DNA of 64,000 bases from Agromyces protaetiae (lineage in GTDB: Bacteria; Actinomycetota; Actinomycetes; Actinomycetales; Microbacteriaceae): assembly GCF_004135405.1 (NCBI RefSeq), contig NZ_CP035491.1, positions 496,001-560,000 of the forward strand. The letters are read 5' to 3'. The translations under genes were made by a program, and so were the position numbers. This document shows, one piece after another, positions 1-64,000 of the stretch (position 1 is the first letter of the stretch; each line of letters starts with the position of its first letter). Below the pieces are notes generated by a model. That model searched no databases and was not told the DNA's origin. It worked only from the letters and a program-made list of their open reading frames with translations.

Positions 1-1
1 C

Positions 2-508
2 GGATCGGGCGCGTTCGGCGAGGCCGTGTTCGAGAACTGGGAGTCGGAGTTCCTGCAGATGGGCGCGTACGTCGTGCTCACGATCTTCCTCATCCAGAAG
101 GGGTCCTCGGAGTCGAAGCCTCCGGGCGAGCGTGTGCCGCAGGACGACGACCCGCGCGAAGCGAAGGTCGGCCCGAAGACGCCGTGGCCGGTGCGCCGCG
201 GCGGGTTCTGGCTCGTCGTCTACGAGAACTCGCTCGCGATCCTGTTCTTCGTGCTGTTCGGGGCATCCGTGCTGCTCCACGCCGCGACGGGCGCCGCGGC
301 GTACTCCGAGGACCGCGCCGCCCACGGGCTGCCGCCCGTCGGCATGTGGGAGTACCTCGGCACCTCCCAGTTCTGGTTCGAGTCGATGCAGAACTGGCAG
401 AGCGAGTTCCTCGCGGTCGCGGCGCTCGTGCTCGCGTCGGTGTACCTGCGGCAGCGGGGGTCGCCCGAGTCGAAGCCTGTCGCGGCGCCTCACGGCGAGA
501 CCGGATGA
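2..508 (+). CDS. DUF6766-type small membrane protein (5' partial)
   Basis: The reading frame is open from the left edge, so the N-terminus lies outside the window; a GTG at 26 exists but has no ribosome site. The visible part has two similar halves, each with an FE-x-W-x-SEFL motif followed by a hydrophobic segment and a R/QxGS-x-ESKP signature (around residues 9-40 and 125-160 of the visible part). A further hydrophobic stretch follows the WLVVYENSLAILFF motif. This duplicated layout matches the DUF6766 family of actinobacterial membrane proteins. Its function is unknown. It is not obviously in an operon with the next gene, which starts 30 bases downstream. Confidence 0.75.
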   Translation, partial: GSGAFGEAVFENWESEFLQMGAYVVLTIFLIQKGSSESKPPGERVPQDDDPREAKVGPKTPWPVRRGGFWLVVYENSLAILFFVLFGASVLLHAATGAAAYSEDRAAHGLPPVGMWEYLGTSQFWFESMQNWQSEFLAVAALVLASVYLRQRGSPESKPVAAPHGETG

Positions 509-537
509 CGCCCGGACGGTCGGGCTAGGCTGCCGGA

Positions 538-861
538 ATGGGCCGACTGATCTACAACTCGTCCAATCGTGAGATCGAGATCGACGATCGCACGCTCGCG
601 CACCTTCGCTTCGCCGTGGTCAACAAGCTGCGTCGAGGCGAGAGCTTCTCGCTCACGTGGGAGCACGGCGTCGAGAACGGCAGCGGCCGCACGACGATGT
701 GGCTGAACCCGTCGGTGCCGCTGCAGTTCGTGTTCAGCGGCAACCGGCAGCCGAAGCTCAACCGCATCTGGATCGAGCGGCTGCTCCTGCAGGCGAACAG
801 TCCCGCGGGCCTGCAGTACGTGCCCGAGCCCGACGAGAGCGAGGAGATGGACGGCGACTGA
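538..861 (+). CDS. DUF7882-type small conserved protein
   Basis: A 107-residue protein beginning MGRLIYNSSNREIEIDDR, with the conserved core KLRRGESFSLTW, a GR-x-T-x-WL-x-P motif and a C-terminal W-x-E-x-L segment. Proteins of this size and sequence are common in Microbacteriaceae, where some databases call them ATP-dependent DNA ligase, although no ligase nucleotidyltransferase motif is present. A clear paralogue lies at 1216-1572 on the other strand with the same core. There is no transmembrane segment or signal peptide, so it is probably cytosolic. Role unknown. Confidence 0.85.
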   Translation: MGRLIYNSSNREIEIDDRTLAHLRFAVVNKLRRGESFSLTWEHGVENGSGRTTMWLNPSVPLQFVFSGNRQPKLNRIWIERLLLQANSPAGLQYVPEPDESEEMDGD

Positions 862-892
862 CCGGCGACTGACCGGTCGTCGGCCCGAGGCG

Positions 893-1132
893 TCAGTCGA
901 CGGGCTCGATCTGCGTGCGGATGAACACGAGTTCCTGCACGGTGAGCCGCACCGGCGTCTCGAGCTCGAAGCCGAGCTCCGCGATCTCCTCGACGACCGC
1001 GCCGTCGAGTTCGACGACGACGCCCGACGCGAGGTCGTCGGGAAGCGGTTCGAGCGCCGCGAGCACGAGATGCTTCCCGTCGATCGACAACGGCGGCCAC
1101 CACCGCTCGATCGGAATGCGCTCCTCACCCAT
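893..1132 (-). CDS. Small conserved protein of unknown function (79 aa)
   Basis: The chosen ATG at 1132 is preceded by GGAGGGG at good spacing. The product starts MGEERIPIERWWPPLSIDG and contains several acidic beta-like stretches (VVVELDGAVVEEI, LTVQELVFIRTQI). I do not recognise a domain. It sits between two DUF7882 paralogues (538-861 and 1216-1572) and shares strand with the second, 84 bases downstream of it, so the two may be co-transcribed. An extended frame continues upstream of 1132 but is arginine-rich and unlikely to be translated. Confidence 0.7.
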   Translation of the reverse strand: MGEERIPIERWWPPLSIDGKHLVLAALEPLPDDLASGVVVELDGAVVEEIAELGFELETPVRLTVQELVFIRTQIEPVD

Positions 1133-1215
1133 GGCCGTCCCCTCCGCCGAGACCGATCGGTTCCCGGACTCGCGCGAGCACGAGACATCCGAACCCCGTG
1201 TCGCGCAGTCTTCTC

Positions 1216-1572
1216 CTACTTCGGCGTCGCCGCGACCCCCTGCGCGTCGCCGTCGACGTCGGGTGCGTCGGTGTCGAGGTGCTCGGGCACGAGCTCGATG
1301 CCTCCTGTGGAGTTGGCCGAGCGCATGAGCTCTTCGACCCAGGGCCGGCTGAGCTCGGGACGCTGCGCCTCGTTGAAAACGAACCGCAGCGGGATCGCGG
1401 GGTGCAGCCACAGGGTGCTTCGCCCGAGCGGGTCACCCTCGGGGTGCACCCACGAGAGGGTGAAGCTCTCTCCGCGGCGGAGCTTGGTCGTGATGGCGAC
1501 CTTCAGATGCGCGAGTGCGCGATCCTCGATGCCGATCGGCGTGCCTGAATCTCCGTAGTAGAGGGTTCCCAT
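1216..1572 (-). CDS. DUF7882-type small conserved protein (paralogue)
   Basis: A 118-residue protein starting MGTLYYGDSGTPIGIEDRA, closely similar to the product of 538-861: both share the IDDR/IEDR turn, KLRRGESF, GR[ST]T[ML]WL and the following [VI]PL-x-FVF strand. It carries an extra acidic, proline-containing C-terminal tail. No enzymatic motif is visible. Two copies within 1 kb in opposite orientation suggest a local duplication or a functional pair. Role unknown. Confidence 0.85.
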   Translation of the reverse strand: MGTLYYGDSGTPIGIEDRALAHLKVAITTKLRRGESFTLSWVHPEGDPLGRSTLWLHPAIPLRFVFNEAQRPELSRPWVEELMRSANSTGGIELVPEHLDTDAPDVDGDAQGVAATPK

Positions 1573-1696
1573 CGTTGGAGACTACGCCGCGCGCATGGGC
1601 CGCGCGCGATCATCGACGGATGCCGGGCGGCTGTCAACCCCGTCGAGGGCGCTACCGGGCGGACCTACCGTGGGCGTGACCTCGAGAGGAGTGACG

Positions 1697-2578
1697 ATGA
1701 CCGGCCACCTCGTCGACCCGACCTCCAAGCACACGACGGACCGATTCGTGCCGCAGGAGCAGCGCCCGCCCGGGCTCACCGAGCCCATGCATCCGCAGCC
1801 CGACCACGGCGAGTACAGCTATCGCGGGAGCGGGCGCCTCGAGGGGCGCCGCGCGCTCGTCACGGGTGGAGACTCCGGCATCGGCCGGGCCGTCGCGATC
1901 GCGTTCGCGCGCGAGGGCGCCGACGTGGCGATCGGCTACCTGCCCGAAGAGGACGAGGATGCGCGCGAGACGGCACGCTGGGTCGACGACGCCGGGCGGA
2001 CGCCGGTGCTCGTGCCGGGCGACCTCCGCGACGAGGACTTCTGCCGCGAGCTCGTCGACCTCGCGCATGCCGGCCTCGGCGGCCTCGACCTGCTCGTGCT
2101 GAACGCCGCGCACCAGCGCGAGCGCGGCGGCATCGACGAGATTCCGACTGCGGACTTCGAGCGGGTGATGCGCGTGAACCTCTTCGCGGCGGTGTTCCTC
2201 GCTCGTGCGGCCGTGCCGCGGATGGACGCCGGCTCGTCGATCATCACGACGACCTCGATCCAGGGGTTCCACCCGTCGAGCGCACTCGTCGACTACGCCA
2301 TGACGAAGGCCGCGCTCGTCGCCTTCACGCGCGCGCTCGCCGAGGAACTCGGGCCGCGAGGCATCCGCGTCAACGCCGTCGCGCCGGGTCCGGTCTGGAC
2401 CCCGCTGATCCCCGCGACCGGCTGGCCCGACCATCTGCCCGAGTTCGGCAAGGACACCCCGCTCGGCCGCGCCGGGCAGCCCGCCGAGCTCGCGGGCGCC
2501 TACGTGTACCTCGCCTCGGAGGAGGCGTCGTACGTGTCGGGCGCGATCCTGCCCGTCACGGGCGGCAAGCCGCTCTGA
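1697..2578 (+). CDS. SDR family oxidoreductase (general-stress type)
   Basis: ATG at 1697 follows AGAGGAG with correct spacing; the frame is open further upstream but that part has no start signal. The 293-residue product has the N-terminal extension with MHPQPDHGEYSYRGSG typical of the YhxC/GSP39 branch of classical short-chain dehydrogenases. The cofactor motif TGGDSGIGRA is at about residues 54-63, NAA follows strand 4, and the catalytic pattern is Ser (TTSIQG), Tyr and Lys (DYAMTKAAL). The C-terminus ends in SGAILPVTGGKPL. It probably reduces or oxidises a carbonyl or alcohol with NAD(P)H in the cytosol; the substrate cannot be read from sequence. Confidence 0.9.
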   Translation: MTGHLVDPTSKHTTDRFVPQEQRPPGLTEPMHPQPDHGEYSYRGSGRLEGRRALVTGGDSGIGRAVAIAFAREGADVAIGYLPEEDEDARETARWVDDAGRTPVLVPGDLRDEDFCRELVDLAHAGLGGLDLLVLNAAHQRERGGIDEIPTADFERVMRVNLFAAVFLARAAVPRMDAGSSIITTTSIQGFHPSSALVDYAMTKAALVAFTRALAEELGPRGIRVNAVAPGPVWTPLIPATGWPDHLPEFGKDTPLGRAGQPAELAGAYVYLASEEASYVSGAILPVTGGKPL

Positions 2579-2630
2579 CGGGGAAGCCCGCTCGCCCCGC
2601 CGAACCCTGCCCGCACGAAAGGAGCACATC

Positions 2631-2897
2631 ATGCCCGGACGAAGGAACGCCTCGCTCAAGGACCCCGAGCTCTACGAGGAGCTCCGAGAAGACGGGGCGT
2701 CGAAGGAGAAGGCCGCGCGCATCTCGAACGCGGCGGCCGCGCGAGGACGCAGTGCGGTCGGACGCAAGGGCGGCGAGTCGGGGTCGTACGACGACTGGAC
2801 CGTCCCCGAGCTGAAGCGGCGTGCGAAAGAGCTCGGCCTCCACGGGTACAGCGACAAGCGCAAGCCCGAGCTCATCGACGCGCTGCGCAACCACTGA
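2631..2897 (+). CDS. Rho-N/SAP-like small DNA-binding protein (DUF7218-like)
   Basis: An 88-residue basic protein with a strong AAAGGAG site before ATG. The N-terminal half (KDPELYEELREDGASKEKAA) resembles DUF7218-type proteins. The C-terminal half (DDWTVPELKRRAKELGLHG followed by KPELIDALR) is a Rho termination factor N-terminal/SAP-like helix-extension-helix predicted to bind nucleic acid. It lies 27 bases upstream of topoisomerase IB on the same strand, at the head of a repair gene group, so a DNA-associated role is reasonable. No catalytic residues are seen. Confidence 0.85.
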   Translation: MPGRRNASLKDPELYEELREDGASKEKAARISNAAAARGRSAVGRKGGESGSYDDWTVPELKRRAKELGLHGYSDKRKPELIDALRNH

Positions 2898-2924
2898 CGG
2901 CGTCGCCGCAGATCCGAGCGGCGG

Positions 2925-3983
2925 ATGCCTCGCCTCACACGCGTCGAGCCGTACACGTCGCCGGGGTGGACGAGGGTCCGCCGCGGCGGCGGCTTCTCGT
3001 ATGTCGGCCCGCACGGCGAACGCGCGAGCGCTCGTGATCGAGCCCGGTTCGCCGAGTTGGCGGTGCCTCCCGCGTGGAAGGACGTCTGGATCGCCGATGC
3101 CGCGAACGCGCATCTGCTCGCCGTCGGCGTCGACGCCGCAGGACGTCGCCAGTACCTCTACAACCCCATTTGGCGGGAGCGACAGGACATCGAGAAGTTC
3201 GATCGGATGGTGCTGCTCGCACGTGTCCTGCCGGAGGCGCGCCTGACCGCGGAGCGGGAACTCTCGGTCGGCCTCGCCGAACACGGGCTCGAAGAGCATC
3301 GAGTGCTCGCCGCGGCGTTCCGCACCCTCGACCTCGGAGCATTGCGCGTCGGGTCGGAGGAATCGCTCGCGGCTGCCCGCCACCGGGGTCTCACGACCCT
3401 GCTCGTGCGGAATGCGACGGTGGAGACGCGCGGGGCGGCGAGTGCCGACGCGACGGCCCACCCGCCCGTCGTGCGGTTCCGCTTCCGCGCGAAAGACGGG
3501 ATCGCGCAAGACCTCAGCGTCGGCGATGCGGCGCTCGCGGGGTTCGTCACGCTCGCGCGCGAGCGCGCCGCATCCGCCCGCCTCTACGCCTGGCGAGCCG
3601 AGCACACCCGTCGCCACCGGGCGCTCACGGCCGCCGAGGTCAACGACGACATCCGTCGCCGCACGGGCGGCGACTTCACCGCGAAGGACTTCCGCACGCT
3701 GCGGGGGACGATCGTCGCAGCCGAACGGCTCGCCGAGATCGGTGTCGAGTCATCGGCCCGGGCGCGCGCTGCGGCGATGCGCGACGCCGTGGTCGCGACC
3801 TCCGTCGCCCTCGGCAATACGCCCGCGATCGCGAAAGCGAGCTATGTCGATCCGCGCGTGTTCACCGCCTACGATCGCGGGGTCGTCCTCTCGCGCCGCG
3901 GCGCAGCAGAGCGCGCGCTCATCGCGCTCGTGGCGGCGGACGCGGAATCCGCGCCGGGAGTCGAAGCCGGGTCGGCGGCCTGA
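2925..3983 (+). CDS. DNA topoisomerase IB
   Basis: The 352-residue product has the N-terminal topo IB domain (WTRVRRGGGFSYVGP, VPPAWKDVWI) and the poxvirus/bacterial-type catalytic domain. Visible active-site elements are R in ALRVGSE, the RHRGLTTLL segment, K in FRAKDG, and the C-terminal SYVDPRV motif whose Tyr (about residue 307) is the likely nucleophile. It relaxes supercoils by transient 3'-phosphotyrosyl cleavage. The start ATG lies inside a copy of the GGATGYCTC motif and has no clear ribosome site. It ends 11 bases from the convergent ligD stop, and both stops sit in one hairpin. Confidence 0.93.
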   Translation: MPRLTRVEPYTSPGWTRVRRGGGFSYVGPHGERASARDRARFAELAVPPAWKDVWIADAANAHLLAVGVDAAGRRQYLYNPIWRERQDIEKFDRMVLLARVLPEARLTAERELSVGLAEHGLEEHRVLAAAFRTLDLGALRVGSEESLAAARHRGLTTLLVRNATVETRGAASADATAHPPVVRFRFRAKDGIAQDLSVGDAALAGFVTLARERAASARLYAWRAEHTRRHRALTAAEVNDDIRRRTGGDFTAKDFRTLRGTIVAAERLAEIGVESSARARAAAMRDAVVATSVALGNTPAIAKASYVDPRVFTAYDRGVVLSRRGAAERALIALVAADAESAPGVEAGSAA

Positions 3984-3997
3984 GCCCGGCGGCTCAG
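3980..3997. terminator. Bidirectional hairpin spanning convergent stop codons
   Basis: CTGAGCC, a 4-base loop CGGC, and GGCTCAG form a perfect 7-bp stem. The topoisomerase IB TGA is in the left arm and the ligD TGA (read as TCA) in the right arm. There is no T tract, so it may be a weak terminator or a stabilising 3' hairpin for both transcripts. Confidence 0.4.
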
Positions 3998-6459
3998 TCC
4001 CGCTCGCGCACGATCGAGGCGGCGTCGAGGTCGGGGCGGAGCCCCCGCCAGCGCGGATGCCTTGCCGACCCCGCCGTCGTCCAGCCCGAGAACTCGATCT
4101 CACCGACGAGTTCGGGGCGCACCCACACGGCGTCGGCCGCCTCGGCGGGCGGCACGGCGACGAACGGGGAGTCGCCCGCGTGCAGGCCGTCGAAGGTCGC
4201 GAGCAGGCGGTCGAGCTCGTGCTCGCCGAGCCCCGACCACACCCGTCCCGCATACTCGAGGCGGCCATCGGGGGTCGGCGTGCCGACGAGGAGCGACTTG
4301 ATGCGGCCCTCGCGCGTGCCGGTGCCCTTGCGGTAGCCGCCGATCAGTACCTCCTGCGTGCGCGTGAGCTTGAGCTTCACCCAGTCGTCACTCCGCACCC
4401 CCGGGCGGTACCGCGAGCCGCGTCGCTTCGCGACGAGCCCCTCGAGGCCGAGCGCACGGGCTTCGGCGAGCGCGGCCTCGACCACGCCCGGGTCGGCGCG
4501 CGTTTCGGAACCGGCTTCGGATGCCGCGAGCGCGGGCACTTCGACGGGCACCCCTTCGACGGGCCGGAACAGGCGCTCGAGCCGCGCCCGCCGCTCGACG
4601 TACGGCTCGTCGATCGTCGGCGTGCCCGCGACCTCGAGCACGTCGAAGAGCAGCAGGCGCACGGGCACGGATGCCGCGAGTTCGGCGATCTCGCGCGGAC
4701 GCGTGACGTTCATCCGCGGCTGCATGCGCCCGAAGTCGGGCCGTCCGTCGGCGTCGAGGGCGACGAGTTCGCCGTCGACGAGCGCGTCGGCGCGGAGCGC
4801 CCGGGCGAGCCCGGCGAGTTCGGGGTAGCGGGCGGTCTCGTCGCGGCCGCTGCGGCTCGTGAGGCGCACCGCTCCGCCGTCGGTGCGGGCGAGGATGCGG
4901 ATGCCGTCCCACTTCCACTCGAGCGCCCAGTCGCCGCGCGCGACGTCGACGGGTTTGCCCGGCACGGCGAGCATGGGGCGTTCGGAGATCTCAGCGGCCG
5001 CCGCCGCAGGCGCGTGCGCCGAGGCATCCGGCCGCTGCTCCTTCATGCGGTGCAGGAGCCACTGAGACTTCTGCCCCTCGCCCGACGTGCGGATGAGCGC
5101 GACGCGCACCCCGCGCCCGTCCGAGCCGCGCAGCGGCCCGCCCTCGCGCCCCTTGAGCGTTGCGATGATCTCGTCGTCTCGCCACTTCTCGGCCGTGTAG
5201 GTGCCCGTGTCCCAGACCGACATCTTCCCCGCGCCGTACTGCCCCTTCGGGATCTCGCCGTGGAACTCGAGGTATTCGAGCGGATGGTCCTCGGTCTGCA
5301 CCGCGAGCCGGTTGACGCCCGGGTCATCCGGAACGCCCTTCGGCACCGCCCAGCTGCGGAGCACCCCGTCGCGCTCGAGCCGCAGGTCGAAGTGGAGGCT
5401 GCGCGCGTGATGCTCGTCGACGACGAAGCGGAGCGCGCCGTCGGCGGGGGCGGCGCCGGCCTGCGCGACCGGCACGACCGGCACGGCCGCCGGCATCGGC
5501 TCGGGCGTCTTCGCCGGGTCGCGCATCGAGAGGTAGGTCGAGAGCGGGCCGGATGCCTCGGGGCGGGCACCGCCCAGCGCCGCAGCCGGATCGTTCCCCG
5601 CGGCGACGCGTTCGAGCACCTCCTGCCACTCGAACTGCGCGAGCCCCGGGTCATCCAATTCGTCCCACGTGCGCGGCGCCGCGACCGTCGGCCGCAACCG
5701 CCCCCGCAGCGAATACGGCGCGATCGTCGTCTTCGCGGCGCTGTTCTGGCTCCAGTCGATGAGCACCTTGCCCGTGCGGAGCTCCTTCTTCATGCTCGAC
5801 ACGACGAGCTTCGGGTGGTCGGCCTCGAGCGCGCGGGCCAGTTCATGCGCGACATCCGACACCTGCTGCGAGCTCTGTCGCCCGTCGAGGGGTGCGTAGA
5901 GGTGGATGCCCTTGCTGCCGCTCGTGACCGGGATCGGGTCGAGTCCGATGGGCGTCAGGATGTCGCGCACGAGCCGCGCGACCTCGGCGCACTCGGCGAG
6001 CCCGACCCCCTCGCCGGGGTCGAAGTCGAACACCATGCGGTCGGGGTTGCCCGGGGTTCCGTCGGGCGCGAAGCGCCACTGCGGCACGTGGATCTCGAGC
6101 GCGGCCTGCTGGGCGAGCCACACGAGGGCGGCGCGGGTGTCCGCGATGGGATAGGTCTTCGGCCCGTCGGAGTGCTCGATGATTCCGCGGCCCAGCCACT
6201 CGGGCGCATGGCCCGCGAGGTTCTTCTCGAAGAAGACCTGCCCCGGGGCATCCGCCGTGCCGACGCCGTGCACCCACCGCTTGCGCGTCACCGGACGCCC
6301 CGCGACGAGGGGAAGCATGACCGGGGCGATTTCTGCGTAGTACGAGACGACCTCGCCCTTCGTCATGCCCGTCGACGGATACATGACCTTGCCGAGGTTC
6401 GTGAGCGCGAGCGTGCGACCGTCGACCTCGACGGTCTGGCGCCCCTCCCCTGCGGCCAT
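3994..6459 (-). CDS. ligD: ATP-dependent DNA ligase LigD (Pol-PE-Lig)
   Basis: An 821-residue three-domain NHEJ enzyme. A primase-polymerase domain covers roughly residues 10-300 (LTNLGKVMYPSTGMTKG, RKRWVHGVG, FDFDPGEG with metal-binding Asp, SGSKGIHLYAPL). The 3'-phosphoesterase domain lies around 340-460 (VVDEHHARSLHFDLRL, AVPKG, GEIPKGQYGAG). The ATP-dependent ligase domain starts about 500 (EWKWDGIR with the adenylated Lys, DGELVALD, GLVAKRRGSRYRPG). Pol-PE-Lig is the mycobacterial order. ATG at 6459 is chosen because the family's N-terminus starts just after it. It is divergent from ku at 6686, so the two NHEJ partners share one promoter region. Confidence 0.96.
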   Translation of the reverse strand: MAAGEGRQTVEVDGRTLALTNLGKVMYPSTGMTKGEVVSYYAEIAPVMLPLVAGRPVTRKRWVHGVGTADAPGQVFFEKNLAGHAPEWLGRGIIEHSDGPKTYPIADTRAALVWLAQQAALEIHVPQWRFAPDGTPGNPDRMVFDFDPGEGVGLAECAEVARLVRDILTPIGLDPIPVTSGSKGIHLYAPLDGRQSSQQVSDVAHELARALEADHPKLVVSSMKKELRTGKVLIDWSQNSAAKTTIAPYSLRGRLRPTVAAPRTWDELDDPGLAQFEWQEVLERVAAGNDPAAALGGARPEASGPLSTYLSMRDPAKTPEPMPAAVPVVPVAQAGAAPADGALRFVVDEHHARSLHFDLRLERDGVLRSWAVPKGVPDDPGVNRLAVQTEDHPLEYLEFHGEIPKGQYGAGKMSVWDTGTYTAEKWRDDEIIATLKGREGGPLRGSDGRGVRVALIRTSGEGQKSQWLLHRMKEQRPDASAHAPAAAAAEISERPMLAVPGKPVDVARGDWALEWKWDGIRILARTDGGAVRLTSRSGRDETARYPELAGLARALRADALVDGELVALDADGRPDFGRMQPRMNVTRPREIAELAASVPVRLLLFDVLEVAGTPTIDEPYVERRARLERLFRPVEGVPVEVPALAASEAGSETRADPGVVEAALAEARALGLEGLVAKRRGSRYRPGVRSDDWVKLKLTRTQEVLIGGYRKGTGTREGRIKSLLVGTPTPDGRLEYAGRVWSGLGEHELDRLLATFDGLHAGDSPFVAVPPAEAADAVWVRPELVGEIEFSGWTTAGSARHPRWRGLRPDLDAASIVRERD

Positions 6460-6495
6460 GGCCCCATCCTGCCCGTCTCGGCCCCTCCTGCCCGC

Positions 6496-6596
6496 CCGTC
6501 CCCACCGCAATTCAGGAAGAAACGTTCGGCACGCCGGTCCGAGAGCGACGACACACCGACGAGCGGAGAGTTCTTCCTGAATTGCGTTGGGACGGG
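6496..6596. repeat. Long inverted repeat between divergent ligD and ku
   Basis: A perfect 15-bp arm GCAATTCAGGAAGAA (6507-6521) is repeated in inverse as TTCTTCCTGAATTGC (6571-6585). Similarity extends outward to about 25 bases per arm (cGTCCC-type flank) with two differences, and the inner spacer is 49 bases. It is AT-rich relative to its surroundings and lies wholly in the 226-bp shared promoter region. It could be a cruciform, an operator for a dimeric regulator, or a dispersed palindromic element. Confidence 0.8.
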
Positions 6597-6685
6597 GAGG
6601 AGGGGGCTGGCGGGCTGCGGATGCCTCGGGGCGGGGCTGCGGGCAAGGGGTTCCCACGGGGCATCCGGGGGTGTGTACTGGGGGC

Positions 6686-7498
6686 ATGCGAGCCGTCTGG
6701 AAAGGGGCGGTCACATTCGGCCTCGTCAATGTGCCCGTCAAGCTCTACAGCGCGACCGAGGATCACGACGTGTCGCTGCACCAGGTGCACGCCGCCGACG
6801 GCGGACGCATCCGGTATCAGCGCGTGTGCGAGATCGACGGCGAGGTCGTGGCCTATCAAGACATCGACAAGGCGTACGACGACGGCGAGCGCACGGTCGT
6901 CATCACCGACGAAGATCTCAAGGCCCTGCCCGCCGAGCGCAGCCGCGAGATCGAGGTCGTCGAGTTCGTGCCGACCGAGCAGATCGACCCGATCATGTAC
7001 GACAAGAGCTACTACCTCGAGCCCGACTCGGCGTCGTCGAAGGCGTACGTGCTGCTGCGCGAGACGCTCGAGTCGACCGACCGCACGGCGATCGTGCGCA
7101 TGGCGCTGCGGCAGAAGTCGAGCCTCGCGGCCCTGCGCGTGCACGGCGACGTGCTCATGGTGCAGACCCTGCGCTGGGCCGACGAGGTGCGCGCCGCCGA
7201 CTTCAAGAACCTCGGCGACGACGTCAAGATCACCGACAAAGAGCTCGCGCTCTCGAAGCAGCTCGTCGAGAGCCTCGTGGCCGACTTCGACCCGACCGAG
7301 TTCGTCGACGAGTATCAGCAGGAGCTCCGCACCCTCATCGCCGCGAAGCTCGAGCAGGGCGACGCGCTCGACACGGCCGCGACGTTCGGGGGCGCCGCCG
7401 AGGAGACGGGCGGCGAGGTCATCGACCTCATGGAGGCGCTGCGGCGGTCGATCGCGGCGAAGCGCGAAGACACCGAGAAGCGCGCGGCCGCGAAGTAG
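6686..7498 (+). CDS. ku: Ku protein, NHEJ end-binding
   Basis: The ATG at 6686 gives the standard Ku N-terminus MRAVWKGAVTFGLVNVPVKL; the upstream in-frame extension is not conserved-looking. The 270-residue protein has the whole bacterial Ku core (HQVHAADGGRIRYQR, DLKALPAERSREIEVVEFV, YYLEPDS, LRWADEVR) and a short Lys/Arg-rich C-terminal tail (AKREDTEKRAAAK). It forms a homodimeric ring on double-strand break ends and recruits LigD, encoded divergently next door. Length and motifs are normal. Confidence 0.96.
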   Translation: MRAVWKGAVTFGLVNVPVKLYSATEDHDVSLHQVHAADGGRIRYQRVCEIDGEVVAYQDIDKAYDDGERTVVITDEDLKALPAERSREIEVVEFVPTEQIDPIMYDKSYYLEPDSASSKAYVLLRETLESTDRTAIVRMALRQKSSLAALRVHGDVLMVQTLRWADEVRAADFKNLGDDVKITDKELALSKQLVESLVADFDPTEFVDEYQQELRTLIAAKLEQGDALDTAATFGGAAEETGGEVIDLMEALRRSIAAKREDTEKRAAAK

Positions 7499-7556
7499 CC
7501 CGGCGGCGCGCGATCGGGACGCGGCTTCGAGGGAGAGCTGCGCGGGCGCGCACGAA

Positions 7557-7604
7557 AGCGGGGCGGATGCCTCGGGCTTCACGCCGCGAGCCATCCGCCC
7601 CGTT
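7557..7604. terminator. Bidirectional terminator between ku and lipoprotein gene
   Basis: CGGGGCGGATG (7559-7569) pairs perfectly with CATCCGCCCCG (7592-7602), extended by G-T and A-T pairs, with a 22-base loop. It sits between two convergent genes. Runs of A on the left and T on the right are short (AAA / TT), as expected for GC-rich actinobacterial terminators. One GGATGCCTC motif copy forms part of the left arm. Confidence 0.6.
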
Positions 7605-7620
7605 CCTCAGTGCCGCCGGA

Positions 7621-8028
7621 TCACTCGGTGGTGCAGGCCGCCTTGGCGGCGTCGGCCGCGTCGGCGATCGCCGACTGCTGCCCGGCGATCGCGTCGCCGT
7701 CGCGCTCTGCGTCTTCACCGTCGGGAAGCGTCGCCGCGAACTCCGCGGCGCTGCCGAGCGCGTCGTCGAGGGCGCCGAGCGCCGTCTTGACGGCGTCGCT
7801 CGCGCCGTCTTCGAGCGCGACGATCCGCTCGGAGTAGCCCTCGAGGTTGCTCTGGATGTCGGCCGACTCGGCCGTCGAGACGAGCGTGTTCTGCGCGCCG
7901 TTCGAGACGTCGCGGATCTCGTTGTTGATGGTCGTGCAGTCGGAGGACGCCGTGCCGCCCGCTGCGCAGCCCGCCAGCAGCAGCGTGCTCGTGGCGACGA
8001 CTGCGGCGGAAATGAGGATTCGTTTCAT
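7621..8028 (-). CDS. Small secreted lipoprotein, unknown function
   Basis: ATG at 8028 is preceded by GGGAG. The 135-residue product has a typical lipoprotein signal (MKRILISAAVVATSTLLLAGC) with the lipidated Cys at about residue 21, then a Ser/Ala/Asp-rich, mostly helical domain. A second cysteine (DCTTINNEI) and a near-terminal one (KAACTTE) could form a disulphide. No family is recognised. It would be anchored to the outer face of the cytoplasmic membrane. Confidence 0.85.
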   Translation of the reverse strand: MKRILISAAVVATSTLLLAGCAAGGTASSDCTTINNEIRDVSNGAQNTLVSTAESADIQSNLEGYSERIVALEDGASDAVKTALGALDDALGSAAEFAATLPDGEDAERDGDAIAGQQSAIADAADAAKAACTTE

Positions 8029-8060
8029 ATGGAACTCCCAGGTCGTGGAACCTATCGAGT

Positions 8061-9292
8061 CTACGCGCGACCCCCCGCGCGCTTCGAGGCCTTGTCCTGC
8101 GCGGCCGCGGCGGACTCGGCCGCCATCGCCTGCTTGGTGTCGGCGAAGTCGCCGAGCGCCGGGCGGATCCACGCGAGCCGCGGATTCGAGTCGACGAGGA
8201 GCATGCGCACGAGCAGGGTGAGCGGGATCGCGAGGATCGCCCCGATCGGCCCGAGCACGACCGCCCAGAACAGCACCGAGAAGAACGTGAGCGTCTGGCT
8301 GAGGGCGACCGCGTTGCCGACGACGCGCGGCTGGATGACCGACTGGATGATGCCGTTGATGATGCCGTAGACGACGATGACGCCGATCACCGTCGGCCAT
8401 CCTCCCGAGAGCCCCCGAAGACGAGCGGCGGCACGATCGCGATGAAGTAGCCGATGTTGGGGATGAAGCTGCAGAGGAACGAGAGGATGCCCCAGAGCGG
8501 CGCCCCGGGAACCCCCATCACGAGCAGGGCGAGCCAGTTGACGAGCCCCTGGGCGGCGCCGAGCACGGTCGTCACGACCATGTACTTGCGCACCCCCGTC
8601 GTGAACTCGTGCACCGCCTCGACGAGGATCGGGCGACGAGCGCCGATCTCGCGGTTGAGGACGGGTGCGTAGACGGCGTCCATCGCCATGAGGATGAGCA
8701 TCGTGAGGAGCACGACGAACGCCGACGTGAGCCCGAGGGCGTTGCCCAGCACGCCGCCGACGAACTCGACGATCCGGCCGGGGTCGAACCCCGAGAAGAT
8801 GAGCTCGATCTGCTCAGGCCCGACACCGAAGCCCGCGAGCCACCCGGCGATCCCCTCCGCCCACGCCTGCAGTTCGGGCACGTAGGTCGGCAGCAGCGTC
8901 GCGAACTGCGCGAACGAGATGACGAGCGCGGCGATGAACCCGCCGAGGAGCAGCACGACGGCGACGATGACCGATCCCGTCGCGATCCCCCGCGGCACAC
9001 CCCGGCGTTCGAGCCCGACCCGCAGCGGGTGCACGCTGATCGTGAGCACGAGCGCGAGCAGGACGGGCGCGAGCACCGATCCGATCGCGGCGATCCCGAA
9101 CGACGCGAGCGCGGCACCGCCGAGGCCGATGAGGATGAACGCGGTGCGGTGGGGTGAGGGGTCTTCCGCGGCGAATGCGGCCGCGCCGTCGGCACCGGCG
9201 CCGGTGCCGACGAAGACACCGGATGCCTCCGAGCCGCGGCCGTCCGAGACATCCGCCCCGCCGTTGCGGTCCGTGCGTCTGCGCCACCACAT
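8061..9292 (-). CDS. AI-2E family transporter, single-base frameshift
   Basis: Two overlapping frames make one protein. Residues 1-301 (8387-9292) hold the N-terminal part with several membrane helices up to GYFIAIVPPLVF; the remainder (8061-8390) continues with TVIGVIVVYGIINGIIQS, QPRVVGNAVALSQTLTFFSV and the conserved LGPIGAILAIPLTLLV end. The full span is 1232 bases, one short of a multiple of three, and the break falls at the CCCCC run 8412-8416, where one extra base restores a GGWPTVIGV reading. The family (YdgG/PerM-like) exports small molecules or acts as an antiporter. Probably intact in the organism. Confidence 0.88.
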
Positions 9293-9437
9293 GCCGCACC
9301 TCCCCCGCTCGTCACGCTAGGCGAGCGCCCGCGGAGCGCCCCTACGCGTTCACCCGGGGCGGGTGACCGGACTACGCCCTCCGACTCGCCGGGGTTAGAA
9401 ACGACTGCATCTGATCCGAGCCCGGAGGGGGTGCCGG

Positions 9438-9881
9438 ATGATCGCAGGATTCGGACCCGGCGAGCTGTGCGTGATCGGATTCCCTGGCGACGGGATCCCC
9501 GAACGCGCACGATGGGCGATCGTCGAGACGCTCGCGCAAGGCGTCGTCACCCTGCTCGACGCCGTCCTCCTCACCTGCGACCACGCCGGGGTCGTGCGGG
9601 GGGCCGACCTCGACGCGATCGGCGACGGGTTCGACGTCGCCGCCGTCGAAGCGGGGGCCACGGGACTCATCGGCGACGACGACCTCGACCGGATCGCCGC
9701 CGCCCTCGAACCCGGCACGTCGGTGCTCGTGCTCCTCGTCGAGCACACGTGGGCGCGGCGCATCCAGGCCGCCCTCGAACCGAGCGGCGCCGAGGTCGTC
9801 GCGACCCGGAGACTGCCGGGCGCGGTGCTCGACGAAGTCGCGGTCGCCGCGGGCGTGCCGCGCGCGGCCTCGCAGAGCTGA
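9438..9881 (+). CDS. DUF6325 family protein
   Basis: ATG at 9438 follows GGAGGGGG. The 147-residue product matches the DUF6325 (DUF1269-related) pattern: VIGFPGDGIPERARWAIVETLAQGVVTLLDAVL, then an acidic middle and a segment TSVLVLLVEHTWARRIQAAL. These proteins are soluble or membrane-associated and often neighbour SHOCT-domain proteins, as here (9890-10138 starts 9 bases after the stop). Function unknown. Confidence 0.85.
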   Translation: MIAGFGPGELCVIGFPGDGIPERARWAIVETLAQGVVTLLDAVLLTCDHAGVVRGADLDAIGDGFDVAAVEAGATGLIGDDDLDRIAAALEPGTSVLVLLVEHTWARRIQAALEPSGAEVVATRRLPGAVLDEVAVAAGVPRAASQS

Positions 9882-9889
9882 CGTGGGTG

Positions 9890-10138
9890 ATGGCGATGCC
9901 GAAGGGGCGACGAGACGGGCGGCCCGGGCTCCTCGCCGTCGCCGACCGGCTCTCCCGCGCGACCGGGGGCGAGCCCGAGACATCCGGCCGCTTCCCCGAC
10001 GTGCGCGAGGGTCGACCCGACGAGCGTCGACCCGACCTCGACCTCCTCGACGGGCTCGAACGCCTCGCGGCGCTCCGTGCCGCGGGCGCGCTCGACGACG
10101 ATGAGTACGCGGCGGCGAAGCGGCGCCTGCTCACGTGA
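9890..10138 (+). CDS. SHOCT-domain small protein
   Basis: An 82-residue protein. ATG at 9890 (or 9896) follows the DUF6325 stop by only a few bases, implying translational coupling. The C-terminal part (LDGLERLAALRAAGALDDDEYAAAKRRLL) is a clear SHOCT (short C-terminal) domain, an oligomerisation helix pair. The N-terminal part is basic and unstructured. Its last 8 bases overlap the end of the convergent LuxR gene. Confidence 0.75.
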   Translation: MAMPKGRRDGRPGLLAVADRLSRATGGEPETSGRFPDVREGRPDERRPDLDLLDGLERLAALRAAGALDDDEYAAAKRRLLT

Positions 10139-12758
10139 TCGTGCTCGCCGCGGCCTTTCGATCGGAGACGCCGAGCTTGCGGTAGATGATCCGCAGGTGG
10201 GTCTTCACGGTGTTGACCGAGAGGCCGAGCTCAGCTGCGATCTCGGCCGTCGTGAGGGTCGTGCGCAGGTAGCCGAGTACGTCGCGTTCGCGCTCGGTGA
10301 GCCCCGTGCGGTCGTCGTGGCGGGCGATCGCGTGCGTCAGGAAGTCGCCGTAGGCGGTGCCCCACGCGACGTGCTCGAGCATGAACTGGCGGACATCGGG
10401 CCACTCGTCGGCGAACGGCCGGGCGACGCCCTGGGGCACGGCGACCTCGAGCGCGCGTTCGAGCCGCTCGTGCGCGCCCGCACGATCGCCGTGGGCGCGG
10501 CGGATCAGCGCGAGCGTGACGAGCGCCGAGGCCCGAGCGTACGAGGCGCGGCCCGTCTCGGTGATCTGCTCGAGCATGCGCAGCGCAACCTGCTCGCCGA
10601 CGTGCCGCCGCGCGAGCTCGGCGAGCACGACCGTCGTCGCGGGGATCTGCTCGACGTGCTCGAACCTCCGCACGATGGCCGCCGCGCGGTCGATCCGGCC
10701 CTCGGCCTCGGCGAGCTTGGCCGTCGCCGCGAGCCGGTACGCGGGCCAGGGGATGCCGTGCTGCTCGGCCTCGGGCATGCCCCGGAGCAGGGCTGCGGCC
10801 TCGGCGCGATCGGCCGCATCGCCGTCGATCGCCGCGATGTAGGCGAGGTACTGGCGCGCGAAGCCGTCGAACGACGTGGAACTGCTGCCGCCCTCGAGCA
10901 CCCGGCGGAAGTGCACCCGGGCCGTGTCGAGGTCGTCGCACCAGTACGCCATCCACGCCGTCGCGAAGTGCTCGGAGTTGCCGATGTACCCGAACCACGC
11001 GTCCGAACCCGACGGCGTGCCCGTGCGCTCGAGCACTGCGCGCGCCTCCACGAAGTCGCCGCGGAACGCGCGCGCGAACGTGAGCGCGCCCGCCGCGCGT
11101 TTCGCCACGAGCGGGTCGCCCGCGGCGAGCGCGTTCGCCTCGGCGGTCTCGAACGTGCGGGTCGTCGCCGACGGTTCCCAGCGCAGCGACATCTGCGTGA
11201 TGCCGAGGAGCAGGAGGCTCGCGGCGAGCCATCCGGGTTCCGCGGAGTCGAGCGTCGCGAGGTCGCGCTCGACGGTCTCGACCGCCCTCGAGAGGGCGTC
11301 GCGATCGTCTTCGAGGAAGAGTGCGGCGAGCCTGCGGGTGCGCAGGACGGCGGCGGATGCCTCGGGGTCGGCGTCGATCTCCGCCGCGGCGTCGCGGTAG
11401 AGCGACTGACCCTGTTCGCGGCCGCCTGCGAGCCCGGTCGCGGCAGCGCGGATGAGCCTGACTTCGGCGTGCGCCTGCCACTCGGCCGGCAGGCGCGTGC
11501 ACGCGAGGGTGAGGGCGTCGCCGTTCGGGCCGACGAGGAGCCGCACCCAGTTCGCGCGGAGCGTCTCGACGGCGGTCGGCACGTCTCCGGCGCGGAGCGA
11601 CTCGTCGAACGCGAGGAGCGGGTAGGACGAGGCGAGGAACCGGCCGGCCGCCCGGTGCAGGTCGGCCGCCCGCCCGGGGTCGCGGCGTTCGAGGAGCTGG
11701 CGGCAGGTCGAGGCGAAGACGTCGTGCCAGCGGTAGCCGGCGCGGTCTCCCGTGCCGAACCGGTCGACGAAGAGGCCGCGCGCGACGGACTCCTCGAGGA
11801 GGAGCACAGCATCCGGCCGGCCCGACAGTTCCGCTGCGAGCGCGGCGTCGACGTCGGAGGTCGTCGTCGCGGCGAGGACGAAGTCCGCGAGGTCTTCGGG
11901 CAGGGCCCCGAGCACCTCGTCGGCGACGAAGTCGGCGAGCACGGCGCGGGACGCCGACGAGGCGGCGACGGGGTCGAGGGCCGCAACCTCGATGCGTGCG
12001 GCTTCGAGGCTCGCGGGGTCGAGCCCCGTGAACTCGCGCCCCGCGGCGAGCGCGAGCCGAACGGCGACGGGCCAACCCCCGGTCGCCGCGACGAGGCGCT
12101 GCGCGTCGACGGCGTCGAGCGGGCGGCCGGCGCCGGCGGCGACCCGCAGCGTCTCGTCGACGTCGAAGCGCAGTTCGTCGACGCCGATCATCGCGGCCGC
12201 CCCGGTCACGAGCAGCCGGTCGACGGGGAACTGCCTGGGCTCCCGGCCGACGAGGACGAGCCGGAGGGCCGCGGGCGGCTGCTCGACGAGGCTCCAGAGC
12301 AGGCCGCGCCGCACGGATTCGCCCGCGCGGTGGACGTCGTCGACGACGAGCACGACGGGCCGCACGGCGTCGGCGAGCGCGTCGACGATCGCGTCGTAGC
12401 TCGCCGAGGCGTCGCGCGAGCCGGCGTCGAGGGTCGCGAGCGGGCACAGCCCGAGGTCTTCGGCGCCGATCGCCGCCCGGCGCAGGGCGCCGACGATCCC
12501 CGAGAGGCGCCGGTGGGGGTCGATGTCGTACCGGGTGAGCGAGAGCCATCCGTTCGGCACCGCGAGACCGGCCGCCCAGCTCGACACCGCCGTCGTCTTG
12601 CCGAACCCGCTCGGCGCGACGACGAAGGCGGTGCGCCCCGCGCCGACCGCCTCGTCGAGCCGTGCGTTCACCCGCTCGCGCGGGGCGGCGACCGCCCGCG
12701 AGGGCCGCGTGAAGCGTGCTTCGGAGAACGCGTCCCACCCCGCGGCATCCGACTGCAT
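10131..12758 (-). CDS. MalT-type LuxR family transcriptional regulator
   Basis: An 875-residue multidomain activator. The N-terminal STAND ATPase has Walker A APSGFGKTT near residue 48 and a Walker B-like VVLVVDDVHR around 130. A long helical middle resembles TPR repeats. The C-terminal LuxR HTH is LTERERDVLGYL, TTAEIAAELGLSVNTVKTHL, IYRKLGVSDR. MalT-like proteins bind ATP and an inducer, oligomerise and activate transcription. It is divergent from a sulfatase-FGE pair with nested inverted repeats between them, so regulation of sulfate-ester use is a plausible inference. Confidence 0.92.
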   Translation of the reverse strand: MQSDAAGWDAFSEARFTRPSRAVAAPRERVNARLDEAVGAGRTAFVVAPSGFGKTTAVSSWAAGLAVPNGWLSLTRYDIDPHRRLSGIVGALRRAAIGAEDLGLCPLATLDAGSRDASASYDAIVDALADAVRPVVLVVDDVHRAGESVRRGLLWSLVEQPPAALRLVLVGREPRQFPVDRLLVTGAAAMIGVDELRFDVDETLRVAAGAGRPLDAVDAQRLVAATGGWPVAVRLALAAGREFTGLDPASLEAARIEVAALDPVAASSASRAVLADFVADEVLGALPEDLADFVLAATTTSDVDAALAAELSGRPDAVLLLEESVARGLFVDRFGTGDRAGYRWHDVFASTCRQLLERRDPGRAADLHRAAGRFLASSYPLLAFDESLRAGDVPTAVETLRANWVRLLVGPNGDALTLACTRLPAEWQAHAEVRLIRAAATGLAGGREQGQSLYRDAAAEIDADPEASAAVLRTRRLAALFLEDDRDALSRAVETVERDLATLDSAEPGWLAASLLLLGITQMSLRWEPSATTRTFETAEANALAAGDPLVAKRAAGALTFARAFRGDFVEARAVLERTGTPSGSDAWFGYIGNSEHFATAWMAYWCDDLDTARVHFRRVLEGGSSSTSFDGFARQYLAYIAAIDGDAADRAEAAALLRGMPEAEQHGIPWPAYRLAATAKLAEAEGRIDRAAAIVRRFEHVEQIPATTVVLAELARRHVGEQVALRMLEQITETGRASYARASALVTLALIRRAHGDRAGAHERLERALEVAVPQGVARPFADEWPDVRQFMLEHVAWGTAYGDFLTHAIARHDDRTGLTERERDVLGYLRTTLTTAEIAAELGLSVNTVKTHLRIIYRKLGVSDRKAAASTIT

Positions 12759-12760
12759 GC

Positions 12761-12806
12761 TTCGAGACTATGCGTCACCCCGCCCGGGTGATGAGCATTT
12801 CTCGAA
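12761..12806. promoter_or_regulatory. Nested inverted repeats between luxR and sulfatase
   Basis: An inner palindrome TCACCC-N5-GGGTGA (12775-12791) is enclosed by outer arms TTCGAGA (12761-12767) and TCTCGAA (12800-12806). They occupy nearly the whole gap between two divergent starts, so they are candidate operators. LuxR-family sites are usually dyads. Assignment to the neighbouring regulator is inference. Confidence 0.45.
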
Positions 12807-12832
12807 ACATTCGGCCGTCCTACGCTCGCGAC

Positions 12833-14374
12833 ATGCCGAACGGAAGACCGAACATCCTCGTCATCTGGGGCGACGACATCGGAATCACGAATCTCAGTTG
12901 CTACAGCGACGGGCTCATGGGCTATCGCACACCTAACATCGACCGCATCGCCGACGAGGGCATGCGGTTCACCGACTCGTACGGCGAGCAGAGCTGCACC
13001 GCGGGCCGTGCGTCGTTCATCACCGGCCAGAGCGTCTTCCGCACGGGTCTCTCGAAGGTCGGCATGCCGGGCGCCGACCGCGGCATGCGCGCCGAGGACC
13101 CGACGATCGCGACCCTTCTGAAGCCGCTCGGCTACGCGACCGGGCAGTTCGGCAAGAACCACCTCGGCGACCGCAACGAATTCCTGCCGACGGCGCACGG
13201 ATTCGACGAGTTCTTCGGCAACCTCTACCACCTGAACGCCGAAGAGGAGCCCGAGTCGCCGAACTGGCCCGACCCGGTCGAGTTCCCGGGCTTCAACGAA
13301 CGGGCACGTCCGCGTGGAGTCATCCATTCGTGGGCGATCGACGAGTACGACGACACCGAGGACGGGCGCTACGGGCCGCGCGGCAAGCAGCGCATCGAAG
13401 ACACCGGCCCGCTCACGAAGAAGCGCATGGAGACCGTCGACGACGAGTTCGCGGCGGCCGCGAAGGACTTCATCGAGCGCCAGGTCGCCGCCGAGACGCC
13501 GTTCTTCGTGTGGATGAACACGACCCACATGCACTACAAGACCCACCCGAAACCCGAGAGCATCGGGCAGGCGGGAAGGTGGCAGTCCGAGTACCACGAC
13601 ACGATGGTCGACCACGACAAGCTCGTCGGCGAACTCCTCGACCGGCTCGACGACCTCGGCATCGCCGACGACACGATCGTCATCTACTCGACCGACAACG
13701 GCCCGCACATGAACAGCTGGCCCGACGGCGGCATGACGCCGTTCCGCAGCGAGAAGAACACGAACTGGGAGGGCGCGTTCCGCGTGCCCGAGATGATCCG
13801 CTGGCCCGGGCGCATCCCGGCGGGCGTCGTGTCGAACGAGATCGTCCAGCACCACGACTGGCTTCCGACGCTCCTCGCGGCCGCGGGCGACACGACCGTC
13901 GTCGACGACCTCAAGGCGGGCAAGACGATCGGCGACACGACCTACCGCGTGCACATCGACGGGTACGACCTCCTCCCCTACCTGACCGGCGAGGTCGACG
14001 AGTCGCCGCGCAAGGGATTCGTGTACTTCTCCGACGACGGCGACGTGCTCGGCGTGCGCTTCGACAACTGGAAGGTCGTCTTCATGGAGCAGCGCACGCA
14101 GGGCACGCTCGCGCTGTGGCTCGATCCGTTCACCGCGCTCCGCGCCCCGAAGATCTACAACCTCAGAACCGACCCCTTCGAGCGGGCCGAGATCACGTCG
14201 AACCGCTACTACGAGTGGATCTTCGAGAACGTGTTCCTGATGTTCGGGGCGCAGCAGATCGTGACCGACTTCCTCGCGACCTTCCAGGAGTACCCGCCGC
14301 GGCAGCGGGCGGCGACGTTCAGCATCGATCAGGCGGTCGAGAAGCTCGAGGCCTTCCTCGCGGGCGGCGATTGA
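12833..14374 (+). CDS. Arylsulfatase, Cys-type (formylglycine)
   Basis: ATG at 12833 begins MPNGRPNILVIWGDDIG, the alkaline-phosphatase-superfamily start with metal-binding Asp residues. The sulfatase signature is C55-T-A-G-R59, where Cys is oxidised to formylglycine. YATGQFGKNHLGD and YSTDNGPHMNSWPDGG give further active-site residues (Lys, His, Asp, Asn). The length, 513 residues, is normal. There is no signal peptide, so it appears cytosolic, hydrolysing a sulfate ester of unknown substrate. The downstream gene encodes the activating enzyme. The upstream ATGs at 12716 and 12791 are less likely. Confidence 0.93.
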   Translation: MPNGRPNILVIWGDDIGITNLSCYSDGLMGYRTPNIDRIADEGMRFTDSYGEQSCTAGRASFITGQSVFRTGLSKVGMPGADRGMRAEDPTIATLLKPLGYATGQFGKNHLGDRNEFLPTAHGFDEFFGNLYHLNAEEEPESPNWPDPVEFPGFNERARPRGVIHSWAIDEYDDTEDGRYGPRGKQRIEDTGPLTKKRMETVDDEFAAAAKDFIERQVAAETPFFVWMNTTHMHYKTHPKPESIGQAGRWQSEYHDTMVDHDKLVGELLDRLDDLGIADDTIVIYSTDNGPHMNSWPDGGMTPFRSEKNTNWEGAFRVPEMIRWPGRIPAGVVSNEIVQHHDWLPTLLAAAGDTTVVDDLKAGKTIGDTTYRVHIDGYDLLPYLTGEVDESPRKGFVYFSDDGDVLGVRFDNWKVVFMEQRTQGTLALWLDPFTALRAPKIYNLRTDPFERAEITSNRYYEWIFENVFLMFGAQQIVTDFLATFQEYPPRQRAATFSIDQAVEKLEAFLAGGD

Positions 14375-14388
14375 TCGAGACTGGGCGC

Positions 14389-15342
14389 GTGACGACCGAG
14401 AGCGCACGCGCGGACCGGCAGCCGACGGAGATCCCGGCGGATCTCGTCGCCCTCGCGGGCGGCGAGTTCACGATGGGCTCCGACGCGCACTATCCCGAGG
14501 AGGCGCCCGCGCACAGCGTGCGCGTCGGCGCGTTCCGCATCTCGCCGACGCAGGTCACGAACCGCGAGTTCGCGCGGTTCGTGCGCGAGACGGGGTACCG
14601 CACGGTCGCCGAGCGACCGTTGGATGCGTCGCAGTTTCCGGATGCCCCGGCCGAGAACCTGGTGCCGGGGTCGATGGTGTTCACGGGCACGCCCGGCCCC
14701 GTCGACCTCAGACACCTGAGCCAGTGGTGGGCGTGGACGCCCGGCGCGAACTGGCGTCGGCCGTTCGGGCCGGGGTCGTCGATCGGCGAGCGGGCGGAGC
14801 ATCCGGTCGTCCATGTCGCCTTCGAGGATGCCTCGGCCTACGCCGACTGGGCCGGTGGCCGCCTGCCGACCGAGGCGGAGTGGGAGTTCGCGGCGCGCGG
14901 CGGGCTCGACGGGGCCGAGTTCACGTGGGGCGACGGGCCCGAGTCCGATGACGGCGACCGCCGTGCGAACTACTGGCACGGCGAGTTCCCGTGGCGGGCG
15001 GAGCCCGGGTACGGCGCGACGATGCCCGTGGGGTCGTTCGAGCCGAACGGGTACGGGCTCTTCGACACGGCCGGCAACGTGTGGGAGTGGACGAGCGACT
15101 GGTACGGCGGGCACGAGGCGGGCGCGTGCTGCGCGCCGGTCGATCCGCGCGGCGGGTCGCGCGAGGGCAGCATCGATGCCCGGCAGCCGTTCGACGTGCC
15201 GCGCAAGGTCGTGAAGGGCGGGTCGTTCCTGTGCGCCGACAGCTACTGCCGCAGGTACCGGCCGGCCGCGCGGCGGCCGCAGCAGATCGACACGGGTATG
15301 AGTCATGTGGGGTTCAGATTGGCGGCGGATGCCTCGGGCTGA
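14389..15342 (+). CDS. Formylglycine-generating enzyme (sulfatase maturation)
   Basis: The 317-residue protein covers the FGE-sulfatase domain: LVALAGGEFTMGSDAHYPEE at the start, then PTQVTNREFARFV, HPVVHVAFEDASAYADWAGG, RLPTEAEWEFAARGG, GLFDTAGNVWEWT. The copper-binding catalytic cysteines of aerobic FGE are C282 and C287 in LCADSYC, followed by RRYRPAAR and HVGFRLA. It oxidises the CTAGR cysteine of the adjacent sulfatase with O2. GTG at 14389 lies 14 bases after the sulfatase stop; a TTG at 14371 overlapping that stop is an alternative start. Confidence 0.93.
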   Translation: MTTESARADRQPTEIPADLVALAGGEFTMGSDAHYPEEAPAHSVRVGAFRISPTQVTNREFARFVRETGYRTVAERPLDASQFPDAPAENLVPGSMVFTGTPGPVDLRHLSQWWAWTPGANWRRPFGPGSSIGERAEHPVVHVAFEDASAYADWAGGRLPTEAEWEFAARGGLDGAEFTWGDGPESDDGDRRANYWHGEFPWRAEPGYGATMPVGSFEPNGYGLFDTAGNVWEWTSDWYGGHEAGACCAPVDPRGGSREGSIDARQPFDVPRKVVKGGSFLCADSYCRRYRPAARRPQQIDTGMSHVGFRLAADASG

Positions 15343-15364
15343 GCGTGTCAGCGACTGACCGTGT

Positions 15365-15390
15365 GATTCATCCATGAATCTTCTATTCAT
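15365..15390. promoter_or_regulatory. Palindromic operator and -10-like box before SAH-hydrolase-like gene
   Basis: GATTCAT-CC-ATGAATC (15365-15380) is a perfect 7-bp dyad, followed by another ATTCAT half site (15385-15390) inside a TATTCAT -10-like box. The arrangement overlaps a promoter just upstream of the ATG at 15409. AT-rich dyads of this size suit IclR-family dimers, and an IclR gene is downstream in the same operon. That link is inference. Confidence 0.55.
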
Positions 15391-15408
15391 ATGTGCAATA
15401 CTGGCCGC

Positions 15409-16599
15409 ATGAACGCGACCATCACCTCGACCGCGCGTCGCGGCGCCGAACGCGTCGAATGGACCCGCTCCCGCATGCCCCTCCTCGAGGCGGCTCGCGC
15501 CGACCTCGAACGCACGCGCCCCTTCGCGGGCCGGCGCATCGGCATGTCGCTCCACCTCGAGCCCAAGACAGCCGTGCTCGTCGAGACGCTCCTCGCCGGC
15601 GGCGCCGAGCTCGTCGGCACGGGCAATCACGGCTCGACCCAAGACGACATCGTCGACTACCTGAACGCTCTCGACGGCGTCACCGTCTTCGGCCGCCGCG
15701 ACGACGGCATCGAGGCGCACGCGGGCAACGTCGCACGCGTGCTCGACGCCGCGCCCGACATGATCCTCGACAACGGCGGCGACCTCGCGGCCGAGCTCGT
15801 CGCGCGCGGCGCGACCGGCACGATCATCGGCGGCACCGAAGAGACGACCTCGGGTGGCGACCGCCTGCGCGCCGAACTCTCGGGGCAGATCCCGTTCCCC
15901 GTCATCGTGATCAACGACAGCCTGCTGAAGGCCATCGGCGAGAACAAGCACTCCGTCGGGCAATCGGTCGTCGAGAGCTACCAGCGCATCACGAATTCGA
16001 TGGTCATCGGGCACCGGTTCGTCGTCGTCGGCTACGGCTGGTGCGGCCGCGGCATCGCGCAGTACCTGCGGGCGTTCGGCGCGAAGGTCGCCGTCAGCGA
16101 AGTCGACGAGCTCAAGGCGTTCGAGGCCGCGATGGACGGCTTCCGCGTCGCACCCGTCGCCGACCTCGCCGAGTGGGGCGACGTCTTCATCACGGCGACC
16201 GGCCGCCCCGGCGTGCTCGGCGTCGACGTCATCGAGCGCATGCGCGACGGCGCGATCCTCGCCAACTCGGGGCACTTCCCGTGGGAGATCGACGTCGAGG
16301 GCCTGCGCGCTCGGGCCGCCTCGAGCACCGTGCTCGACGACGCGATCGAGCGCTTCGACCTCGGCGACGGCCGCACGGTGGCCCTGCTCGCGAACGGCCG
16401 CATGGTGAACCTCGCGGGCCGCGAGCCCAAGGGCAACTCGATCGAGTCGATGGACCTCGGGTTCCTCCTGCAGACCCTCTCGCTCGAACGCGTCGCCCGC
16501 GATGCCGGTAGTCTCACGGCGGGCGCACAGCCCGTGCCCGAGGCGATCGACCGCGAGATCGCACGCCGCATGCTCTCGGCGATGGGCGCGGCGGCCTGA
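15409..16599 (+). CDS. Divergent S-adenosylhomocysteine-hydrolase-like enzyme
   Basis: A 396-residue NAD-dependent member of the AdoHcyase family, at the short archaeal-type length. Family motifs are visible but altered: NHGSTQDD, GGTEETTSGGDRL, a substrate/catalytic loop INDSLLKAIGEN where the usual KxxxDN is KxxxEN, the NAD-binding Rossmann segment VVVGYGWCGRGIA, and NSGHFPWEID in place of the GHFDxEI pattern. ATG at 15409 suits a short-leader mRNA; ATG at 15391 is an in-frame alternative. The changed catalytic Asp and operon with IclR suggest a specialised substrate rather than the housekeeping methyl cycle. Confidence 0.85.
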   Translation: MNATITSTARRGAERVEWTRSRMPLLEAARADLERTRPFAGRRIGMSLHLEPKTAVLVETLLAGGAELVGTGNHGSTQDDIVDYLNALDGVTVFGRRDDGIEAHAGNVARVLDAAPDMILDNGGDLAAELVARGATGTIIGGTEETTSGGDRLRAELSGQIPFPVIVINDSLLKAIGENKHSVGQSVVESYQRITNSMVIGHRFVVVGYGWCGRGIAQYLRAFGAKVAVSEVDELKAFEAAMDGFRVAPVADLAEWGDVFITATGRPGVLGVDVIERMRDGAILANSGHFPWEIDVEGLRARAASSTVLDDAIERFDLGDGRTVALLANGRMVNLAGREPKGNSIESMDLGFLLQTLSLERVARDAGSLTAGAQPVPEAIDREIARRMLSAMGAAA

Positions 16600-16634
16600 C
16601 GCGTCGCCCTCAGAGCCCACTCGAGGAGGACATC

Positions 16635-17351
16635 ATCGGCACCGAGGCATCCGAACCGTCCGAGACATCCGCCCCCGACTACGCTGTGCCGGCGCTCGAC
16701 AAGGCGCTCGACATCCTCGAACTCCTCGCCGACCGCGCGGGCGGCCTCTCGCAGCAGGAGATCGCGCGTGAGACGGGCCGCTCGCCGAGCCAGCTCTACC
16801 GCGTGCTCGTGACCCTCGAACGCCGCGGCTACCTCGTGCGCGACCCGCAATCGGGCCTCACGACGCTCGGCACGAAGCTCTTCGACCTCGCCCACCGCCG
16901 CGAGCCGCTCCGCGGGCTCCTCGCCGCGGCCGAGCCCGTGCTGCAGGAGCTCGCCGAGACCCTGCGCCAGTCGTGCAACCTCGGCGTCGCCGACGGCGAT
17001 CGTGTTCGCATCGTCGCGCAGGCCGAGAGCCCCGCCGAGTTCGGATTCCGCGTGCGCGTCGGCGCGCTCTTCCCGGCTGAGACGCCGAGCGGGCGCGTGC
17101 TCAGCGCGTACGGTGCGTTCAGCGGGGCGGATGCCTCGCCCGCTCCCCTGCGCGAGGACGGCGGGTTCGTCGTCGCCGACGCCGCCCACCCGGGCATCAC
17201 CGACGTCGTCTTCCCCGTGCTGCGCCGCGACGGCGCGGCCATCGCCGTCGTCACGGTGCCGTACGTCGACACGAGCTTCAGCGACACGGCGCTCGACACG
17301 GTCGTCGAGTACGCGAGCTCGGCTGCGGCGCGCATCGCGGCACGGTTGTAG
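16635..17351 (+). CDS. IclR family transcriptional regulator (possible ATC start)
   Basis: The winged-helix HTH (LDKALDILELLADRAGGLSQQEIARETGRSPSQLYRVLVTLERRGYL) and C-terminal IclR effector domain are complete. A strong GAGGAGGA (16623-16630) precedes an in-frame ATC-GGC at 16635 rather than ATG; the first standard start, GTG at 16686, would begin inside the conserved PALDKALDIL stretch and has no ribosome site. I therefore infer translation from 16635, either at a rare ATC codon or at an ATG misread as ATC. It starts 35 bases after the SAH-hydrolase-like gene and probably controls that operon. Confidence 0.85.
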   Translation: MGTEASEPSETSAPDYAVPALDKALDILELLADRAGGLSQQEIARETGRSPSQLYRVLVTLERRGYLVRDPQSGLTTLGTKLFDLAHRREPLRGLLAAAEPVLQELAETLRQSCNLGVADGDRVRIVAQAESPAEFGFRVRVGALFPAETPSGRVLSAYGAFSGADASPAPLREDGGFVVADAAHPGITDVVFPVLRRDGAAIAVVTVPYVDTSFSDTALDTVVEYASSAAARIAARL

Positions 17352-17418
17352 CAGAGCGTCGCCAAGAGCGGCCTCGCTCAACAGCCCGGCGCGGCCTCGC
17401 CGCCGTCGCCGCGAGCCG

Positions 17419-17688
17419 TCAGCGCCGAGGCGGGTTGTCGGCGATCAACTGGTCGAGGTCGATCTCTTCGAGAAGGCTCTTCCAGTCGACGGCCTTCGCG
17501 CGCTCGAGTTCGGGCGGGTCGGCGAACACCTTGCCGTTCCGGTGCACGCGGATGCCCGGCGCGACGCGCGCGTTCAGGTGCGCGAGGATCGCGTCGTCGA
17601 CCGCCTCGGAGTCGAAGTCGGCTCCCACCTGCGCGAACCGCTCCGCCGTCGGCGTATACGACACATAGCCCGCTTCGATCTCGTCCAC
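17419..17688 (-). CDS. Hypothetical protein, 89 aa
   Basis: GTG at 17688 follows GGGGAGGG. The product is acidic and mostly helical (DEIEAGYVSYTPTAERFAQVGADFDSE) with a central basic turn GIRVHRNGKVF. The C-terminus LLEEIDLDQLIADNPPRR looks like a short amphipathic helix. No signal peptide or membrane segment is seen. I do not recognise a family. It is convergent with iclR and lies downstream of the T5orf172 protein gene on the same strand. Confidence 0.65.
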   Translation of the reverse strand: MDEIEAGYVSYTPTAERFAQVGADFDSEAVDDAILAHLNARVAPGIRVHRNGKVFADPPELERAKAVDWKSLLEEIDLDQLIADNPPRR

Positions 17689-17789
17689 GCGCCCTCCCCG
17701 GGTCTGTGCTCGTCAGGCTCCCCATGATTCGCCCGTTGCCCAGTTGCGTCAACGCGACGCACGTCGGAAGGAGGATCGGGGATCGTGGT

Positions 17790-19220
17790 TCAGAGACTCG
17801 CCCGATATTCCTCCGCCGTCGGCTCGACCGTGTACTCGATGACTTCGACATTGTGCGCCTTGAGCACATCGAGCACTTGGGTGGGCGTCACCCGGAAGTA
17901 CTCGCGACGGAGATTGACCTTGTTCACCCGCTCCTGGGCGAAAGTGGTGTGGAGCATGTTCTCAACGCCCACAGCGTCGTCAGCGAAGAACAAGGCGTGC
18001 ACGTCGAACCGGAACGGCACGGATGCATCGCCGAGTTCGTTCACACGATCCATCGGCTCGAGGCGGCGGGTCATCCCGATCTTCACCATATGCTCGCCGA
18101 ACGCACCGATATTCGAGATCACGTACACGTAGCCTGCGCGGATATTCGCTGCACGGTAGTCGACGTCCTCGATGGCGTGTTCGACATCCGCGAGCTTCTC
18201 GCGCATCCGGTCGGCCCCTTCGAGGTCGCCCTTCGCCTCGAGCGCGGCCAACGCCGCAAGATAGTGGGCCTTCTCTTTCTCGAGACGCTCGTGTTCACGC
18301 GCGAGTTCCTGCTCGGCCTTGCGCTGCTCTCGCAGCTCTGCACGATGCTCACGCTCCCGCTCCTTCTCCTCTTGGACTGTCCGAAGATGGCGGTTCGCGA
18401 GTTCGAGTTCTTTGAGTCGAAGACCCTGGTAGAAAGGCGTGATGCTCAGGTCGATCATCGTTCCTTGGCGGGCGATCTGCTCGGCGACCTTGGTCAGCCG
18501 TTGCTGAGCGGCCGCCAGGTTGCCCGCGCGCATCATCTTGACGGCGTTCTCCGCCTCCGCGTTGTAGGCGCGGAGCAGGATCTTGCTCATGTCGCTGACG
18601 AACTTTCGACCTTTGGCGGCTGAGTTGTTGAATGTGAAGCCGGTGGCTGCGACGGTCGCCCGCCCGCCGCGGACCGCGTCCTTGATCTGAGCCCGCAGCA
18701 CTTCGAGTTGCCCGGAGAGAACGGCTGACGACTCTGCCGGGTGCTCGTAGTCGAATACGCCGAGTTCCTGGAGGCTCGCGGCATCTCGAAGGTTGACTAC
18801 CTGTGCCTTCTGCTCCTCGATGTCAGCGCGGAGCGACGCCGTCGACTGCGTCAACTTCTCGTGGTCTTTCGAGAGCTTCCGAATCGAGTCATCCCACTGG
18901 CGCCGAAGTCCTTCATGTTCCGCCGCAGCCGCAGCGCGCGCGGCAGCGAGTTCGCCCTCGATGCGCGCACGGTACGCGTCGATCTCGCCGAACGCTCTCA
19001 ACCCGTGCTTCTCGACAAGCGCCTCGAGTTCCTCGAGCCGACCCCGAGCCGCTCGGTTCGAGAGCTTGACCGGCTTCGTCGCCTTCGGCGAGGACACTGT
19101 CGCGGGCTGGGCTCCAGGGATCGGGCTTCGATGCTCGGTCCAGCCCTGCCCGTCCCACCAGCGCAGCGTGTCGGGGACAGACTCGTCGCGGTACCATCCT
19201 GCCGGCGTTGCGTGGCTCAT
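17790..19220 (-). CDS. DUF2510-DUF4041-T5orf172 domain protein
   Basis: ATG at 19220 follows CGAGGA. The 476-residue product starts with a DUF2510 motif (AGWYRDESVPDTLRWWDGQGW). A long charged coiled coil comes next (about residues 60-180), then a DUF4041 block around 190-340 (GFTFNNSAAKGRKFVSDMSK, LLRAYNAEAENAV). A second coiled coil leads to a C-terminal T5orf172/Mug113 domain of the GIY-YIG fold (YVYVISNIGAFGEHMVKIGM, DRVNELGDASVPF, LHTTFAQERVNKVN, RREYFRV). The last domain could be a nuclease, but function is unproven. Homologues occur in phages and bacteria. Nothing nearby shows its partner. Confidence 0.85.
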   Translation of the reverse strand: MSHATPAGWYRDESVPDTLRWWDGQGWTEHRSPIPGAQPATVSSPKATKPVKLSNRAARGRLEELEALVEKHGLRAFGEIDAYRARIEGELAAARAAAAAEHEGLRRQWDDSIRKLSKDHEKLTQSTASLRADIEEQKAQVVNLRDAASLQELGVFDYEHPAESSAVLSGQLEVLRAQIKDAVRGGRATVAATGFTFNNSAAKGRKFVSDMSKILLRAYNAEAENAVKMMRAGNLAAAQQRLTKVAEQIARQGTMIDLSITPFYQGLRLKELELANRHLRTVQEEKEREREHRAELREQRKAEQELAREHERLEKEKAHYLAALAALEAKGDLEGADRMREKLADVEHAIEDVDYRAANIRAGYVYVISNIGAFGEHMVKIGMTRRLEPMDRVNELGDASVPFRFDVHALFFADDAVGVENMLHTTFAQERVNKVNLRREYFRVTPTQVLDVLKAHNVEVIEYTVEPTAEEYRASL

Positions 19221-19336
19221 TCCTCGGGTGCCCCAATTCACGTCGCGTGCTCGCTCAGGGATGCGAGCATCAGGTGTCGAAGCTAGCGGCGACCGCCGAC
19301 ATCAAGCATCCCCAGTTGTTGGGCCTTCACCGGCAC

Positions 19337-20341
19337 TCAGCTCCACAGCGCGACATGGAACTTGTTGCCCCGCCGCGACAGCCCGCGCGAGCCCGTCGGC
19401 GAGACGATCGCGGTCGTCGCCTCGGCGGTCGTCACGAGGCGCTGCACGATGCGGGCGGCGTCGGTCGCGCGGCCGCCGTCGAGGGTCGTCGCCCACCAGA
19501 GGCCCGAGATGGGCGTGTCGGCGACGGCGAGGCGCACGAGGTCGGGCGTGCGGTCTGCGTCGGTCGGATGCCCCGCGACGCCCGTGATGCGCGACGCCGC
19601 GACGTGCCCGAGCGCGAGCATGACGCCTTCGCCGCCCGCGACGGCCGAGAGCGCGTCGGTCTCGCTCGTGAGCTCGATGACGTCGGGCAGGGCCGAGAGC
19701 CGCCCGAACCAGCGGCCCTCCTCGGTCAGCGGCTCGAACCCGCCGGGGCCCGCGAACCACCGCACCGAGAGCAGCTTGTCGAGCGGGATCGGGCCCGTCG
19801 AAGACGCGAGCGGATGCCTCGTCGAGGCGACGACGACCCGCTGGTACTTGAAGAACGGCACGAGCTCGAGCCCCGAGCTGTTCGCCAGCCCCGGACGGGC
19901 GCCGAGCGCGAGATCGTACGCGCGCTCGCGCAAGAGGGTCGCGATGTCGTCGGCGCTCTCGACGATGACGTCGACGGCGTCCGACGACACCCACTTGCCG
20001 AACAGGTCGAAGAGGCGCCCGGCGGCGTGCTCGGCGAACGCGGCCGTCGCGAGCACGCGCAACTGCCGTTCGTGCGAGCTCGCGTGTTTGACGTCGCGGC
20101 GGGTGTCCTCGGCGAGGCCGATGATCTCCTCGGCGTGGGCGGCGAGCGCGCGTCCGCCGGGGGTGAGCGTGATGCCCATGGGCGTGCGCGTGAAGAGGGG
20201 GTCGCCGAGTTCGGTGCGCAGCGAGGCGATCGCGGTCGACACGGCCGGTTCGCTCACGCCGAGCGAGGCCGCTGCGGCGCGGAGCGAGCCGAGCTTCGCA
20301 ACCCGTGCGAACGTCCGCAACTGACTGAACGTCATGCCCAT
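19337..20341 (-). CDS. LysR family regulator divergent from cox genes
   Basis: The chosen ATG at 20341 gives MGMTFSQLRTFARVAKLGS, the usual LysR start. The HTH is ASLGVSEPAVSTAIASLRTELGDPLFTR (residues ~19-47) and an effector-binding periplasmic-fold domain follows. It is transcribed away from coxMSL with 124 bases between starts, a standard arrangement for a LysR activator of its divergent target. It probably senses CO-related or redox conditions and controls the cox operon; the ligand is unknown. A 14-codon in-frame extension upstream lacks family similarity. Confidence 0.9.
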   Translation of the reverse strand: MGMTFSQLRTFARVAKLGSLRAAAASLGVSEPAVSTAIASLRTELGDPLFTRTPMGITLTPGGRALAAHAEEIIGLAEDTRRDVKHASSHERQLRVLATAAFAEHAAGRLFDLFGKWVSSDAVDVIVESADDIATLLRERAYDLALGARPGLANSSGLELVPFFKYQRVVVASTRHPLASSTGPIPLDKLLSVRWFAGPGGFEPLTEEGRWFGRLSALPDVIELTSETDALSAVAGGEGVMLALGHVAASRITGVAGHPTDADRTPDLVRLAVADTPISGLWWATTLDGGRATDAARIVQRLVTTAEATTAIVSPTGSRGLSRRGNKFHVALWS

Positions 20342-20348
20342 CGGCCTG

Positions 20349-20400
20349 ATAACCCTTCGCTTATGTCGATGTTGACACTCCATCAGCGCGGAGGCAACGT
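20349..20400 (+). promoter_or_regulatory. Putative cox operon promoter and LysR site
   Basis: A TTGACA -35 box is at 20372-20377, with a weak CAACGT -10 17 bases further on. Just upstream, ATAA-N8-TTAT (20349-20364) is a small AT-rich dyad of the kind LysR proteins bind. The region lies between the divergent LysR and coxM genes. Confidence 0.45.
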
Positions 20401-20465
20401 GAACCGCAGAAGCGCCCCGCGGAGCCGCGGAGCGTACGCGAAGGTGCGTCGAGAAAGGAGCCGCC

Positions 20466-21341
20466 GTGCAGATTCCGGCGCCGTTCGATTACGCCAAGGC
20501 CACGAGCCTCGACGATGCGGTGGCACTGCTCAGCCGCTACGGAGAGGACGCCCACGTCATCGCGGGCGGCCATAGCCTCCTCCCCATGATGAAGCTCCGG
20601 TTGGCCCGGCCCGATTGGCTCATCGACATCAACGATCTGCACGAGCTCGACTTCATCCGCCGCGAGGGCGACGTGCTCGTGGTCGGTGCGCTCACGCGCC
20701 ACCACACGCTCCTCGAGTCCGAGGAGGTGCAGGCGCTCTTCCCGATCATCGGCGACGCCGAGCGGGTCGTCGCCGACCCCATCGTGCGCAATCGCGGCAC
20801 GCTCGGCGGGTCGCTCTGTCAGGCCGACCCCGCCGAAGACCTGTCGACGGTGTGCACGGTGCTCGGTGCCGAAGCGGTCGTACACGGGGCATCCGGAGAC
20901 CGCGTCCTCTCGATGGACCAGTTCCACGTCGGCCCCTACGAGACCGCAGTCGCGTTCGACGAGGTGCTCACCGAGGTGCGCATCCCCATCAGGCCGCGCT
21001 CGTCGAGCGCCTACGAGAAGGTCGAGCGACGCGTGGGCGACTGGGCGGTCGCCGCGGCCGGAGCATCCGTCACCTTCGCAGACGACGGGACATTGGCGGA
21101 TGTCGCGATCGGCACCACTGCCGTCGGGCTCGAGACCCGCGCGTCCGCGGCCGAAGCCGTGCTCCGCGGCAAGGTGCCGACCGAGGAGCTCATCGCCGAA
21201 GCCGGCCGCCTCACGGGCGAGGCCGTCGATCCCATGGCCGACCAGCGCGGGTCGGTCGAGTACAAGCGTCACCTCGCGAACGAGCTCACGCAGCGCACGC
21301 TGCGGAAGGCGATCGCGCGAGCCCAAGGACAGGAGGCCTGA
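20466..21341 (+). CDS. coxM: Aerobic CO dehydrogenase medium (FAD) subunit
   Basis: GTG at 20466 follows AGAAAGGAG. The 291-residue subunit has the FAD_binding_5 fold with the first FAD loop AGGHSLLP (33-40) and the second loop RNRGTLGGSLCQADPAED, and a CO_deh_flav_C domain at the end (EKVERRVGDWAVAAAG). It accepts electrons from the 2Fe-2S clusters of CoxS and passes them to quinone. It is first in the tightly packed coxM-coxS-coxL set; the next gene starts 3 bases after its stop. Confidence 0.95.
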   Translation: MQIPAPFDYAKATSLDDAVALLSRYGEDAHVIAGGHSLLPMMKLRLARPDWLIDINDLHELDFIRREGDVLVVGALTRHHTLLESEEVQALFPIIGDAERVVADPIVRNRGTLGGSLCQADPAEDLSTVCTVLGAEAVVHGASGDRVLSMDQFHVGPYETAVAFDEVLTEVRIPIRPRSSSAYEKVERRVGDWAVAAAGASVTFADDGTLADVAIGTTAVGLETRASAAEAVLRGKVPTEELIAEAGRLTGEAVDPMADQRGSVEYKRHLANELTQRTLRKAIARAQGQEA

Positions 21342-21343
21342 GC

Positions 21344-24323
<2,980 letters not shown>

Positions 24324-24400
24324 TCCCTCCTTGATCACGATCTTGCAGAACCGGGCAGGGTCGCACCCGAACAGTGTGATCATGGGGAGTAGGAGAGCCG

Positions 24401-25410
24401 ATGACGGTCACCGCGAACGTAGCCAGCAGGCAACGAGAGCTCGAAGAGCAGCATCAGGCCTTCGTGCGGGCCACGGTCGTGCGCACGGAGCGGCCGACGA
24501 GCGCTCGCGCGGGGATGTCGCGGTGATCGACGCATTGGGCGCCATGACGGGGTTCGTGGGCGGCAACTGCGTCGAGGCCTCGGTGCGAGAGTTCAGCCTG
24601 CGCGTGCTCGAATCCGGTGAGCCGCTGCTCCTGCAGGTGCGCCCAGGCGACGTCGGTCGCACCGAGCTCGAGGGCGCCGTCGAAGTGCACAATCCGTGTC
24701 TCTCAGGAGGGTCGATCGACGTGTTCCTCGAACCGGTGATTCCCGCGGCCCGGCTCGTCGTCGTCGGCGAGACCCCCGTCGCGCAGGCGATCGGCCGCAT
24801 CGGCGCCGAGCTCGGCTTCGAGGTCGAGCTCGTCGACGGCGAGGCGTGGCGGCCCGGCTCGACGGATGCCGCGGTCGTCATCGCGTCGCACGGCAAGGGC
24901 GAGGAGCCCGCGCTCGCGGCCGCCCTCGCGGCCGGCGTGCCCTACATCGGCCTCGTCGCGAGCGACAAGCGCGGCGCCGCGGTCGTCGCGTCGCTCGACG
25001 TGGATGACTCGCTGCGAGACCGTGTGCACACGCCCGCCGGGTTGAAGCTCGGGGGCCGCTCGCCGGGCGAGATCGCCCTCGGGGTGCTCGCCGAGATCGT
25101 GCAGATCCGGGCGACCGAGGGAGCATGGGCGACGGATGACTCGGGGCCGGCGCCGCACGAACACCAGCACGCCGAGCACCACGGGCACGAGCACCCCGCC
25201 GACCACGAGCACGACGCCCCGCACGAGTACACGGGCGAGCACGAGGCATCCGGCCCTGCGACCGCGATCGATCCCGTGTGCGGCATGACCGTGATCGCGG
25301 CCGACCCGACCCCGCACACCGAGCACGACGGCCGCACGGTCTGGTTCTGCTCGGGCCACTGCAAGGCCCTCTACCTCAAGGAGCCCGAGCGCTATGCCGT
25401 CGCCGTCTGA
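24401..25410 (+). CDS. XdhC/CoxF-like protein fused to His-rich linker and YHS domain; single-base frameshift
   Basis: ATG at 24401 follows TAGGAGAG. The N-terminal XdhC_CoxI segment (RQRELEEQHQAFVRATVVRT) runs to a GGGG run at 24511; one more G restores TSARAGDVAVIDALGAMTGF, and the span of 1010 bases is one short of a frame. The XdhC C-terminal Rossmann domain follows (ARLVVVGETPVAQAIGRIG). After it come about 35 residues rich in His (HEHQHAEHHGHEH) and a YHS metal-binding domain (IDPVCGMTVI, WFCSGHCKALYLKEPERY). XdhC proteins handle and sulfurate molybdenum cofactor. The metal-binding tail suggests a copper or metal role in building the CoxL site. Confidence 0.85.
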
Positions 25411-26002
25411 GCCGCGCCTCGCCGCCGTCGTCCTCGCCGCGGGTGGGTCGACCCGGCTGGGCCGCCCGAAGCAGCTGCTGCCCTACCGCGACGGCGTGCT
25501 CCTCGACGCGGTGCTCGACCTCGTGCGCGGCCTCCCGTTCCCGCAGCGGATCCTCGCGCTCGGCGGGTCGGCAGACGAGGTGCTGGCTGCGGTCGACACG
25601 AGCGGCTTCGACGTCGTGATCAACGACGCTCACACGTCGGGCTGCTCGTCGTCGATCGCGCGGGCGATCCAGGACATCGACCCGTCGCTCGACGGCATCC
25701 TCATGCTCCTCGGCGACCAACCGGGCATCCGCCCCGAGGTCGTCGAGACGGTGCTCGCGAGCCGCGGCAACGCGCCCATCGCGGTCACGCGCTACGAAGA
25801 CGGCATCGGGCACCCGTTCGCGCTCTCGCGCGCGACCTTTCCCGCGCTCGCGACGCTCCACGGAGACCGCGGGGTGTGGCGGCTCATCGAGCGGCTGGGC
25901 TCGGCGGTCGCGCGCGTGCGCGTCGAAGGGCGCGTCCCGCGCGACGTCGACACCGAGGACGACTACCGGGCGCTGCTCGCCGAGGTCGCGAGGTCGGCGT
26001 GA
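25394..26002 (+). CDS. MobA/MocA-like nucleotidyltransferase
   Basis: The 202-residue product has the MobA-like Rossmann core: AAVVLAAGGSTRLGRPKQLLPY (residues ~10-31) binds NTP, GILMLLGDQPGIRP supplies the metal-binding Asp, and GIGHPFAL is the product loop. By similarity to MocA it probably makes molybdopterin cytosine dinucleotide, the cofactor form used by CO dehydrogenase. The start overlaps the end of the XdhC-YHS gene by 17 bases and the stop overlaps coxD as GTGA, so it is co-translated in the cox operon. Confidence 0.9.
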   Translation: MPSPSEPRLAAVVLAAGGSTRLGRPKQLLPYRDGVLLDAVLDLVRGLPFPQRILALGGSADEVLAAVDTSGFDVVINDAHTSGCSSSIARAIQDIDPSLDGILMLLGDQPGIRPEVVETVLASRGNAPIAVTRYEDGIGHPFALSRATFPALATLHGDRGVWRLIERLGSAVARVRVEGRVPRDVDTEDDYRALLAEVARSA

Positions 26003-26910
26003 CCGAGCCCTTCCCTCAGGGCTCGGTCGAAGAGCTCGTCCCCGACGCCGCGACCCTCGCGGCGGGGCTCGACGGACGCGACTACCTGGCGGACCCCGGC
26101 CTTGCGACGGCCCTGTTCCTCGCGGTCCGGATGCGCCAGCCGCTCCTCCTCGAAGGCGAAGCCGGCGTCGGCAAGACCGAAGCCGCGAAGACGCTCGCCG
26201 CCCTCCTCGGCACGCCGCTCTACCGCCTCCAGTGCTACGAGGGCATCGACGCGGGCGAGGCGCTCTACGAGTGGAACTACCAACGGCAGCTCCTCGCGAT
26301 CCGGCTCGCCGAGGCGCAAGACACCCGTCTCGCCGACGCCGACCTCTTCACGCGCGAGTTCCTCCTGCAGCGGCCCGTGCTGCAGGCGATCGAGTACGAC
26401 GGGCCGCGGCCGGCAGTGCTCCTCCTCGACGAGATCGACCGCGCCGACGCCGAGTTCGAAGCGTTCACGTTCGAGGCGCTCGCCGAGGCATCCGTCACCG
26501 TGCCCGAACTCGGCACGATCCGCGCGACCCAGCCGCCCATCGTCATCCTCACGTCGAACCGCACGCGCGACCTGCACGACGCCCTCACGCGCCGGTGCCT
26601 GTACCACTGGATCGACTTCCCCGCGCCCGAGCAGGTGCTCGAGATCGTGCGCAGACGCGTGGCCGGGGCATCCGAACCGCTCGTCGTCCAGGCCGTGGGC
26701 GCCGTCGCGCGCCTGCGCTCGCTCGACCTCGTGAAGCCGCCCGGGGTCGCCGAGCTCATCGACTGGGTCATGGCGCTCACGCTCCTCGGCGTCGGGCGGC
26801 TCGACGGTGCTTCGGCGGCCGCGACCTGGGGATCGGTCGTCAAGAACCGCGACGACCTCGAACTCGTCGGCGCGCGCGGCGGCGAGTGGCTGGCGGGCGA
26901 CGATGAGTGA
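25999..26910 (+). CDS. coxD: CoxD-type MoxR AAA+ ATPase
   Basis: GTG at 25999 overlaps the upstream stop. The 303-residue AAA+ protein has Walker A GEAGVGKT (53-60), Walker B LLLDEIDRAD (about 143-152), sensor 1 LTSNRTRDLHDAL and the arginine-finger region ALTRRCLYHWIDFP. In Oligotropha, CoxD is needed to mature the Mo-Cu centre, acting with the VWA protein CoxE as a chaperone pair. CoxE is the next gene here, overlapping by 8 bases. It works in the cytosol on apo-CO dehydrogenase. Confidence 0.93.
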   Translation: MTEPFPQGSVEELVPDAATLAAGLDGRDYLADPGLATALFLAVRMRQPLLLEGEAGVGKTEAAKTLAALLGTPLYRLQCYEGIDAGEALYEWNYQRQLLAIRLAEAQDTRLADADLFTREFLLQRPVLQAIEYDGPRPAVLLLDEIDRADAEFEAFTFEALAEASVTVPELGTIRATQPPIVILTSNRTRDLHDALTRRCLYHWIDFPAPEQVLEIVRRRVAGASEPLVVQAVGAVARLRSLDLVKPPGVAELIDWVMALTLLGVGRLDGASAAATWGSVVKNRDDLELVGARGGEWLAGDDE

Positions 26911-28177
26911 GCTCACGACCATCGACCACGGCGGCTCCGTCATCGCCGTCGACCCCGCTCGGCTCGCCGTCGCGTTCGCGACCGAACTGCGCCGGGCCGG
27001 ACTGCCGATTCCGCCCGACCGCTCGGGATGGCTCGTCGAAGCACTCCGCCTCGTCCCGCCGCGCACGGGCCCCGACCTCTACTGGGCGTGCCGCACGGTC
27101 TTCGTGACCTCGCACGAGCAACTGCCGATCTTCGACGCCGTGTTCACCGCACTCTTCGGCGGCTCCGCCGACCCCGCCGACTCGCGCGGCGACCAGAACG
27201 CCCCGCCCATCGACCGGCAGACCCGGCGCACGGCCGCCGACGACCGGCCCACCGCGCGCGGAGCGCGGTTGGCGGCCCCGGGCCCGATGCCGCCCGCCGA
27301 CGGCGGTTCGGGCGAGACATCCGCCGACGAAGGGAACGACGCGTTCCTCCTCGCGGCGAGCCCCGACGAGCGCCTGCACGACACGTCGTTCGCCCAGCTC
27401 ACGCCCGACGAGCTCGACCGCATCCGGAAGCTCGTCGCCGACCTCGTGCTCGCGACCCCCCTGCGCCCCGGCCGTCGCACGCGCGTCTCGCCCCACGCGC
27501 GCGACCGCCTCGACCTCCGTCGCACCGTGCGCGCCTCGCATCGCACTGGCGGCGACGTCGTACGGCTCCTCCACGCGGAGCCGCAGACCCGCCCGCGCCC
27601 GCTCGTGCTCCTGTGCGACGTGTCGGCGTCGATGGAGCCGTACACGCAGGTCTTCCTCGCGTTCATGCAGGCCGCCGTGGCATCCAGTCGCGCCGAGGCG
27701 TTCGTCTTCGCGACGCGCCTCACGCGCCTCACCCGACACCTCTCGGGGCGCGACGCCGACCTCGCGCTCGAACGCGCCGCCGCGGGCGCGAAGGACTGGG
27801 CGGGCGGCACGCGCCTCGCCGACGGCATCCGCGCGTTCATCGACGAGCACGGCAGGCGCGGCATCGCGCGCGGCGCGGTCGTCGTCATCCTGTCCGACGG
27901 GTGGGCGCAAGACGACCCCGCCGACATCGAACGACAGATGGCGCGGCTGTCGCGCCTCGCGCACCGCATCGTGTGGGTCAACCCGCGCAAGGCCGCCGCG
28001 GGCTACCAGCCGCTCGCGGGCGGCATGGCCGCCGCCCTCCCCTATTGCGACGCGTTCGTGAGCGGGCACAGCTATTCGGCCCTGCATGAGCTCGTGCGGG
28101 CGATCGCCGACGACGAAGCGCCGCGCGCCACGAGACCCGCCCCGAAGCATCCGACCACCATCTCGAGTCACCGCTGA
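26903..28177 (+). CDS. coxE: CoxE-type VWA domain protein
   Basis: The 424-residue protein has an N-terminal helical region with a variable Pro/Asp-rich insert (about residues 90-150). The CoxE-type von Willebrand A domain follows, with MIDAS motif DVSAS near residue 238, a Thr in WAGGTRLADG and an Asp in VVILSDGWAQDD. A C-terminal YQPLAGGMAAALPYCD-x-F motif is typical of CoxE. It pairs with the CoxD ATPase as a metallochaperone complex for copper/sulfur insertion into CO dehydrogenase. ATG at 26903 overlaps the coxD stop. Confidence 0.93.
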   Translation: MSELTTIDHGGSVIAVDPARLAVAFATELRRAGLPIPPDRSGWLVEALRLVPPRTGPDLYWACRTVFVTSHEQLPIFDAVFTALFGGSADPADSRGDQNAPPIDRQTRRTAADDRPTARGARLAAPGPMPPADGGSGETSADEGNDAFLLAASPDERLHDTSFAQLTPDELDRIRKLVADLVLATPLRPGRRTRVSPHARDRLDLRRTVRASHRTGGDVVRLLHAEPQTRPRPLVLLCDVSASMEPYTQVFLAFMQAAVASSRAEAFVFATRLTRLTRHLSGRDADLALERAAAGAKDWAGGTRLADGIRAFIDEHGRRGIARGAVVVILSDGWAQDDPADIERQMARLSRLAHRIVWVNPRKAAAGYQPLAGGMAAALPYCDAFVSGHSYSALHELVRAIADDEAPRATRPAPKHPTTISSHR

Positions 28178-28203
28178 CCGGAATAGGAAGAAGGAACCCC
28201 TCC

Positions 28204-28755
28204 ATGGAACTCGACAGCACCTTCAAGGTCACCGCCCCCATCGACGACGTGTGGAACACCGTCATGGACGTCGAACGCATCGCGACCGCCGTTCCCGGCG
28301 CCGAGCTCTCGGAGAAGGTCGACGAGAACACCTACAAGGGTCTCGTGAAGGTCAAGGTCGGCCCGCTCTCGATGCAGTACCGCGGGCAGATCGAGCTCGT
28401 CTCGCGCGACGACGCGGCCCACGTGGCGACGTTCAAGGGCAAGGCGCTCGAGAAGGCCGGACAGGGCACCGCCGAGGGCACCGCAACCATCACCCTCACC
28501 GAGGAGGACGGCGTCACGACGGGCGTCGTGCACGGCGACATCGCCCTCTCGGGCAAGGCCGCCGCGATGGGCAAGGGCGTCATCAACACCGTCGCGCAGC
28601 AGATCATGGGCATCTTCGCGGGCAACCTGCAGAAGCTCCTGTCGGGTGACGAGAGCGCCAACACCGGGGAGTCTTCGGATGGCTCGGTCAACGGCCTCTC
28701 GCTCGTCGCGGGCGCGATCGGCTCGATCTTCCACCGTGACAAGGAGGCGAAGTAG
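28204..28755 (+). CDS. coxG: CoxG family SRPBCC protein
   Basis: ATG at 28204 follows an AGGAAGAAGGA stretch. The 183-residue protein begins MELDSTFKVTAPIDDVWNTVMDVERIATAVPGAELS, the canonical CoxG start, and has the rest of the SRPBCC fold (GLVKVKVGPLSMQYRG, EGTATITLTEEDG). A hydrophilic C-terminal tail follows. CoxG recruits CO dehydrogenase to the membrane and binds menaquinone in the mycobacterial Mo-hydrogenase-like systems studied; a similar role here is inferred from family and context. Confidence 0.93.
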   Translation: MELDSTFKVTAPIDDVWNTVMDVERIATAVPGAELSEKVDENTYKGLVKVKVGPLSMQYRGQIELVSRDDAAHVATFKGKALEKAGQGTAEGTATITLTEEDGVTTGVVHGDIALSGKAAAMGKGVINTVAQQIMGIFAGNLQKLLSGDESANTGESSDGSVNGLSLVAGAIGSIFHRDKEAK

Positions 28756-28761
28756 GCACGT

Positions 28762-29916
28762 ATGCGTGACATCCTGGACCCCCTCGTCGCAGCGTGGCGC
28801 GAGGGCAAGACGGTGGGACTTGCGACCGTCGTGCGCACCTTCAAGTCGGCGCCGCGCGACCCCGGCGCGTCGATGCTCGTCGACGCCGACGGCGCGGCGG
28901 TCGGCTCGGTGTCGGGCGGCTGCGTCGAGAGCGCCGTGTACGGGCTCGCGACCGAGGCGATCGAAGGGGCGCCGCCCGCCCTCGAGCGGTACGGCATCAG
29001 CGACGACGACGCGTACGCCGTCGGCCTCACGTGCGGCGGGATCCTCGACGTCTTCGTGGAACGGGTGTCCCGAACGACGTTCCCCGAGCTCGGCGAGATC
29101 GCCGACGACATCGCCGCCGGGCGGCCCGTCGCCGTCGCGACGGTCATCGAGCACGTCGACCCCGCGCGCGTCGGCCTTCGCATGGTCATCAGACCGGATG
29201 TCTCCGACGGCACCTTCGGCAGCCCCGACGCCGACCGGCGCATCGCCGACGACGTGCGCGGGCTCCTCTCGGGCGGCATCACCGCGACGCTCGGCTACGG
29301 GCCCGACGGCGAACGGCTCGGCGAGGGCATGCGCGTCTTCGTCAACAGCTTCGCGCCCGCACCGCGGCTCATCGTGTTCGGCGCGATCGACTTCGCGTCG
29401 GCGCTCGCCAAGCTCGGCGGGTTCCTCGGCTACCACGTGACCGTGTGCGACGCGCGGCCCGTGTTCGCGACATCCGCCCGCTTCCCCGACGTCGACGAAC
29501 TCGTCGTGCGCTGGCCCGACCAGTACCTCGCCGAGCAGATCGAGCAGGGAAGCATCGACGAACGCACCGTGCTGTGCGTGCTCACCCACGACCCCAAGTT
29601 CGACGTGCCCGTGCTGAAGGCCGCGCTCCGCGGCCCGCGCGTCGCCTACATCGGCGCCATGGGCTCGCGGCGCACGCACGCCGACCGCGTGCGGCGGCTC
29701 CTCGCAGCCGGGCTCGAACCCGCCGAGATCGACCTCGTGCACTCGCCCATCGGCCTCGACCTCGGCGCCCGCACGCCCGAAGAGACGGCCGTGTCGATCG
29801 CCGCGCAGATGATCCAGCTCCGCTGGGGCGGGTCGGGCGCGCAGCTCTCGAAGGAGTCGGGACCGATCCACCGCGCGATCGAACTGCCGACGGAGGCGAC
29901 GCCGCTCGTGCGGTGA
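28762..29916 (+). CDS. XdhC/CoxF/CoxI family protein
   Basis: A 384-residue full-length XdhC family member. The N-terminal XdhC_CoxI domain (VGLATVVRTFKSAPRDPGASM, VSGGCVESAVYGLA, LTCGGILDVFVE) is followed by the Rossmann domain (APRLIVFGAIDFASALAKLG, VLTHDPKFDVPVLKAAL, YIGAMGSRRTHADR). These proteins bind molybdenum cofactor and help sulfurate and insert it. It follows coxG by 6 bases and is the last gene of the operon. Its N-terminal half is intact, unlike the XdhC-YHS protein, so the two probably have distinct roles. Confidence 0.93.
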   Translation: MRDILDPLVAAWREGKTVGLATVVRTFKSAPRDPGASMLVDADGAAVGSVSGGCVESAVYGLATEAIEGAPPALERYGISDDDAYAVGLTCGGILDVFVERVSRTTFPELGEIADDIAAGRPVAVATVIEHVDPARVGLRMVIRPDVSDGTFGSPDADRRIADDVRGLLSGGITATLGYGPDGERLGEGMRVFVNSFAPAPRLIVFGAIDFASALAKLGGFLGYHVTVCDARPVFATSARFPDVDELVVRWPDQYLAEQIEQGSIDERTVLCVLTHDPKFDVPVLKAALRGPRVAYIGAMGSRRTHADRVRRLLAAGLEPAEIDLVHSPIGLDLGARTPEETAVSIAAQMIQLRWGGSGAQLSKESGPIHRAIELPTEATPLVR

Positions 29917-29975
29917 GGGGCGCCTGCCCCCGCCCCTGCCTCTGCCCCTGCGCTCCCCGCCCCTGCCGCTTCGGG

Positions 29976-30050
29976 TTTGTCGGACAAGAGGCTGTTTGTC
30001 GGACGAGTTCTGGCCGACACGTCCGACAATCAGGCACTTGTCCGACATTC
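29976..30050. repeat. Nested inverted repeats with TGTCGGAC core (possible terminator)
   Basis: Four copies of an octamer TGTCGGAC occur in 75 bases: two direct (TTTGTCGGACAAG at 29976, TTTGTCGGACGAG at 29995) and two inverted (ACGTCCGACAA at 30019, CTTGTCCGACA at 30037). Outer and inner pairs can fold into one stem with a bulge. It lies between the end of the cox operon and a convergent gene. A C/T-rich tract (29921-29970) precedes it. Confidence 0.7.
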
Positions 30051-30087
30051 GTGGAGTCGGCCGCCTGAGCCCACCGCGTTGGGCACG

Positions 30088-30789
30088 TCAGAGCATCGCG
30101 GCGAAGGCGACGCCCATCCCCGCCGCCATCGCGAGGCTCACGGCCGCCTCGACGGCGGGAGGAAGGGCTGTCGGGATGTCTCGCCCACCGCCGCTCCCGG
30201 CACGAACTGCAGCGAGCCGCGACACGAGCCTCGCGCCGAACCACGCCGCTGCGACCGCGAACAGGGCGACGAACGCCCACGTGAGCGCGGCCGCCCAGAG
30301 AGGTTGCTGCCAGCCCGCCGCGCCGCCGGCACTCGCGAGCCCCGAGGCATCCGGCGCATCTAGCGCGCCCGGGCCACCCGCCATCGCCAACTCGTGATGC
30401 ATGACCGACGCTCCCCCGACGGCTCCCGCCGCGAGCACGACGAGCACGCTCATCCACACCATGGCGCCCATCATCGCGCCGTGGTACCAGAGCAGCGTGC
30501 CCGTGGCGTGATGCCCGGTGCCGGGGCCGATGCGCGTGCCCGGACGCGAGATCGCGAGCGACAGGTACCAGAGCGCGAACGCGCCGAATACGGCGATCCA
30601 GATCGCCTGCGGCACGACCGCCGACCACCCCCACGGCATGAGCGCCATGACGCCCGCCATGATCGCGTGCGCCGCGTACGAGACGCCGTCGGGCGTCCGC
30701 CCCGCACGGGCCAGCCCGACCAGCGACGCCCCGCCCAGGGCGGCGAACCACAGGGTGAACCCCCATGAGAACGCCGCCGTTGCGATCAT
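30088..30789 (-). CDS. DUF5134 family integral membrane protein
   Basis: A 233-residue protein with about six hydrophobic helices, starting MIATAAFSWGFTLWFAALGG. It has the DUF5134 pattern of His and Met residues in membrane helices (MPWGW, GHHATGTLLWYHGAMMGAMVWM, MHHELAM). The loops are Gly/Ala-rich. Function is unknown. The His/Met content would suit copper or heme binding, but that is only a possibility. It is convergent to the cox operon across the TGTCGGAC repeats. Confidence 0.8.
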   Translation of the reverse strand: MIATAAFSWGFTLWFAALGGASLVGLARAGRTPDGVSYAAHAIMAGVMALMPWGWSAVVPQAIWIAVFGAFALWYLSLAISRPGTRIGPGTGHHATGTLLWYHGAMMGAMVWMSVLVVLAAGAVGGASVMHHELAMAGGPGALDAPDASGLASAGGAAGWQQPLWAAALTWAFVALFAVAAAWFGARLVSRLAAVRAGSGGGRDIPTALPPAVEAAVSLAMAAGMGVAFAAML

Positions 30790-30860
30790 CTTCAGAGTCT
30801 ACGAGCGGGGCCCCGCGGCGCGATGGATGCCCGGCCGCCGGGACTCGCTATCCTCACCAC

Positions 30861-31211
30861 ATGAGCGATCAGCGGCACCTCGTGGAGGAGTATCTCGACG
30901 GCTTCCGCGCGAGCGACCACGCCCGCATCCTCGCCACACTGACCGACGACGTCGAATGGGTCATCCACGGGCACCGCACGACCCACGGGAAGGCCGAGTT
31001 CGACGGCGAGATCGAGAACCCCGCATTCACCGGGAGCCCCGAGCTCGAGGTCCATCGCGTCTTCGAAGACGGTCCGGTCGTCGTGACGACCGGCGAAGGC
31101 CGCGGCGCGACGGCCGAGCACGGGCCGTTCCGGTTCGCGTTCAACGACCTCTTCACCTTCCGCGACGGACTCATCGCCCGCGTCGACTCGTACATCGTGC
31201 CGCTGCCGTAG
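30861..31211 (+). CDS. SnoaL/NTF2-like family protein
   Basis: ATG at 30861 starts MSDQRHLVEEYLDGFRASDHARILATLTDDVEWVIHG, the helical opening and first strands of the NTF2-like alpha+beta barrel. The end (FAFNDLFTFRDGLIARVDSYIVPL) is the usual closing strand pair. At 116 residues it has full domain length. Members range from isomerases to ligand-binding proteins; no catalytic set can be confirmed, so the role stays open. Confidence 0.85.
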   Translation: MSDQRHLVEEYLDGFRASDHARILATLTDDVEWVIHGHRTTHGKAEFDGEIENPAFTGSPELEVHRVFEDGPVVVTTGEGRGATAEHGPFRFAFNDLFTFRDGLIARVDSYIVPLP

Positions 31212-31256
31212 CCGACGGCGCAAGATCACCGTCGACCCCACCCGCAGCTACCAACG

Positions 31257-31295
31257 CAAAAACGGCTGAACCCCCGAAACCGGGGTTCAGCCGTT
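31257..31295 (-). terminator. Strong terminator hairpin after tRNA-Ser(GCT)
   Basis: AACGGCTGAACCCC (31261-31274) and GGGGTTCAGCCGTT (31282-31295) form a perfect 14-bp stem with a 7-base loop. On the minus strand the stem is followed by TTTTTGCG, an intrinsic terminator for the tRNA-Ser transcript just upstream. On the plus strand it also lies 46 bases after the NTF2-like gene. Confidence 0.85.
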
Positions 31296-31321
31296 CACGA
31301 TGTCCTGAGACATCACAGTGC

Positions 31322-31409
31322 GGAGACGAGGGGATTTGAACCCCTGGTCCCCTTACGGGGACTCCACCTTAGCAGGGTGGTGCACTCGACCGGACTATGC
31401 GACGTCTCC
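31322..31409 (-). tRNA. tRNA-Ser (GCT anticodon)
   Basis: The reverse complement folds as a class II tRNA: acceptor stem GGAGACG/CGTCTCC, anticodon stem CCACC/GGTGG with loop CTGCTAA (anticodon GCT), long variable arm GTCCCC-GTAA-GGGGAC, and T arm AGGGG-TTCAAAT-CCCCT. The 3' CCA is not encoded. It decodes AGC/AGU. Confidence 0.97.
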
Positions 31410-31485
31410 TTGCATGCGCGAGCGCACGCGACAGCAATCATAACCCGGTGATGCCGGGAATGACGATTCGAGCAGGCGAGGGGCC

Positions 31486-32796
31486 CTATTGGTCGTCGAG
31501 TGTGCGGCCCGACGAGCAGCGCACGTCAGCCGCGGTCTGGCCCGAGACTCCGTCGGGGAGAGCCGCAGCGGGAGGTCCTGCGGGGGCCGCGGGGTCAGCG
31601 GGCGCTGCCGGATCCGCTGCATCGGTGGGCGCTGCGGGATCGGCCGGGGGCGCCGCGTTGGGGTCGGTCTCGGAGGCGAAGTCGGCGTCTTGCACGGTCG
31701 GCAGCACGACCGGGACATCCTGCTGGAGCGCCTGGTTGACCGAGTCTGCGAGCCAGTTCGGTGCGACCGCACCGCCGCCGTCGACGTAGCTCGTGGGGTA
31801 CTGGATGAACGCGATCTTCGAGAGGTCGACGTCCTGCATGGCCTTCGCGATCGAAACGAGCATCGGGATGTTTCCGAGACTCGAGGAGAGCTGCATGTTC
31901 GAGAGGACGGCCTTCGCGATGCCGAAGAGCTTGACCGGGTCGGCCAGCGTGCCGTCGGACTGGACCTTGCGGGCGAGGGAGGACATGAAGACCTGCTGGT
32001 TCGAGATGCGTCCGAGGTCGCTGCCGTCGCCGACGCCGTGTCGGGTGCGCAAGAACTGCAGAGCGGCCATGCCTGAGAGTGTGTGCGGTCCCGCCTCGAG
32101 GAAGGTGCCCGTGTACTCGTCCTCGATGGGCTCGGCGACGCAGACGTCGACGCCGCCGATCGCCTCGGAGAGCCCCGCGACGCCGAGGAACTGCACGACC
32201 CCGGCAAACGGGATCGTCACGCCGACGAGCTGCTCGACCGTCTTCACGACGCAGTCCATGCCGCCGTTCTCGGCGCCACCATAGGAGAGCACGGTGTTGA
32301 TCTTGACCGACGAGAGCGCCGAGAGGGTGTCTGACGGGTCATCGGGGTCGACGCACGTGCCGGGTACCGAAACGAGCATGTCACGCGGGAAGCTGATGAC
32401 CTCGACATGTGAATGGTCTTGCGAGATGTGCAGGAGCATCGTGACGTCGTTGAGCACGGCGGTCTCTTCATCGGGGTCGCCGAACGCCATCCCCTGGCCC
32501 TGCCTGCTGTCACTGCCGATGACGAGCAGGTTCACACCGCCGTCGATCGCGCCGATGTCGGGCACGCCCTCGAGCACTTTCTCGCTCTCGAGCTTCACGG
32601 TCGGCTTGGCCGTCTGCACGAGATCCATGGCCGCGTACGCCCCGACCGAGACGCCGGACACGAGGACGACGGCGAGGGTCGAAGCCACGATCGTCGCGAT
32701 CGTCTTCCAGGCGCTGCGACGCTTGAGCTTCCCGTGCCGCGCGATGGACGGGGTCTTGACTGCCCGACGGGTCGTCGGTCGCAACTCCTCGTTCAC
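31486..32796 (-). CDS. LytR-CpsA-Psr (LCP) family glycopolymer transferase, copy 1
   Basis: A 436-residue type II membrane protein: basic N-terminus, one helix (TIVASTLAVVLVSGVSVGAYAA, about residues 34-55), then the LCP catalytic domain (LLVIGSDSRQG, VISFPRDMLVSVPG, GGVDVCVAEPIEDEYTG, LQFLRTRHGVGDGSDLGRI). Conserved Arg and Asp residues for pyrophosphate-lipid binding are visible. The tail is Pro/Ala-rich (ADPAAPADPAAPAGPP). LCP enzymes attach teichoic-acid-like or other glycopolymers to peptidoglycan. It lies between two tRNA-Ser genes and closely resembles the product of 33035-34315. Confidence 0.93.
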   Translation of the reverse strand: MNEELRPTTRRAVKTPSIARHGKLKRRSAWKTIATIVASTLAVVLVSGVSVGAYAAMDLVQTAKPTVKLESEKVLEGVPDIGAIDGGVNLLVIGSDSRQGQGMAFGDPDEETAVLNDVTMLLHISQDHSHVEVISFPRDMLVSVPGTCVDPDDPSDTLSALSSVKINTVLSYGGAENGGMDCVVKTVEQLVGVTIPFAGVVQFLGVAGLSEAIGGVDVCVAEPIEDEYTGTFLEAGPHTLSGMAALQFLRTRHGVGDGSDLGRISNQQVFMSSLARKVQSDGTLADPVKLFGIAKAVLSNMQLSSSLGNIPMLVSIAKAMQDVDLSKIAFIQYPTSYVDGGGAVAPNWLADSVNQALQQDVPVVLPTVQDADFASETDPNAAPPADPAAPTDAADPAAPADPAAPAGPPAAALPDGVSGQTAADVRCSSGRTLDDQ

Positions 32797-32831
32797 TCGG
32801 CTCCTTCTCGTCTGTCGGTCGCGTTCTCAGC

Positions 32832-32915
32832 GGAGGGCGTGGGATTCGAACCCACGAGGCATTGCTGCCCACTGGTTTTCAAGACCAGCTCCATCGGCCG
32901 CTCGGACAGCCCTCC
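32832..32915 (-). tRNA. tRNA-Ser (TGA anticodon)
   Basis: The reverse complement folds as a class II tRNA: acceptor stem GGAGGGC/GCCCTCC, anticodon stem CTGGT/ACCAG with loop CTTGAAA (anticodon TGA), variable arm in the GGGCAGCAATGCCTC region, and T arm CGTGGG-TTCGAAT-CCCACG. It decodes UCA and wobble UCN. It lies between two LCP genes on the same strand. Confidence 0.97.
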
Positions 32916-33034
32916 TGACCGCACTCGGCGCCATGCAAACACGGCGTTTCGTCGCGCGGAACGAGGGCGAGTCTAGCCGACCCGCATTTCAGCAAGCCTC
33001 CCAGCGCACCCTGGGAGCTCTCTGAAGCCGCCGC

Positions 33035-34315
33035 TCACCCGTCGTTCGCGGTCGAGCAGCGCACTTCGTCGGCACGTTGACCGGTCACGTCGCTCGGCAG
33101 CGCCTGACCTGCTTCGGCCGGCGGGGCGACGCCGTCGCCTTCGGCCGGCGGGGCGACGCCGTCGCCGTCGACCGTCTCACCCGGCGGCTCGACCGGCGCG
33201 GCCGGCGTCTCGCCCGCCTGGGTTCCGAACGACGCGTTCGATGTCGCGGTCGGGTCGAGGACAACGGGGGCGTCGGCGAGGAGGGCGGCGTTCAGCGCTG
33301 CCGCGGAGTCGGACGGGACGACGGCCGAGAAGTCGTCGGTGTACTCGGTCGGGTACTGGATGAACGCGACCTTGGAAAGGTCGACGTCTTGGAGGGTCCG
33401 AGCGATCGAGATGAGCGTCGTCGGGTTCTGCAGATATGTCGAGAGCTGCATGTTGCCGATCACGGCCTTGGCGATCGAGTACAGCTTCACGGGGTCGTTG
33501 AGGACGCCGCCGTGTTGGAGGGTGCGCATGAGCGAGGCGAGGAAGGTCTGCTGATTCGAGATGCGTCCGAGGTCGCTGCCGTCGCCGACGCCGTGGCGCG
33601 AGCGCAAGAACTGGAGTGCCGGGAGACCTGTGAGGGTGTGCGTCCCCGCATCGAGGAAGGTGCCCGTGTACTCGTCCTCGATGGGCTCGGCGATGCAGAC
33701 GTCGACGCCGCCGACCGCCTCGGCGAGCGCCGCGACTCCCCTGAACTCGACGACGCCAGCGAGCGGGATCGTGAGGCCGGTGAGCTGCTCGATCGTCTTG
33801 GCGACGCACGCCGCTCCGCCCGACGACAGGAGGGTGTTGATCTTGACCGACGACCTGGCCGAGAACGGGTCCCCGTCGGGGTCGTCGGGGTCGGTGCATT
33901 CGGGGACGCGCACGAGCATGTCGCGTGGGAAGCTCACGACCTCGACATGCGAGTGGTCCTGCGCGATGTGCAGGACCATGTTGACATCGTTGAGGACGGC
34001 GCTCTCTTCCTCGGGGTCTCCGAACGCGCCGTCTTCGGGCCGCTTGTCGCTGCCGACGAGGAGGAACGTGAGGCCGCCCTCCATCGCACCGATGTCGGGT
34101 ATGCCTTCGAGCACGGTCTCGCTCTCGAGTTCGACCGGCGGTTGCTCTTTGACGTCGCCGTACAGATCCGCGACGAGGTAGGCGGCGACGGCCGCCCCCG
34201 AGACGAGCAGCACGGCGATCGACGATGCCACGATCGCGATGATCGGGCGGACGACGCCGCGGCGAGGCATCCGACCGTGCCGCGGCGGCTCGCTCTCGAG
34301 CTCGTCTTCGGACAT
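33035..34315 (-). CDS. LytR-CpsA-Psr (LCP) family glycopolymer transferase, copy 2
   Basis: A 426-residue paralogue of the 31486-32796 product with the same plan: basic start, one membrane helix (IIAIVASSIAVLLVSGAAVAAYL), LCP domain (FLLVGSDKRPEDG, VVSFPRDMLVRVPE, GGVDVCIAEPIEDEYTG, LQFLRSRHGVGDGSDLGRI) and a Pro-rich tail. The tail contains a duplicated GDGVAPPAE unit, from a 27-base tandem repeat at about 33112-33165. Stretches of near-identical DNA with copy 1 suggest a fairly recent duplication or gene conversion. It probably transfers a cell-wall glycopolymer to peptidoglycan. Confidence 0.93.
   Translation of the reverse strand: MSEDELESEPPRHGRMPRRGVVRPIIAIVASSIAVLLVSGAAVAAYLVADLYGDVKEQPPVELESETVLEGIPDIGAMEGGLTFLLVGSDKRPEDGAFGDPEEESAVLNDVNMVLHIAQDHSHVEVVSFPRDMLVRVPECTDPDDPDGDPFSARSSVKINTLLSSGGAACVAKTIEQLTGLTIPLAGVVEFRGVAALAEAVGGVDVCIAEPIEDEYTGTFLDAGTHTLTGLPALQFLRSRHGVGDGSDLGRISNQQTFLASLMRTLQHGGVLNDPVKLYSIAKAVIGNMQLSTYLQNPTTLISIARTLQDVDLSKVAFIQYPTEYTDDFSAVVPSDSAAALNAALLADAPVVLDPTATSNASFGTQAGETPAAPVEPPGETVDGDGVAPPAEGDGVAPPAEAGQALPSDVTGQRADEVRCSTANDG
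33112..33165. repeat. 27-bp tandem repeat (x2) in LCP gene tail
   Basis: The unit beginning CTTCGGCCGGCGGGGCGAC repeats with period 27 and encodes GDGVAPPAE twice in the Pro-rich C-terminal tail of the second LCP protein. The repeat keeps the reading frame, so length variation would only lengthen or shorten the tail. Confidence 0.75.
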
Positions 34316-34370
34316 CGCACCTCGCTTCAGGTCAGGGTCGATGGAACTCGTGACCGATCAGGGCAGTGGC

Positions 34371-35204
34371 TCAGGGCAGTGAATCGAGTATGGCAGCCAA
34401 CCCGGCCTCGCCGATGGGCGCCGCCACCTCGCGCGCCGCCGCGCGCACTTCGTCGGGGGCCTGCCCCATCGCGACCGATCGGCCGGCGGCACCGGCCCAC
34501 GCGAACATCTCGAGGTCGTTGCGGCCGTCGCCTGCGGCGAGCACCCGATTCGCGGGGATGTCGAGCCACCCGCGCACGCGTTCGAGTGCCGTCGCCTTGT
34601 TGACCCCGTCGGGTGCGATGTCGAGCCAGGCCGTCCACCCGATCGCGTAGCTCACGCTGTGCAGGCCCATGCGGGCGACGATGTCGAGGAATGCGTCGGC
34701 GTCGTGCTCGAGGCTCGTGACGACGACGCGCGTCGCGCGCTGGTCGAGGAGCCCTTCGAACAGCACTTCTTGCGCGTTGTCGAGGTTCCACTCCTGCATG
34801 CCCGCGGTGTAGAGGCGGAAGCCGTCGGGCAGTTCGACCATGAACCGCCCTTCGGGCAGGAACGTTCGGATGTGCTCGAGCACTTGCGTCGGGTCGAACG
34901 TCTCGACGTGCACGCGCGCGTAGCCGCTCGGCTCGGTGTCGTCGCGGCCGAAAGTGATGGCGCCGTTGGCGCACACGACGTAGTCGGGTCGGATGCCGAG
35001 CCGGTCGAGGACGGGCGCGGTCGTCGCCCACGAGCGGCCGGTCGCGAGGGTCACGAGGTGGCCGCGGTCGCGGGCGGATGCCACGGCGTCGACGACTGCG
35101 CCGTCGATGGTCTCGTCTTCGTGCATGACGGTGCCGTCGACGTCGAGCGCGACGAGCCAGGGCTCGAACGCCGACGCCTGCTGCACTGCCGCTTCGGCGC
35201 TCAT
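34371..35204 (-). CDS. HAD family (Cof-type) phosphatase
   Basis: ATG at 35204 overlaps the serS stop as ATGA, so translation is coupled. The 277-residue product has HAD motif [14 protein letters not shown] (nucleophile Asp at about 22, second Asp at 24), motif II TLATGRS, Lys in GVNKATAL and motif [14 protein letters not shown]. An alpha/beta cap of the Cof/IIB type sits between motifs II and III. It probably dephosphorylates sugar phosphates or a cofactor such as FMN; the substrate is not determined. Confidence 0.9.
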
Positions 35205-36466
35205 GCGACCGGCTCGAGCACCTCGAGCCCGCCGATGAACGGCCTGAGCTTCTCGGGAACGATCACCGACCCGTCGGCCTGCTGATGGGTCTCGAGGATC
35301 GCGACGATCCAACGGGTCGTCGCGAGCGTGCCGTTGAGGGTCGCGACGGGTGCGGTCTTGCCGCTCTCGGTGCGGTAGCGGGTGTCGAGGCGGCGGGCCT
35401 GGAACGTCGTGCAGTTCGACGTCGAGGTGAGCTCGCGGTAGCGGTTCTGCGTCGGCACCCACGCCTCGATGTCGAACTTGCGCGCGGCCGACGAGCCGAG
35501 GTCGCCCGCTGCGGTATCGATCACGCGGTACGCGAGGCCGAGGTCTTGCAGCATGCCCTCCTGCCAGCCGAGGAGGCGCTCGTGCTCGGCCTCGGCGTCG
35601 GCGGGGTCGATGTAGGTGAACATCTCGAGCTTGTCGAACTGGTGCACGCGGATGATGCCGCGAGTGTCCTTGCCGCCGCTGCCGGCCTCGCGGCGGTAGC
35701 ACGTCGACCAGCCCGCGTAGCGGATGGGGCCCTTCGAGACATCCAGGATCTCGCCCTGGTGGTACCCGGCGAGCGCGACCTCGCTCGTGCCCACGAGGTA
35801 GAGGTCGTCGGCGGGCAGGTGGTAGATCTCGTCGGCGTGCGCACCGAGGAAGCCCGTGCCGGCCATGATCTCGGGTCGCACGAGCGTCGGAGTGATGAGC
35901 GGCGTGAATCCCGCCGAGAGCGCCCGGTCGAGACCCATGTTCATGATCGCGAGCTCGAGGCGGGCGCCGACGCCCTTCAGGAAGTGGAACCGCGCGCCCG
36001 ACACCTTGGCGCCGCGCGCCATGTCGATCGCGTCGAGCTTCTCGCCGATCTCGAGGTGGTCGCGCGGCTCGAAGTCGAACGTCGGGATCTCGCCGACCTC
36101 GCGCAGCACGATGAAGTCGTCTTCGCCGCCGGCAGGCACGCCGTCGATGACGACGTTGCCGAGCTTCCGCACGGCGACCTCGAACGCCGTCTCGGCCTCT
36201 GTCACGGCGCGGTCGGCGTCTTTCACCGACGCCGCGAGCCGCTGCGCCTGCTGGACGAGCTCGGCCTTCTGCTCCTTCGGAGCCGCCGCGACCTGCTTGC
36301 CGAACGCGTTCTGCTCGGCGCGGAGCGCCTCGAACGCCGTGATCGCCGCGCGACGCGAGGAATCGGCCGCGACCGCGTCGTCGACGTACGACGTCGGCTC
36401 GCCGCGGAGGGTCTGCGAATGCTTGATCAGGTCGGGATTCTCGCGAAGGAGCACGGGGTCGATCAC
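35201..36466 (-). CDS. serS: Seryl-tRNA synthetase
   Basis: GTG at 36466 begins [22 protein letters not shown], the usual SerRS N-terminus; longer in-frame extension is not conserved. The N-terminal antiparallel coiled-coil arm (about residues 30-105), which contacts the tRNA-Ser long variable arm, is followed by the class II catalytic core: [15 protein letters not shown], motif 2 [15 protein letters not shown], and motif 3 [15 protein letters not shown]. Its 421 residues are standard. Both tRNA-Ser genes of the window lie within 5 kb downstream on the same strand. Confidence 0.97.
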
Positions 36467-36553
36467 GCGTGTCAGTCTAGCCGCGCGGCCTTTGAGGCCC
36501 GGATGCCGCGTCGGCATCGCCCTCGACCGGCCCGATGTCGTAGGTTGGCATCC

Positions 36554-37552
36554 GTGAGCGGGGCGGACGGGTCGCAGGCGGATGTCTCGCGCCCGCGCGC
36601 CGTCGTCATCGCGAACCCGTCGAAGCAGGGCATCGCAGCCCTCCGGACGGCGGTCGAGCACGCCGAGGCCCGCCAGGGGTACGCCCCGAGCGTGTGGCTC
36701 GACACGACCGAGGCGGATCCGGGGCACGGGCAGGCGCGCGAGGCGATCGCGCTCGGCGCCGACCTTGTCATCGCAGCGGGCGGCGACGGCACGGTGCGCT
36801 CGGTCGCGGCGGGTCTTCGCGGCAGCGGCGTGCCGATGGGGATCGTGCCGCTCGGCACGGGCAATCTCTTCGCCCGCAATCTGAACCTGCCCGTCAACGA
36901 CACGGGCGACGCCGTCGTCATCGCGTTCGCGGGCGTCGAGCGCCGGGTCGACGCGCTCGTCGCCGAAGTGACGCGCGCCGACGGCGACGTCGAGTCCCAC
37001 GTCTCGCTCGTCATGGCGGGCATCGGCATCGACGCGACGATGATCGCGAACACGAATCCCGAGTTGAAGAAGCGGGTCGGATGGCTCGCCTACGTCGACG
37101 CGGGCCTGCGCGTGCTGCCCGCGTCCGAGCCGTTCCGCGTCGGCTACCGCATCGACGGCGGTCGGCATCACCACCCGAAGGCGTCGAGCATCCTCGTCGC
37201 GAACCTCGGCGTGCTGCCCGGCAACATCGAGTTCGTGCCCGATGCGTCCATCGACGACGGACTGCTCGACGTCGTCGTGCTGCAGCCGCGCAACCTCTGG
37301 GGGTGGCTGTTCGTGTGGCGCACGATCACGTGGGAGAACCAGGTGCGGAAGACCGCGCTCGGGCGGCAGTTCCTCGACCTCACGGGGGGCAAGCGCCGCC
37401 GAGAGGTGGTCTACGGGAGCGGCAAGCGCGTCACGGTCGCCATCGAGGGCGACGCGCAGGAGTTCGAGATCGACGGCGACGAACTCGGGTCAGTGGTCGC
37501 CGGCGACTTCCGCGTCGACCCGGGCGCGCTCGTCATGCGGGTCGCCGAGTAG
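36554..37552 (+). CDS. Diacylglycerol kinase family lipid kinase
   Basis: GTG at 36554 gives a 332-residue protein with the DAGK catalytic domain: [28 protein letters not shown] (ATP loop) and [15 protein letters not shown], then the C-terminal YegS-like beta domain ([23 protein letters not shown]). It phosphorylates diacylglycerol or a related lipid with ATP at the membrane. A TAGGTT -10-like box lies just before the start, suggesting a leaderless mRNA. It is divergent from serS, and its last 63 bases overlap the convergent gene at 37490-37870. Confidence 0.92.
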
Positions 37553-37870
37553 GGCCTGCTCCGGTTCGAGAGCCACGGATGCCTCGGGCTCGCCGCCGTG
37601 GGCCCACCACACCGCGACGGCGCGCGCGCCGATCACGACGAGGGCGAACAACGACAGCGACACGAGCAGGACGAGCGCGGGGGTCAGGAAGCCGTAGCTC
37701 ATCTGCCGGAACGCGAGGAACCGGATCTGCTCGTCGGTCGGCCCCTCCGGCATCAACGAGAACCCCTCGTTCTGCACCTCCTCCGTCCACGCCGAGACCC
37801 GGTCGAAGGCGGCGAACCCGGCGAGCGCGAGGGCGCCGAGCACCCAGATCGCTGCGTGGCGCAGCCTCAC
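37490..37870 (-). CDS. Small membrane protein with two helices
   Basis: GTG at 37870 overlaps the upstream stop as GTGA. The 126-residue product begins VRLRHAAIWVLGALALAGFAAFDRVSAW (first helix), has a loop GFSLMPEGPTDEQIRFLAFRQMSYGF, and a second helix (LTPALVLLVSLSLFALVVIGARAVAVWW) with a charged tail. No family is recognised. It is coupled to 37867-38463, another small membrane protein, so the two may form a complex. The 3' end overlaps the convergent lipid kinase gene. Confidence 0.75.
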   Translation of the reverse strand: MRLRHAAIWVLGALALAGFAAFDRVSAWTEEVQNEGFSLMPEGPTDEQIRFLAFRQMSYGFLTPALVLLVSLSLFALVVIGARAVAVWWAHGGEPEASVALEPEQALLGDPHDERARVDAEVAGDH

Positions 37871-38463
37871 GACCGGCCCTCGCTCGAGGCCGCCGCGAGC
37901 CTCGCGGCCGGCTTCGCCGGCGCGAACAGTGCCCATGCGAGCAGTGCTCCCACGAGGCCCGAGATGCCCGCCTGCGCGAGCGGCAATGCGAACGCCTGGA
38001 GCCGCTGCATGGCCGCCCAGCCTGCGGGAGTCGCGCCCGTGTAGTACGTCGGGTCGGAGTTCACGGTCCAGGACACCCATCCGCCGCCCACGATGCAGAC
38101 GAGCGAGACGACGGCGATGATCCAGAACCAGCGGATCGCCGCGGCCCGCGAGAGCCCACGGCCTGCGGATGCCTCGACTCGCCGTTCCGGCTCGTCGGAG
38201 ACCTCCCATCCGGGGCCTGCAGCGGCGACGGCGGGGTCCGCGACCGTCGCGACCGAGACCGACGGGCCAGGCGACTCGATCGGATCGGAGTGCCCGAGCG
38301 ACTCGAGGGGATCGGAGGGCCCGGGCGAGTCGCCTGGCCCGTCGGTCTCGGTCACCGCCGCCGAGGACGGCGCCGTCGCCGACGAGGCATCCGCCCCACC
38401 GTCGTACCCGCGCTGGAACCGCGCGTCGAATCTCGGGTCGATGCTCTCTCGTACCTCGGTCAC
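37867..38463 (-). CDS. Membrane protein with acidic, repeat-rich N-terminal linker
   Basis: The 198-residue product has a hydrophilic N-terminal half with repeated Asp/Pro/Ser/Gly motifs (ETDGPGDSPGPSDPLESLG, HSDPIESPGPSVSV), then two hydrophobic helices (FWIIAVVSLVCIVGGGWVSWT and GISGLVGALLAWALF). The linker DNA contains a perfect 28-bp inverted repeat. No family is recognised. Translation is coupled to 37490-37870 by a GTGA overlap. Confidence 0.75.
   Translation of the reverse strand: MTEVRESIDPRFDARFQRGYDGGADASSATAPSSAAVTETDGPGDSPGPSDPLESLGHSDPIESPGPSVSVATVADPAVAAAGPGWEVSDEPERRVEASAGRGLSRAAAIRWFWIIAVVSLVCIVGGGWVSWTVNSDPTYYTGATPAGWAAMQRLQAFALPLAQAGISGLVGALLAWALFAPAKPAARLAAASSEGRS
38251..38353. 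repeat. Perfect 28-bp inverted repeat inside a coding region
   Basis: The arm at 38251-38278 (starting GACCGAGACCGACGGGCC) is repeated exactly in inverse at 38326-38353, with a 47-base spacer. The spacer itself holds an imperfect direct duplication of a GCGACTCGA-N-GGATCGGAG unit. It falls in the linker region of the membrane protein gene at 37867-38463. A strong mRNA hairpin or a recombination product is likely. Confidence 0.9.
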
Positions 38464-38553
38464 ACGGCTCCCTCCGTCGGGTGGCGTCAGCCTAATCGGA
38501 GGGGGCGCTCCGAGGCATCCGGAATCGCGAGCTGTGGAAGGCCTACGGGTGCG

Positions 38554-39510
38554 TCAGGCCTCGGGCTCGCCCGAGAGGATGCCGCGCAGCCAGTCGCGCG
38601 CCTCGATGAAGATCTCGTCGTCGTACTTCGAGTGGTACTCGATCTCGCGGTGGTCGGCGCGGTGGTACGAGCCGAGGAACAGCACGCGCGGCGAGAACCG
38701 GCGGAGGCCGAGGAGCGCGTCGGCGACCCGTTCGTCTTCGACGTGCCCCTCGAGGTCGACGACGAACCGGTATCGGCCGAGGGCGTCGCCGATCGGCCGC
38801 GACTGGATGAGCGAGAGGTTCACGCCCCGCGTCGAGAACTGCTCGAGCATCGCGAGGAGCGAGCCCGCCTCATCGTCGGGCAGCTCCACGATGAGGCTCG
38901 TCTTGTCGGCGCCCGTGCGCGGCGGGATCGCCTTCGACGTCGACACGAGCACGAAGCGCGTGACGGCGTTGGGGTTGTCGCCGATATCGCGCGCGAGCAC
39001 CTCGACGTCGAGCTGATCGACGATGCCTGGAGGCGCGACGGCCGCGTCGGCGTTCGAGTCGGCGTCGAAGAGGCTCGTCGCCGCGTAGACGTTGCTCGCC
39101 GCGGGGATGTGCCCGTGGTCGGGGAGGTTCCGCTCGAGCCAGCCGCGCGACTGCGCGTAGGCGACGGGGTGCGCGTTCACGACCTTGACGTCGTCGAGCT
39201 TCGTGCCGGGCTTCGCGACGAGCACGAAGTTGACCTTGACGAGGTACTCGCCGACGATCCGCAGGCCGGGAATCGTCGCGAGCGCGTCCTGCGCGGCCGT
39301 CACGCCGCCCTCGACCGAGTTCTCGATCGCGATCATCGCCGCCGTCGCGCGCCCGGCGACGACCTCGGCGAGCGCCTCGCCGACGTTGTTGACCGACAGC
39401 CACGTCTTGCCCTGGGCCTCGGGCACCTGCTTGAGCGCGGCCTCGGTGAAGGTGCCCGCGGGACCGAGGTACGCGTAGGTCTCCGAAGGGTCGGCCGAGG
39501 CATCCGTCAT
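38554..39510 (-). CDS. pheA: Prephenate dehydratase
   Basis: A 318-residue monofunctional enzyme converting prephenate to phenylpyruvate in phenylalanine synthesis. The periplasmic-binding-like catalytic domain shows YLGPAGTFTEAALKQ, MIAIENSVEGGVTAAQDAL, HPVAYAQSRGWL and the catalytic NAVTRFVLVS. A C-terminal ACT domain (SLIVELPDDEAGSLLAMLEQF) carries GVNLSLIQSRP, where the common ESRP allosteric motif reads QSRP. Regulation by phenylalanine may therefore differ slightly. It is divergent from the DUF445 gene. Confidence 0.95.
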   Translation of the reverse strand: MTDASADPSETYAYLGPAGTFTEAALKQVPEAQGKTWLSVNNVGEALAEVVAGRATAAMIAIENSVEGGVTAAQDALATIPGLRIVGEYLVKVNFVLVAKPGTKLDDVKVVNAHPVAYAQSRGWLERNLPDHGHIPAASNVYAATSLFDADSNADAAVAPPGIVDQLDVEVLARDIGDNPNAVTRFVLVSTSKAIPPRTGADKTSLIVELPDDEAGSLLAMLEQFSTRGVNLSLIQSRPIGDALGRYRFVVDLEGHVEDERVADALLGLRRFSPRVLFLGSYHRADHREIEYHSKYDDEIFIEARDWLRGILSGEPEA

Positions 39511-39559
39511 GCCTTGCAGCCTAGCCAGCGCGCCGCGCCCGTCGCGCTAGCGTGACCGC

Positions 39560-40855
39560 ATGAGCACCGCATCGACGACGAGCGACCGGCCGGCGGTCCG
39601 GTACGTGCCGACCGACGAGGAGCGCGCTGTCGCGCTCCGGCGCATGAAGCGCATCGCGACGACCCTCCTCGTGATCGCCGCCGTCGTGTTCGCGATCGCG
39701 TTCGCCCTGCAGGACCGGTACCCGTGGCTCGGCTATGTGCGCGCCGCCGCCGAGGGCGCGATGGTCGGCGCGATCGCCGACTGGTTCGCCGTCACCGCGC
39801 TTTTCAGATACCCGCTCGGCATCAAGATCCCCCACACGGCGATCATCCCGACCCGCAAGGACGAGATCGGCGCGACGCTCGGCGCGTTCGTCGAGCACGA
39901 GTTCCTCTCCGACGAGGTCGTCACGGGCAAGCTCCGCTCGATCGGCATCGCGCGGAGGGTCGGCGGATGGCTCGCAGAGCCCGCGAACGCCGAACGACTC
40001 ACCGCCGAGGCATCCGTCGCGGCACGGGGCATCCTGACCCTCCTGGGTGACGACGACGTCGAGGACGTCATCGAGCGCCTCGCGCGCCGCCACCTCTTCG
40101 AGCCCGAGTGGGGGCCGGCGATCGGGCGCGTCGGCGCCCGGCTCGTCGCGGCGGGGCAGCAGCGGGCCGCGATCGACGTCGTCGTCGAGAAGGCCGAAGG
40201 ATGGCTCGAAGCGCACCCTGAAGCATTCGGCCGGATGGTGTCCGACCGGCTCCCCCGTTGGGTGCCGGGCTTCGTCGACCGGTTCGTCGACGACCGAGCG
40301 CAGCGCGAGATCCTCGCGTTCGTGCGCGCCGTGCGCGCCGACCCCGATCATCCGCTGCGTCTCGCGGTCGACCGCTGGCTCGCCGAGCTCGCCGACTCGC
40401 TCCAGCACGACGGCGCCACGATCGCGAAGGTCGAGGCGATCAAGGCCGACCTCCTCGAGAGCCGACGCGTGCGCGAGTTCGCCGCCGAAGCGTGGTCGAG
40501 CGTCAAGCACACGCTCGAGTCCGCACTCGAAGACCCGTCGAGCGAGTTGCGGCAGGCGCTGCAGCAGGCGGTCGTCGAGGTCGGCGCGCGGCTCGTCGCC
40601 GATGAGCGGCTCGCGCAGAAGGTCGACGAGTGGGTGACGGATGCCGCGGCCTACGTCGTCCGGAACTACCGGCACGAGATCGCGGGCGTCATCACCGAGA
40701 CCGTCGAACGCTGGGACCCCCGCGAGACCACCGAGAAGCTCGAACTGCAGGTCGGGCGCGACCTCCAGTTCATCCGCATCAACGGCACCGTCGTGGGCGC
40801 CCTCGCGGGGCTCGCGATCTTCGCGCTCGCAAGCGCGGTCCAGGCGCTCGTGTGA
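39560..40855 (+). CDS. DUF445 domain membrane protein
   Basis: The 431-residue product has N-terminal membrane helices (TLLVIAAVVFAIAFALQ and the AAAEGAMVGAIADWFAVTALFRYPLG motif that defines DUF445), a long helical, charged middle (about residues 100-380) with SVKHTLESALEDPSSELRQAL, and a final membrane helix (VVGALAGLAIFALASAVQAL). The family is widespread and of unknown function, with a topology like a tethered coiled coil. The stop codon lies in a GAGGCATCC motif copy. Confidence 0.9.
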   Translation: MSTASTTSDRPAVRYVPTDEERAVALRRMKRIATTLLVIAAVVFAIAFALQDRYPWLGYVRAAAEGAMVGAIADWFAVTALFRYPLGIKIPHTAIIPTRKDEIGATLGAFVEHEFLSDEVVTGKLRSIGIARRVGGWLAEPANAERLTAEASVAARGILTLLGDDDVEDVIERLARRHLFEPEWGPAIGRVGARLVAAGQQRAAIDVVVEKAEGWLEAHPEAFGRMVSDRLPRWVPGFVDRFVDDRAQREILAFVRAVRADPDHPLRLAVDRWLAELADSLQHDGATIAKVEAIKADLLESRRVREFAAEAWSSVKHTLESALEDPSSELRQALQQAVVEVGARLVADERLAQKVDEWVTDAAAYVVRNYRHEIAGVITETVERWDPRETTEKLELQVGRDLQFIRINGTVVGALAGLAIFALASAVQALV

Positions 40856-40923
40856 GGCATCCGCCGCCGCGGATGTGACGAAGCGCCCGTGACGCGCGCG
40901 CCCGACGCTGCCAGACTGGGCGC

Positions 40924-42552
40924 ATGCATGAGCGCGCAGGAACCCCGGCGACCGAAGCCGACCTCATCGACGTCGAAGCGCTGGTGCGCGCCTACTACGA
41001 CCTGAAACCGGATGCCTCCGTGCCCGCCCAGCGGGTCGCGTTCGGCACGTCGGGCCACCGGGGCTCGTCGCTCTCGACGAGCTTCAACGAGGACCACATC
41101 CTCGCGATCACCCAGGCGATCGTCGAGTACCGCACCGCGCAGGGCATCACGGGGCCGCTCTTCATCGGCGCCGACACGCACGCCCTGAGCGCGCCCGCGC
41201 AGACGACCGCGCTCGACGTGCTCGTCGCGAACGGCGTGCGCGTGCTCGCCGATGCGTACGACGACTTCGTGCCGACCCCCGCGCTCAGCCACGCGATCCT
41301 CAAGTGGAACAACGACCCGGCACGCCGCGCCGAGGGCGAGGCCGACGGCATCGTCATCACGCCCTCGCACAACCCGCCCCAAGACGGCGGCTTCAAGTAC
41401 AACCCGCCGCACGGCGGCCCCGCCGACTCCGACGCGACGACGTGGATCGCGAACCGTGCGAACGAGCTCATCGCGGGCGGCCTCGAGGGAGTCAACCAGG
41501 CCGAGCCGAGCGGGGTCGAGACGTACGACTTCCGCGGCGAGTACGTCGCCGACCTCGAGAACATCATCGACTTCGACGCCATCAAGCGGTCGGGCATCAA
41601 GATCGGCGCAGACCCGCTCGGCGGGGCATCCGTGCACTACTGGGCCGCGATCCGCGACCGCTACGGCATCGACCTCGAGGTCGTCAACGAGCGCGTCGAC
41701 CCGCAGTGGGCGTTCATGACGCTCGACTGGGACGGCAAGATCCGCATGGACCCGTCGTCGCCGCAGGCCATGGCGTCGGTGCTCGCCAACGCGGGCCGCT
41801 TCGACATCCTGACGGGCAACGACGCCGACGCCGACCGGCACGGCATCGTGACCCCCGACGGCGGGCTCATGAACCCCAACCACTACCTCGCGGTCGCGAT
41901 CGAGTACCTCTTCGGGCACCGCAGCGGCTGGCGCCACGACGCGTCGATCGGCAAGACGCTCGTGTCGTCGTCGATGATCGATCGCGTCGCGGCCGGGCTC
42001 GGGCGGCACCTGTGGGAGGTGCCCGTCGGGTTCAAGTGGTTCGTGCCGGGGCTCGTCGACGGGTCGGTCGGGTTCGGCGGCGAAGAGAGCGCGGGCGCGT
42101 CGTTCCTGCGCTTCGACGGCACCGTCTGGACGACCGACAAAGACGGCATCCTGCTGTGCCTGCTCGCGTCCGAGATCCGCGCAGTGACGGGCAAGTCGCC
42201 GTCGGAGCTGTATCGCGCGCTCGTCGCGAAATACGGCGACCCGGCCTACGAGCGCACGGATGCCCCGGCCACCCCCGAGCAGAAGGCCGCCCTCGGCAAG
42301 CTCGACGGCGACCAGGTGCACGCGACCGAGCTCGCCGGACAGCCCATCACAGCGAAGCTCTCGCACGCCCCCGGCAACGGCGCCGCGATCGGCGGGCTCA
42401 AGGTCACGACCGACGACGCGTGGTTCGCGGCGCGGCCGAGCGGCACCGAAGACGTCTACAAGATCTACGCCGAGTCGTTCCAGGGGCCCGAGCACCTGAA
42501 GGTCGTGCAGGCCGAAGCGCAGCGGATCGTCACCGAGGCGCTCGGCGGCTGA
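40924..42552 (+). CDS. pgm: Phosphoglucomutase (alpha-D-glucose specific)
   Basis: A 542-residue enzyme interconverting glucose 1-phosphate and glucose 6-phosphate. It has the N-terminal [14 protein letters not shown] motif, the phosphoserine loop [18 protein letters not shown] (catalytic Ser), the metal loop [10 protein letters not shown], the sugar-binding [13 protein letters not shown] with [10 protein letters not shown], and the phosphate-binding C-terminus [17 protein letters not shown]. Length is normal. It connects glycogen and cell-wall sugar metabolism, and would supply the nearby sugar operon indirectly. Confidence 0.96.
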
Positions 42553-42579
42553 TCGCCGGGGGACGCAGGGCGCGCCCGC

Positions 42580-43824
42580 TCAGCGCAGCGAGAAGTAGTA
42601 CACCGAGCCGCCGCCGCTCGCGAGGGCGACGTCGACGTCCCAGTAGTCGACGTCCTTCGTGTGGCTGCCGACCCAGACCTTCGTGCTGCCGTCGGGGTTG
42701 TGATCGACGCGCGTGACGATCGCCGTGTGGTCGCGGTCGCCGCTGTCATCCCAGTCGAACTGGGCGATGTCGCCGACCTTGACCTGCGCGCGCTGCGAGT
42801 CGTCGAGCGCGGTCGCGAGGTCGGGGCGGGAGTACAGCCAGTCGCGCATGGCGGTCGAGCTCGTCCACGAGGGCGACGTGGCACCCGTGTTCGCGTCGTA
42901 GAACCATCCGCCGTCCATCGTCCAGCCCCGCTCGATGAGCGACTGGCTCGCGAAGTTCGCGCAGTCGTACCCGTCGATGACGGGGTACTGCCCGGCGTTG
43001 TAGTTCGACCAGTGGGCGAGGATGTAGCCGACCTGCGCGTCGATGCGCGGGTCGGTCGTGTAGGTCAGGGTGAGCGAGGTCGCGGGTCGGGGCAAGACGG
43101 CGGTCGCGGATGCCTCGGCCGGCACCTGCGCGGATGCCGCGGCGATCTCGGCGAGCGAGCCCGTCGAGACGTTCGCCGAGTCGACGGATGCCACGGAGCT
43201 GGTCTGCTGGGTCGCGGCGATCTCCGCGGGGGTGCCGACGGGCGCGGGCTCACCGGTCTCGTCGGCGAACACGACGGGCACGTCCCCGAGCGCCGTGTCG
43301 GAGGTCGCTGGCACCGCGAACGTGAGCGTGGTCGCGTCGGCGGCGACGATCTGGGCGGGGGCGCCGCCGACGGTCACCTGCGTGATCTCGTCGAGCTGCG
43401 ATCCCTGGACGGTGACTTGCGCGCCGCCCGTGAACGGCACGGCGGCGACCGAGAGTCCGCTCGTGACGGCGGGGCCCGGGTCGGCGGCGATGGCCGCGCG
43501 GACCTCGTCGGCGACGGGCGCCATGGGATGCTCCCCCGACTCGTTCGAGGCGTCCGCGTAGGCAGGGTTCTGCGCCTTGGGCACGCCGACCGCGCCGAGC
43601 GCGCTCACCCCGACGATCGCGGTCGCCGACGTGATGGCGGCCCAGCGACGCACACCGCTTCGGGGCGTGGCGTCGCCGGCGGGCCGCCGATTGCCGACCC
43701 GCTCCGCGCGGTGCTTGGGAACCCGGCGCGCCGGCTGCTCCGCTTCGGTCCCGCCCGAATCGGGCGCGGGCGGGCGGTACGTGGAGCGATGGCGCAGGGG
43801 GGTATTGGGTTCTTCGTGGGGCAC
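42580..43824 (-). CDS. Secreted amidase-domain protein with IPT/TIG-like domain
   Basis: The 414-residue product has a long basic N-terminus (about 55 residues), a hydrophobic signal/anchor (WAAITSATAIVGVSALGAVGVP), an Ig-like IPT/TIG domain (FTGGAQVTVQGSQLDEITQVTVGGAPAQIV, about 120-200), a Ser/Ala linker, and a C-terminal Amidase_6 domain. The latter shows the catalytic Cys in DGYDCANFASQSLIERGW, His in DHTAIVTRVD and WVGSHTKD. It probably acts on cell-wall peptides or amides outside the cell. It is convergent to pgm. Confidence 0.87.
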   Translation of the reverse strand: MPHEEPNTPLRHRSTYRPPAPDSGGTEAEQPARRVPKHRAERVGNRRPAGDATPRSGVRRWAAITSATAIVGVSALGAVGVPKAQNPAYADASNESGEHPMAPVADEVRAAIAADPGPAVTSGLSVAAVPFTGGAQVTVQGSQLDEITQVTVGGAPAQIVAADATTLTFAVPATSDTALGDVPVVFADETGEPAPVGTPAEIAATQQTSSVASVDSANVSTGSLAEIAAASAQVPAEASATAVLPRPATSLTLTYTTDPRIDAQVGYILAHWSNYNAGQYPVIDGYDCANFASQSLIERGWTMDGGWFYDANTGATSPSWTSSTAMRDWLYSRPDLATALDDSQRAQVKVGDIAQFDWDDSGDRDHTAIVTRVDHNPDGSTKVWVGSHTKDVDYWDVDVALASGGGSVYYFSLR

Positions 43825-43928
43825 GGTGGAGCGATTCGGGTCGGCGTTTAGGGGGACACGACAAGACCATCACCCCAGAATGTGAGGAACCCTCTCAGAG
43901 CCTGGGAGCGACGTGAAAGCGCGCTCAC

Positions 43929-43982
43929 GCGCGTGCGAAGGCGCACGCGCTCACCCGACCCGCAGGCTCACCCGACCCGCAG
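43929..43982. repeat. GC-rich hairpin and 17-bp tandem repeat at MFS gene end
   Basis: GCGCGTGCG (43929-43937) and CGCACGCGC (43942-43950) form a 9-bp stem with a 4-base loop, a possible terminator for the minus-strand MFS gene. Next to it GCTCACCCGACCCGCAG occurs twice in tandem (43949-43965 and 43966-43982). The second copy carries the MFS stop codon, so the repeat duplicates the gene's last bases. Confidence 0.7.
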
Positions 43983-45308
43983 GCGATCCCGGCGCGTCCG
44001 CGCGACGACGCCGGCCCCGACCACGACGAGCGGCACGATCGCGAGCGCCCCGACGACGTTGACCGCAGCGAAGCCGCCCGCCGCGAGCACCGCCCCCGAT
44101 GACGCCGAGGCGAGCGCCGCCGCGAAGTTCATCGCCGCGTCGGAGCCGCCCTGCAGCGGGACGCGCAGCGGCGGCTCGACCGACACCGTGAGCAGGGCCG
44201 AACCGCCGATGAGTCCCGCCGACCAACCAAGCCCCAACAGCCCGAGCGCGAGCGGCACGAGCTCGATCCGGTCGCTCGGCGCGAAGACGCCGAGCATCGT
44301 CGCGCCGGCGAGCAGCACGGCCCCGAGGCCGATGACGGGGATCGGCCCGAACCGGTCGACGAGCCATCCCATGATCGGGCTCGCGCCGTACATCCCGAGG
44401 ATGTGGATGCTGATGACGAGTCCGATGAGGCCGAGCGTGCCGCCGTGGTCGTGCAGGTGCACGGGAGTCATGACCATGACGGCGACCATCGCGGTGTGCG
44501 AGCAGACGATCGCGAGAAGCGCGAGGAGCGACGTCGGATTGCGCGCGGCCGTCGTGAGCGCTGCCCACGTACCGACCGGGCGGGCCGACTGGTCGGACAC
44601 CGGGTCGGACACAGGGTCGGGCGCAGCGTCGGCGGGCGCGTCTGCCCCGCCTGCGGCATCGGCGTCGGCCGCGGCATCCGCTTCGAGCACGCCGGGCTTC
44701 GGGAGCCGGAGGAGCGCCCCGACCGCGAGCGTCGAGATCGCGAACGCGAGCCCCGAGAAGACGAACGGGCCCGCGAGCGGCGGGAGGCCGGCCCACCGCC
44801 CGAACGCGGCGCCCGCTTCGGACAGGTTCGGCCCGGCGACCGACCCGATCGTCGTCGCCCAGAGCACGAGCGACATCGCGCGCGCCTCGAACCCTGGCCG
44901 GGCGACCTCGGTGGCCGCGAACCGCGCCTGCAGACCCGCGGCCGATCCTGCCCCGAACGCGGCGAGGCCGACGAAGACGAGCGGCACGATCGCGGTCGCC
45001 GCGGCCACGATGACGGCGACCGCTCCGAGGCAGGCGAGCCCGTAGCCGAGGGCGAGGGCGACATGGCGTCCGCGCGCGACCGCGAGCCGCGCGAGCGGGA
45101 TCGCGACGATCCCCGCTCCGAGTACCGACGACGTCTGGCTGAGCCCCGCGAGGAGCGCAGTGCCCGTCAGATCCTCGGCGAGGAGGGCTGCGACGGCGAT
45201 GCCCGACGCGACGCCGACGCCCGCGAGGAGCTGGTTGCCGACGAGCACTGCGAGGGAGAGGCCTCGGCGGGGCCGACTCGTGATCGCAGCGCCGCCGACT
45301 CCGCTCAT
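43968..45308 (-). CDS. MFS transporter
   Basis: ATG at 45308 overlaps the carboxypeptidase stop as ATGA. The 446-residue protein has about twelve membrane helices in two six-helix halves joined by a hydrophilic loop of about 45 residues rich in Ala/Asp (ADAAADADAAGGADAPADAA). The cytoplasmic loop motif is ARLAVARGRHVAL in the first half and GWLVDRFGPIPVIG in the second. It is probably a drug or sugar efflux carrier of the DHA/YfcJ type; the substrate is unknown. Confidence 0.88.
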   Translation of the reverse strand: MSGVGGAAITSRPRRGLSLAVLVGNQLLAGVGVASGIAVAALLAEDLTGTALLAGLSQTSSVLGAGIVAIPLARLAVARGRHVALALGYGLACLGAVAVIVAAATAIVPLVFVGLAAFGAGSAAGLQARFAATEVARPGFEARAMSLVLWATTIGSVAGPNLSEAGAAFGRWAGLPPLAGPFVFSGLAFAISTLAVGALLRLPKPGVLEADAAADADAAGGADAPADAAPDPVSDPVSDQSARPVGTWAALTTAARNPTSLLALLAIVCSHTAMVAVMVMTPVHLHDHGGTLGLIGLVISIHILGMYGASPIMGWLVDRFGPIPVIGLGAVLLAGATMLGVFAPSDRIELVPLALGLLGLGWSAGLIGGSALLTVSVEPPLRVPLQGGSDAAMNFAAALASASSGAVLAAGGFAAVNVVGALAIVPLVVVGAGVVARTRRDRLRVG

Positions 45309-46143
45309 GGCATGGGGGCGGCCGGGAGGCCGAAGAATTCCTCGAGGGTCGTGTAGCCCGTCTCGTGCATCTTGGTCGCGAGATCGACCCCGATGTAGCG
45401 GTAGTGCCAGGCCTCGTGGGGGTACCCCGTGACATCCACCTTGTCGGCCGGATACCGCAGGATGAAGCCGAACCGGTACGCGTTGTCGCGCAGCCACTGG
45501 CCCTCTTCGCTGTCTTCCATGCACTCGAACGTGCAGCCGCGCTCGGTGCCGATGTCGATGCCGAGGCCGGTCTGGTGCTCGCTGCGCCCGGGAGGCGCGG
45601 TCGTCGGGTCGTCGCCGTCGCCGTAGAGGTCGACTTGCGTCGAGTAGCTGCGGTAGGCGCTGTTCGAGGCCAGGAAGTAGCCGGCCTCGTCGGCCGCTGC
45701 CTGGAACATCGCGACGACGGCGTCGGACGCCTCCTGGCGCATCTCGGGCACCCACGTGTGCGCGACGGGCACCTCGACGAGGTCGGGCGGGACGAAGTCC
45801 TCGGGGTTCAGCGGGCGGTCGCGATTGACGACGACCCAGATGCTCATGGGGTCGTCGAGCGAGTGCGCGTTGCGATCGAAGGTGTCGACGGGAGCCGGGG
45901 CCGGAGCGGCGTCGGGGCCGGGAGGGGCCGCGGCTTCGCCGATTCGGATGTCCCGGCCGAGCCGCCTGCAGGGCCGCGACCGCCGTCGTGTCCGGCCGTC
46001 GCAGGCGTTCCGCCGAAGACGAGTCCGACGACGAGCGCGGCGACGCCGACGAGCACGCCGCTCACGGGCAGCGCGATCGTCAGACGGCGGCGAGAGGTCT
46101 CTGGATCGAGCGCCGCACGGTCGGTCGAAACGTCGGAAGGCAC
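45305..46143 (-). CDS. D-alanyl-D-alanine carboxypeptidase (VanY/M15B), single-base frameshift
   Basis: GTG at 46143 opens with a cytoplasmic tail and a signal-anchor (LTIALPVSGVLVGVAALVVGLVF). A Pro/Ala linker contains the frame break near the GGGG runs at 45914-45927; the total of 839 bases is one short of a frame. After it the M15 peptidase domain is complete: SNSAYRSYSTQVDLYG, SEHQTGLGIDIGTE (Zn ligands His and Asp) and HEAWHYRYIG (Zn ligand His). It trims the terminal D-Ala of peptidoglycan stem peptides outside the cell. Coupled to the MFS gene; probably functional in vivo. Confidence 0.88.
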
Positions 46144-46210
46144 GGATCGAGTGTAACGGCGACCACTGAGCCGACCTCGGAAGGAGCCGCGAAAGCCAAA
46201 CGTCCACCTT

Positions 46211-46225
46211 GTGAGAGCGCTCTCT
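46211..46225. promoter_or_regulatory. LacI-type operator O1 (overlaps -35)
   Basis: TGAGAGCGCTCTC core (46212-46224), a palindrome abutting the TTGACA -35 box at 46225-46230. It is identical in its centre to two further operators downstream and resembles the CebR/CelR box (TGGGAGCGCTCCCA) that controls cellobiose genes in Streptomyces and Thermobifida. Confidence 0.85.
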
Positions 46226-46254
46226 TGACACCGAACATGAGCATGCCCTAGCTT
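46225..46254 (+). promoter_or_regulatory. Sugar operon promoter
   Basis: TTGACA (46225-46230) is followed after 18 bases by TAGCTT (46249-46254), giving a sigma-70-type promoter for the solute-binding-protein operon. Transcription would start near 46261, so operators O2 and O3 would lie in the early transcribed region. Confidence 0.7.
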
Positions 46255-46265
46255 CGGCTGAAGTC

Positions 46266-46281
46266 GTGAGAGCGCTCTCAC
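46266..46281. promoter_or_regulatory. LacI-type operator O2
   Basis: GTGAGAGCGCTCTCAC is a perfect 16-bp palindrome just downstream of the predicted transcription start. It is the best match to the LacI-family consensus in the window and probably the main repressor site. Confidence 0.9.
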
Positions 46282-46289
46282 TTCGACGC

Positions 46290-46305
46290 GAGAGAGCGCT
46301 CTCAC
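46290..46305. promoter_or_regulatory. LacI-type operator O3
   Basis: GAGAGAGCGCTCTCAC differs from O2 at one position. Its centre is 24 bp from that of O2, and O1 is 55 bp from O2, so repressor dimers could bind side by side or loop the DNA. Confidence 0.88.
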
Positions 46306-46362
46306 GATCGGGCACCAACACCCCATCCAACGCACACATCCCACGCACACAAAGGAGTGACC

Positions 46363-47673
46363 GTGAAGCTCTCACGACGCACCCGCGGTGTCGCAGCCAT
46401 CGCCGGCGCGGCATCGATCGCCCTCCTGGCGTCCGCCTGTTCGGCGGGCGGCGGAGACTCGTCCGGAGGTGAGGGCGAGGACGTCACCCTCACCATCACC
46501 ACCTTCGGCACGTTCGGCTACGACGACCTCTACAAGGAGTACGAGGCCGCCAACCCGGGCGTGAAGATCGAGGCGACGAACATCGACACGGGCGGCAACG
46601 CGCGCACCGACGCCTTCACCAAGATCGCCGCGGGCAGCGGCCTCAGCGACATCGTCGCGATCGAGGAAGGCTGGCTCGGCGCCATCATGGAGGTCTCCGA
46701 CCAGTTCGTCGACCTCAAGGACTACGGCATCGAGGACCGCAAGGCCGACTGGGTCGACTGGAAGTACGCGCAGGCCACCGACGCCGACGGCCGCGTCATC
46801 GGCTACGGCACCGACATCGGCCCGACCGGCCTCTGCTACAACGGCCCGGCGTTCGCCGCGGCCGGCCTCCCGACCGACCGCGAAGAGGTCAAGACGCTCC
46901 TCGAGGGCGACTGGGCCCACTACTTCGACGTCGGCCGCCAGTACCACGAGGCCACCGGCAAGGCCTGGTTCGACCACTCCGGCTTCGTCTGGAACTCGAT
47001 CGTGAACCAGCTCCCCGAGGGCTACTACACGTCCGACGGCGAGCTCAACGTCGAAGACAACGCCGAACTGAAGGACAGCTTCGACCTCCTCGGCTCCGCC
47101 GTGAAGGACGGCCTCTCCGCCGCGCAGTCCGCTTGGGACTGGAACGGCGGCAAGTCGTTCGTCGACGGCACCTTCGCGACCTTCGTCTGCCCGGGCTGGA
47201 TGCTCGGCGTCGTGCAGGGTCAGACCGAGGCCGGCGGCGGCGACGCCTCGACCGGTTGGGACTTCGCCGACGTCTTCCCCGGCGGCGCCGGCAACTGGGG
47301 CGGCGCGTTCCTCTCGATCCCCGAGACGAGCGCCCACAAGGAGGCGGCCGCGAAGCTCGCCGACTGGCTGACCCAGCCCGAGCAGCAGGTGAAGCAGTTC
47401 GACGCAGCGGGCACCTTCCCGTCGACGATCAAGGCGCAGGAGGAGCTCGCGGCGAACCCCACGCCCAACGCGTTCTTCAACGACGCGCCCGTCGGCGCGA
47501 TCCTCGCCGGCCGCGCCGAAGGCGTCGTCGCCCAGTTCAAGGGCCCCGACGACTCGGTGATCCAGGAGAACGTGTTCGGCCCGCCGCTCTCGGCCCTCGA
47601 CCGCGGTGAGGTGGATGCCGCGGCCGCCTGGGATCAGGCGATCGAGCTGCTCCACGAGCTCGTCTCCGACTAG
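46363..47673 (+). CDS. ABC transporter solute-binding lipoprotein (cellobiose type)
   Basis: AAAGGAG at 46351-46357 places the start at GTG 46363; a GTG at 46357 overlaps the ribosome site. The 436-residue product has a lipoprotein signal ending LLASACSAGGG and a family 1 sugar-binding fold (LTITTFGTFGYDDLYKEYEAANPGVKIE, GSGLSDIVAIEEGWLG, FVDGTFATFVCPGWMLGVV, GAFLSIPETSAHKEAA). It captures an oligosaccharide outside the cell for the two permeases that follow. The ATPase (usually a shared MsiK) is not encoded here. CebE-like role is inferred from the downstream GH1 enzyme. Confidence 0.93.
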   Translation: MKLSRRTRGVAAIAGAASIALLASACSAGGGDSSGGEGEDVTLTITTFGTFGYDDLYKEYEAANPGVKIEATNIDTGGNARTDAFTKIAAGSGLSDIVAIEEGWLGAIMEVSDQFVDLKDYGIEDRKADWVDWKYAQATDADGRVIGYGTDIGPTGLCYNGPAFAAAGLPTDREEVKTLLEGDWAHYFDVGRQYHEATGKAWFDHSGFVWNSIVNQLPEGYYTSDGELNVEDNAELKDSFDLLGSAVKDGLSAAQSAWDWNGGKSFVDGTFATFVCPGWMLGVVQGQTEAGGGDASTGWDFADVFPGGAGNWGGAFLSIPETSAHKEAAAKLADWLTQPEQQVKQFDAAGTFPSTIKAQEELAANPTPNAFFNDAPVGAILAGRAEGVVAQFKGPDDSVIQENVFGPPLSALDRGEVDAAAAWDQAIELLHELVSD

Positions 47674-47765
47674 TCCCCACCCCCGATGATCGGGTGGCGT
47701 CGGCACCGCCGGCGCCACCCGGTCACCCCCCTCCACGCATCCGCTCTCCACCAGAACGGTCCGAC

Positions 47766-48796
47766 ATGACCACCACGCTCCATCCGCCGGTCGACGCCCC
47801 GCCGTCGAAGCCGCGCGGTCCGCAGCCGAAGCCCACCTTCCGGCAGCGCCTCTCGCGCTTCGACCTCAAGGCGTCGCCGTACTTCTACGTGTCGCCGTTC
47901 TTCATCCTCTTCGCGCTCGTCGGCCTGTTCCCGCTCGGCTACACGTTCGTCGTGTCGCTGCACGAGTGGGATCTGCTCACCGGCCAGGGCCCGTTCGTCG
48001 GGCTCGAGAACTTCGCGAACATCCTCGGCGACCGGATGTTCTGGAACTCGATCTTCAACACGGTCAGCATCTTCCTGCTGTCCTCGATCCCGCAGCTCAC
48101 GGTCGCGATCGTCGTCGCCTACCTCCTCGACCAGGGCCTCCGCGCGCCGACGATCTGGCGCATGGGCGTGCTCCTCCCTTCGTCGTGACGCCCGTCGCGG
48201 TCGCCCTCATCTTCTCGAGCGTCTTCAACGAGGCCGACGGCCTCGCGAACAACCTGCTCAACGTGTTCGGCATCCCCGACCAGGAGTGGAAGCACGACAC
48301 GTTCCTCAGCCACATCGCGATCGCGACGATGGTGAACTTCCGTTGGACGGGCTACAACGCCCTCATCCTCCTCGCGGCCATGCAGGCCGTGCCACGAGAC
48401 CTGTACGAGTCGGCGGCGATCGACGGCGCCGGAAGCATCCGCCGCTTCTTCTCGATCACGATCCCTTCGATCCGCCCGACGCTCATCTTCGTCATCATCA
48501 CGGCGACGATCGGCGGCCTCCAGATCTTCGCCGAACCGCGACTGTTCGACGTCTCGACCGCCGGCGGCATCGGCGGCAGCGACCGGCAGTTCCAGACGAC
48601 GGTGCTGTTCATGTGGGAGCTCGCGTTCTTCCGCAGGAACTTCGGCGAGGCATCCGCCGTCGCGTGGCTCCTCTTCCTCCTCATCGTGGGCTTCGGCCTC
48701 ATCAACTTCCTCATCTCGCGCCGCATCGCAACCGGTGACAGTCGAGTGAACCGTCGCACGAGACGTGCGCTCGCCCGAAAGGGGGCAGACCAGTGA
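47766..48796 (+). CDS. Sugar ABC transporter permease 1, single-base frameshift
   Basis: ATG at 47766 starts a CebF/UgpA-like permease of six helices ([23 protein letters not shown] onward). The frame breaks at 48176-48178 in CTCCTCCCTTCG; adding one C restores [19 protein letters not shown], and the 1031-base span is one short of a frame. The EAA loop is present as [23 protein letters not shown]. Everything downstream to the end is conserved, so it is probably intact in the organism. It forms the membrane channel with the next gene product. Confidence 0.9.
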
Positions 48797-49704
48797 CCGT
48801 CACCGAGACTCGCGCGTCGATCGCGGTCGAAGAGGGCCGGATGCCTCGCGGCTCGCGCCGTCGCGGCCCGAAGGGCGGGCTCGCCGGCATCGGCAGCCGC
48901 CCGGGGTTCCTCACCTACGGACTCCTGTCGGCGTTCCTGATCGGCAGCGCCTACCCGCTGTGGTGGTCCTTCGTCGTCGGCAGCGGCACGAACGCGACCC
49001 GCGGCGAGACGCTGCCCCTCGTTCCGGGCGGCAACTTCCTCGCGAACGCGCAAAAGGTGTTCGACGCCATCCCGTTCTGGCTCGCCCTGTGGAACTCGTT
49101 CATCATCTCGGCGATCATCACGGTCTCGGTCGTGACGTTCTCGACGCTCGCGGGGTACGCGTTCGCGAAGCTCAAGTTCAAGGGCCGCGACGGGCTCATG
49201 ATCTTCGTGATCGCGACGCTCGCGATCCCGACGCAGCTCGGCATCATCCCGCTGTTCATGGTCATGCGCCAGCTCGGCTGGACGGGCACGATCGGCGCCG
49301 TCATCGTGCCGACCCTCGTGACGGCGTTCGGCGTGTTCTTCATGCGCCAGTACCTCGTCGACACGATCCCCGACGAGCTCATCGAGGCCGCACGCGTCGA
49401 CGGCGCGAACCAGTTCCGCACGTTCCTCACGGTCGGCCTGCCCGCTGCGCGCCCGGCGATGGCGATCCTCGGCCTGTTCACGTTCATGACGGCATGGACC
49501 GACTATCTGTGGCCGCTCATCGTCTTGAGCCCCTCGAATCCGACCCTGCAGACGGCGCTCAGCCAACTGCAGTCGGGGTACTACATCGACTACTCGATCG
49601 TGCTCACGGGCGCGGTCCTCGCGACGATCCCGCTGCTCGTTCTCTTCATCATCGCGGGCAAGCAGCTGATCTCCGGAATCATGGCAGGAGCAGTGAAGGG
49701 ATGA
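48793..49704 (+). CDS. Sugar ABC transporter permease 2
   Basis: GTG at 48793 overlaps the previous stop and follows AAAGGGGG. The 303-residue protein has the CebG/UgpE pattern: an N-terminal basic region, helix [21 protein letters not shown], and the EAA loop [28 protein letters not shown]. Its last four bases overlap the next start (ATGA). It pairs with permease 1 to import the sugar captured by the binding protein. Confidence 0.94.
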
Positions 49705-51238
49705 CCCTCCCCACCCCATTCCCCGACGGCTTCGTGTGGGGCTCGGCGACCGCCGCCGCCCAGATCGAAGGCGCCGCCCGCGAGGGCGGCAAGGAGGACT
49801 CGATCTGGGACGCGTACGCGCGTGTGCCCGGCGCGGTCGCCAAGGGCGACACCCCCGACCGGGCCGTCGACCACTACCACCGCTACCCCGAGGATGTCGC
49901 GCTCATGCAGCGCCTCGGCCTCGACTCGTACCGGTTCTCGACGAGCTGGGCGCGCATCGTGCCGGGCGACCGCGCGGTCAACCAGGAGGGGCTCGACTTC
50001 TACTCGCGCCTGGTCGACGAACTGCTCGGCGCCGGCGTGCTGCCGTGGCTGACGCTCTACCACTGGGATCTCCCCAGGCCCTGCAGGAGCGCGGCGGCTG
50101 GGCGAACCGCGACACCGCCTACCGTTTCGCCGACTACGCCGAGGCCGTCTACGGCGCCCTCGGCGACCGCGTCACACACTGGACGACGTTCAACGAGCCG
50201 CTGTGCTCGTCGCTCATCGGGTACATCGGCGGCGAGCACGCACCGGGCCTCACCGATCCCGTCGCCGGCCTCGCGGCCGTGCACCACCAGCACCTCGCCC
50301 ACGGGCTCGCGGTCGAGCGGTTGCGCGGGCTTGCCGCGGCGGCGACCGACGGCACGGGTGCGGCCCGAGACATCCGGCTCGGCATCACGCTCAACCTCAC
50401 GAACGCCGTGCCGAACCATCCGGCCGACCCCGTCGACCTCGAGGCCGCGCGTCGCATCGACGCGCTCTGGAACCGGATGTTCCTCGACCCCATGCTGCGC
50501 GGGGCATATCCCGCCGACCTGCTCGAGGACGTGCGCGAGTTCGGACTCGAAGACCACATCCACGACGGCGACCTCGCGCACATCGCGCAGCCGATCGACT
50601 TCCTCGGCGTGAACCACTACCACGACGACAACGTGTCGGGTCATCCGCTGCCCGAAGACGCCCGACCCGGCCTCCGGCCGACCGACAAGCCCGGCCGCTC
50701 GCCCTTCCCGGGCAGCGATTACGTGACCTTCCCGACGCGCGGCCTGCCCCGCACGGCGATGGACTGGGAGGTCAACCCGTCGGGCCTCGAGAAGCTGCTC
50801 GTGCGCCTCGGCGACGAATACCCGAACCTGCCGCCGCTCTACATCACCGAGAACGGCGCCGCCTACGACGATGTCGTCTCGCCCGACGGGCAGGTGCACG
50901 ACGTCGAGCGCACGCAGTACATCGTCGACCACATCGCCGCCGTCGGACGCGCGATCGACGCCGGCGCCGACGTGCGCGGGTACTTCGTGTGGTCGCTCCT
51001 CGACAACTTCGAGTGGGCGTGGGGGTACGAGAAGCGGTTCGGCATCGTGCGCGTCGACTACGACACGTTCGAGCGCACGCCGAAGGACAGCGCGCTCGCG
51101 TACGCGAAGCTCATCGCGGAGCACAAGGCGTCTCAGGATGTCGCGGCGGATGTCTCGGCGGATGCCTCGGCCGCGGCCTCCTCCACAGGAGGCGACGCAC
51201 GGGGCCAGTCCGAGGCATCCGCGACTATCGTTGGGTGA
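49701..51238 (+). CDS. GH1 beta-glucosidase, single-base frameshift
   Basis: ATG at 49701 begins [24 protein letters not shown], a standard family 1 glycoside hydrolase start. The frame breaks at the CCCC run 50072-50075: one more C gives [20 protein letters not shown], and the 1538-base length is one short of a frame. Beyond it the acid/base motif [10 protein letters not shown] (about residue 162), nucleophile motif [11 protein letters not shown] (about 381) and [20 protein letters not shown] are intact. It cleaves cellobiose or related beta-glucosides inside the cell after ABC uptake, as in BglC. Probably functional in vivo. Confidence 0.92.
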
Positions 51239-51263
51239 ATCCGGCGACAGGGAGGGGTTTCGC

Positions 51264-52301
51264 ATGACGGCCGATCGCGGCACCCCTGCCTCCGCCCGCG
51301 GCGGCTCGGCGCCCACGCTCGAGATGGTGGCCGCGCACGCGGGCGTCTCCCGGGCGACGGTGTCGCGCGTCGTCAACGGGTCGCCGAAAGTCAGCCCCGA
51401 CGTCGTCGAGGCCGTGCAAGCGGCGATCGCCGTCCTCAACTACGTGCCCAACCGCGCCGCGCGCTCGCTCGCGAGCCGGCGCACGCAGGCGATCGCGCTC
51501 GTCGTTCCCGAGTCGACGGCGAAGGTGTTCAACGACCCGTTCTTCGCGACCCTTGTGCAGGGCATCGGCCTCGCCCTCGCCGACACCGACTACACGCTCT
51601 CGATGCTCATCGAGAGCGAGGCCGCGTCCGACAAGACGCGCAAGTACCTCCTCGGCGGCAACGTCGACGGCGCCCTCGTCGCCTCGCATCACACGGGCGA
51701 CCACTCGTACGCGCACGTGTCGCGGGCGTTGCCCGTCGTGTTCGGCGGGCGCCCCCTCGATCCGGGCGAGCAGGTCAACTACACGGTCGACGTCGACAAC
51801 GCACACGGCGCCGAGATCGCGACCGAGCACCTCGTCGAGCGCGGGCGGCAGCGCATCGCGACGATCGGCGGCCCGCAGGACATGCCGCCGGGCGTCGACC
51901 GCCTGCGCGGCTGGCGCAACGTGCTCGACCGCGCCGGTCGCACGTCCGACCTCGTGGAGTTCGGCGACTTCAGCCCCGAGTCGGGCGCGATCGCCATGCG
52001 CAGGCTCCTCGAACGCGACCCCACGATCGACGGCGTCTTCTGCGCCAACGACCAGATGGCGATGGGCGCCTACGCGGCGATCCTCGAAACCGGCCGCACC
52101 ATCCCCGGCGACGTCGCCGTCGTGGGCTTCGACGACGACCGCTACGCCTCCATGGCCGTGCCGCCCCTCACGACCGTGCACCAGCCGTCGCTCCAGATGG
52201 GCGAGGTCATGGCCCGCACGCTCGTGCGGCTCATCGCCGGCGAGGACGTGCCGTCCGCGACGCTGCTGTCGACGCAGTTGGTGGTGCGGGCGTCGAGTTA
52301 G
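51264..52301 (+). CDS. LacI family repressor (CebR-like)
   Basis: ATG at 51264 follows GGGAGGGG. The 345-residue protein has the LacI HTH (TLEMVAAHAGVSRATVSRVVNGS, about residues 19-41), the hinge helix NRAARSLASRRTQAIALVVPES, and a periplasmic-binding-like effector domain (GLALADTDYTLSMLIESE, VFCANDQMAMGAYAAI, VGFDDDRYASMAVPPLTTV). It is last in the sugar operon and most likely binds the GAGAGCGCTCTC operators at 46211-46305, with release by the imported disaccharide, like CebR. Confidence 0.93.
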   Translation: MTADRGTPASARGGSAPTLEMVAAHAGVSRATVSRVVNGSPKVSPDVVEAVQAAIAVLNYVPNRAARSLASRRTQAIALVVPESTAKVFNDPFFATLVQGIGLALADTDYTLSMLIESEAASDKTRKYLLGGNVDGALVASHHTGDHSYAHVSRALPVVFGGRPLDPGEQVNYTVDVDNAHGAEIATEHLVERGRQRIATIGGPQDMPPGVDRLRGWRNVLDRAGRTSDLVEFGDFSPESGAIAMRRLLERDPTIDGVFCANDQMAMGAYAAILETGRTIPGDVAVVGFDDDRYASMAVPPLTTVHQPSLQMGEVMARTLVRLIAGEDVPSATLLSTQLVVRASS

Positions 52302-52335
52302 GCGTCGGTCGCGCAGCCGAGCACCGCGGCGCGAG

Positions 52336-52371
52336 CTGCTCCATCTGCTCCATCTGCTCCATCTGCTCCAT
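52336..52371. repeat. 9-bp tandem repeat (x4) between lacI and hipA
   Basis: CTGCTCCAT is repeated four times without change. On the minus strand it would encode MEQ repeats within a frame that starts at 52437, overlaps the hipA end and runs into lacI. I do not consider that frame a secure gene. The array is a perfect microsatellite in an otherwise short 123-base gap. Confidence 0.9.
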
Positions 52372-52424
52372 GACGAGCTTGATCGTCTCGGGCTGCTTGT
52401 CGGGATTGCGTTCTTGGATCAGAG

Positions 52425-53696
52425 TCAGTCGATCCATCCGCGGGCCGCCGCGTAGTCGGCGACCGACTCGGCGATGCGCGTCGCGACTGCCCGCTCGTCG
52501 GGCATCGCGATTTGAGCCGCGGCCCCGGCGAAGGCGGCGGCGAGCCCTGAACGGATGTCGTTCACCCGCGACTCGGCCTCGTCGGCCGGGATGCGCAGCT
52601 TGCGTCCCACTCCCACGAAATCGCGGATGCCGATCGCGTCGAGCCGGTACTCATCGCCGACCTTCATCGCCGAGGTGAGTGGCCGCGTCGACGGATAGGC
52701 GAGGTGCGTGCCGAGGTCGTACAGCGGTGCGAGCTCGGCGCGCTCTGCGTCGAGGAGGATCGAGTAGTTCTTCGCGTGCGCATCGGTGTTGGCCGCCGAC
52801 ACGTTGAACACCATCGCATCGAACAGCGCGCGCTGACTCGCCCGACGTTGGTCGATGCCGGGGAACGTGTCGATGAGTTGGGCCATCGCCGCGAACCCCG
52901 GACCGCCGTCGGACTGGTACTTGCGGGCCGGGTCGACTGAAAGCGCCTGGCAGAAGTCCTCTTGATGCCGCCGCTGCCAGCGATCGCCGACGAGGCGCCG
53001 GTCGTAGCGGGCAGCAACGAACACACGATCGCCGCGGTCGGTGGTGAGCAAACCGGCATCCGCGACCCTCAAACCAACTGCCCGCGCCGCCGTCATCGTC
53101 ACGTACTCGTTCACGTCGTGTTCGACATACGGCAGCACCGCCGGTTTCAGGATGTGGGTCGTCGGCGTCGCGTCGCGAGGGATGCCCCAGCCGTCGTCAT
53201 CGCGAAACAGTGCGAGCTTCGGCTGGGCACCCGCGAGGCTCCACCGCCCGTCGTCGCGTGTGCCCCAGGTATCGGCGTTGTCGACGACGTCGGCGATCAG
53301 TTCAGTGAGCGCGGCGTCGTCGAGCCGTTGGATGTCTCGCTGACGCTGGCCGGCATCGCTCGGTGAGACATCCGGAGGGAGGATCTGCACCGCGCCCGCG
53401 ACGTCGCCGCCGATGTGCCGCAGGAGTTGGAGCGGGTTCGCAGCTGAGGTGTGGAACTCGCGCCCCAGCTCGTCGAGGCGACCCGCGCTGTCGGGCAGCA
53501 GCCCCTGCAGGAACGGCAACACGACGCGGGCAGGGTGGGATGCGCGCGTCACCGGCATCGACAACGAGAGCGGCGTCGCGTGGATGCGCCGCCGGTAGCT
53601 CTCGTCGTAGGTGAAGCCGACGTTTCCGCTTTGGTTCTGGGAGACGACTCCGATGAAAGTGCCGTCGAGGAAGACGTTGAGTTCGAGTTCAGGCAT
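52425..53696 (-). CDS. hipA: HipA family serine/threonine kinase toxin
   Basis: A 423-residue HipA with the N-terminal subdomain (LELNVFLDGTFIGVVSQNQSGNVGFTYDE) and catalytic HipA_C domain: ATP/phosphate loop SLAGAQPKLAL, HILKPAV with a catalytic Lys, ARYDRR, the catalytic NTDAHAKNYS (Asp/Asn) and the metal-binding LAPLYDLG. HipA-type kinases phosphorylate glutamyl-tRNA synthetase or other targets to halt growth. Its start overlaps the hipB stop by 8 bases, the usual antitoxin-first order. Confidence 0.93.
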   Translation of the reverse strand: MPELELNVFLDGTFIGVVSQNQSGNVGFTYDESYRRRIHATPLSLSMPVTRASHPARVVLPFLQGLLPDSAGRLDELGREFHTSAANPLQLLRHIGGDVAGAVQILPPDVSPSDAGQRQRDIQRLDDAALTELIADVVDNADTWGTRDDGRWSLAGAQPKLALFRDDDGWGIPRDATPTTHILKPAVLPYVEHDVNEYVTMTAARAVGLRVADAGLLTTDRGDRVFVAARYDRRLVGDRWQRRHQEDFCQALSVDPARKYQSDGGPGFAAMAQLIDTFPGIDQRRASQRALFDAMVFNVSAANTDAHAKNYSILLDAERAELAPLYDLGTHLAYPSTRPLTSAMKVGDEYRLDAIGIRDFVGVGRKLRIPADEAESRVNDIRSGLAAAFAGAAAQIAMPDERAVATRIAESVADYAAARGWID

Positions 53697-53910
53697 CGAC
53701 GGCCCGCTCGTTCAGGTCGACCGCCAGGTCGAGTGCCGTGATGAGGTCGAACGCACGGTCGAGCCGCACACTCGCTTTGCCTCCTTCGAAGCGCACGACC
53801 CATTCACGGGTCACCCCGGCACGCTCAGCGAGCTCGGCCTGCGACCAGCCGAGCACCTCTCGCCGCTCGCGGACGGCCGCGCCGAGCTCTCGTACGGATC
53901 TCACACGCAT
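53689..53910 (-). CDS. hipB: HipB-like HTH antitoxin
   Basis: ATG at 53910 follows GGAGGTGG. The 73-residue protein is one XRE/Cro-type HTH (VRELGAAVRERREVLGWSQAELAERAGVTREWVVRFEGGKASV), with a short C-terminal strand. It would bind the palindromes at 53927-53994 just upstream, repress its own operon, and neutralise HipA. No extended C-terminal domain is present, so the HipA-binding part is minimal. Confidence 0.92.
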   Translation of the reverse strand: MRVRSVRELGAAVRERREVLGWSQAELAERAGVTREWVVRFEGGKASVRLDRAFDLITALDLAVDLNERAVDA

Positions 53911-53926
53911 GGCACCACCTCCAGGT

Positions 53927-53942
53927 GTGCGCGTCCGCGCAC
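53927..53942. promoter_or_regulatory. hipBA operator site 1
   Basis: GTGCGCG-TC-CGCGCAC, a perfect 7-bp dyad with a 2-base centre, 17 bases upstream of the hipB start. It is almost identical to site 3. Confidence 0.85.
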
Positions 53943-53950
53943 ATCCCTCA

Positions 53951-53994
53951 GTGTGACGGATCGCGCACAGAAAGGGAAGTGCGCGTTCGCGCAC
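53951..53994. promoter_or_regulatory. hipBA operator sites 2 (imperfect) and 3
   Basis: Site 3, GTGCGCG-TT-CGCGCAC (53979-53994), differs from site 1 only in its centre. Between them a half site CGCGCAC (53962-53968) with an imperfect partner GTGTGACGG (from 53951) would make a third, weaker site. Multiple operators with about 26-bp spacing fit cooperative HipB/HipAB binding. Confidence 0.8.
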
Positions 53995-54077
53995 AGCTTG
54001 ATTCGCCGGGAATGTGCCCCGATCTGGGGCACCGATCCGCCGCTCCTCGCGGAACCGTTCCAAGGTACCGTCGGCAG

Positions 54078-55226
54078 GTGACCACCCCGGCAGCCTGGTA
54101 CCCCGACCCTGAAGACCCGACGCAACTTCGCTGGTGGGATGGCTCCGCTTGGACGAACCATCTCCATCCTGCGCCTGCGGCTGCACCCATGAACCCGAGC
54201 GTGACAGCGGATTCCCCGAACGTTTCGGTCTCACCGGCACCGATCACGCCGACTGACTACTGGCTCGCCGATCGCAATGCATCCCCATGGAACGAAGTAG
54301 TCGGTGAGGCGTACCGCGACGAAGAAATCGAGCGCGCATTGGGTCAACGCGTTCTCCTTGATCGCGAGGTCGAGGTCATGACCACCGCAGCCCTGGTGCC
54401 CGAACCTGACAACCCCCATGACGGCGATGCGATCTCCGTGCGGATCAATGATGAAGTGGTCGGGTACATCGCGCGCGAGGAGACACACGCGTACCGGGAC
54501 GCTGTCCGCCGCATCGTCGCCTCGGGACACCGTGCCGTGACACCCGCGCGCATCTGGGCGGTCCGCCGCCGAACATCTGAGGGCGAACGCCTCTACGCGA
54601 GGGTCACGTTCGCGTATGCGGCGGATCGCGCCCTCATCGCCGAAAATGACCCGCCGAGCGCCGAATACTCCCTACTGCCGTGGGGCGGCGCGCTTCAGGT
54701 AGCGGGCGAAGAGCAACACTTCGACGTTATTCGCCCGTTCGTTCCACGCGATGGAGACGGGCTGCTGCTGGTCACCCTCCACCGTCTGGAGCGCACCCTC
54801 AAGAACGGAGAGTCCCGCGACGTCGTGGAAGTCAGGCTCGGTGGCGAGAGGTGCGGTGAGCTCTCCACCACGACGTCGCGCCACTTTCTCCCGACGATTG
54901 ACCATCAGGTTGGTCGTAGCCGTGTCGTGGCTGCGTGGGCGCGAGTCGTGGGCTCCCCTCTGGGCGCCGAGCTCAAGCTGCACGCAGCACGTGCGAATGA
55001 ACTGAGCGCTGACTGGCTCGACGGCGCACCGATCACGGTGCCGAGGCTGGTCCCCCAGGCCGCGCACTATTCGGTGCCGGGCGCCTACATCGCGCAACGA
55101 CCCAAGACCTCAACCGAACCCGGTCGCGCCGCCGCGAAGGCGACCGGCTCGGGATGCGCGCTCGTGCTGCTGACCGTCATCGGTGTGGGCACTGCGGTCG
55201 CGGCAGGCATCACGCAGTCGGTGTGA
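54078..55226 (+). CDS. DUF2510 and HIRAN-like domain protein with C-terminal membrane helix
   Basis: GTG at 54078 begins VTTPAAWYPDPEDPTQLRWWDGSAWT, a DUF2510 motif. A HIRAN-like domain covers about residues 80-170 (VVGEAYRDEEIERALGQRVL, EVMTTAALVPEPDNPHDGDA, ISVRINDEVVGYIAREETHA), the fold that recognises DNA ends in helicases and repair proteins. A beta-rich region follows, then a C-terminal helix (GCALVLLTVIGVGTAVAAGI). It is divergent from hipBA across the operator region. Function is not known; DNA association at the membrane is speculative. Confidence 0.8.
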   Translation: MTTPAAWYPDPEDPTQLRWWDGSAWTNHLHPAPAAAPMNPSVTADSPNVSVSPAPITPTDYWLADRNASPWNEVVGEAYRDEEIERALGQRVLLDREVEVMTTAALVPEPDNPHDGDAISVRINDEVVGYIAREETHAYRDAVRRIVASGHRAVTPARIWAVRRRTSEGERLYARVTFAYAADRALIAENDPPSAEYSLLPWGGALQVAGEEQHFDVIRPFVPRDGDGLLLVTLHRLERTLKNGESRDVVEVRLGGERCGELSTTTSRHFLPTIDHQVGRSRVVAAWARVVGSPLGAELKLHAARANELSADWLDGAPITVPRLVPQAAHYSVPGAYIAQRPKTSTEPGRAAAKATGSGCALVLLTVIGVGTAVAAGITQSV

Positions 55227-55350
55227 ACGCGTGCCGTCTCCACGAATGGGAGGGAAGTGCCCCGAGGGATCCGGCAGTGGGCGAGTCGGTGACGATGCGT
55301 TCGGAGACTGACCCGATTGCGGGCGGGCCGGGTGATCCGCGGCTGCCCGC

Positions 55351-56292
55351 TCACGCGACCTGCGGCAGCACCTCGCTCGCGAGGAACTCGAGCACGTCGA
55401 GGTCGTCGAAATCGAGCACCTGCAGGTAGAGCGTCTCGACACCGAGTTCGCGCAGCCCCGCGATGCGGTCGATCACCTGCTGGGCGGTGCCGCCGATGCC
55501 CTCGCGGGCGAGTTCCAGCGGGTCGCGGCCGATGCGCTCGGCGCGCGCCCGATACTCGGCGTCGGTCGCCCCGGCCGTCGTCGTGAGGGCGGCCGAGTAG
55601 ACGAGCGAGCCGGGGTCGCGGCCGATCGCCTCGGCGGCGGCGCGCACGCGCGCGAACTGCTCGGCGATGACGTGGTCGCTGCGGAACGGCACGTTGAACT
55701 CGTGCGCGAAGCGCGCGGCGAGGGCGGGCAGGCGCACGGCTCCGCCGCCGCCGAGGATCACGGGCACGGGCTGCTGCACGGGCTTGGGCAGCGCCGGCGA
55801 GTCGACGAGCGTGTAGTGCGTCCCGGGGTAGTCGAACGTCGAACCCGACGGCGTCGCCCACAGCCCGGTGAGGATCTCAAGCTGCTCCTCGAAGAGGTCG
55901 AAGCGCTTCTTCGGGAACGGGATGCCGTACGCGGCGTGCTCGGCCTCGAACCATCCGGCCCCGAACCCGAACTCGACACGCCCGCCGCTCATCTCGTCGA
56001 CCTGCGCGACCTGGATCGCGAGCATGCCCGGGTGGCGGAACGTCAGGCTCGTCACCAAGGTGCCGAGACGAATGGTGGATGTCTCGCGCGCGAGCGCGCC
56101 GAGGGTCACCCACGAGTCGGTCGGGCCGGGCAGCCCGTCGCTCGCCCCGGCCGGCCCCTCGGCGCCCATCGCGCGGATGTGGTCGCTGCGGAAGAACGCG
56201 TCGAATCCGAGACGTTCGGCGGTCAGCGCCATCGCCAGCTGCTGCCCGTAGGTCGCACCCTGCTGCGGCTCGGTGAACACGCGGAACTTCAT
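55351..56292 (-). CDS. LLM class flavin-dependent oxidoreductase (F420-type)
   Basis: ATG at 56292 follows AAGGGATCG. The 313-residue protein is a luciferase-like TIM barrel: MKFRVFTEPQQGATYGQQLAMAL, GFDAFFRSDHI, RETSTIRLGTLVTSLTFRHP, GRVEFGFGAGWFEAEHAAYGIPFP and VPVILGGGGAVRLPALAARFA. These are typical of actinobacterial F420-dependent members. It would use reduced F420 or FMN to reduce or oxidise an unknown substrate in the cytosol. Confidence 0.92.
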   Translation of the reverse strand: MKFRVFTEPQQGATYGQQLAMALTAERLGFDAFFRSDHIRAMGAEGPAGASDGLPGPTDSWVTLGALARETSTIRLGTLVTSLTFRHPGMLAIQVAQVDEMSGGRVEFGFGAGWFEAEHAAYGIPFPKKRFDLFEEQLEILTGLWATPSGSTFDYPGTHYTLVDSPALPKPVQQPVPVILGGGGAVRLPALAARFAHEFNVPFRSDHVIAEQFARVRAAAEAIGRDPGSLVYSAALTTTAGATDAEYRARAERIGRDPLELAREGIGGTAQQVIDRIAGLRELGVETLYLQVLDFDDLDVLEFLASEVLPQVA

Positions 56293-56350
56293 GTCGATCC
56301 CTTCGAACGGGGCGGAGGCGCCGCATCCATTCTCACGCGTCACGCGCGCC

Positions 56351-57721
56351 TCACCCCGCGAGCAGTCGCTCCGCGAACCAGTAGAGCCCGACCGCCGCGA
56401 CAGCGAGCTGGATCCACACCGGCACGAGCGTCAGCCGCTTGCGCACGAGCAGGAGGATCGGGAACGCGATCGCGATGAGCACGAGCTGCGTGAGCTCGAT
56501 GCCCACGTTGAAGACGAGGAGCGCGCCGAGCAGTCCCCACGAGAACGGCTCGTCGATGCCGAGCGCCCCCGCGAATCCGACCCCGTGCACAAGGCCGAAC
56601 GCGAACACGACGGCGACGCGGACCCAGTCGTCCCGCGAGAACCAGCGCGTCGCGGCGCTGTCGAGGGATGCCGGTGCCTTCGAGGGCGCCGGCGCCAGGG
56701 CGACGCGCTCGCGCAGCGCGAGTCCGCCGCCGGACGGCGCGCCGCCCGAGACATCCGGAGCCTCGACACCGTCGACTGGCGCGCCGACGCCGGCGTTCGC
56801 GACGCGACCGCGCCGCCACACCCACACGTTCCACAGCGCGACCGCCGCGATCGAGAACGCGATGATCGGCTCGACGATCGCGGGCGGAACGCTCACGATG
56901 CCGAGCGCCGCGAGCACGAACGTCAGCGAGTGCGCGACCGTGAACGCCGTCGCGACCAGCACGATGTCGCGCAAGCGCCGCGACCCCGCGATGAGAGCGA
57001 GCAGGAACAGCAGGTGGTCGGCGCCCGACAGCAAGTGCTCGGAGCCGAGCACGAGGAACTCGCCCATGCGCGAGCCCCAGTCCTGCGTCGTCGTGACCGT
57101 CGGGCTCGTGTCGGTGTCGAGGTTCGCAACGCCCGACCCTGAGCGCAGGTCGTACTCGACGATCGTCGTCGTCTTGCCGCCCGGCGCCGTGCCCGGGAAC
57201 AGCTCGGTGCCGATCCGGTACACGGGGGCCGCGGCGCCCACCTGATCGCGGCAGTCGCTGTCGATCACGAGGCGCGCGTGCGGCACGCCGTCGCGCAACG
57301 TGATCGCGTAGGGCTCTGCGAGCGCGTTCGGGCAGGCGGATGTCTCGGCCGCATCGGACTCGACCGAGACCGAGTAGCGCGGCAGCACGTAACCGAGCAC
57401 GGTGTCGGAGTACTGCTCGAGCACCGCGGTCGTGAGCTTCGACGGGTCGCGGCCCGACGACTGCACGTCGGCGTACGCGGCGGCCTCGAACTCCGCGTCG
57501 CCCATCGCGCGGGCGCCGTCGGTCGCGAGGAGCACGTACTCGATCTCGAGCACCGTGCGGACGAGACCCGGTTCGGGCTCGGTCACGTCCGCATAGACGG
57601 TCGCCGAGTAGCTGTGGGCGGCGGCCGGCGCAGCCGGCACGAGGAAGGCGAGGGCGGCGACCACGAGCAGGAGCGCGCGCACGAGGCGCGCGCTCCCGCC
57701 GCGGGTGGGATCAGTACGCAC
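56351..57721 (-). CDS. HupE/UreJ-type secreted and membrane protein
   Basis: GTG at 57721 overlaps the end of the metallophosphoesterase gene by 11 bases. The 456-residue product has a signal peptide (ALLLVVAALAFLVPAAPAAAHSY), an extracellular beta-rich domain with two cysteines (DAAETSACPNALA, DSDCRDQVGAA), and a C-terminal HupE/UreJ_2-type block of about seven helices (LGSEHLLSGADHLLFLLALIAG, AFTVAHSLTFVLAALG, FGLVHGVGFAGALGI). The His-containing helices resemble nickel/cobalt permease-related families. A metal role is likely but unproven. Confidence 0.87.
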   Translation of the reverse strand: MRTDPTRGGSARLVRALLLVVAALAFLVPAAPAAAHSYSATVYADVTEPEPGLVRTVLEIEYVLLATDGARAMGDAEFEAAAYADVQSSGRDPSKLTTAVLEQYSDTVLGYVLPRYSVSVESDAAETSACPNALAEPYAITLRDGVPHARLVIDSDCRDQVGAAAPVYRIGTELFPGTAPGGKTTTIVEYDLRSGSGVANLDTDTSPTVTTTQDWGSRMGEFLVLGSEHLLSGADHLLFLLALIAGSRRLRDIVLVATAFTVAHSLTFVLAALGIVSVPPAIVEPIIAFSIAAVALWNVWVWRRGRVANAGVGAPVDGVEAPDVSGGAPSGGGLALRERVALAPAPSKAPASLDSAATRWFSRDDWVRVAVVFAFGLVHGVGFAGALGIDEPFSWGLLGALLVFNVGIELTQLVLIAIAFPILLLVRKRLTLVPVWIQLAVAAVGLYWFAERLLAG

Positions 57722-60700
57722 CGAGGTCGGTCCAGCCGTTGTAGGGGCTCGCGCCCGGTTCCTGGTTGCGGGTCCACCAGCCGGCCTTGTAGAGCCGGCC
57801 CTCGTGGGCGACGATCTCGCCGCCCGTGTAGATCCACGAGTCCGTCCAGGCCCGCACGACGCCCTTCGACGTCGCGACCTCGACGCCGCGCTCCGACCAG
57901 GCGCCGTTCGGTCCGCTCTTGGCGGGCGTCACGCCCTGCGTCCACCACTGGGCCACGTAGACGCGTCCGTCGTGCAGCACGGTCTCTCCGCCGAGGTAGA
58001 TCTGGGCGGCCCGCCACTCGGGCAGGGCGCTCACCTTGACCGTGGGCGAGACGGCGCTGCCGGGTGCGCTGGTCGGTGAGCTCGCGGTCACGGTGACCGC
58101 GAGGTCGGCGCCGTTGAGCGCGCCTCCGACACGGAGTTCGGGGCCGGTCGCGCCGGTGATGGGCACGCCGTTCGCCGTCCACCGGTAGGCGAACGTCAGC
58201 CCGGAGACATCCCACCCCCGGGCTGGGCGACGAGGAGACCGCCGACCTCGGCCGTGCCGTCGATGCGCGGTGCGACCGTCGACACGGGTGCAGGGTCGGT
58301 CGCCGTCACCGCGAACTCGGCCTTCGCCGTGTTGCCCGCCGCGTCGGTCGCCGTGTAGGCGAGCGTGTAGGCGCCGGCGACGGGGGGCACGATCGTTCCG
58401 GGCTCGAGCGGCACGTTCTCGCCGATCGGACCCGACACCTTGATCGCGACCGAAACGGTTCCCGAGTCGTCGCCCGCGATGCCGCGCGGCACCGAGTAGT
58501 CGGCGCCGACGATCGCGTTCGACGCGGGGGCCGGGTCGACGACGAGAAGGGGTGCCGTCGTATCGAGCGACTTCAGCGCGCGCGCTGCGAGTCGTGCGAT
58601 CGGCTTCGCGGTGAGCGGCTCGCTGTAGATCTTCGCCGTCGCGATCGAGCCTTCGTAGGGGTACTCGACCGTGCCCGACGACGAGATGTCGCCGCCGACC
58701 ACGAAGCTGCGCGACGACCCCGTCGGGTTCTGCACCTTGCCGCCGCCGGATGCCGTCGCCGATCCGGCGAGGCGTCCGTCGACGAACACCCGCAGGGCGC
58801 CCGACTGCGCGTCGTATGTCGCGACGACGTGCGTCCACATGCCGGCGGTCACGGCGTTCTCGGCGCGGGCGACGACGTACGTGCCGCCGACGCGCACCCA
58901 CAGTTCCGGCGAGACCCTGCCCGACTGCGTGCCCGGGAGCATCTCGAGGCCCTGGCCTGCGTTCTGGGTGTTCGAGATCATGTCGCGCTCGGTCGTGATC
59001 GCAGGCGCCTTGAAGACCGACTCGATCGCGAAGCCGTCCTCGGTCTTCGCATAGTCGGCGTCCGACCAGGCGATGCGAGACCCCTGCGCGGAGTTGCCCG
59101 TGAACGAGGCCGCCTCCCCGCCGAGCGCGGGGTCGACCGCGACCGGGGCGTTGCCCTTGGTGATCGAGTGCGCTCGCGGCGAGCGGTCGACGGGTGCGCC
59201 GCCGACGTAGTCGAGGTCGAGCAGGTCGGCGACGGGCAGCGGTTCGAGGAGGTCGGCCAGCGCGTCGGACCCGTTGACGGCGGTCACCGTGAAGGCGGCT
59301 TGCGCCTGGCGGGACGCGGCGTCGGTGACGACGTACGTCACCGTGTGGTCGCCCGGCAGGGTCGGCGTGAACTCGAACCGGCCGTCGGCCGTGCGGGTCA
59401 CGTCGAGCACGCCGCCTGCCGGGTCGGTGACCTCGAGGGCCGCCTTCACCGAACCCGAGTTGTCGACCGCCTGCGGAGCGGGGGCGATGAACCGGTGGCC
59501 GACGACCGCCGAGGCGCTCGGCGCGGGCACGACGCGAACCTGCGGCGGCGTCGCGTCGAGGAGTCGCAGTTCGCGGTTGGCGACGCGGTACACGTTCTTG
59601 TCGGACAGCGGCGCGCTGTAGAGCTCGGCGCCCGCGATCCTGCCGTTGAACGTCGAGTCGTCGAGCGTCCCGCTCGGGTTCGCGTCGCCGCCGATCGTCA
59701 TGTACCTGGCTGCAGCGGTCGTCGGCTTGACGTTGAAGGAGACGCTCTTCTGCTCGACCTTCTTGATGCCGTTGACGTAGAGGCGGGCGTCGGTGCCGTC
59801 GTACCAGCCGGTCACGTGGTACCACGTGCCGTAGTCGAGCAGCGCCTTCGGCTGCGGGCTCGCGTACCAGAACTGCAGTTCGTAGCTCGTCGACGACGAC
59901 GTGCGCACGGCTTCGAGGCCGATGCCGGCGCCCTGCATGCCGCCGAAGACGTCGACGTAGCCGCCGACGGCCTTGTCGATCGAATCGAGCTTGAACGTCG
60001 CATCGACCGTGAAGCCGTCTTGCAGGCCGGCGTAGTCGGCGTCGCTCCACGTGCCCGTGCGGAACGCGGTCGCCGCGCCCTGCGTGCCGACGGCGACCTG
60101 GCCGCCGAGGGCGGCCTCGTCGACGATGCTCGCCGCGCTGCCCGCCGTGAGCGCCCACGCCTTGGGCGACGCGTCGACCGCCTTGCCACCGACGAAGCCG
60201 ACGTCGAGGAGGTCGGGAGTCGGGACGTTCTCGCGCAGGTCGTCGAACGTGAGCGCGTCGGGGTCGAACGGCGGGTCGACGGGCGTCGTCGAGCCCGACG
60301 TCGTGAAGCGGGCGGTGAGCGCCGCGCCCTCCTTGCCCCACGCGTTGATCGGAGTGACGCGCACCTCGTACTCGCGCGCCGCGCGAAGGTTCCACACCTC
60401 GTGGTTGCGCGTCGTCGGCATGGGGAGGTTGTAGAAGCCCGACCACTGGAGGAACGTGTTGACAGTCTGCCCGCTCGCAACGTCGACCGTCGTGTAGCGG
60501 TACTTGTGGACGATGTCCTGCACGGGGTTGGGCGCCGGCACGGCCTGCGGGAACGCGACCATCGCCTTGTCGTCGCCGATGCCGTTGACGGTCAGGGCCG
60601 ATCCGGCGGGCCACACGGGTGCCGAGCTGAGGCTTGCGCGGTGGGTGTTGTTGAGCGGAAAGCGCTCGTCGTAGCTCTTGGTGGTGTCGATCGAATCGGC

Positions 60701-62110
60701 GACGTCCCACGACCAGGTCTGGTCGATCCACTGGTCGGCGAGGAGGTCGTAGTTCTTGATCGTGACCTTCGAGCCGGTGATCTCGACGATCGCCGTCTGG
60801 CGGTTGTCGCCGGCGTCGTCGGGCGTGGTGTCGTTCGACCGGCTCGTCGGGCTCGTGTTGACGACGCCCGATTCGAACTCGTAGTACGCGAGGGGCGGCG
60901 CGTTGACGGTCGTGAAGCCCTTGCCCGACTTGGTGCCGCTCCGGCCTTCCTGGCCCTGCCACACCGAGGTCGGGATGTTCTGGGGCGTGTGGATGTGCCC
61001 GCTCCAGACGACGGCCTGCGGGAAGTCGTCGAACACCGACTGCAGGGTGTTGCCGCAGCCGCTCGACAAGCCCGTGCCGTACCACTCGTTCGAGACGTAG
61101 TGGGTGCACTGGAGGGGGTGATGGACGAGCACGATGACGGGCTTCGCAGGGTCTTCGGCGGTGTCGGCCGCGAGCCGCTGCTGGAGCCACGAGGCGGCGT
61201 ACGCGTAGTTGCCCGAGTTCGCCGTCGAGGGCTTGCCGGTCGTGGGGTCGAGCGTCCCGGCGCCAGGCGAGACGGTGATGAAGTGATAGCCGTCGATCGT
61301 GTAGTCGGCGTTGGGCTTCTGGCCGCCGGTGGCCTGCGTGAACAGGTCGTACGACGAGATGGCGGTCACGTCGTGGTTGCCGAGGGACGCGACGAGGCGG
61401 ATGCCCAGGCCGGCCTTCGATTCGATCGTGCTCTGCAAGCCCGCGTATTCGGCGGCCGTCGCGTTGTTCGTGAGGTCTCCCACGAAGAGCGCGGTCGAGA
61501 CGTTCTCGGCCTTCCAGAAGTCGAACGCCTCGGCGAGTTCGGGCCAGTTGTCGTGGATGTCGCCGATGGCGGCGAAGCGGATGTCGGGTTCGCCCGCGGC
61601 GGGCGCTGCAGCCGCCTGCGCGGCGGCTTGGGGAGTGGCGGATGCCTCGTCGCCGGCCGTCTGCTGCGTCGAGGCGCCTGCCGCCCCGGCGGAGACCGCG
61701 ACGACCCACGTCTGCTCGACGATCTCACCGGTCGCATCGGTCGCGGTGAGGGCGACGGTGTAGTCGCCTGCGAGGGCTGGGGTGAACCGGTAGACGCCGT
61801 CGGCGCCGGCGCTCACGGCCGCGATGACGGCGTCGGGGGCGGTCACGGTGACGACGAGGTCGCCGCCGAGGTCGGCCGGGGGCCGGAACTCGACGATCTC
61901 GCCGACTGCCGCGGTCGTCGGAACGGCGGGAGCAGCCGAAGCGGCGGCCGAGCGGGCCGCGGGTGCATCGGCGAGCGGGGTCGCGAACGCGGGAGCCGAG
62001 ACGCCCGCGAGGACGACGGTCGCCGCCGTGACGGCGGCCGCGAACATCGACGAGCGACGGAACGGATGGGGGTGGGGAGCGTGAGCCTGCGGAGCGTCGG
62101 GCTTCGACAC
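57711..62110 (-). CDS. Large secreted metallophosphoesterase with LamG-like and CBM5/12-like modules; single-base frameshift
   Basis: GTG at 62110 follows AAGGAAG. The signal is FAAAVTAATVVLAGVSAPAFA. Next come an Ig-like segment, a calcineurin-type domain about residues 175-400 (IRFAAIGDIHDNW, ALFVGDLTNN, ASLGNHDVT, VVWSGHIHTP), a fibronectin-like piece, two LamG/concanavalin modules, two Ig/cadherin-like modules and two CBM5/12-like repeats (IYLGGETVLHDGRVYVAQWW, YTGGEIVAHEGRLYKAGWW). The 4400-base span lacks one base: the break is at CCCCC 58215-58219, where an added base gives QPGGWDVSGLTFAYRW. It is about 1466 residues, an extracellular phosphoesterase probably held to a polysaccharide. 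Confidence 0.9.
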
Positions 62111-62289
62111 GGTTCTTCCTTCGTAGGGGTCCGGGAACGGAACGGTGTCACGAAATCGGCCGCACATGTCGCGAGGATGAACACCAATGGGCGCGACGAC
62201 GGCGGAATCCCCGGATCGCCGGATTCGCTCAGCCCGCTGTGCACACCGGGCAGGAAAGGCCCCGCGGCGGGCCGTTCGCCGAGGCGCCC

Positions 62290-63060
62290 TCAGCTCGCCT
62301 CGGGCAGGTCGGCCGCGCCCGCGGCCTGGGCCTCGAAGGAGATCGTGTGCGGCACGTACCGGTCCTCGCCGCATTCGACCGGTCGGCCGTTGGCGGCGTA
62401 GGTCTCGCGCCGCACCTGGAGCATCGGGCTCGATCGCCGGATGCCGAGCAGGCGGGCGTCGTCGCTCGACGCCGCGACGGCCTCGATGCGGTGGTTGCCG
62501 TGCGTGATGAGGATGCCGGCGTCGGCGAGCAGTCGTGTCGTCGAGCGAATGTCGTCGGGCATGTCCTCGACGTGTCGCACGACCCACGGCGCCCACGTCG
62601 ACCGCTCGATCATGACGTCCCGTCCCTCGAGGGTGCGCACGCGGACGGTGTGGAGCACCTCGTCGCTCGTGCGGATGCCGAGGAGCCGCGCCTCACGGGC
62701 GGTCGCGAGCCGCGTGGCGCGCTCGACGATGCGTCCGCCGGACTCCCGACCGCGCCCGTCCGCCCACTGCGTGAACGACCGCATACGATCGAATCCCTGC
62801 GTTTGCGCCGACTGCACGAACCAGCCGGTGCCCGGACGCGACTCGACGAGGCCTTGCCGGGCGAGGGCGGCGAGCGCCGTGCGCACGGCGCTGCGCGACG
62901 ACCCCTGGCGCGCGGCGAGTTCGAGCTCGCTCGGCAGTCGGGTACCGGCGGGCAGGTCGCCCGACGCGATCCTCGCGCGCAGGTCGCCGACGATGTCGGG
63001 AGCGCCGACACGTGCGACCGCGGGGTCAGCTCCGCGCCCGCTCGATCTCGTACGAGACAT
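62290..63060 (-). CDS. GntR family regulator with UTRA domain
   Basis: The 256-residue protein has an N-terminal GntR winged helix (DIVGDLRARIASGDLPAGTRLPSELELAARQGSSRSAVRTALAAL, about 22-66) and a UTRA ligand domain of the HutC type (MIERSTWAPWVV, ITHGNHRIEAVAASSDDARLL, VRRETYAANGRPVE). The start ATG lies inside a GAGACATCC motif copy and within the 3' end of the methyltransferase gene (35-base overlap). It probably represses the metallophosphoesterase gene 179 bases downstream or its own operon; the ligand is unknown. Confidence 0.9.
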   Translation of the reverse strand: MSRTRSSGRGADPAVARVGAPDIVGDLRARIASGDLPAGTRLPSELELAARQGSSRSAVRTALAALARQGLVESRPGTGWFVQSAQTQGFDRMRSFTQWADGRGRESGGRIVERATRLATAREARLLGIRTSDEVLHTVRVRTLEGRDVMIERSTWAPWVVRHVEDMPDDIRSTTRLLADAGILITHGNHRIEAVAASSDDARLLGIRRSSPMLQVRRETYAANGRPVECGEDRYVPHTISFEAQAAGAADLPEAS

Positions 63061-63925
63061 CCGCGACCTCCTCGAACCGCGCCCGCATGACCTGGATCGC
63101 CTCGGGGTTCTCGTCGACGAGCACGAAGCGGCGGCCGAGGGCCTCCGCGACCGCGCCCGTCGTGCCCGACCCGGCGAAGAAGTCGAGCACCCAGTCGCCC
63201 TCGCGCGTCGACGCCTGCACGATCCGCCGCAGCACGCCCTCGGGCTTCTGCGTCGGATACCCCGTCTTCTCGCGCCCGGTCGGCGAGACGATCGTGTGCC
63301 ACCACACGTCGGTCGGGAGCTTCCCGGCAGCCGCCTTCTCGGGCGTCACGAGCCCCGGCGCCATGTACGGCTCGCGGTCGACCGCGGTCGAGTCGAACCA
63401 GTACGCGTCGGGATTCTTCACGTAGACGAGGATCGTGTCGTGCTTCGTCGGCCACTTGCGCTTCGACTTCGCACCGTAGTCGTAGGCCCAGATGAGCTCG
63501 TTCAAGAAGCACTCGCGCCCGAACAGCGCGTCGAGCAGCACCTTCGCGTAGTGCGCCTCGCGGTAGTCAAGGTGGAGGTAGAGGGTTCCGTCGTCGGCGA
63601 GGAGCCGCCACGCCTCGACGAGCCGCGGCTCGAGGAACCCCCAGTAGTCGTCGAAGCGGTCGTCGTAGCGGCGCAGGTCGCCGCGGATGCGCGCGTAGCG
63701 CTGGCCCCCGAACCCGGTGATGGCGACGGATGTCTCGGGCTGCACATCGTCCGCGGCATCCGCCTCTTCCGCGATCCGCACATGCCGCGTGACGTGACGC
63801 GTCTGCGCGCGCCCCGTGTTGAACGGCGGGTCGAGGTAGACGAGGGTGAACGCGCCGTCGGGCAGGGTCGGGAGCACATCGAGGTTGTCGGCCTGGATGA
63901 TGCGGTTCGGCCCCGTGAACGTCAC
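63026..63925 (-). CDS. Site-specific DNA methyltransferase (beta class)
   Basis: GTG at 63925 begins VTFTGPNRIIQADNLDVLPTLP. Motif IV DPPF is at 32-35 (LVYLDPPFNTG); a target-recognition region follows in the middle (RIRGDLRRYDDRFDDYWGFLEPR, YDYGAKSKRKWPTKHDTILVY), and the AdoMet motif FAGSGTTGAVAEALGRRFVLVDENPEA comes last. That order is the beta class, making N6-adenine or N4-cytosine. No restriction enzyme is nearby, so it is an orphan or regulatory methylase. It overlaps the GntR start. Confidence 0.92.
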   Translation of the reverse strand: MTFTGPNRIIQADNLDVLPTLPDGAFTLVYLDPPFNTGRAQTRHVTRHVRIAEEADAADDVQPETSVAITGFGGQRYARIRGDLRRYDDRFDDYWGFLEPRLVEAWRLLADDGTLYLHLDYREAHYAKVLLDALFGRECFLNELIWAYDYGAKSKRKWPTKHDTILVYVKNPDAYWFDSTAVDREPYMAPGLVTPEKAAAGKLPTDVWWHTIVSPTGREKTGYPTQKPEGVLRRIVQASTREGDWVLDFFAGSGTTGAVAEALGRRFVLVDENPEAIQVMRARFEEVADVSYEIERARS

Positions 63926-63962
63926 CCGCCCAAGTCTGCCAGGGGTGACAGGGTCGCGGGCC

Positions 63963-64000
63963 TCAGTCGCGCTCGACGTCGAGCCGGATGGTGCCGCGGA
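63963..64000 (-). CDS. C-terminal end of a further gene (partial)
   Basis: Read on the minus strand, the last 38 bases give RGTIRLDVERD followed by TGA at 63963-63965. It is in the same direction as the methyltransferase, 37 bases upstream of it. Too little is visible to name a product. Confidence 0.35.
   Translation of the reverse strand, partial: RGTIRLDVERD

What the first reader, a model, noticed from the sequence alone, without database searches (positions are those of the whole stretch)
1182..63736. A 9-mer, GAGRCATCC / GGATGYCTC, is scattered about 50 times through 64 kb
By hand count GAGGCATCC or GAGACATCC occurs about 26 times on the plus strand and its reverse complement about 25 times (e.g. 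5021, 9246, 16644, 16662, 25243, 38384, 38512, 51148, 51160, 63054). With base composition near 70% GC, roughly one is expected. Copies occur in all three reading frames ([21 protein letters not shown]), on both strands without bias, and between genes (6619, 7565, 38512), so it is a DNA-level signal. It forces codons that are otherwise rare here (GCA, ACA, TCC, GAT). Both variants equal a CpG-to-CpA change of GAGRCGTCC, so methylation-driven deamination is one explanation; a chromosome-organisation, uptake or methylation motif is another.
Basis: seen in the sequence. Interest (0 to 1): 0.75.

Follow-up and report, generated by a model that had tools for sequence, protein, structure and literature searches.

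The report
Self-DNA uptake tag in Agromyces
A short DNA word is repeated about once every 1,400 bases through the genome of a soil bacterium, and its relatives use related versions of it, which looks like a password for recognising and taking up DNA of their own kind, something known so far only from two families of Gram-negative bacteria.

Summary
The window holds exactly 51 copies (26 forward, 25 reverse; about 1.6 expected) and the complete genome (Agromyces, Microbacteriaceae) 2,699; the reversed word occurs 8 times. The real motif is wider, CGNGNCATCCG, best CGAGRCATCCG. It is a DNA-level signal: both strands, all reading frames, non-coding DNA, no replication-strand bias. Rare motif codons are kept between species far more often than the same codons elsewhere. 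Deamination of GRCGTCC is not supported.

The motif is a family trait: of 149 genomes of the order, only Microbacteriaceae are enriched, 9 of 10. Species and genera use dialects around CATCC; some with little CATCC excess use a sister core, CCTCC. At shared sites the dialect base has switched in place (few sites). Some inverted pairs form terminator-like hairpins.

This matches the anatomy of DUS/USS uptake sequences. Natural transformation is published for two family members. I judge it a DNA-uptake sequence with dialects (0.65), as far as my searches show the first outside Neisseriaceae and Pasteurellaceae.

The parts
1182..1190 (+). motif GAGACATCC
2358..2366 (+). motif GAGGCATCC
2923..2931 (-). 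motif GAGGCATCC
5021..5029 (+). motif GAGGCATCC
5551..5559 (-). motif GAGGCATCC
6619..6627 (-). motif GAGGCATCC (inside a predicted gene)
7565..7573 (-). motif GAGGCATCC, non-coding, left arm of hairpin 7559-7602
9221..9229 (-). motif GAGGCATCC, inverted pair with 9246
9246..9254 (+). motif GAGACATCC
9977..9985 (+). motif GAGACATCC, non-coding
11355..11363 (-). motif GAGGCATCC
14826..14834 (-). motif GAGGCATCC
15327..15335 (-). motif GAGGCATCC
16644..16652 (+). motif GAGGCATCC, direct pair with 16662
16662..16670 (+). motif GAGACATCC
17129..17137 (-). motif GAGGCATCC
19812..19820 (-). motif GAGGCATCC
21836..21844 (+). motif GAGGCATCC
25243..25251 (+). motif GAGGCATCC
26485..26493 (+). motif GAGGCATCC
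27314..27322 (+). motif GAGACATCC
29196..29204 (-). motif GAGACATCC
30174..30182 (-). motif GAGACATCC
30344..30352 (+). motif GAGGCATCC
34264..34272 (+). motif GAGGCATCC; 2 of 6 aligned states in relatives are GCGGCATCC
35736..35744 (+). motif GAGACATCC in the seryl-tRNA synthetase gene; 1 of 33 aligned states in relatives is the same
36580..36588 (-). motif GAGACATCC in the seryl-tRNA synthetase gene; of 22 aligned states in relatives 7 are GCGGCATCC and 2 GCGACATCC
37577..37585 (-). motif GAGGCATCC
38167..38175 (-). motif GAGGCATCC
38384..38392 (+). motif GAGGCATCC
38512..38520 (+). motif GAGGCATCC, non-coding
39497..39505 (+). motif GAGGCATCC; 22 of 32 aligned states in relatives are GCGGCATCC (dialect switch in place)
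40007..40015 (+). motif GAGGCATCC; 12 of 32 aligned states in relatives are the same
40854..40862 (+). motif GAGGCATCC
41010..41018 (-). motif GAGGCATCC; of 36 aligned states in relatives 14 are GAGRCATCC and 2 GCGGCATCC
43108..43116 (-). motif GAGGCATCC
48647..48655 (+). motif GAGGCATCC
48839..48847 (-). motif GAGGCATCC
50367..50375 (+). motif GAGACATCC
51148..51156 (-). motif GAGACATCC, direct pair with 51160
51160..51168 (-). motif GAGGCATCC
51212..51220 (+). motif GAGGCATCC
53330..53338 (-). motif GAGACATCC, left arm of hairpin 53324-53379
53365..53373 (+). motif GAGACATCC, right arm of hairpin 53324-53379
56077..56085 (-). motif GAGACATCC
56748..56756 (+). motif GAGACATCC
57338..57346 (-). 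motif GAGACATCC
58204..58212 (+). motif GAGACATCC
61640..61648 (-). motif GAGGCATCC
63054..63062 (+). motif GAGACATCC
63728..63736 (-). motif GAGACATCC
7559..7602 (.). inverted pair (a GAGGCATCC and a variant GAGCCATCC) forming a terminator-like hairpin, non-coding, 81 bp from a predicted gene end; predicted -35.3 kcal/mol as RNA
53324..53379 (.). inverted pair of motif copies forming a hairpin, predicted -32.8 kcal/mol as RNA; inside a predicted gene, so not a terminator

Best explanation
The motif CGNGNCATCCG (in this species mostly CGAGRCATCCG) is a DNA-uptake sequence. During natural transformation a surface or cell-wall-side DNA receptor prefers DNA that carries it; the DNA then passes through ComEA and ComEC and recombines into the chromosome. 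Because fragments carrying the word are taken up more often, chance copies spread and are kept by biased recombination, so each lineage fills its genome with the dialect its own receptor prefers. Shown here: abundance, motif shape, DNA-level nature, conservation of motif codons, family restriction, dialects, in-place dialect switching at a few sites, some hairpin use, lack of replication-strand bias, presence of comEA- and comEC-type genes. Inferred: that uptake is the process, and that one receptor reads a common C[A/C]TCC core plus dialect bases. The receptor is unknown; a Tad-pilus component or ComEA is my guess, since a PilB-type pilus ATPase is missing from some motif-rich genomes.
For: 2,699 copies against 8 for the reversed word; CGAGGCATCCG 158 vs 2.7 expected, with changes in CATCC and in the two strict Gs near background. 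Of 149 genomes of the order, CGRCATCCG reaches 215-876 per Mb in 9 of 10 Microbacteriaceae genomes, 103 in the tenth, and at most about 146 per Mb in the 139 genomes of 19 other families (from the counts). Dialects with a constant core: GCGGCATCC 61 vs 2.8 (G008), GGCATCCAC 34 vs 1.1 (G017), CGTCATCC 44 vs 6.1 (G005), GCGACATCC 22 vs 1.8 (G002). Sister core CCTCC: CGCGCCTCCT 41 vs 1.3 in five Frigoribacterium loci and G098, with a similar strict substitution profile; 112 copies of CGCGCCTCC lie 33 with, 38 against and 41 outside genes. Same-codon retention inside the motif: GAT 0.61 vs 0.21, GCA 0.46 vs 0.10, CAT 0.76 vs 0.30, TCC 0.62 vs 0.37 for the same codons outside it; overall ratio 1.30-1.39. 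At shared G.CATCC sites the base at -3 is A here and C in C-dialect relatives in 34 comparisons, the reverse in 0; control 5-mers 7 vs 6. Outward inverted pairs of GNGNCATCC 21 vs 7.8 expected; of the 9 strongest hairpins 6 are non-coding and 15-81 bp from a predicted gene 3' end. No strand bias, 182 vs 165. Matches to ComEC (PF03772) and to the ComEA-type domain PF12836 in 80 of 80 family genomes. Natural transformation published for two Microbacteriaceae (PMC11577799, passages); comEA/EC and tad genes needed in the actinobacterium Micrococcus luteus (PMC8467076, passages).
Against: No uptake or transformation experiment with this motif exists to my knowledge. The competence genes tested do not discriminate: they occur in all 46 genomes that I picked as motif-rich and all 34 picked as poor in GRCATCCG, and at least 3 of the 34 (G155, G098, G172), with a weak fourth (G118), later showed another dialect, so the contrast was also blunt. 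A PilB-type ATPase match (E below 1e-130, present in the own genome) is missing from motif-rich genomes such as G004 and G120, so the pilus of the known systems is not a constant companion. Stretches of four small-genome family members (G073, G076, G068, G122) show no clear motif, although the two published transformable species belong to small-genome clades. The excess of outward pairs shrinks to 27 vs 16.9 with the looser core G.CATCC, and one control core (ACCTC) also shows 9 vs 4.3. A conservation test with permuted 5-mers did not single out CATCC, and some codons (GCG, GCC, GGC and others) are kept less often inside the motif than outside. In five phage-portal regions the core is 35 vs 23 expected (controls 110 vs 46.6), lower but not clean. 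The 34:0 dialect result comes from few sites in one 11-kb region. Matches to relatives in that region were 70-86% identical, so gain and loss could not be followed over short times.
Confidence: 0.65

Rival explanations
1. A methylation- or repair-driven word, as proposed for HIP1 of cyanobacteria: an orphan DNA methyltransferase reads the word and a linked mismatch-repair process creates and keeps it.
For: HIP1 is also abundant, clade-wide and has alternates that follow methyltransferase specificities (PMC4390886, abstract and outline). Dialects would follow enzyme specificities.
Against: The word is not palindromic, unlike HIP sequences. One-mismatch states at orthologous positions are of many kinds, not one repairable mismatch (C to G, T to G, A to G, T to C and others). 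Inverted hairpin pairs are not predicted in particular. Methyltransferases of this genome were not searched, so the rival is not excluded.
Confidence: 0.13
2. A chromosome-maintenance signal, such as a Chi-like recombination hotspot, a segregation or a nucleoid-protein site, kept by selection.
For: Spread over all 21 sampled stretches; weak fall with distance from dnaA (rho -0.35, p 0.12); Chi sequences also differ between species (recalled).
Against: No orientation bias to replication, 182 vs 165; spacing close to random (squared CV 0.97); overlapping and hairpin copies; sampled genomes of one genus differ in dialect, which a selected site present in thousands of copies would hardly do.
Confidence: 0.15
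3. CpG to CpA decay of GAGRCGTCC by deamination of methylated cytosine.
Against: The precursor is at its expected count and about 26 times rarer than the product (9 vs 235); CGTCC is 711 of 5,205 one-mismatch states; the rare motif codons are conserved.
Confidence: 0.01
4. Codon-pair or amino-acid preference (E-A-S, E-T-S, D-A-S).
For: Two coding phases hold 163 of 241 coding copies.
Against: 184 of 347 copies are non-coding or in the other phases, against about 12 expected in all; both strands equal, 119 vs 122; amino acids at the motif are less conserved than elsewhere, 0.66 vs 0.75 in pairs under 82% identity.
Confidence: 0.01

Closest known systems
DNA uptake sequences (DUS) of Neisseriaceae, read by the minor pilin ComP
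   Same: Thousands of copies per genome, in and between genes; dialects inside one family around a short constant core; inverted pairs linked to terminators; some genera of the family without it (PMC3630211, abstract and passages).
   Different: Different word; a high-G+C Gram-positive family; no ComP-like reader known; a PilB-type pilus is not constant; function not tested; inverted pairs are a minority here.
Uptake signal sequences (USS) of Pasteurellaceae
   Same: A 9-base word in hundreds to several thousand copies, with dialects (PMC5031613, passages).
   Different: Unrelated sequence; Gram-negative hosts. [quoted passage not shown]
HIP1 and alternate HIPs of cyanobacteria
   Same: Abundant clade-wide word with alternates (PMC4390886, abstract).
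   Different: HIPs are palindromes tied to methyltransferases; this word is not a palindrome; methyltransferases were not searched here.
Chi sites and KOPS
   Same: Abundant non-palindromic words (recalled).
   Different: Those are oriented to replication (recalled); this one is not.

Membership tests
DNA uptake sequence (DUS/USS kind) | Short non-palindromic word in hundreds to thousands of copies on both strands | tested here: met
   2,699 copies, 1,328 + 1,371
DNA uptake sequence (DUS/USS kind) | Copies inside and between genes, not explained by one reading frame | tested here: met
   241 coding, 106 non-coding of 347, all six phases
DNA uptake sequence (DUS/USS kind) | Dialects within a family around a constant core | tested here: met
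   the core itself is C[A/C]TCC if the CCTCC words are counted in
DNA uptake sequence (DUS/USS kind) | Inverted pairs forming terminator-like hairpins | tested here: met
   outward pairs 21 vs 7.8 expected (27 vs 16.9 with the looser core); 6 of the 9 strongest hairpins non-coding near gene ends, 18 of all 30 outward pairs coding; termination itself not tested
DNA uptake sequence (DUS/USS kind) | Competence machinery present in carriers | tested here: met
   PF03772 and PF12836 matches in 80 of 80, but also in motif-poor genomes; PF03772 in 39 of 41 genus genomes, the two misses being assemblies of 840 and 810 contigs
DNA uptake sequence (DUS/USS kind) | Lower in recently acquired DNA | tested here: inconclusive
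   five phage-portal regions: 35 vs 23 expected, controls 110 vs 46.6
DNA uptake sequence (DUS/USS kind) | Word raises DNA uptake or transformation | not testable with these tools
   needs a transformation assay
DNA uptake sequence (DUS/USS kind) | Sequence-specific receptor | not tested
   no candidate reader was identified
HIP1-like word | Palindrome | tested here: not met
   motif CGNGNCATCCG
HIP1-like word | Cognate methyltransferase in carriers | not tested
Chi/KOPS-like oriented word | Orientation bias to replication | tested here: not met
   182 vs 165 of 347 sampled copies, p = 0.39, dnaA at 848 kb

The most novel reading that the evidence does not exclude
Microbacteriaceae have evolved, independently of Neisseriaceae and Pasteurellaceae, a self-DNA uptake code, the first in Gram-positive bacteria. 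The code has a common core C[A/C]TCC and genus- and species-level dialects that drift and even switch a core base, probably read by something other than the type-IVa minor pilin of the known systems, and it has shaped genetic exchange across a large family of soil, plant and water bacteria.
Probability: 0.5. Interest if true: 0.93.

Novelty: new variant of a known kind. Interest (0 to 1): 0.85.

Why it matters
Sequence-tagged DNA uptake is described from two Gram-negative families only (PMC12616744, passages; PMC5031613, passages). A third, convergent case in Gram-positive Actinobacteria would show that such codes evolve repeatedly, would give a family with many dialects in which receptor-word coevolution can be followed, and would suggest how to make these hard-to-engineer soil and water bacteria genetically tractable: put the right word on the donor DNA.

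Tried and rejected
Deamination of GRCGTCC: rejected on counts. Codon-pair preference as full explanation: rejected. Replication-oriented word: rejected. Repeat element: rejected, since no sequence beyond about 11 bases is shared. GTA or phage packaging: not favoured, since 36 of 41 Agromyces genomes, the own one included, have no PF04860 portal match. Competence genes as a discriminating test: failed, both kinds of genome have them. Type-IVa pilus as the needed partner: not supported. Permuted 5-mers as a conservation control: CATCC ranks 6th, 6th and 2nd of 20 in the three identity bins; I think a few conserved amino-acid sites dominate this control and replaced it by the codon-matched test; alone would not have shown special conservation. 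Phage regions as foreign DNA: weak.

Literature: nine searches of the held open-licence library: 314 papers hold GAGACATCC, 20 listed, none about this family; none; 20 of 916 listed; 5; 25 of 210; 1, a Clavibacter review in which the word occurs once, in a probe sequence; 8 of 9; 15 of 27; 1. In these listings I saw no report of the word as a genomic motif in Microbacteriaceae. Subscription papers and preprints are not held.

De novo search in 13 genomes poor in GRCATCCG: a related dialect clearly in G155, G172 and G098 (the last two of one genus), weakly in G118; none that I could recognise in eight (G079, G096, G131, G113, G136, G077, G108, G114; G136 has a faint GCGCATCC, 14 vs 3.6); G067 has AGGATCCG, which I could not interpret.


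Full report
What was checked. The window holds 51 exact copies of GAGRCATCC/GGATGYCTC (15 + 11 forward, 17 + 8 reverse) where an order-2 Markov model of the same DNA expects 1.6. The window is bases 496,001-560,000 of a 3,683,091-bp one-contig genome that holds 1,328 + 1,371 copies; the word read backwards occurs 4 + 4 times. The best hits of the window's seryl-tRNA synthetase place it in Agromyces, family Microbacteriaceae (A. mediolanus 85%, A. humi 84% identity).

The motif. Substitution tables show a wider word, CGNGNCATCCG, best CGAGRCATCCG. In 464 kb of the genome CGAGGCATCCG occurs 158 times (2.7 expected) and CGAGACATCCG 77 times (0.9 expected). Positions 3 and 5 accept every base with some excess (A and R best); changes in CATCC and in the Gs at positions 2 and 4 fall to near background; the outermost C and G are softer. 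All 21 stretches carry 3.5-12 copies of GAGRCATCC per 10 kb.

A DNA-level signal. Of 347 copies, 106 are non-coding (about 70 would follow from the 20% of the DNA that my crude caller leaves non-coding) and 241 coding; 119 read with the gene and 122 against it; all six phases occur, two of them favoured (79 and 84). Spacing is close to random (squared CV 0.97, mean 1,210 bp). dnaA lies at 848 kb; 182 copies are in the leading and 165 in the lagging orientation, p = 0.39. Density is somewhat uneven between stretches (chi-square p = 0.045) and falls weakly with distance from dnaA (rho -0.35, p 0.12).

It is maintained. In five genes aligned by codon over 37 Agromyces genomes, and only where the amino acid is the same in both genomes, codons whose third base lies in a G.CATCC core are on the whole kept more often than the same codons elsewhere: in pairs under 82% identity GAT 0.61 vs 0.21, GCA 0.46 vs 0.10, CAT 0.76 vs 0.30, TCC 0.62 vs 0.37; overall ratio 1.30-1.39 in the three identity bins. 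Not every codon follows: GCG, GCC, GGC, CCG, GTG, CTG and GTC are kept less often inside the motif in that bin. Amino acids under the motif are less conserved than elsewhere, 0.66 vs 0.75 in that bin. A cruder test with permuted 5-mers did not single out CATCC (6th, 6th and 2nd of 20). At orthologous positions where a relative differs by one base, the states are mixed: C to G at the first base 1,356, T to G 860, A to G 711 and others of 5,205. Deamination of a CG precursor is therefore not the main source; the precursor is also at its expected count (5 vs 5.1 and 4 vs 2.7).

A family property with dialects. GAGRCATCC is high in the genus (36 relatives: 151-1,734 copies) and low in 23 genomes of other families of the order (8-61). 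The core word GRCATCCG was counted in 199 Microbacteriaceae genomes of 85 genera: 26 to 5,043 copies. CGRCATCCG in 149 genomes of the order reaches 215-876 per Mb in 9 of 10 Microbacteriaceae genomes and 103 in the tenth; the 139 genomes of 19 other families stay at or below about 146 per Mb (computed from the counts and rounded sizes). De novo counts show dialects with a constant CATCC: GCGGCATCC (G008), GGCATCCAC (G017), CGTCATCC and CGGCATCC (G005), GCGACATCC (G002), GAGGCATCC and GGGGCATCC (G004), CGGCATCCG in other genera. Of the 80 named loci I printed 48: G.CATCC is 2.3-4.5 times expectation in the 12 Agromyces loci, raised about 2-5 times in Cryobacterium, Humibacter, Glaciibacter and Herbiconiux and 1.5-2.2 times in five Microbacterium loci; it is not or hardly raised in Frigoribacterium, Frondihabitans, Leucobacter, Plantibacter and four Leifsonia.

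A sister core. Several of those exceptions carry a related word with C instead of A in the core: CGCGCCTCCT in five Frigoribacterium loci and G098 (41 vs 1.3), and CGGCCTCCG in the Leifsonia aquatica group (36 vs 10.5, a weaker enrichment). With G172 added, 112 copies of CGCGCCTCC lie 33 with, 38 against and 41 outside genes, so it is not simply a ribosome-binding site. GCGCATCC, one base away from that word, is the dialect of G155 (40 vs 3.6), Schumannella and one unnamed strain. Of 13 motif-poor genomes sampled de novo, three show a clear related dialect, one a weak one, eight none that I could recognise, and one an unclear word.

Dialect change in place. Comparing G000 with 23 genomes whose local preference is C at -3, shared G.CATCC sites read A here and C there in 34 comparisons and C here and A there in 0, against 7 and 6 for control 5-mers. 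These come from few sites; for example window 39497 is GCGGCATCC in 22 of 32 aligned states and 36580 in 7 of 22.

Hairpins. With the pattern GNGNCATCC, outward inverted pairs 12-40 bases apart number 21 and inward ones 7 (7.8 expected for each); with the looser G.CATCC they are 27 and 9 (16.9 expected). Five control cores give outward pairs 17 vs 16.0, 7 vs 4.9, 3 vs 2.4, 1 vs 1.4 and 9 vs 4.3. Of 30 outward pairs of G.CATCC up to 40 bases apart, 12 are non-coding; the 9 strongest hairpins (-30 kcal/mol or below) include 6 non-coding ones, each 15-81 bp from the 3' end of a predicted gene, window 7565 among them, and 3 in predicted genes, window 53330 among them. Direct pairs are also in excess, 39 vs 15.6, partly as small repeats.

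Mechanism. The anatomy matches uptake sequences: Neisseriaceae DUS have dialects around a constant CTG core, thousands of copies per genome, inverted pairs linked to terminators, and relatives without any (PMC3630211, abstract and passages). The translocation genes are present: a ComEA-type match next to ComEC at 2.84 Mb, and matches of each family in 80 of 80 family genomes; ComEC in 39 of 41 genus genomes, the two misses being very fragmented assemblies. Two members of small-genome clades of the family are naturally transformable (PMC11577799, passages), and Micrococcus luteus, another actinobacterium, needs comEA/EC and tad genes (PMC8467076, passages). But the genes are as common in the 34 genomes that I picked as motif-poor, so they do not test the link; the PilB/PilT-type pair (own genome at 1.488 Mb) is absent from some motif-rich genomes; and stretches of four small genomes show no clear motif. 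Around phage portal genes in five Agromyces genomes, G.CATCC in 20-kb stretches is 141 vs 70.6 expected, in ten control stretches 360 vs 137.7; in the central 7 kb it is 35 vs 23 against 110 vs 46.6; the two lowest centres are L221 (foreign G+C) at 4 vs 4.0 and L224 at 4 vs 5.2.

Verdict. My reading is a DNA-uptake sequence with dialects in a Gram-positive family, by convergence, at 0.65. A 2025 paper states that only two Gram-negative families are known to discriminate DNA this way (PMC12616744, passages), and my searches of the held library showed no report of this motif.

Noticed in passing
L138-L139 (G114, 40 kb) and genome counts of G114, G183: One genus (g73) is low in CATCC (21 vs 41 expected in 40 kb of G114; GRCATCCG 55 and 62 copies per genome, below the reversed control), as if the word were avoided, for example because of a GGATG-cutting enzyme (guess).
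   Followed up: partly
L228-L229 (G067): AGGATCCG/CGGATCCT (19 vs 1.4) and CAGGATCC (16 vs 0.9) are enriched in a genome without the CATCC motif; unclear whether this is a further dialect or a restriction-modification effect.
   Followed up: no
L204-L206 (G108): TCTCGATAC, GCGTATCGA, CGAGTAGCC and similar 9-mers occur 10-14 times against under 1 expected in 60 kb, probably a repeat element.
   Followed up: no
L208/L215 (G023), L209/L218 (G033), L207/L212 (G017): Phage portal genes in stretches with host-like G+C; in L215 also terminase, capsid/protease and tail matches. In G023 and G033 they lie 27-30 kb from the region that matches this window; possibly domesticated prophages.
   Followed up: partly
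L091:8624-8642, L091:11369-11387, L098:18466-18511, window 51136-51160: Runs of several motif copies in direct repeat, as if the word had been locally multiplied.
   Followed up: partly
window 31320-31409 and 32830-32915: Two tRNA-Ser genes (gct and tga) on either side of a LytR-type gene, about 3.8 and 2.3 kb downstream of the seryl-tRNA synthetase gene (35201-37174, minus strand).
   Followed up: no
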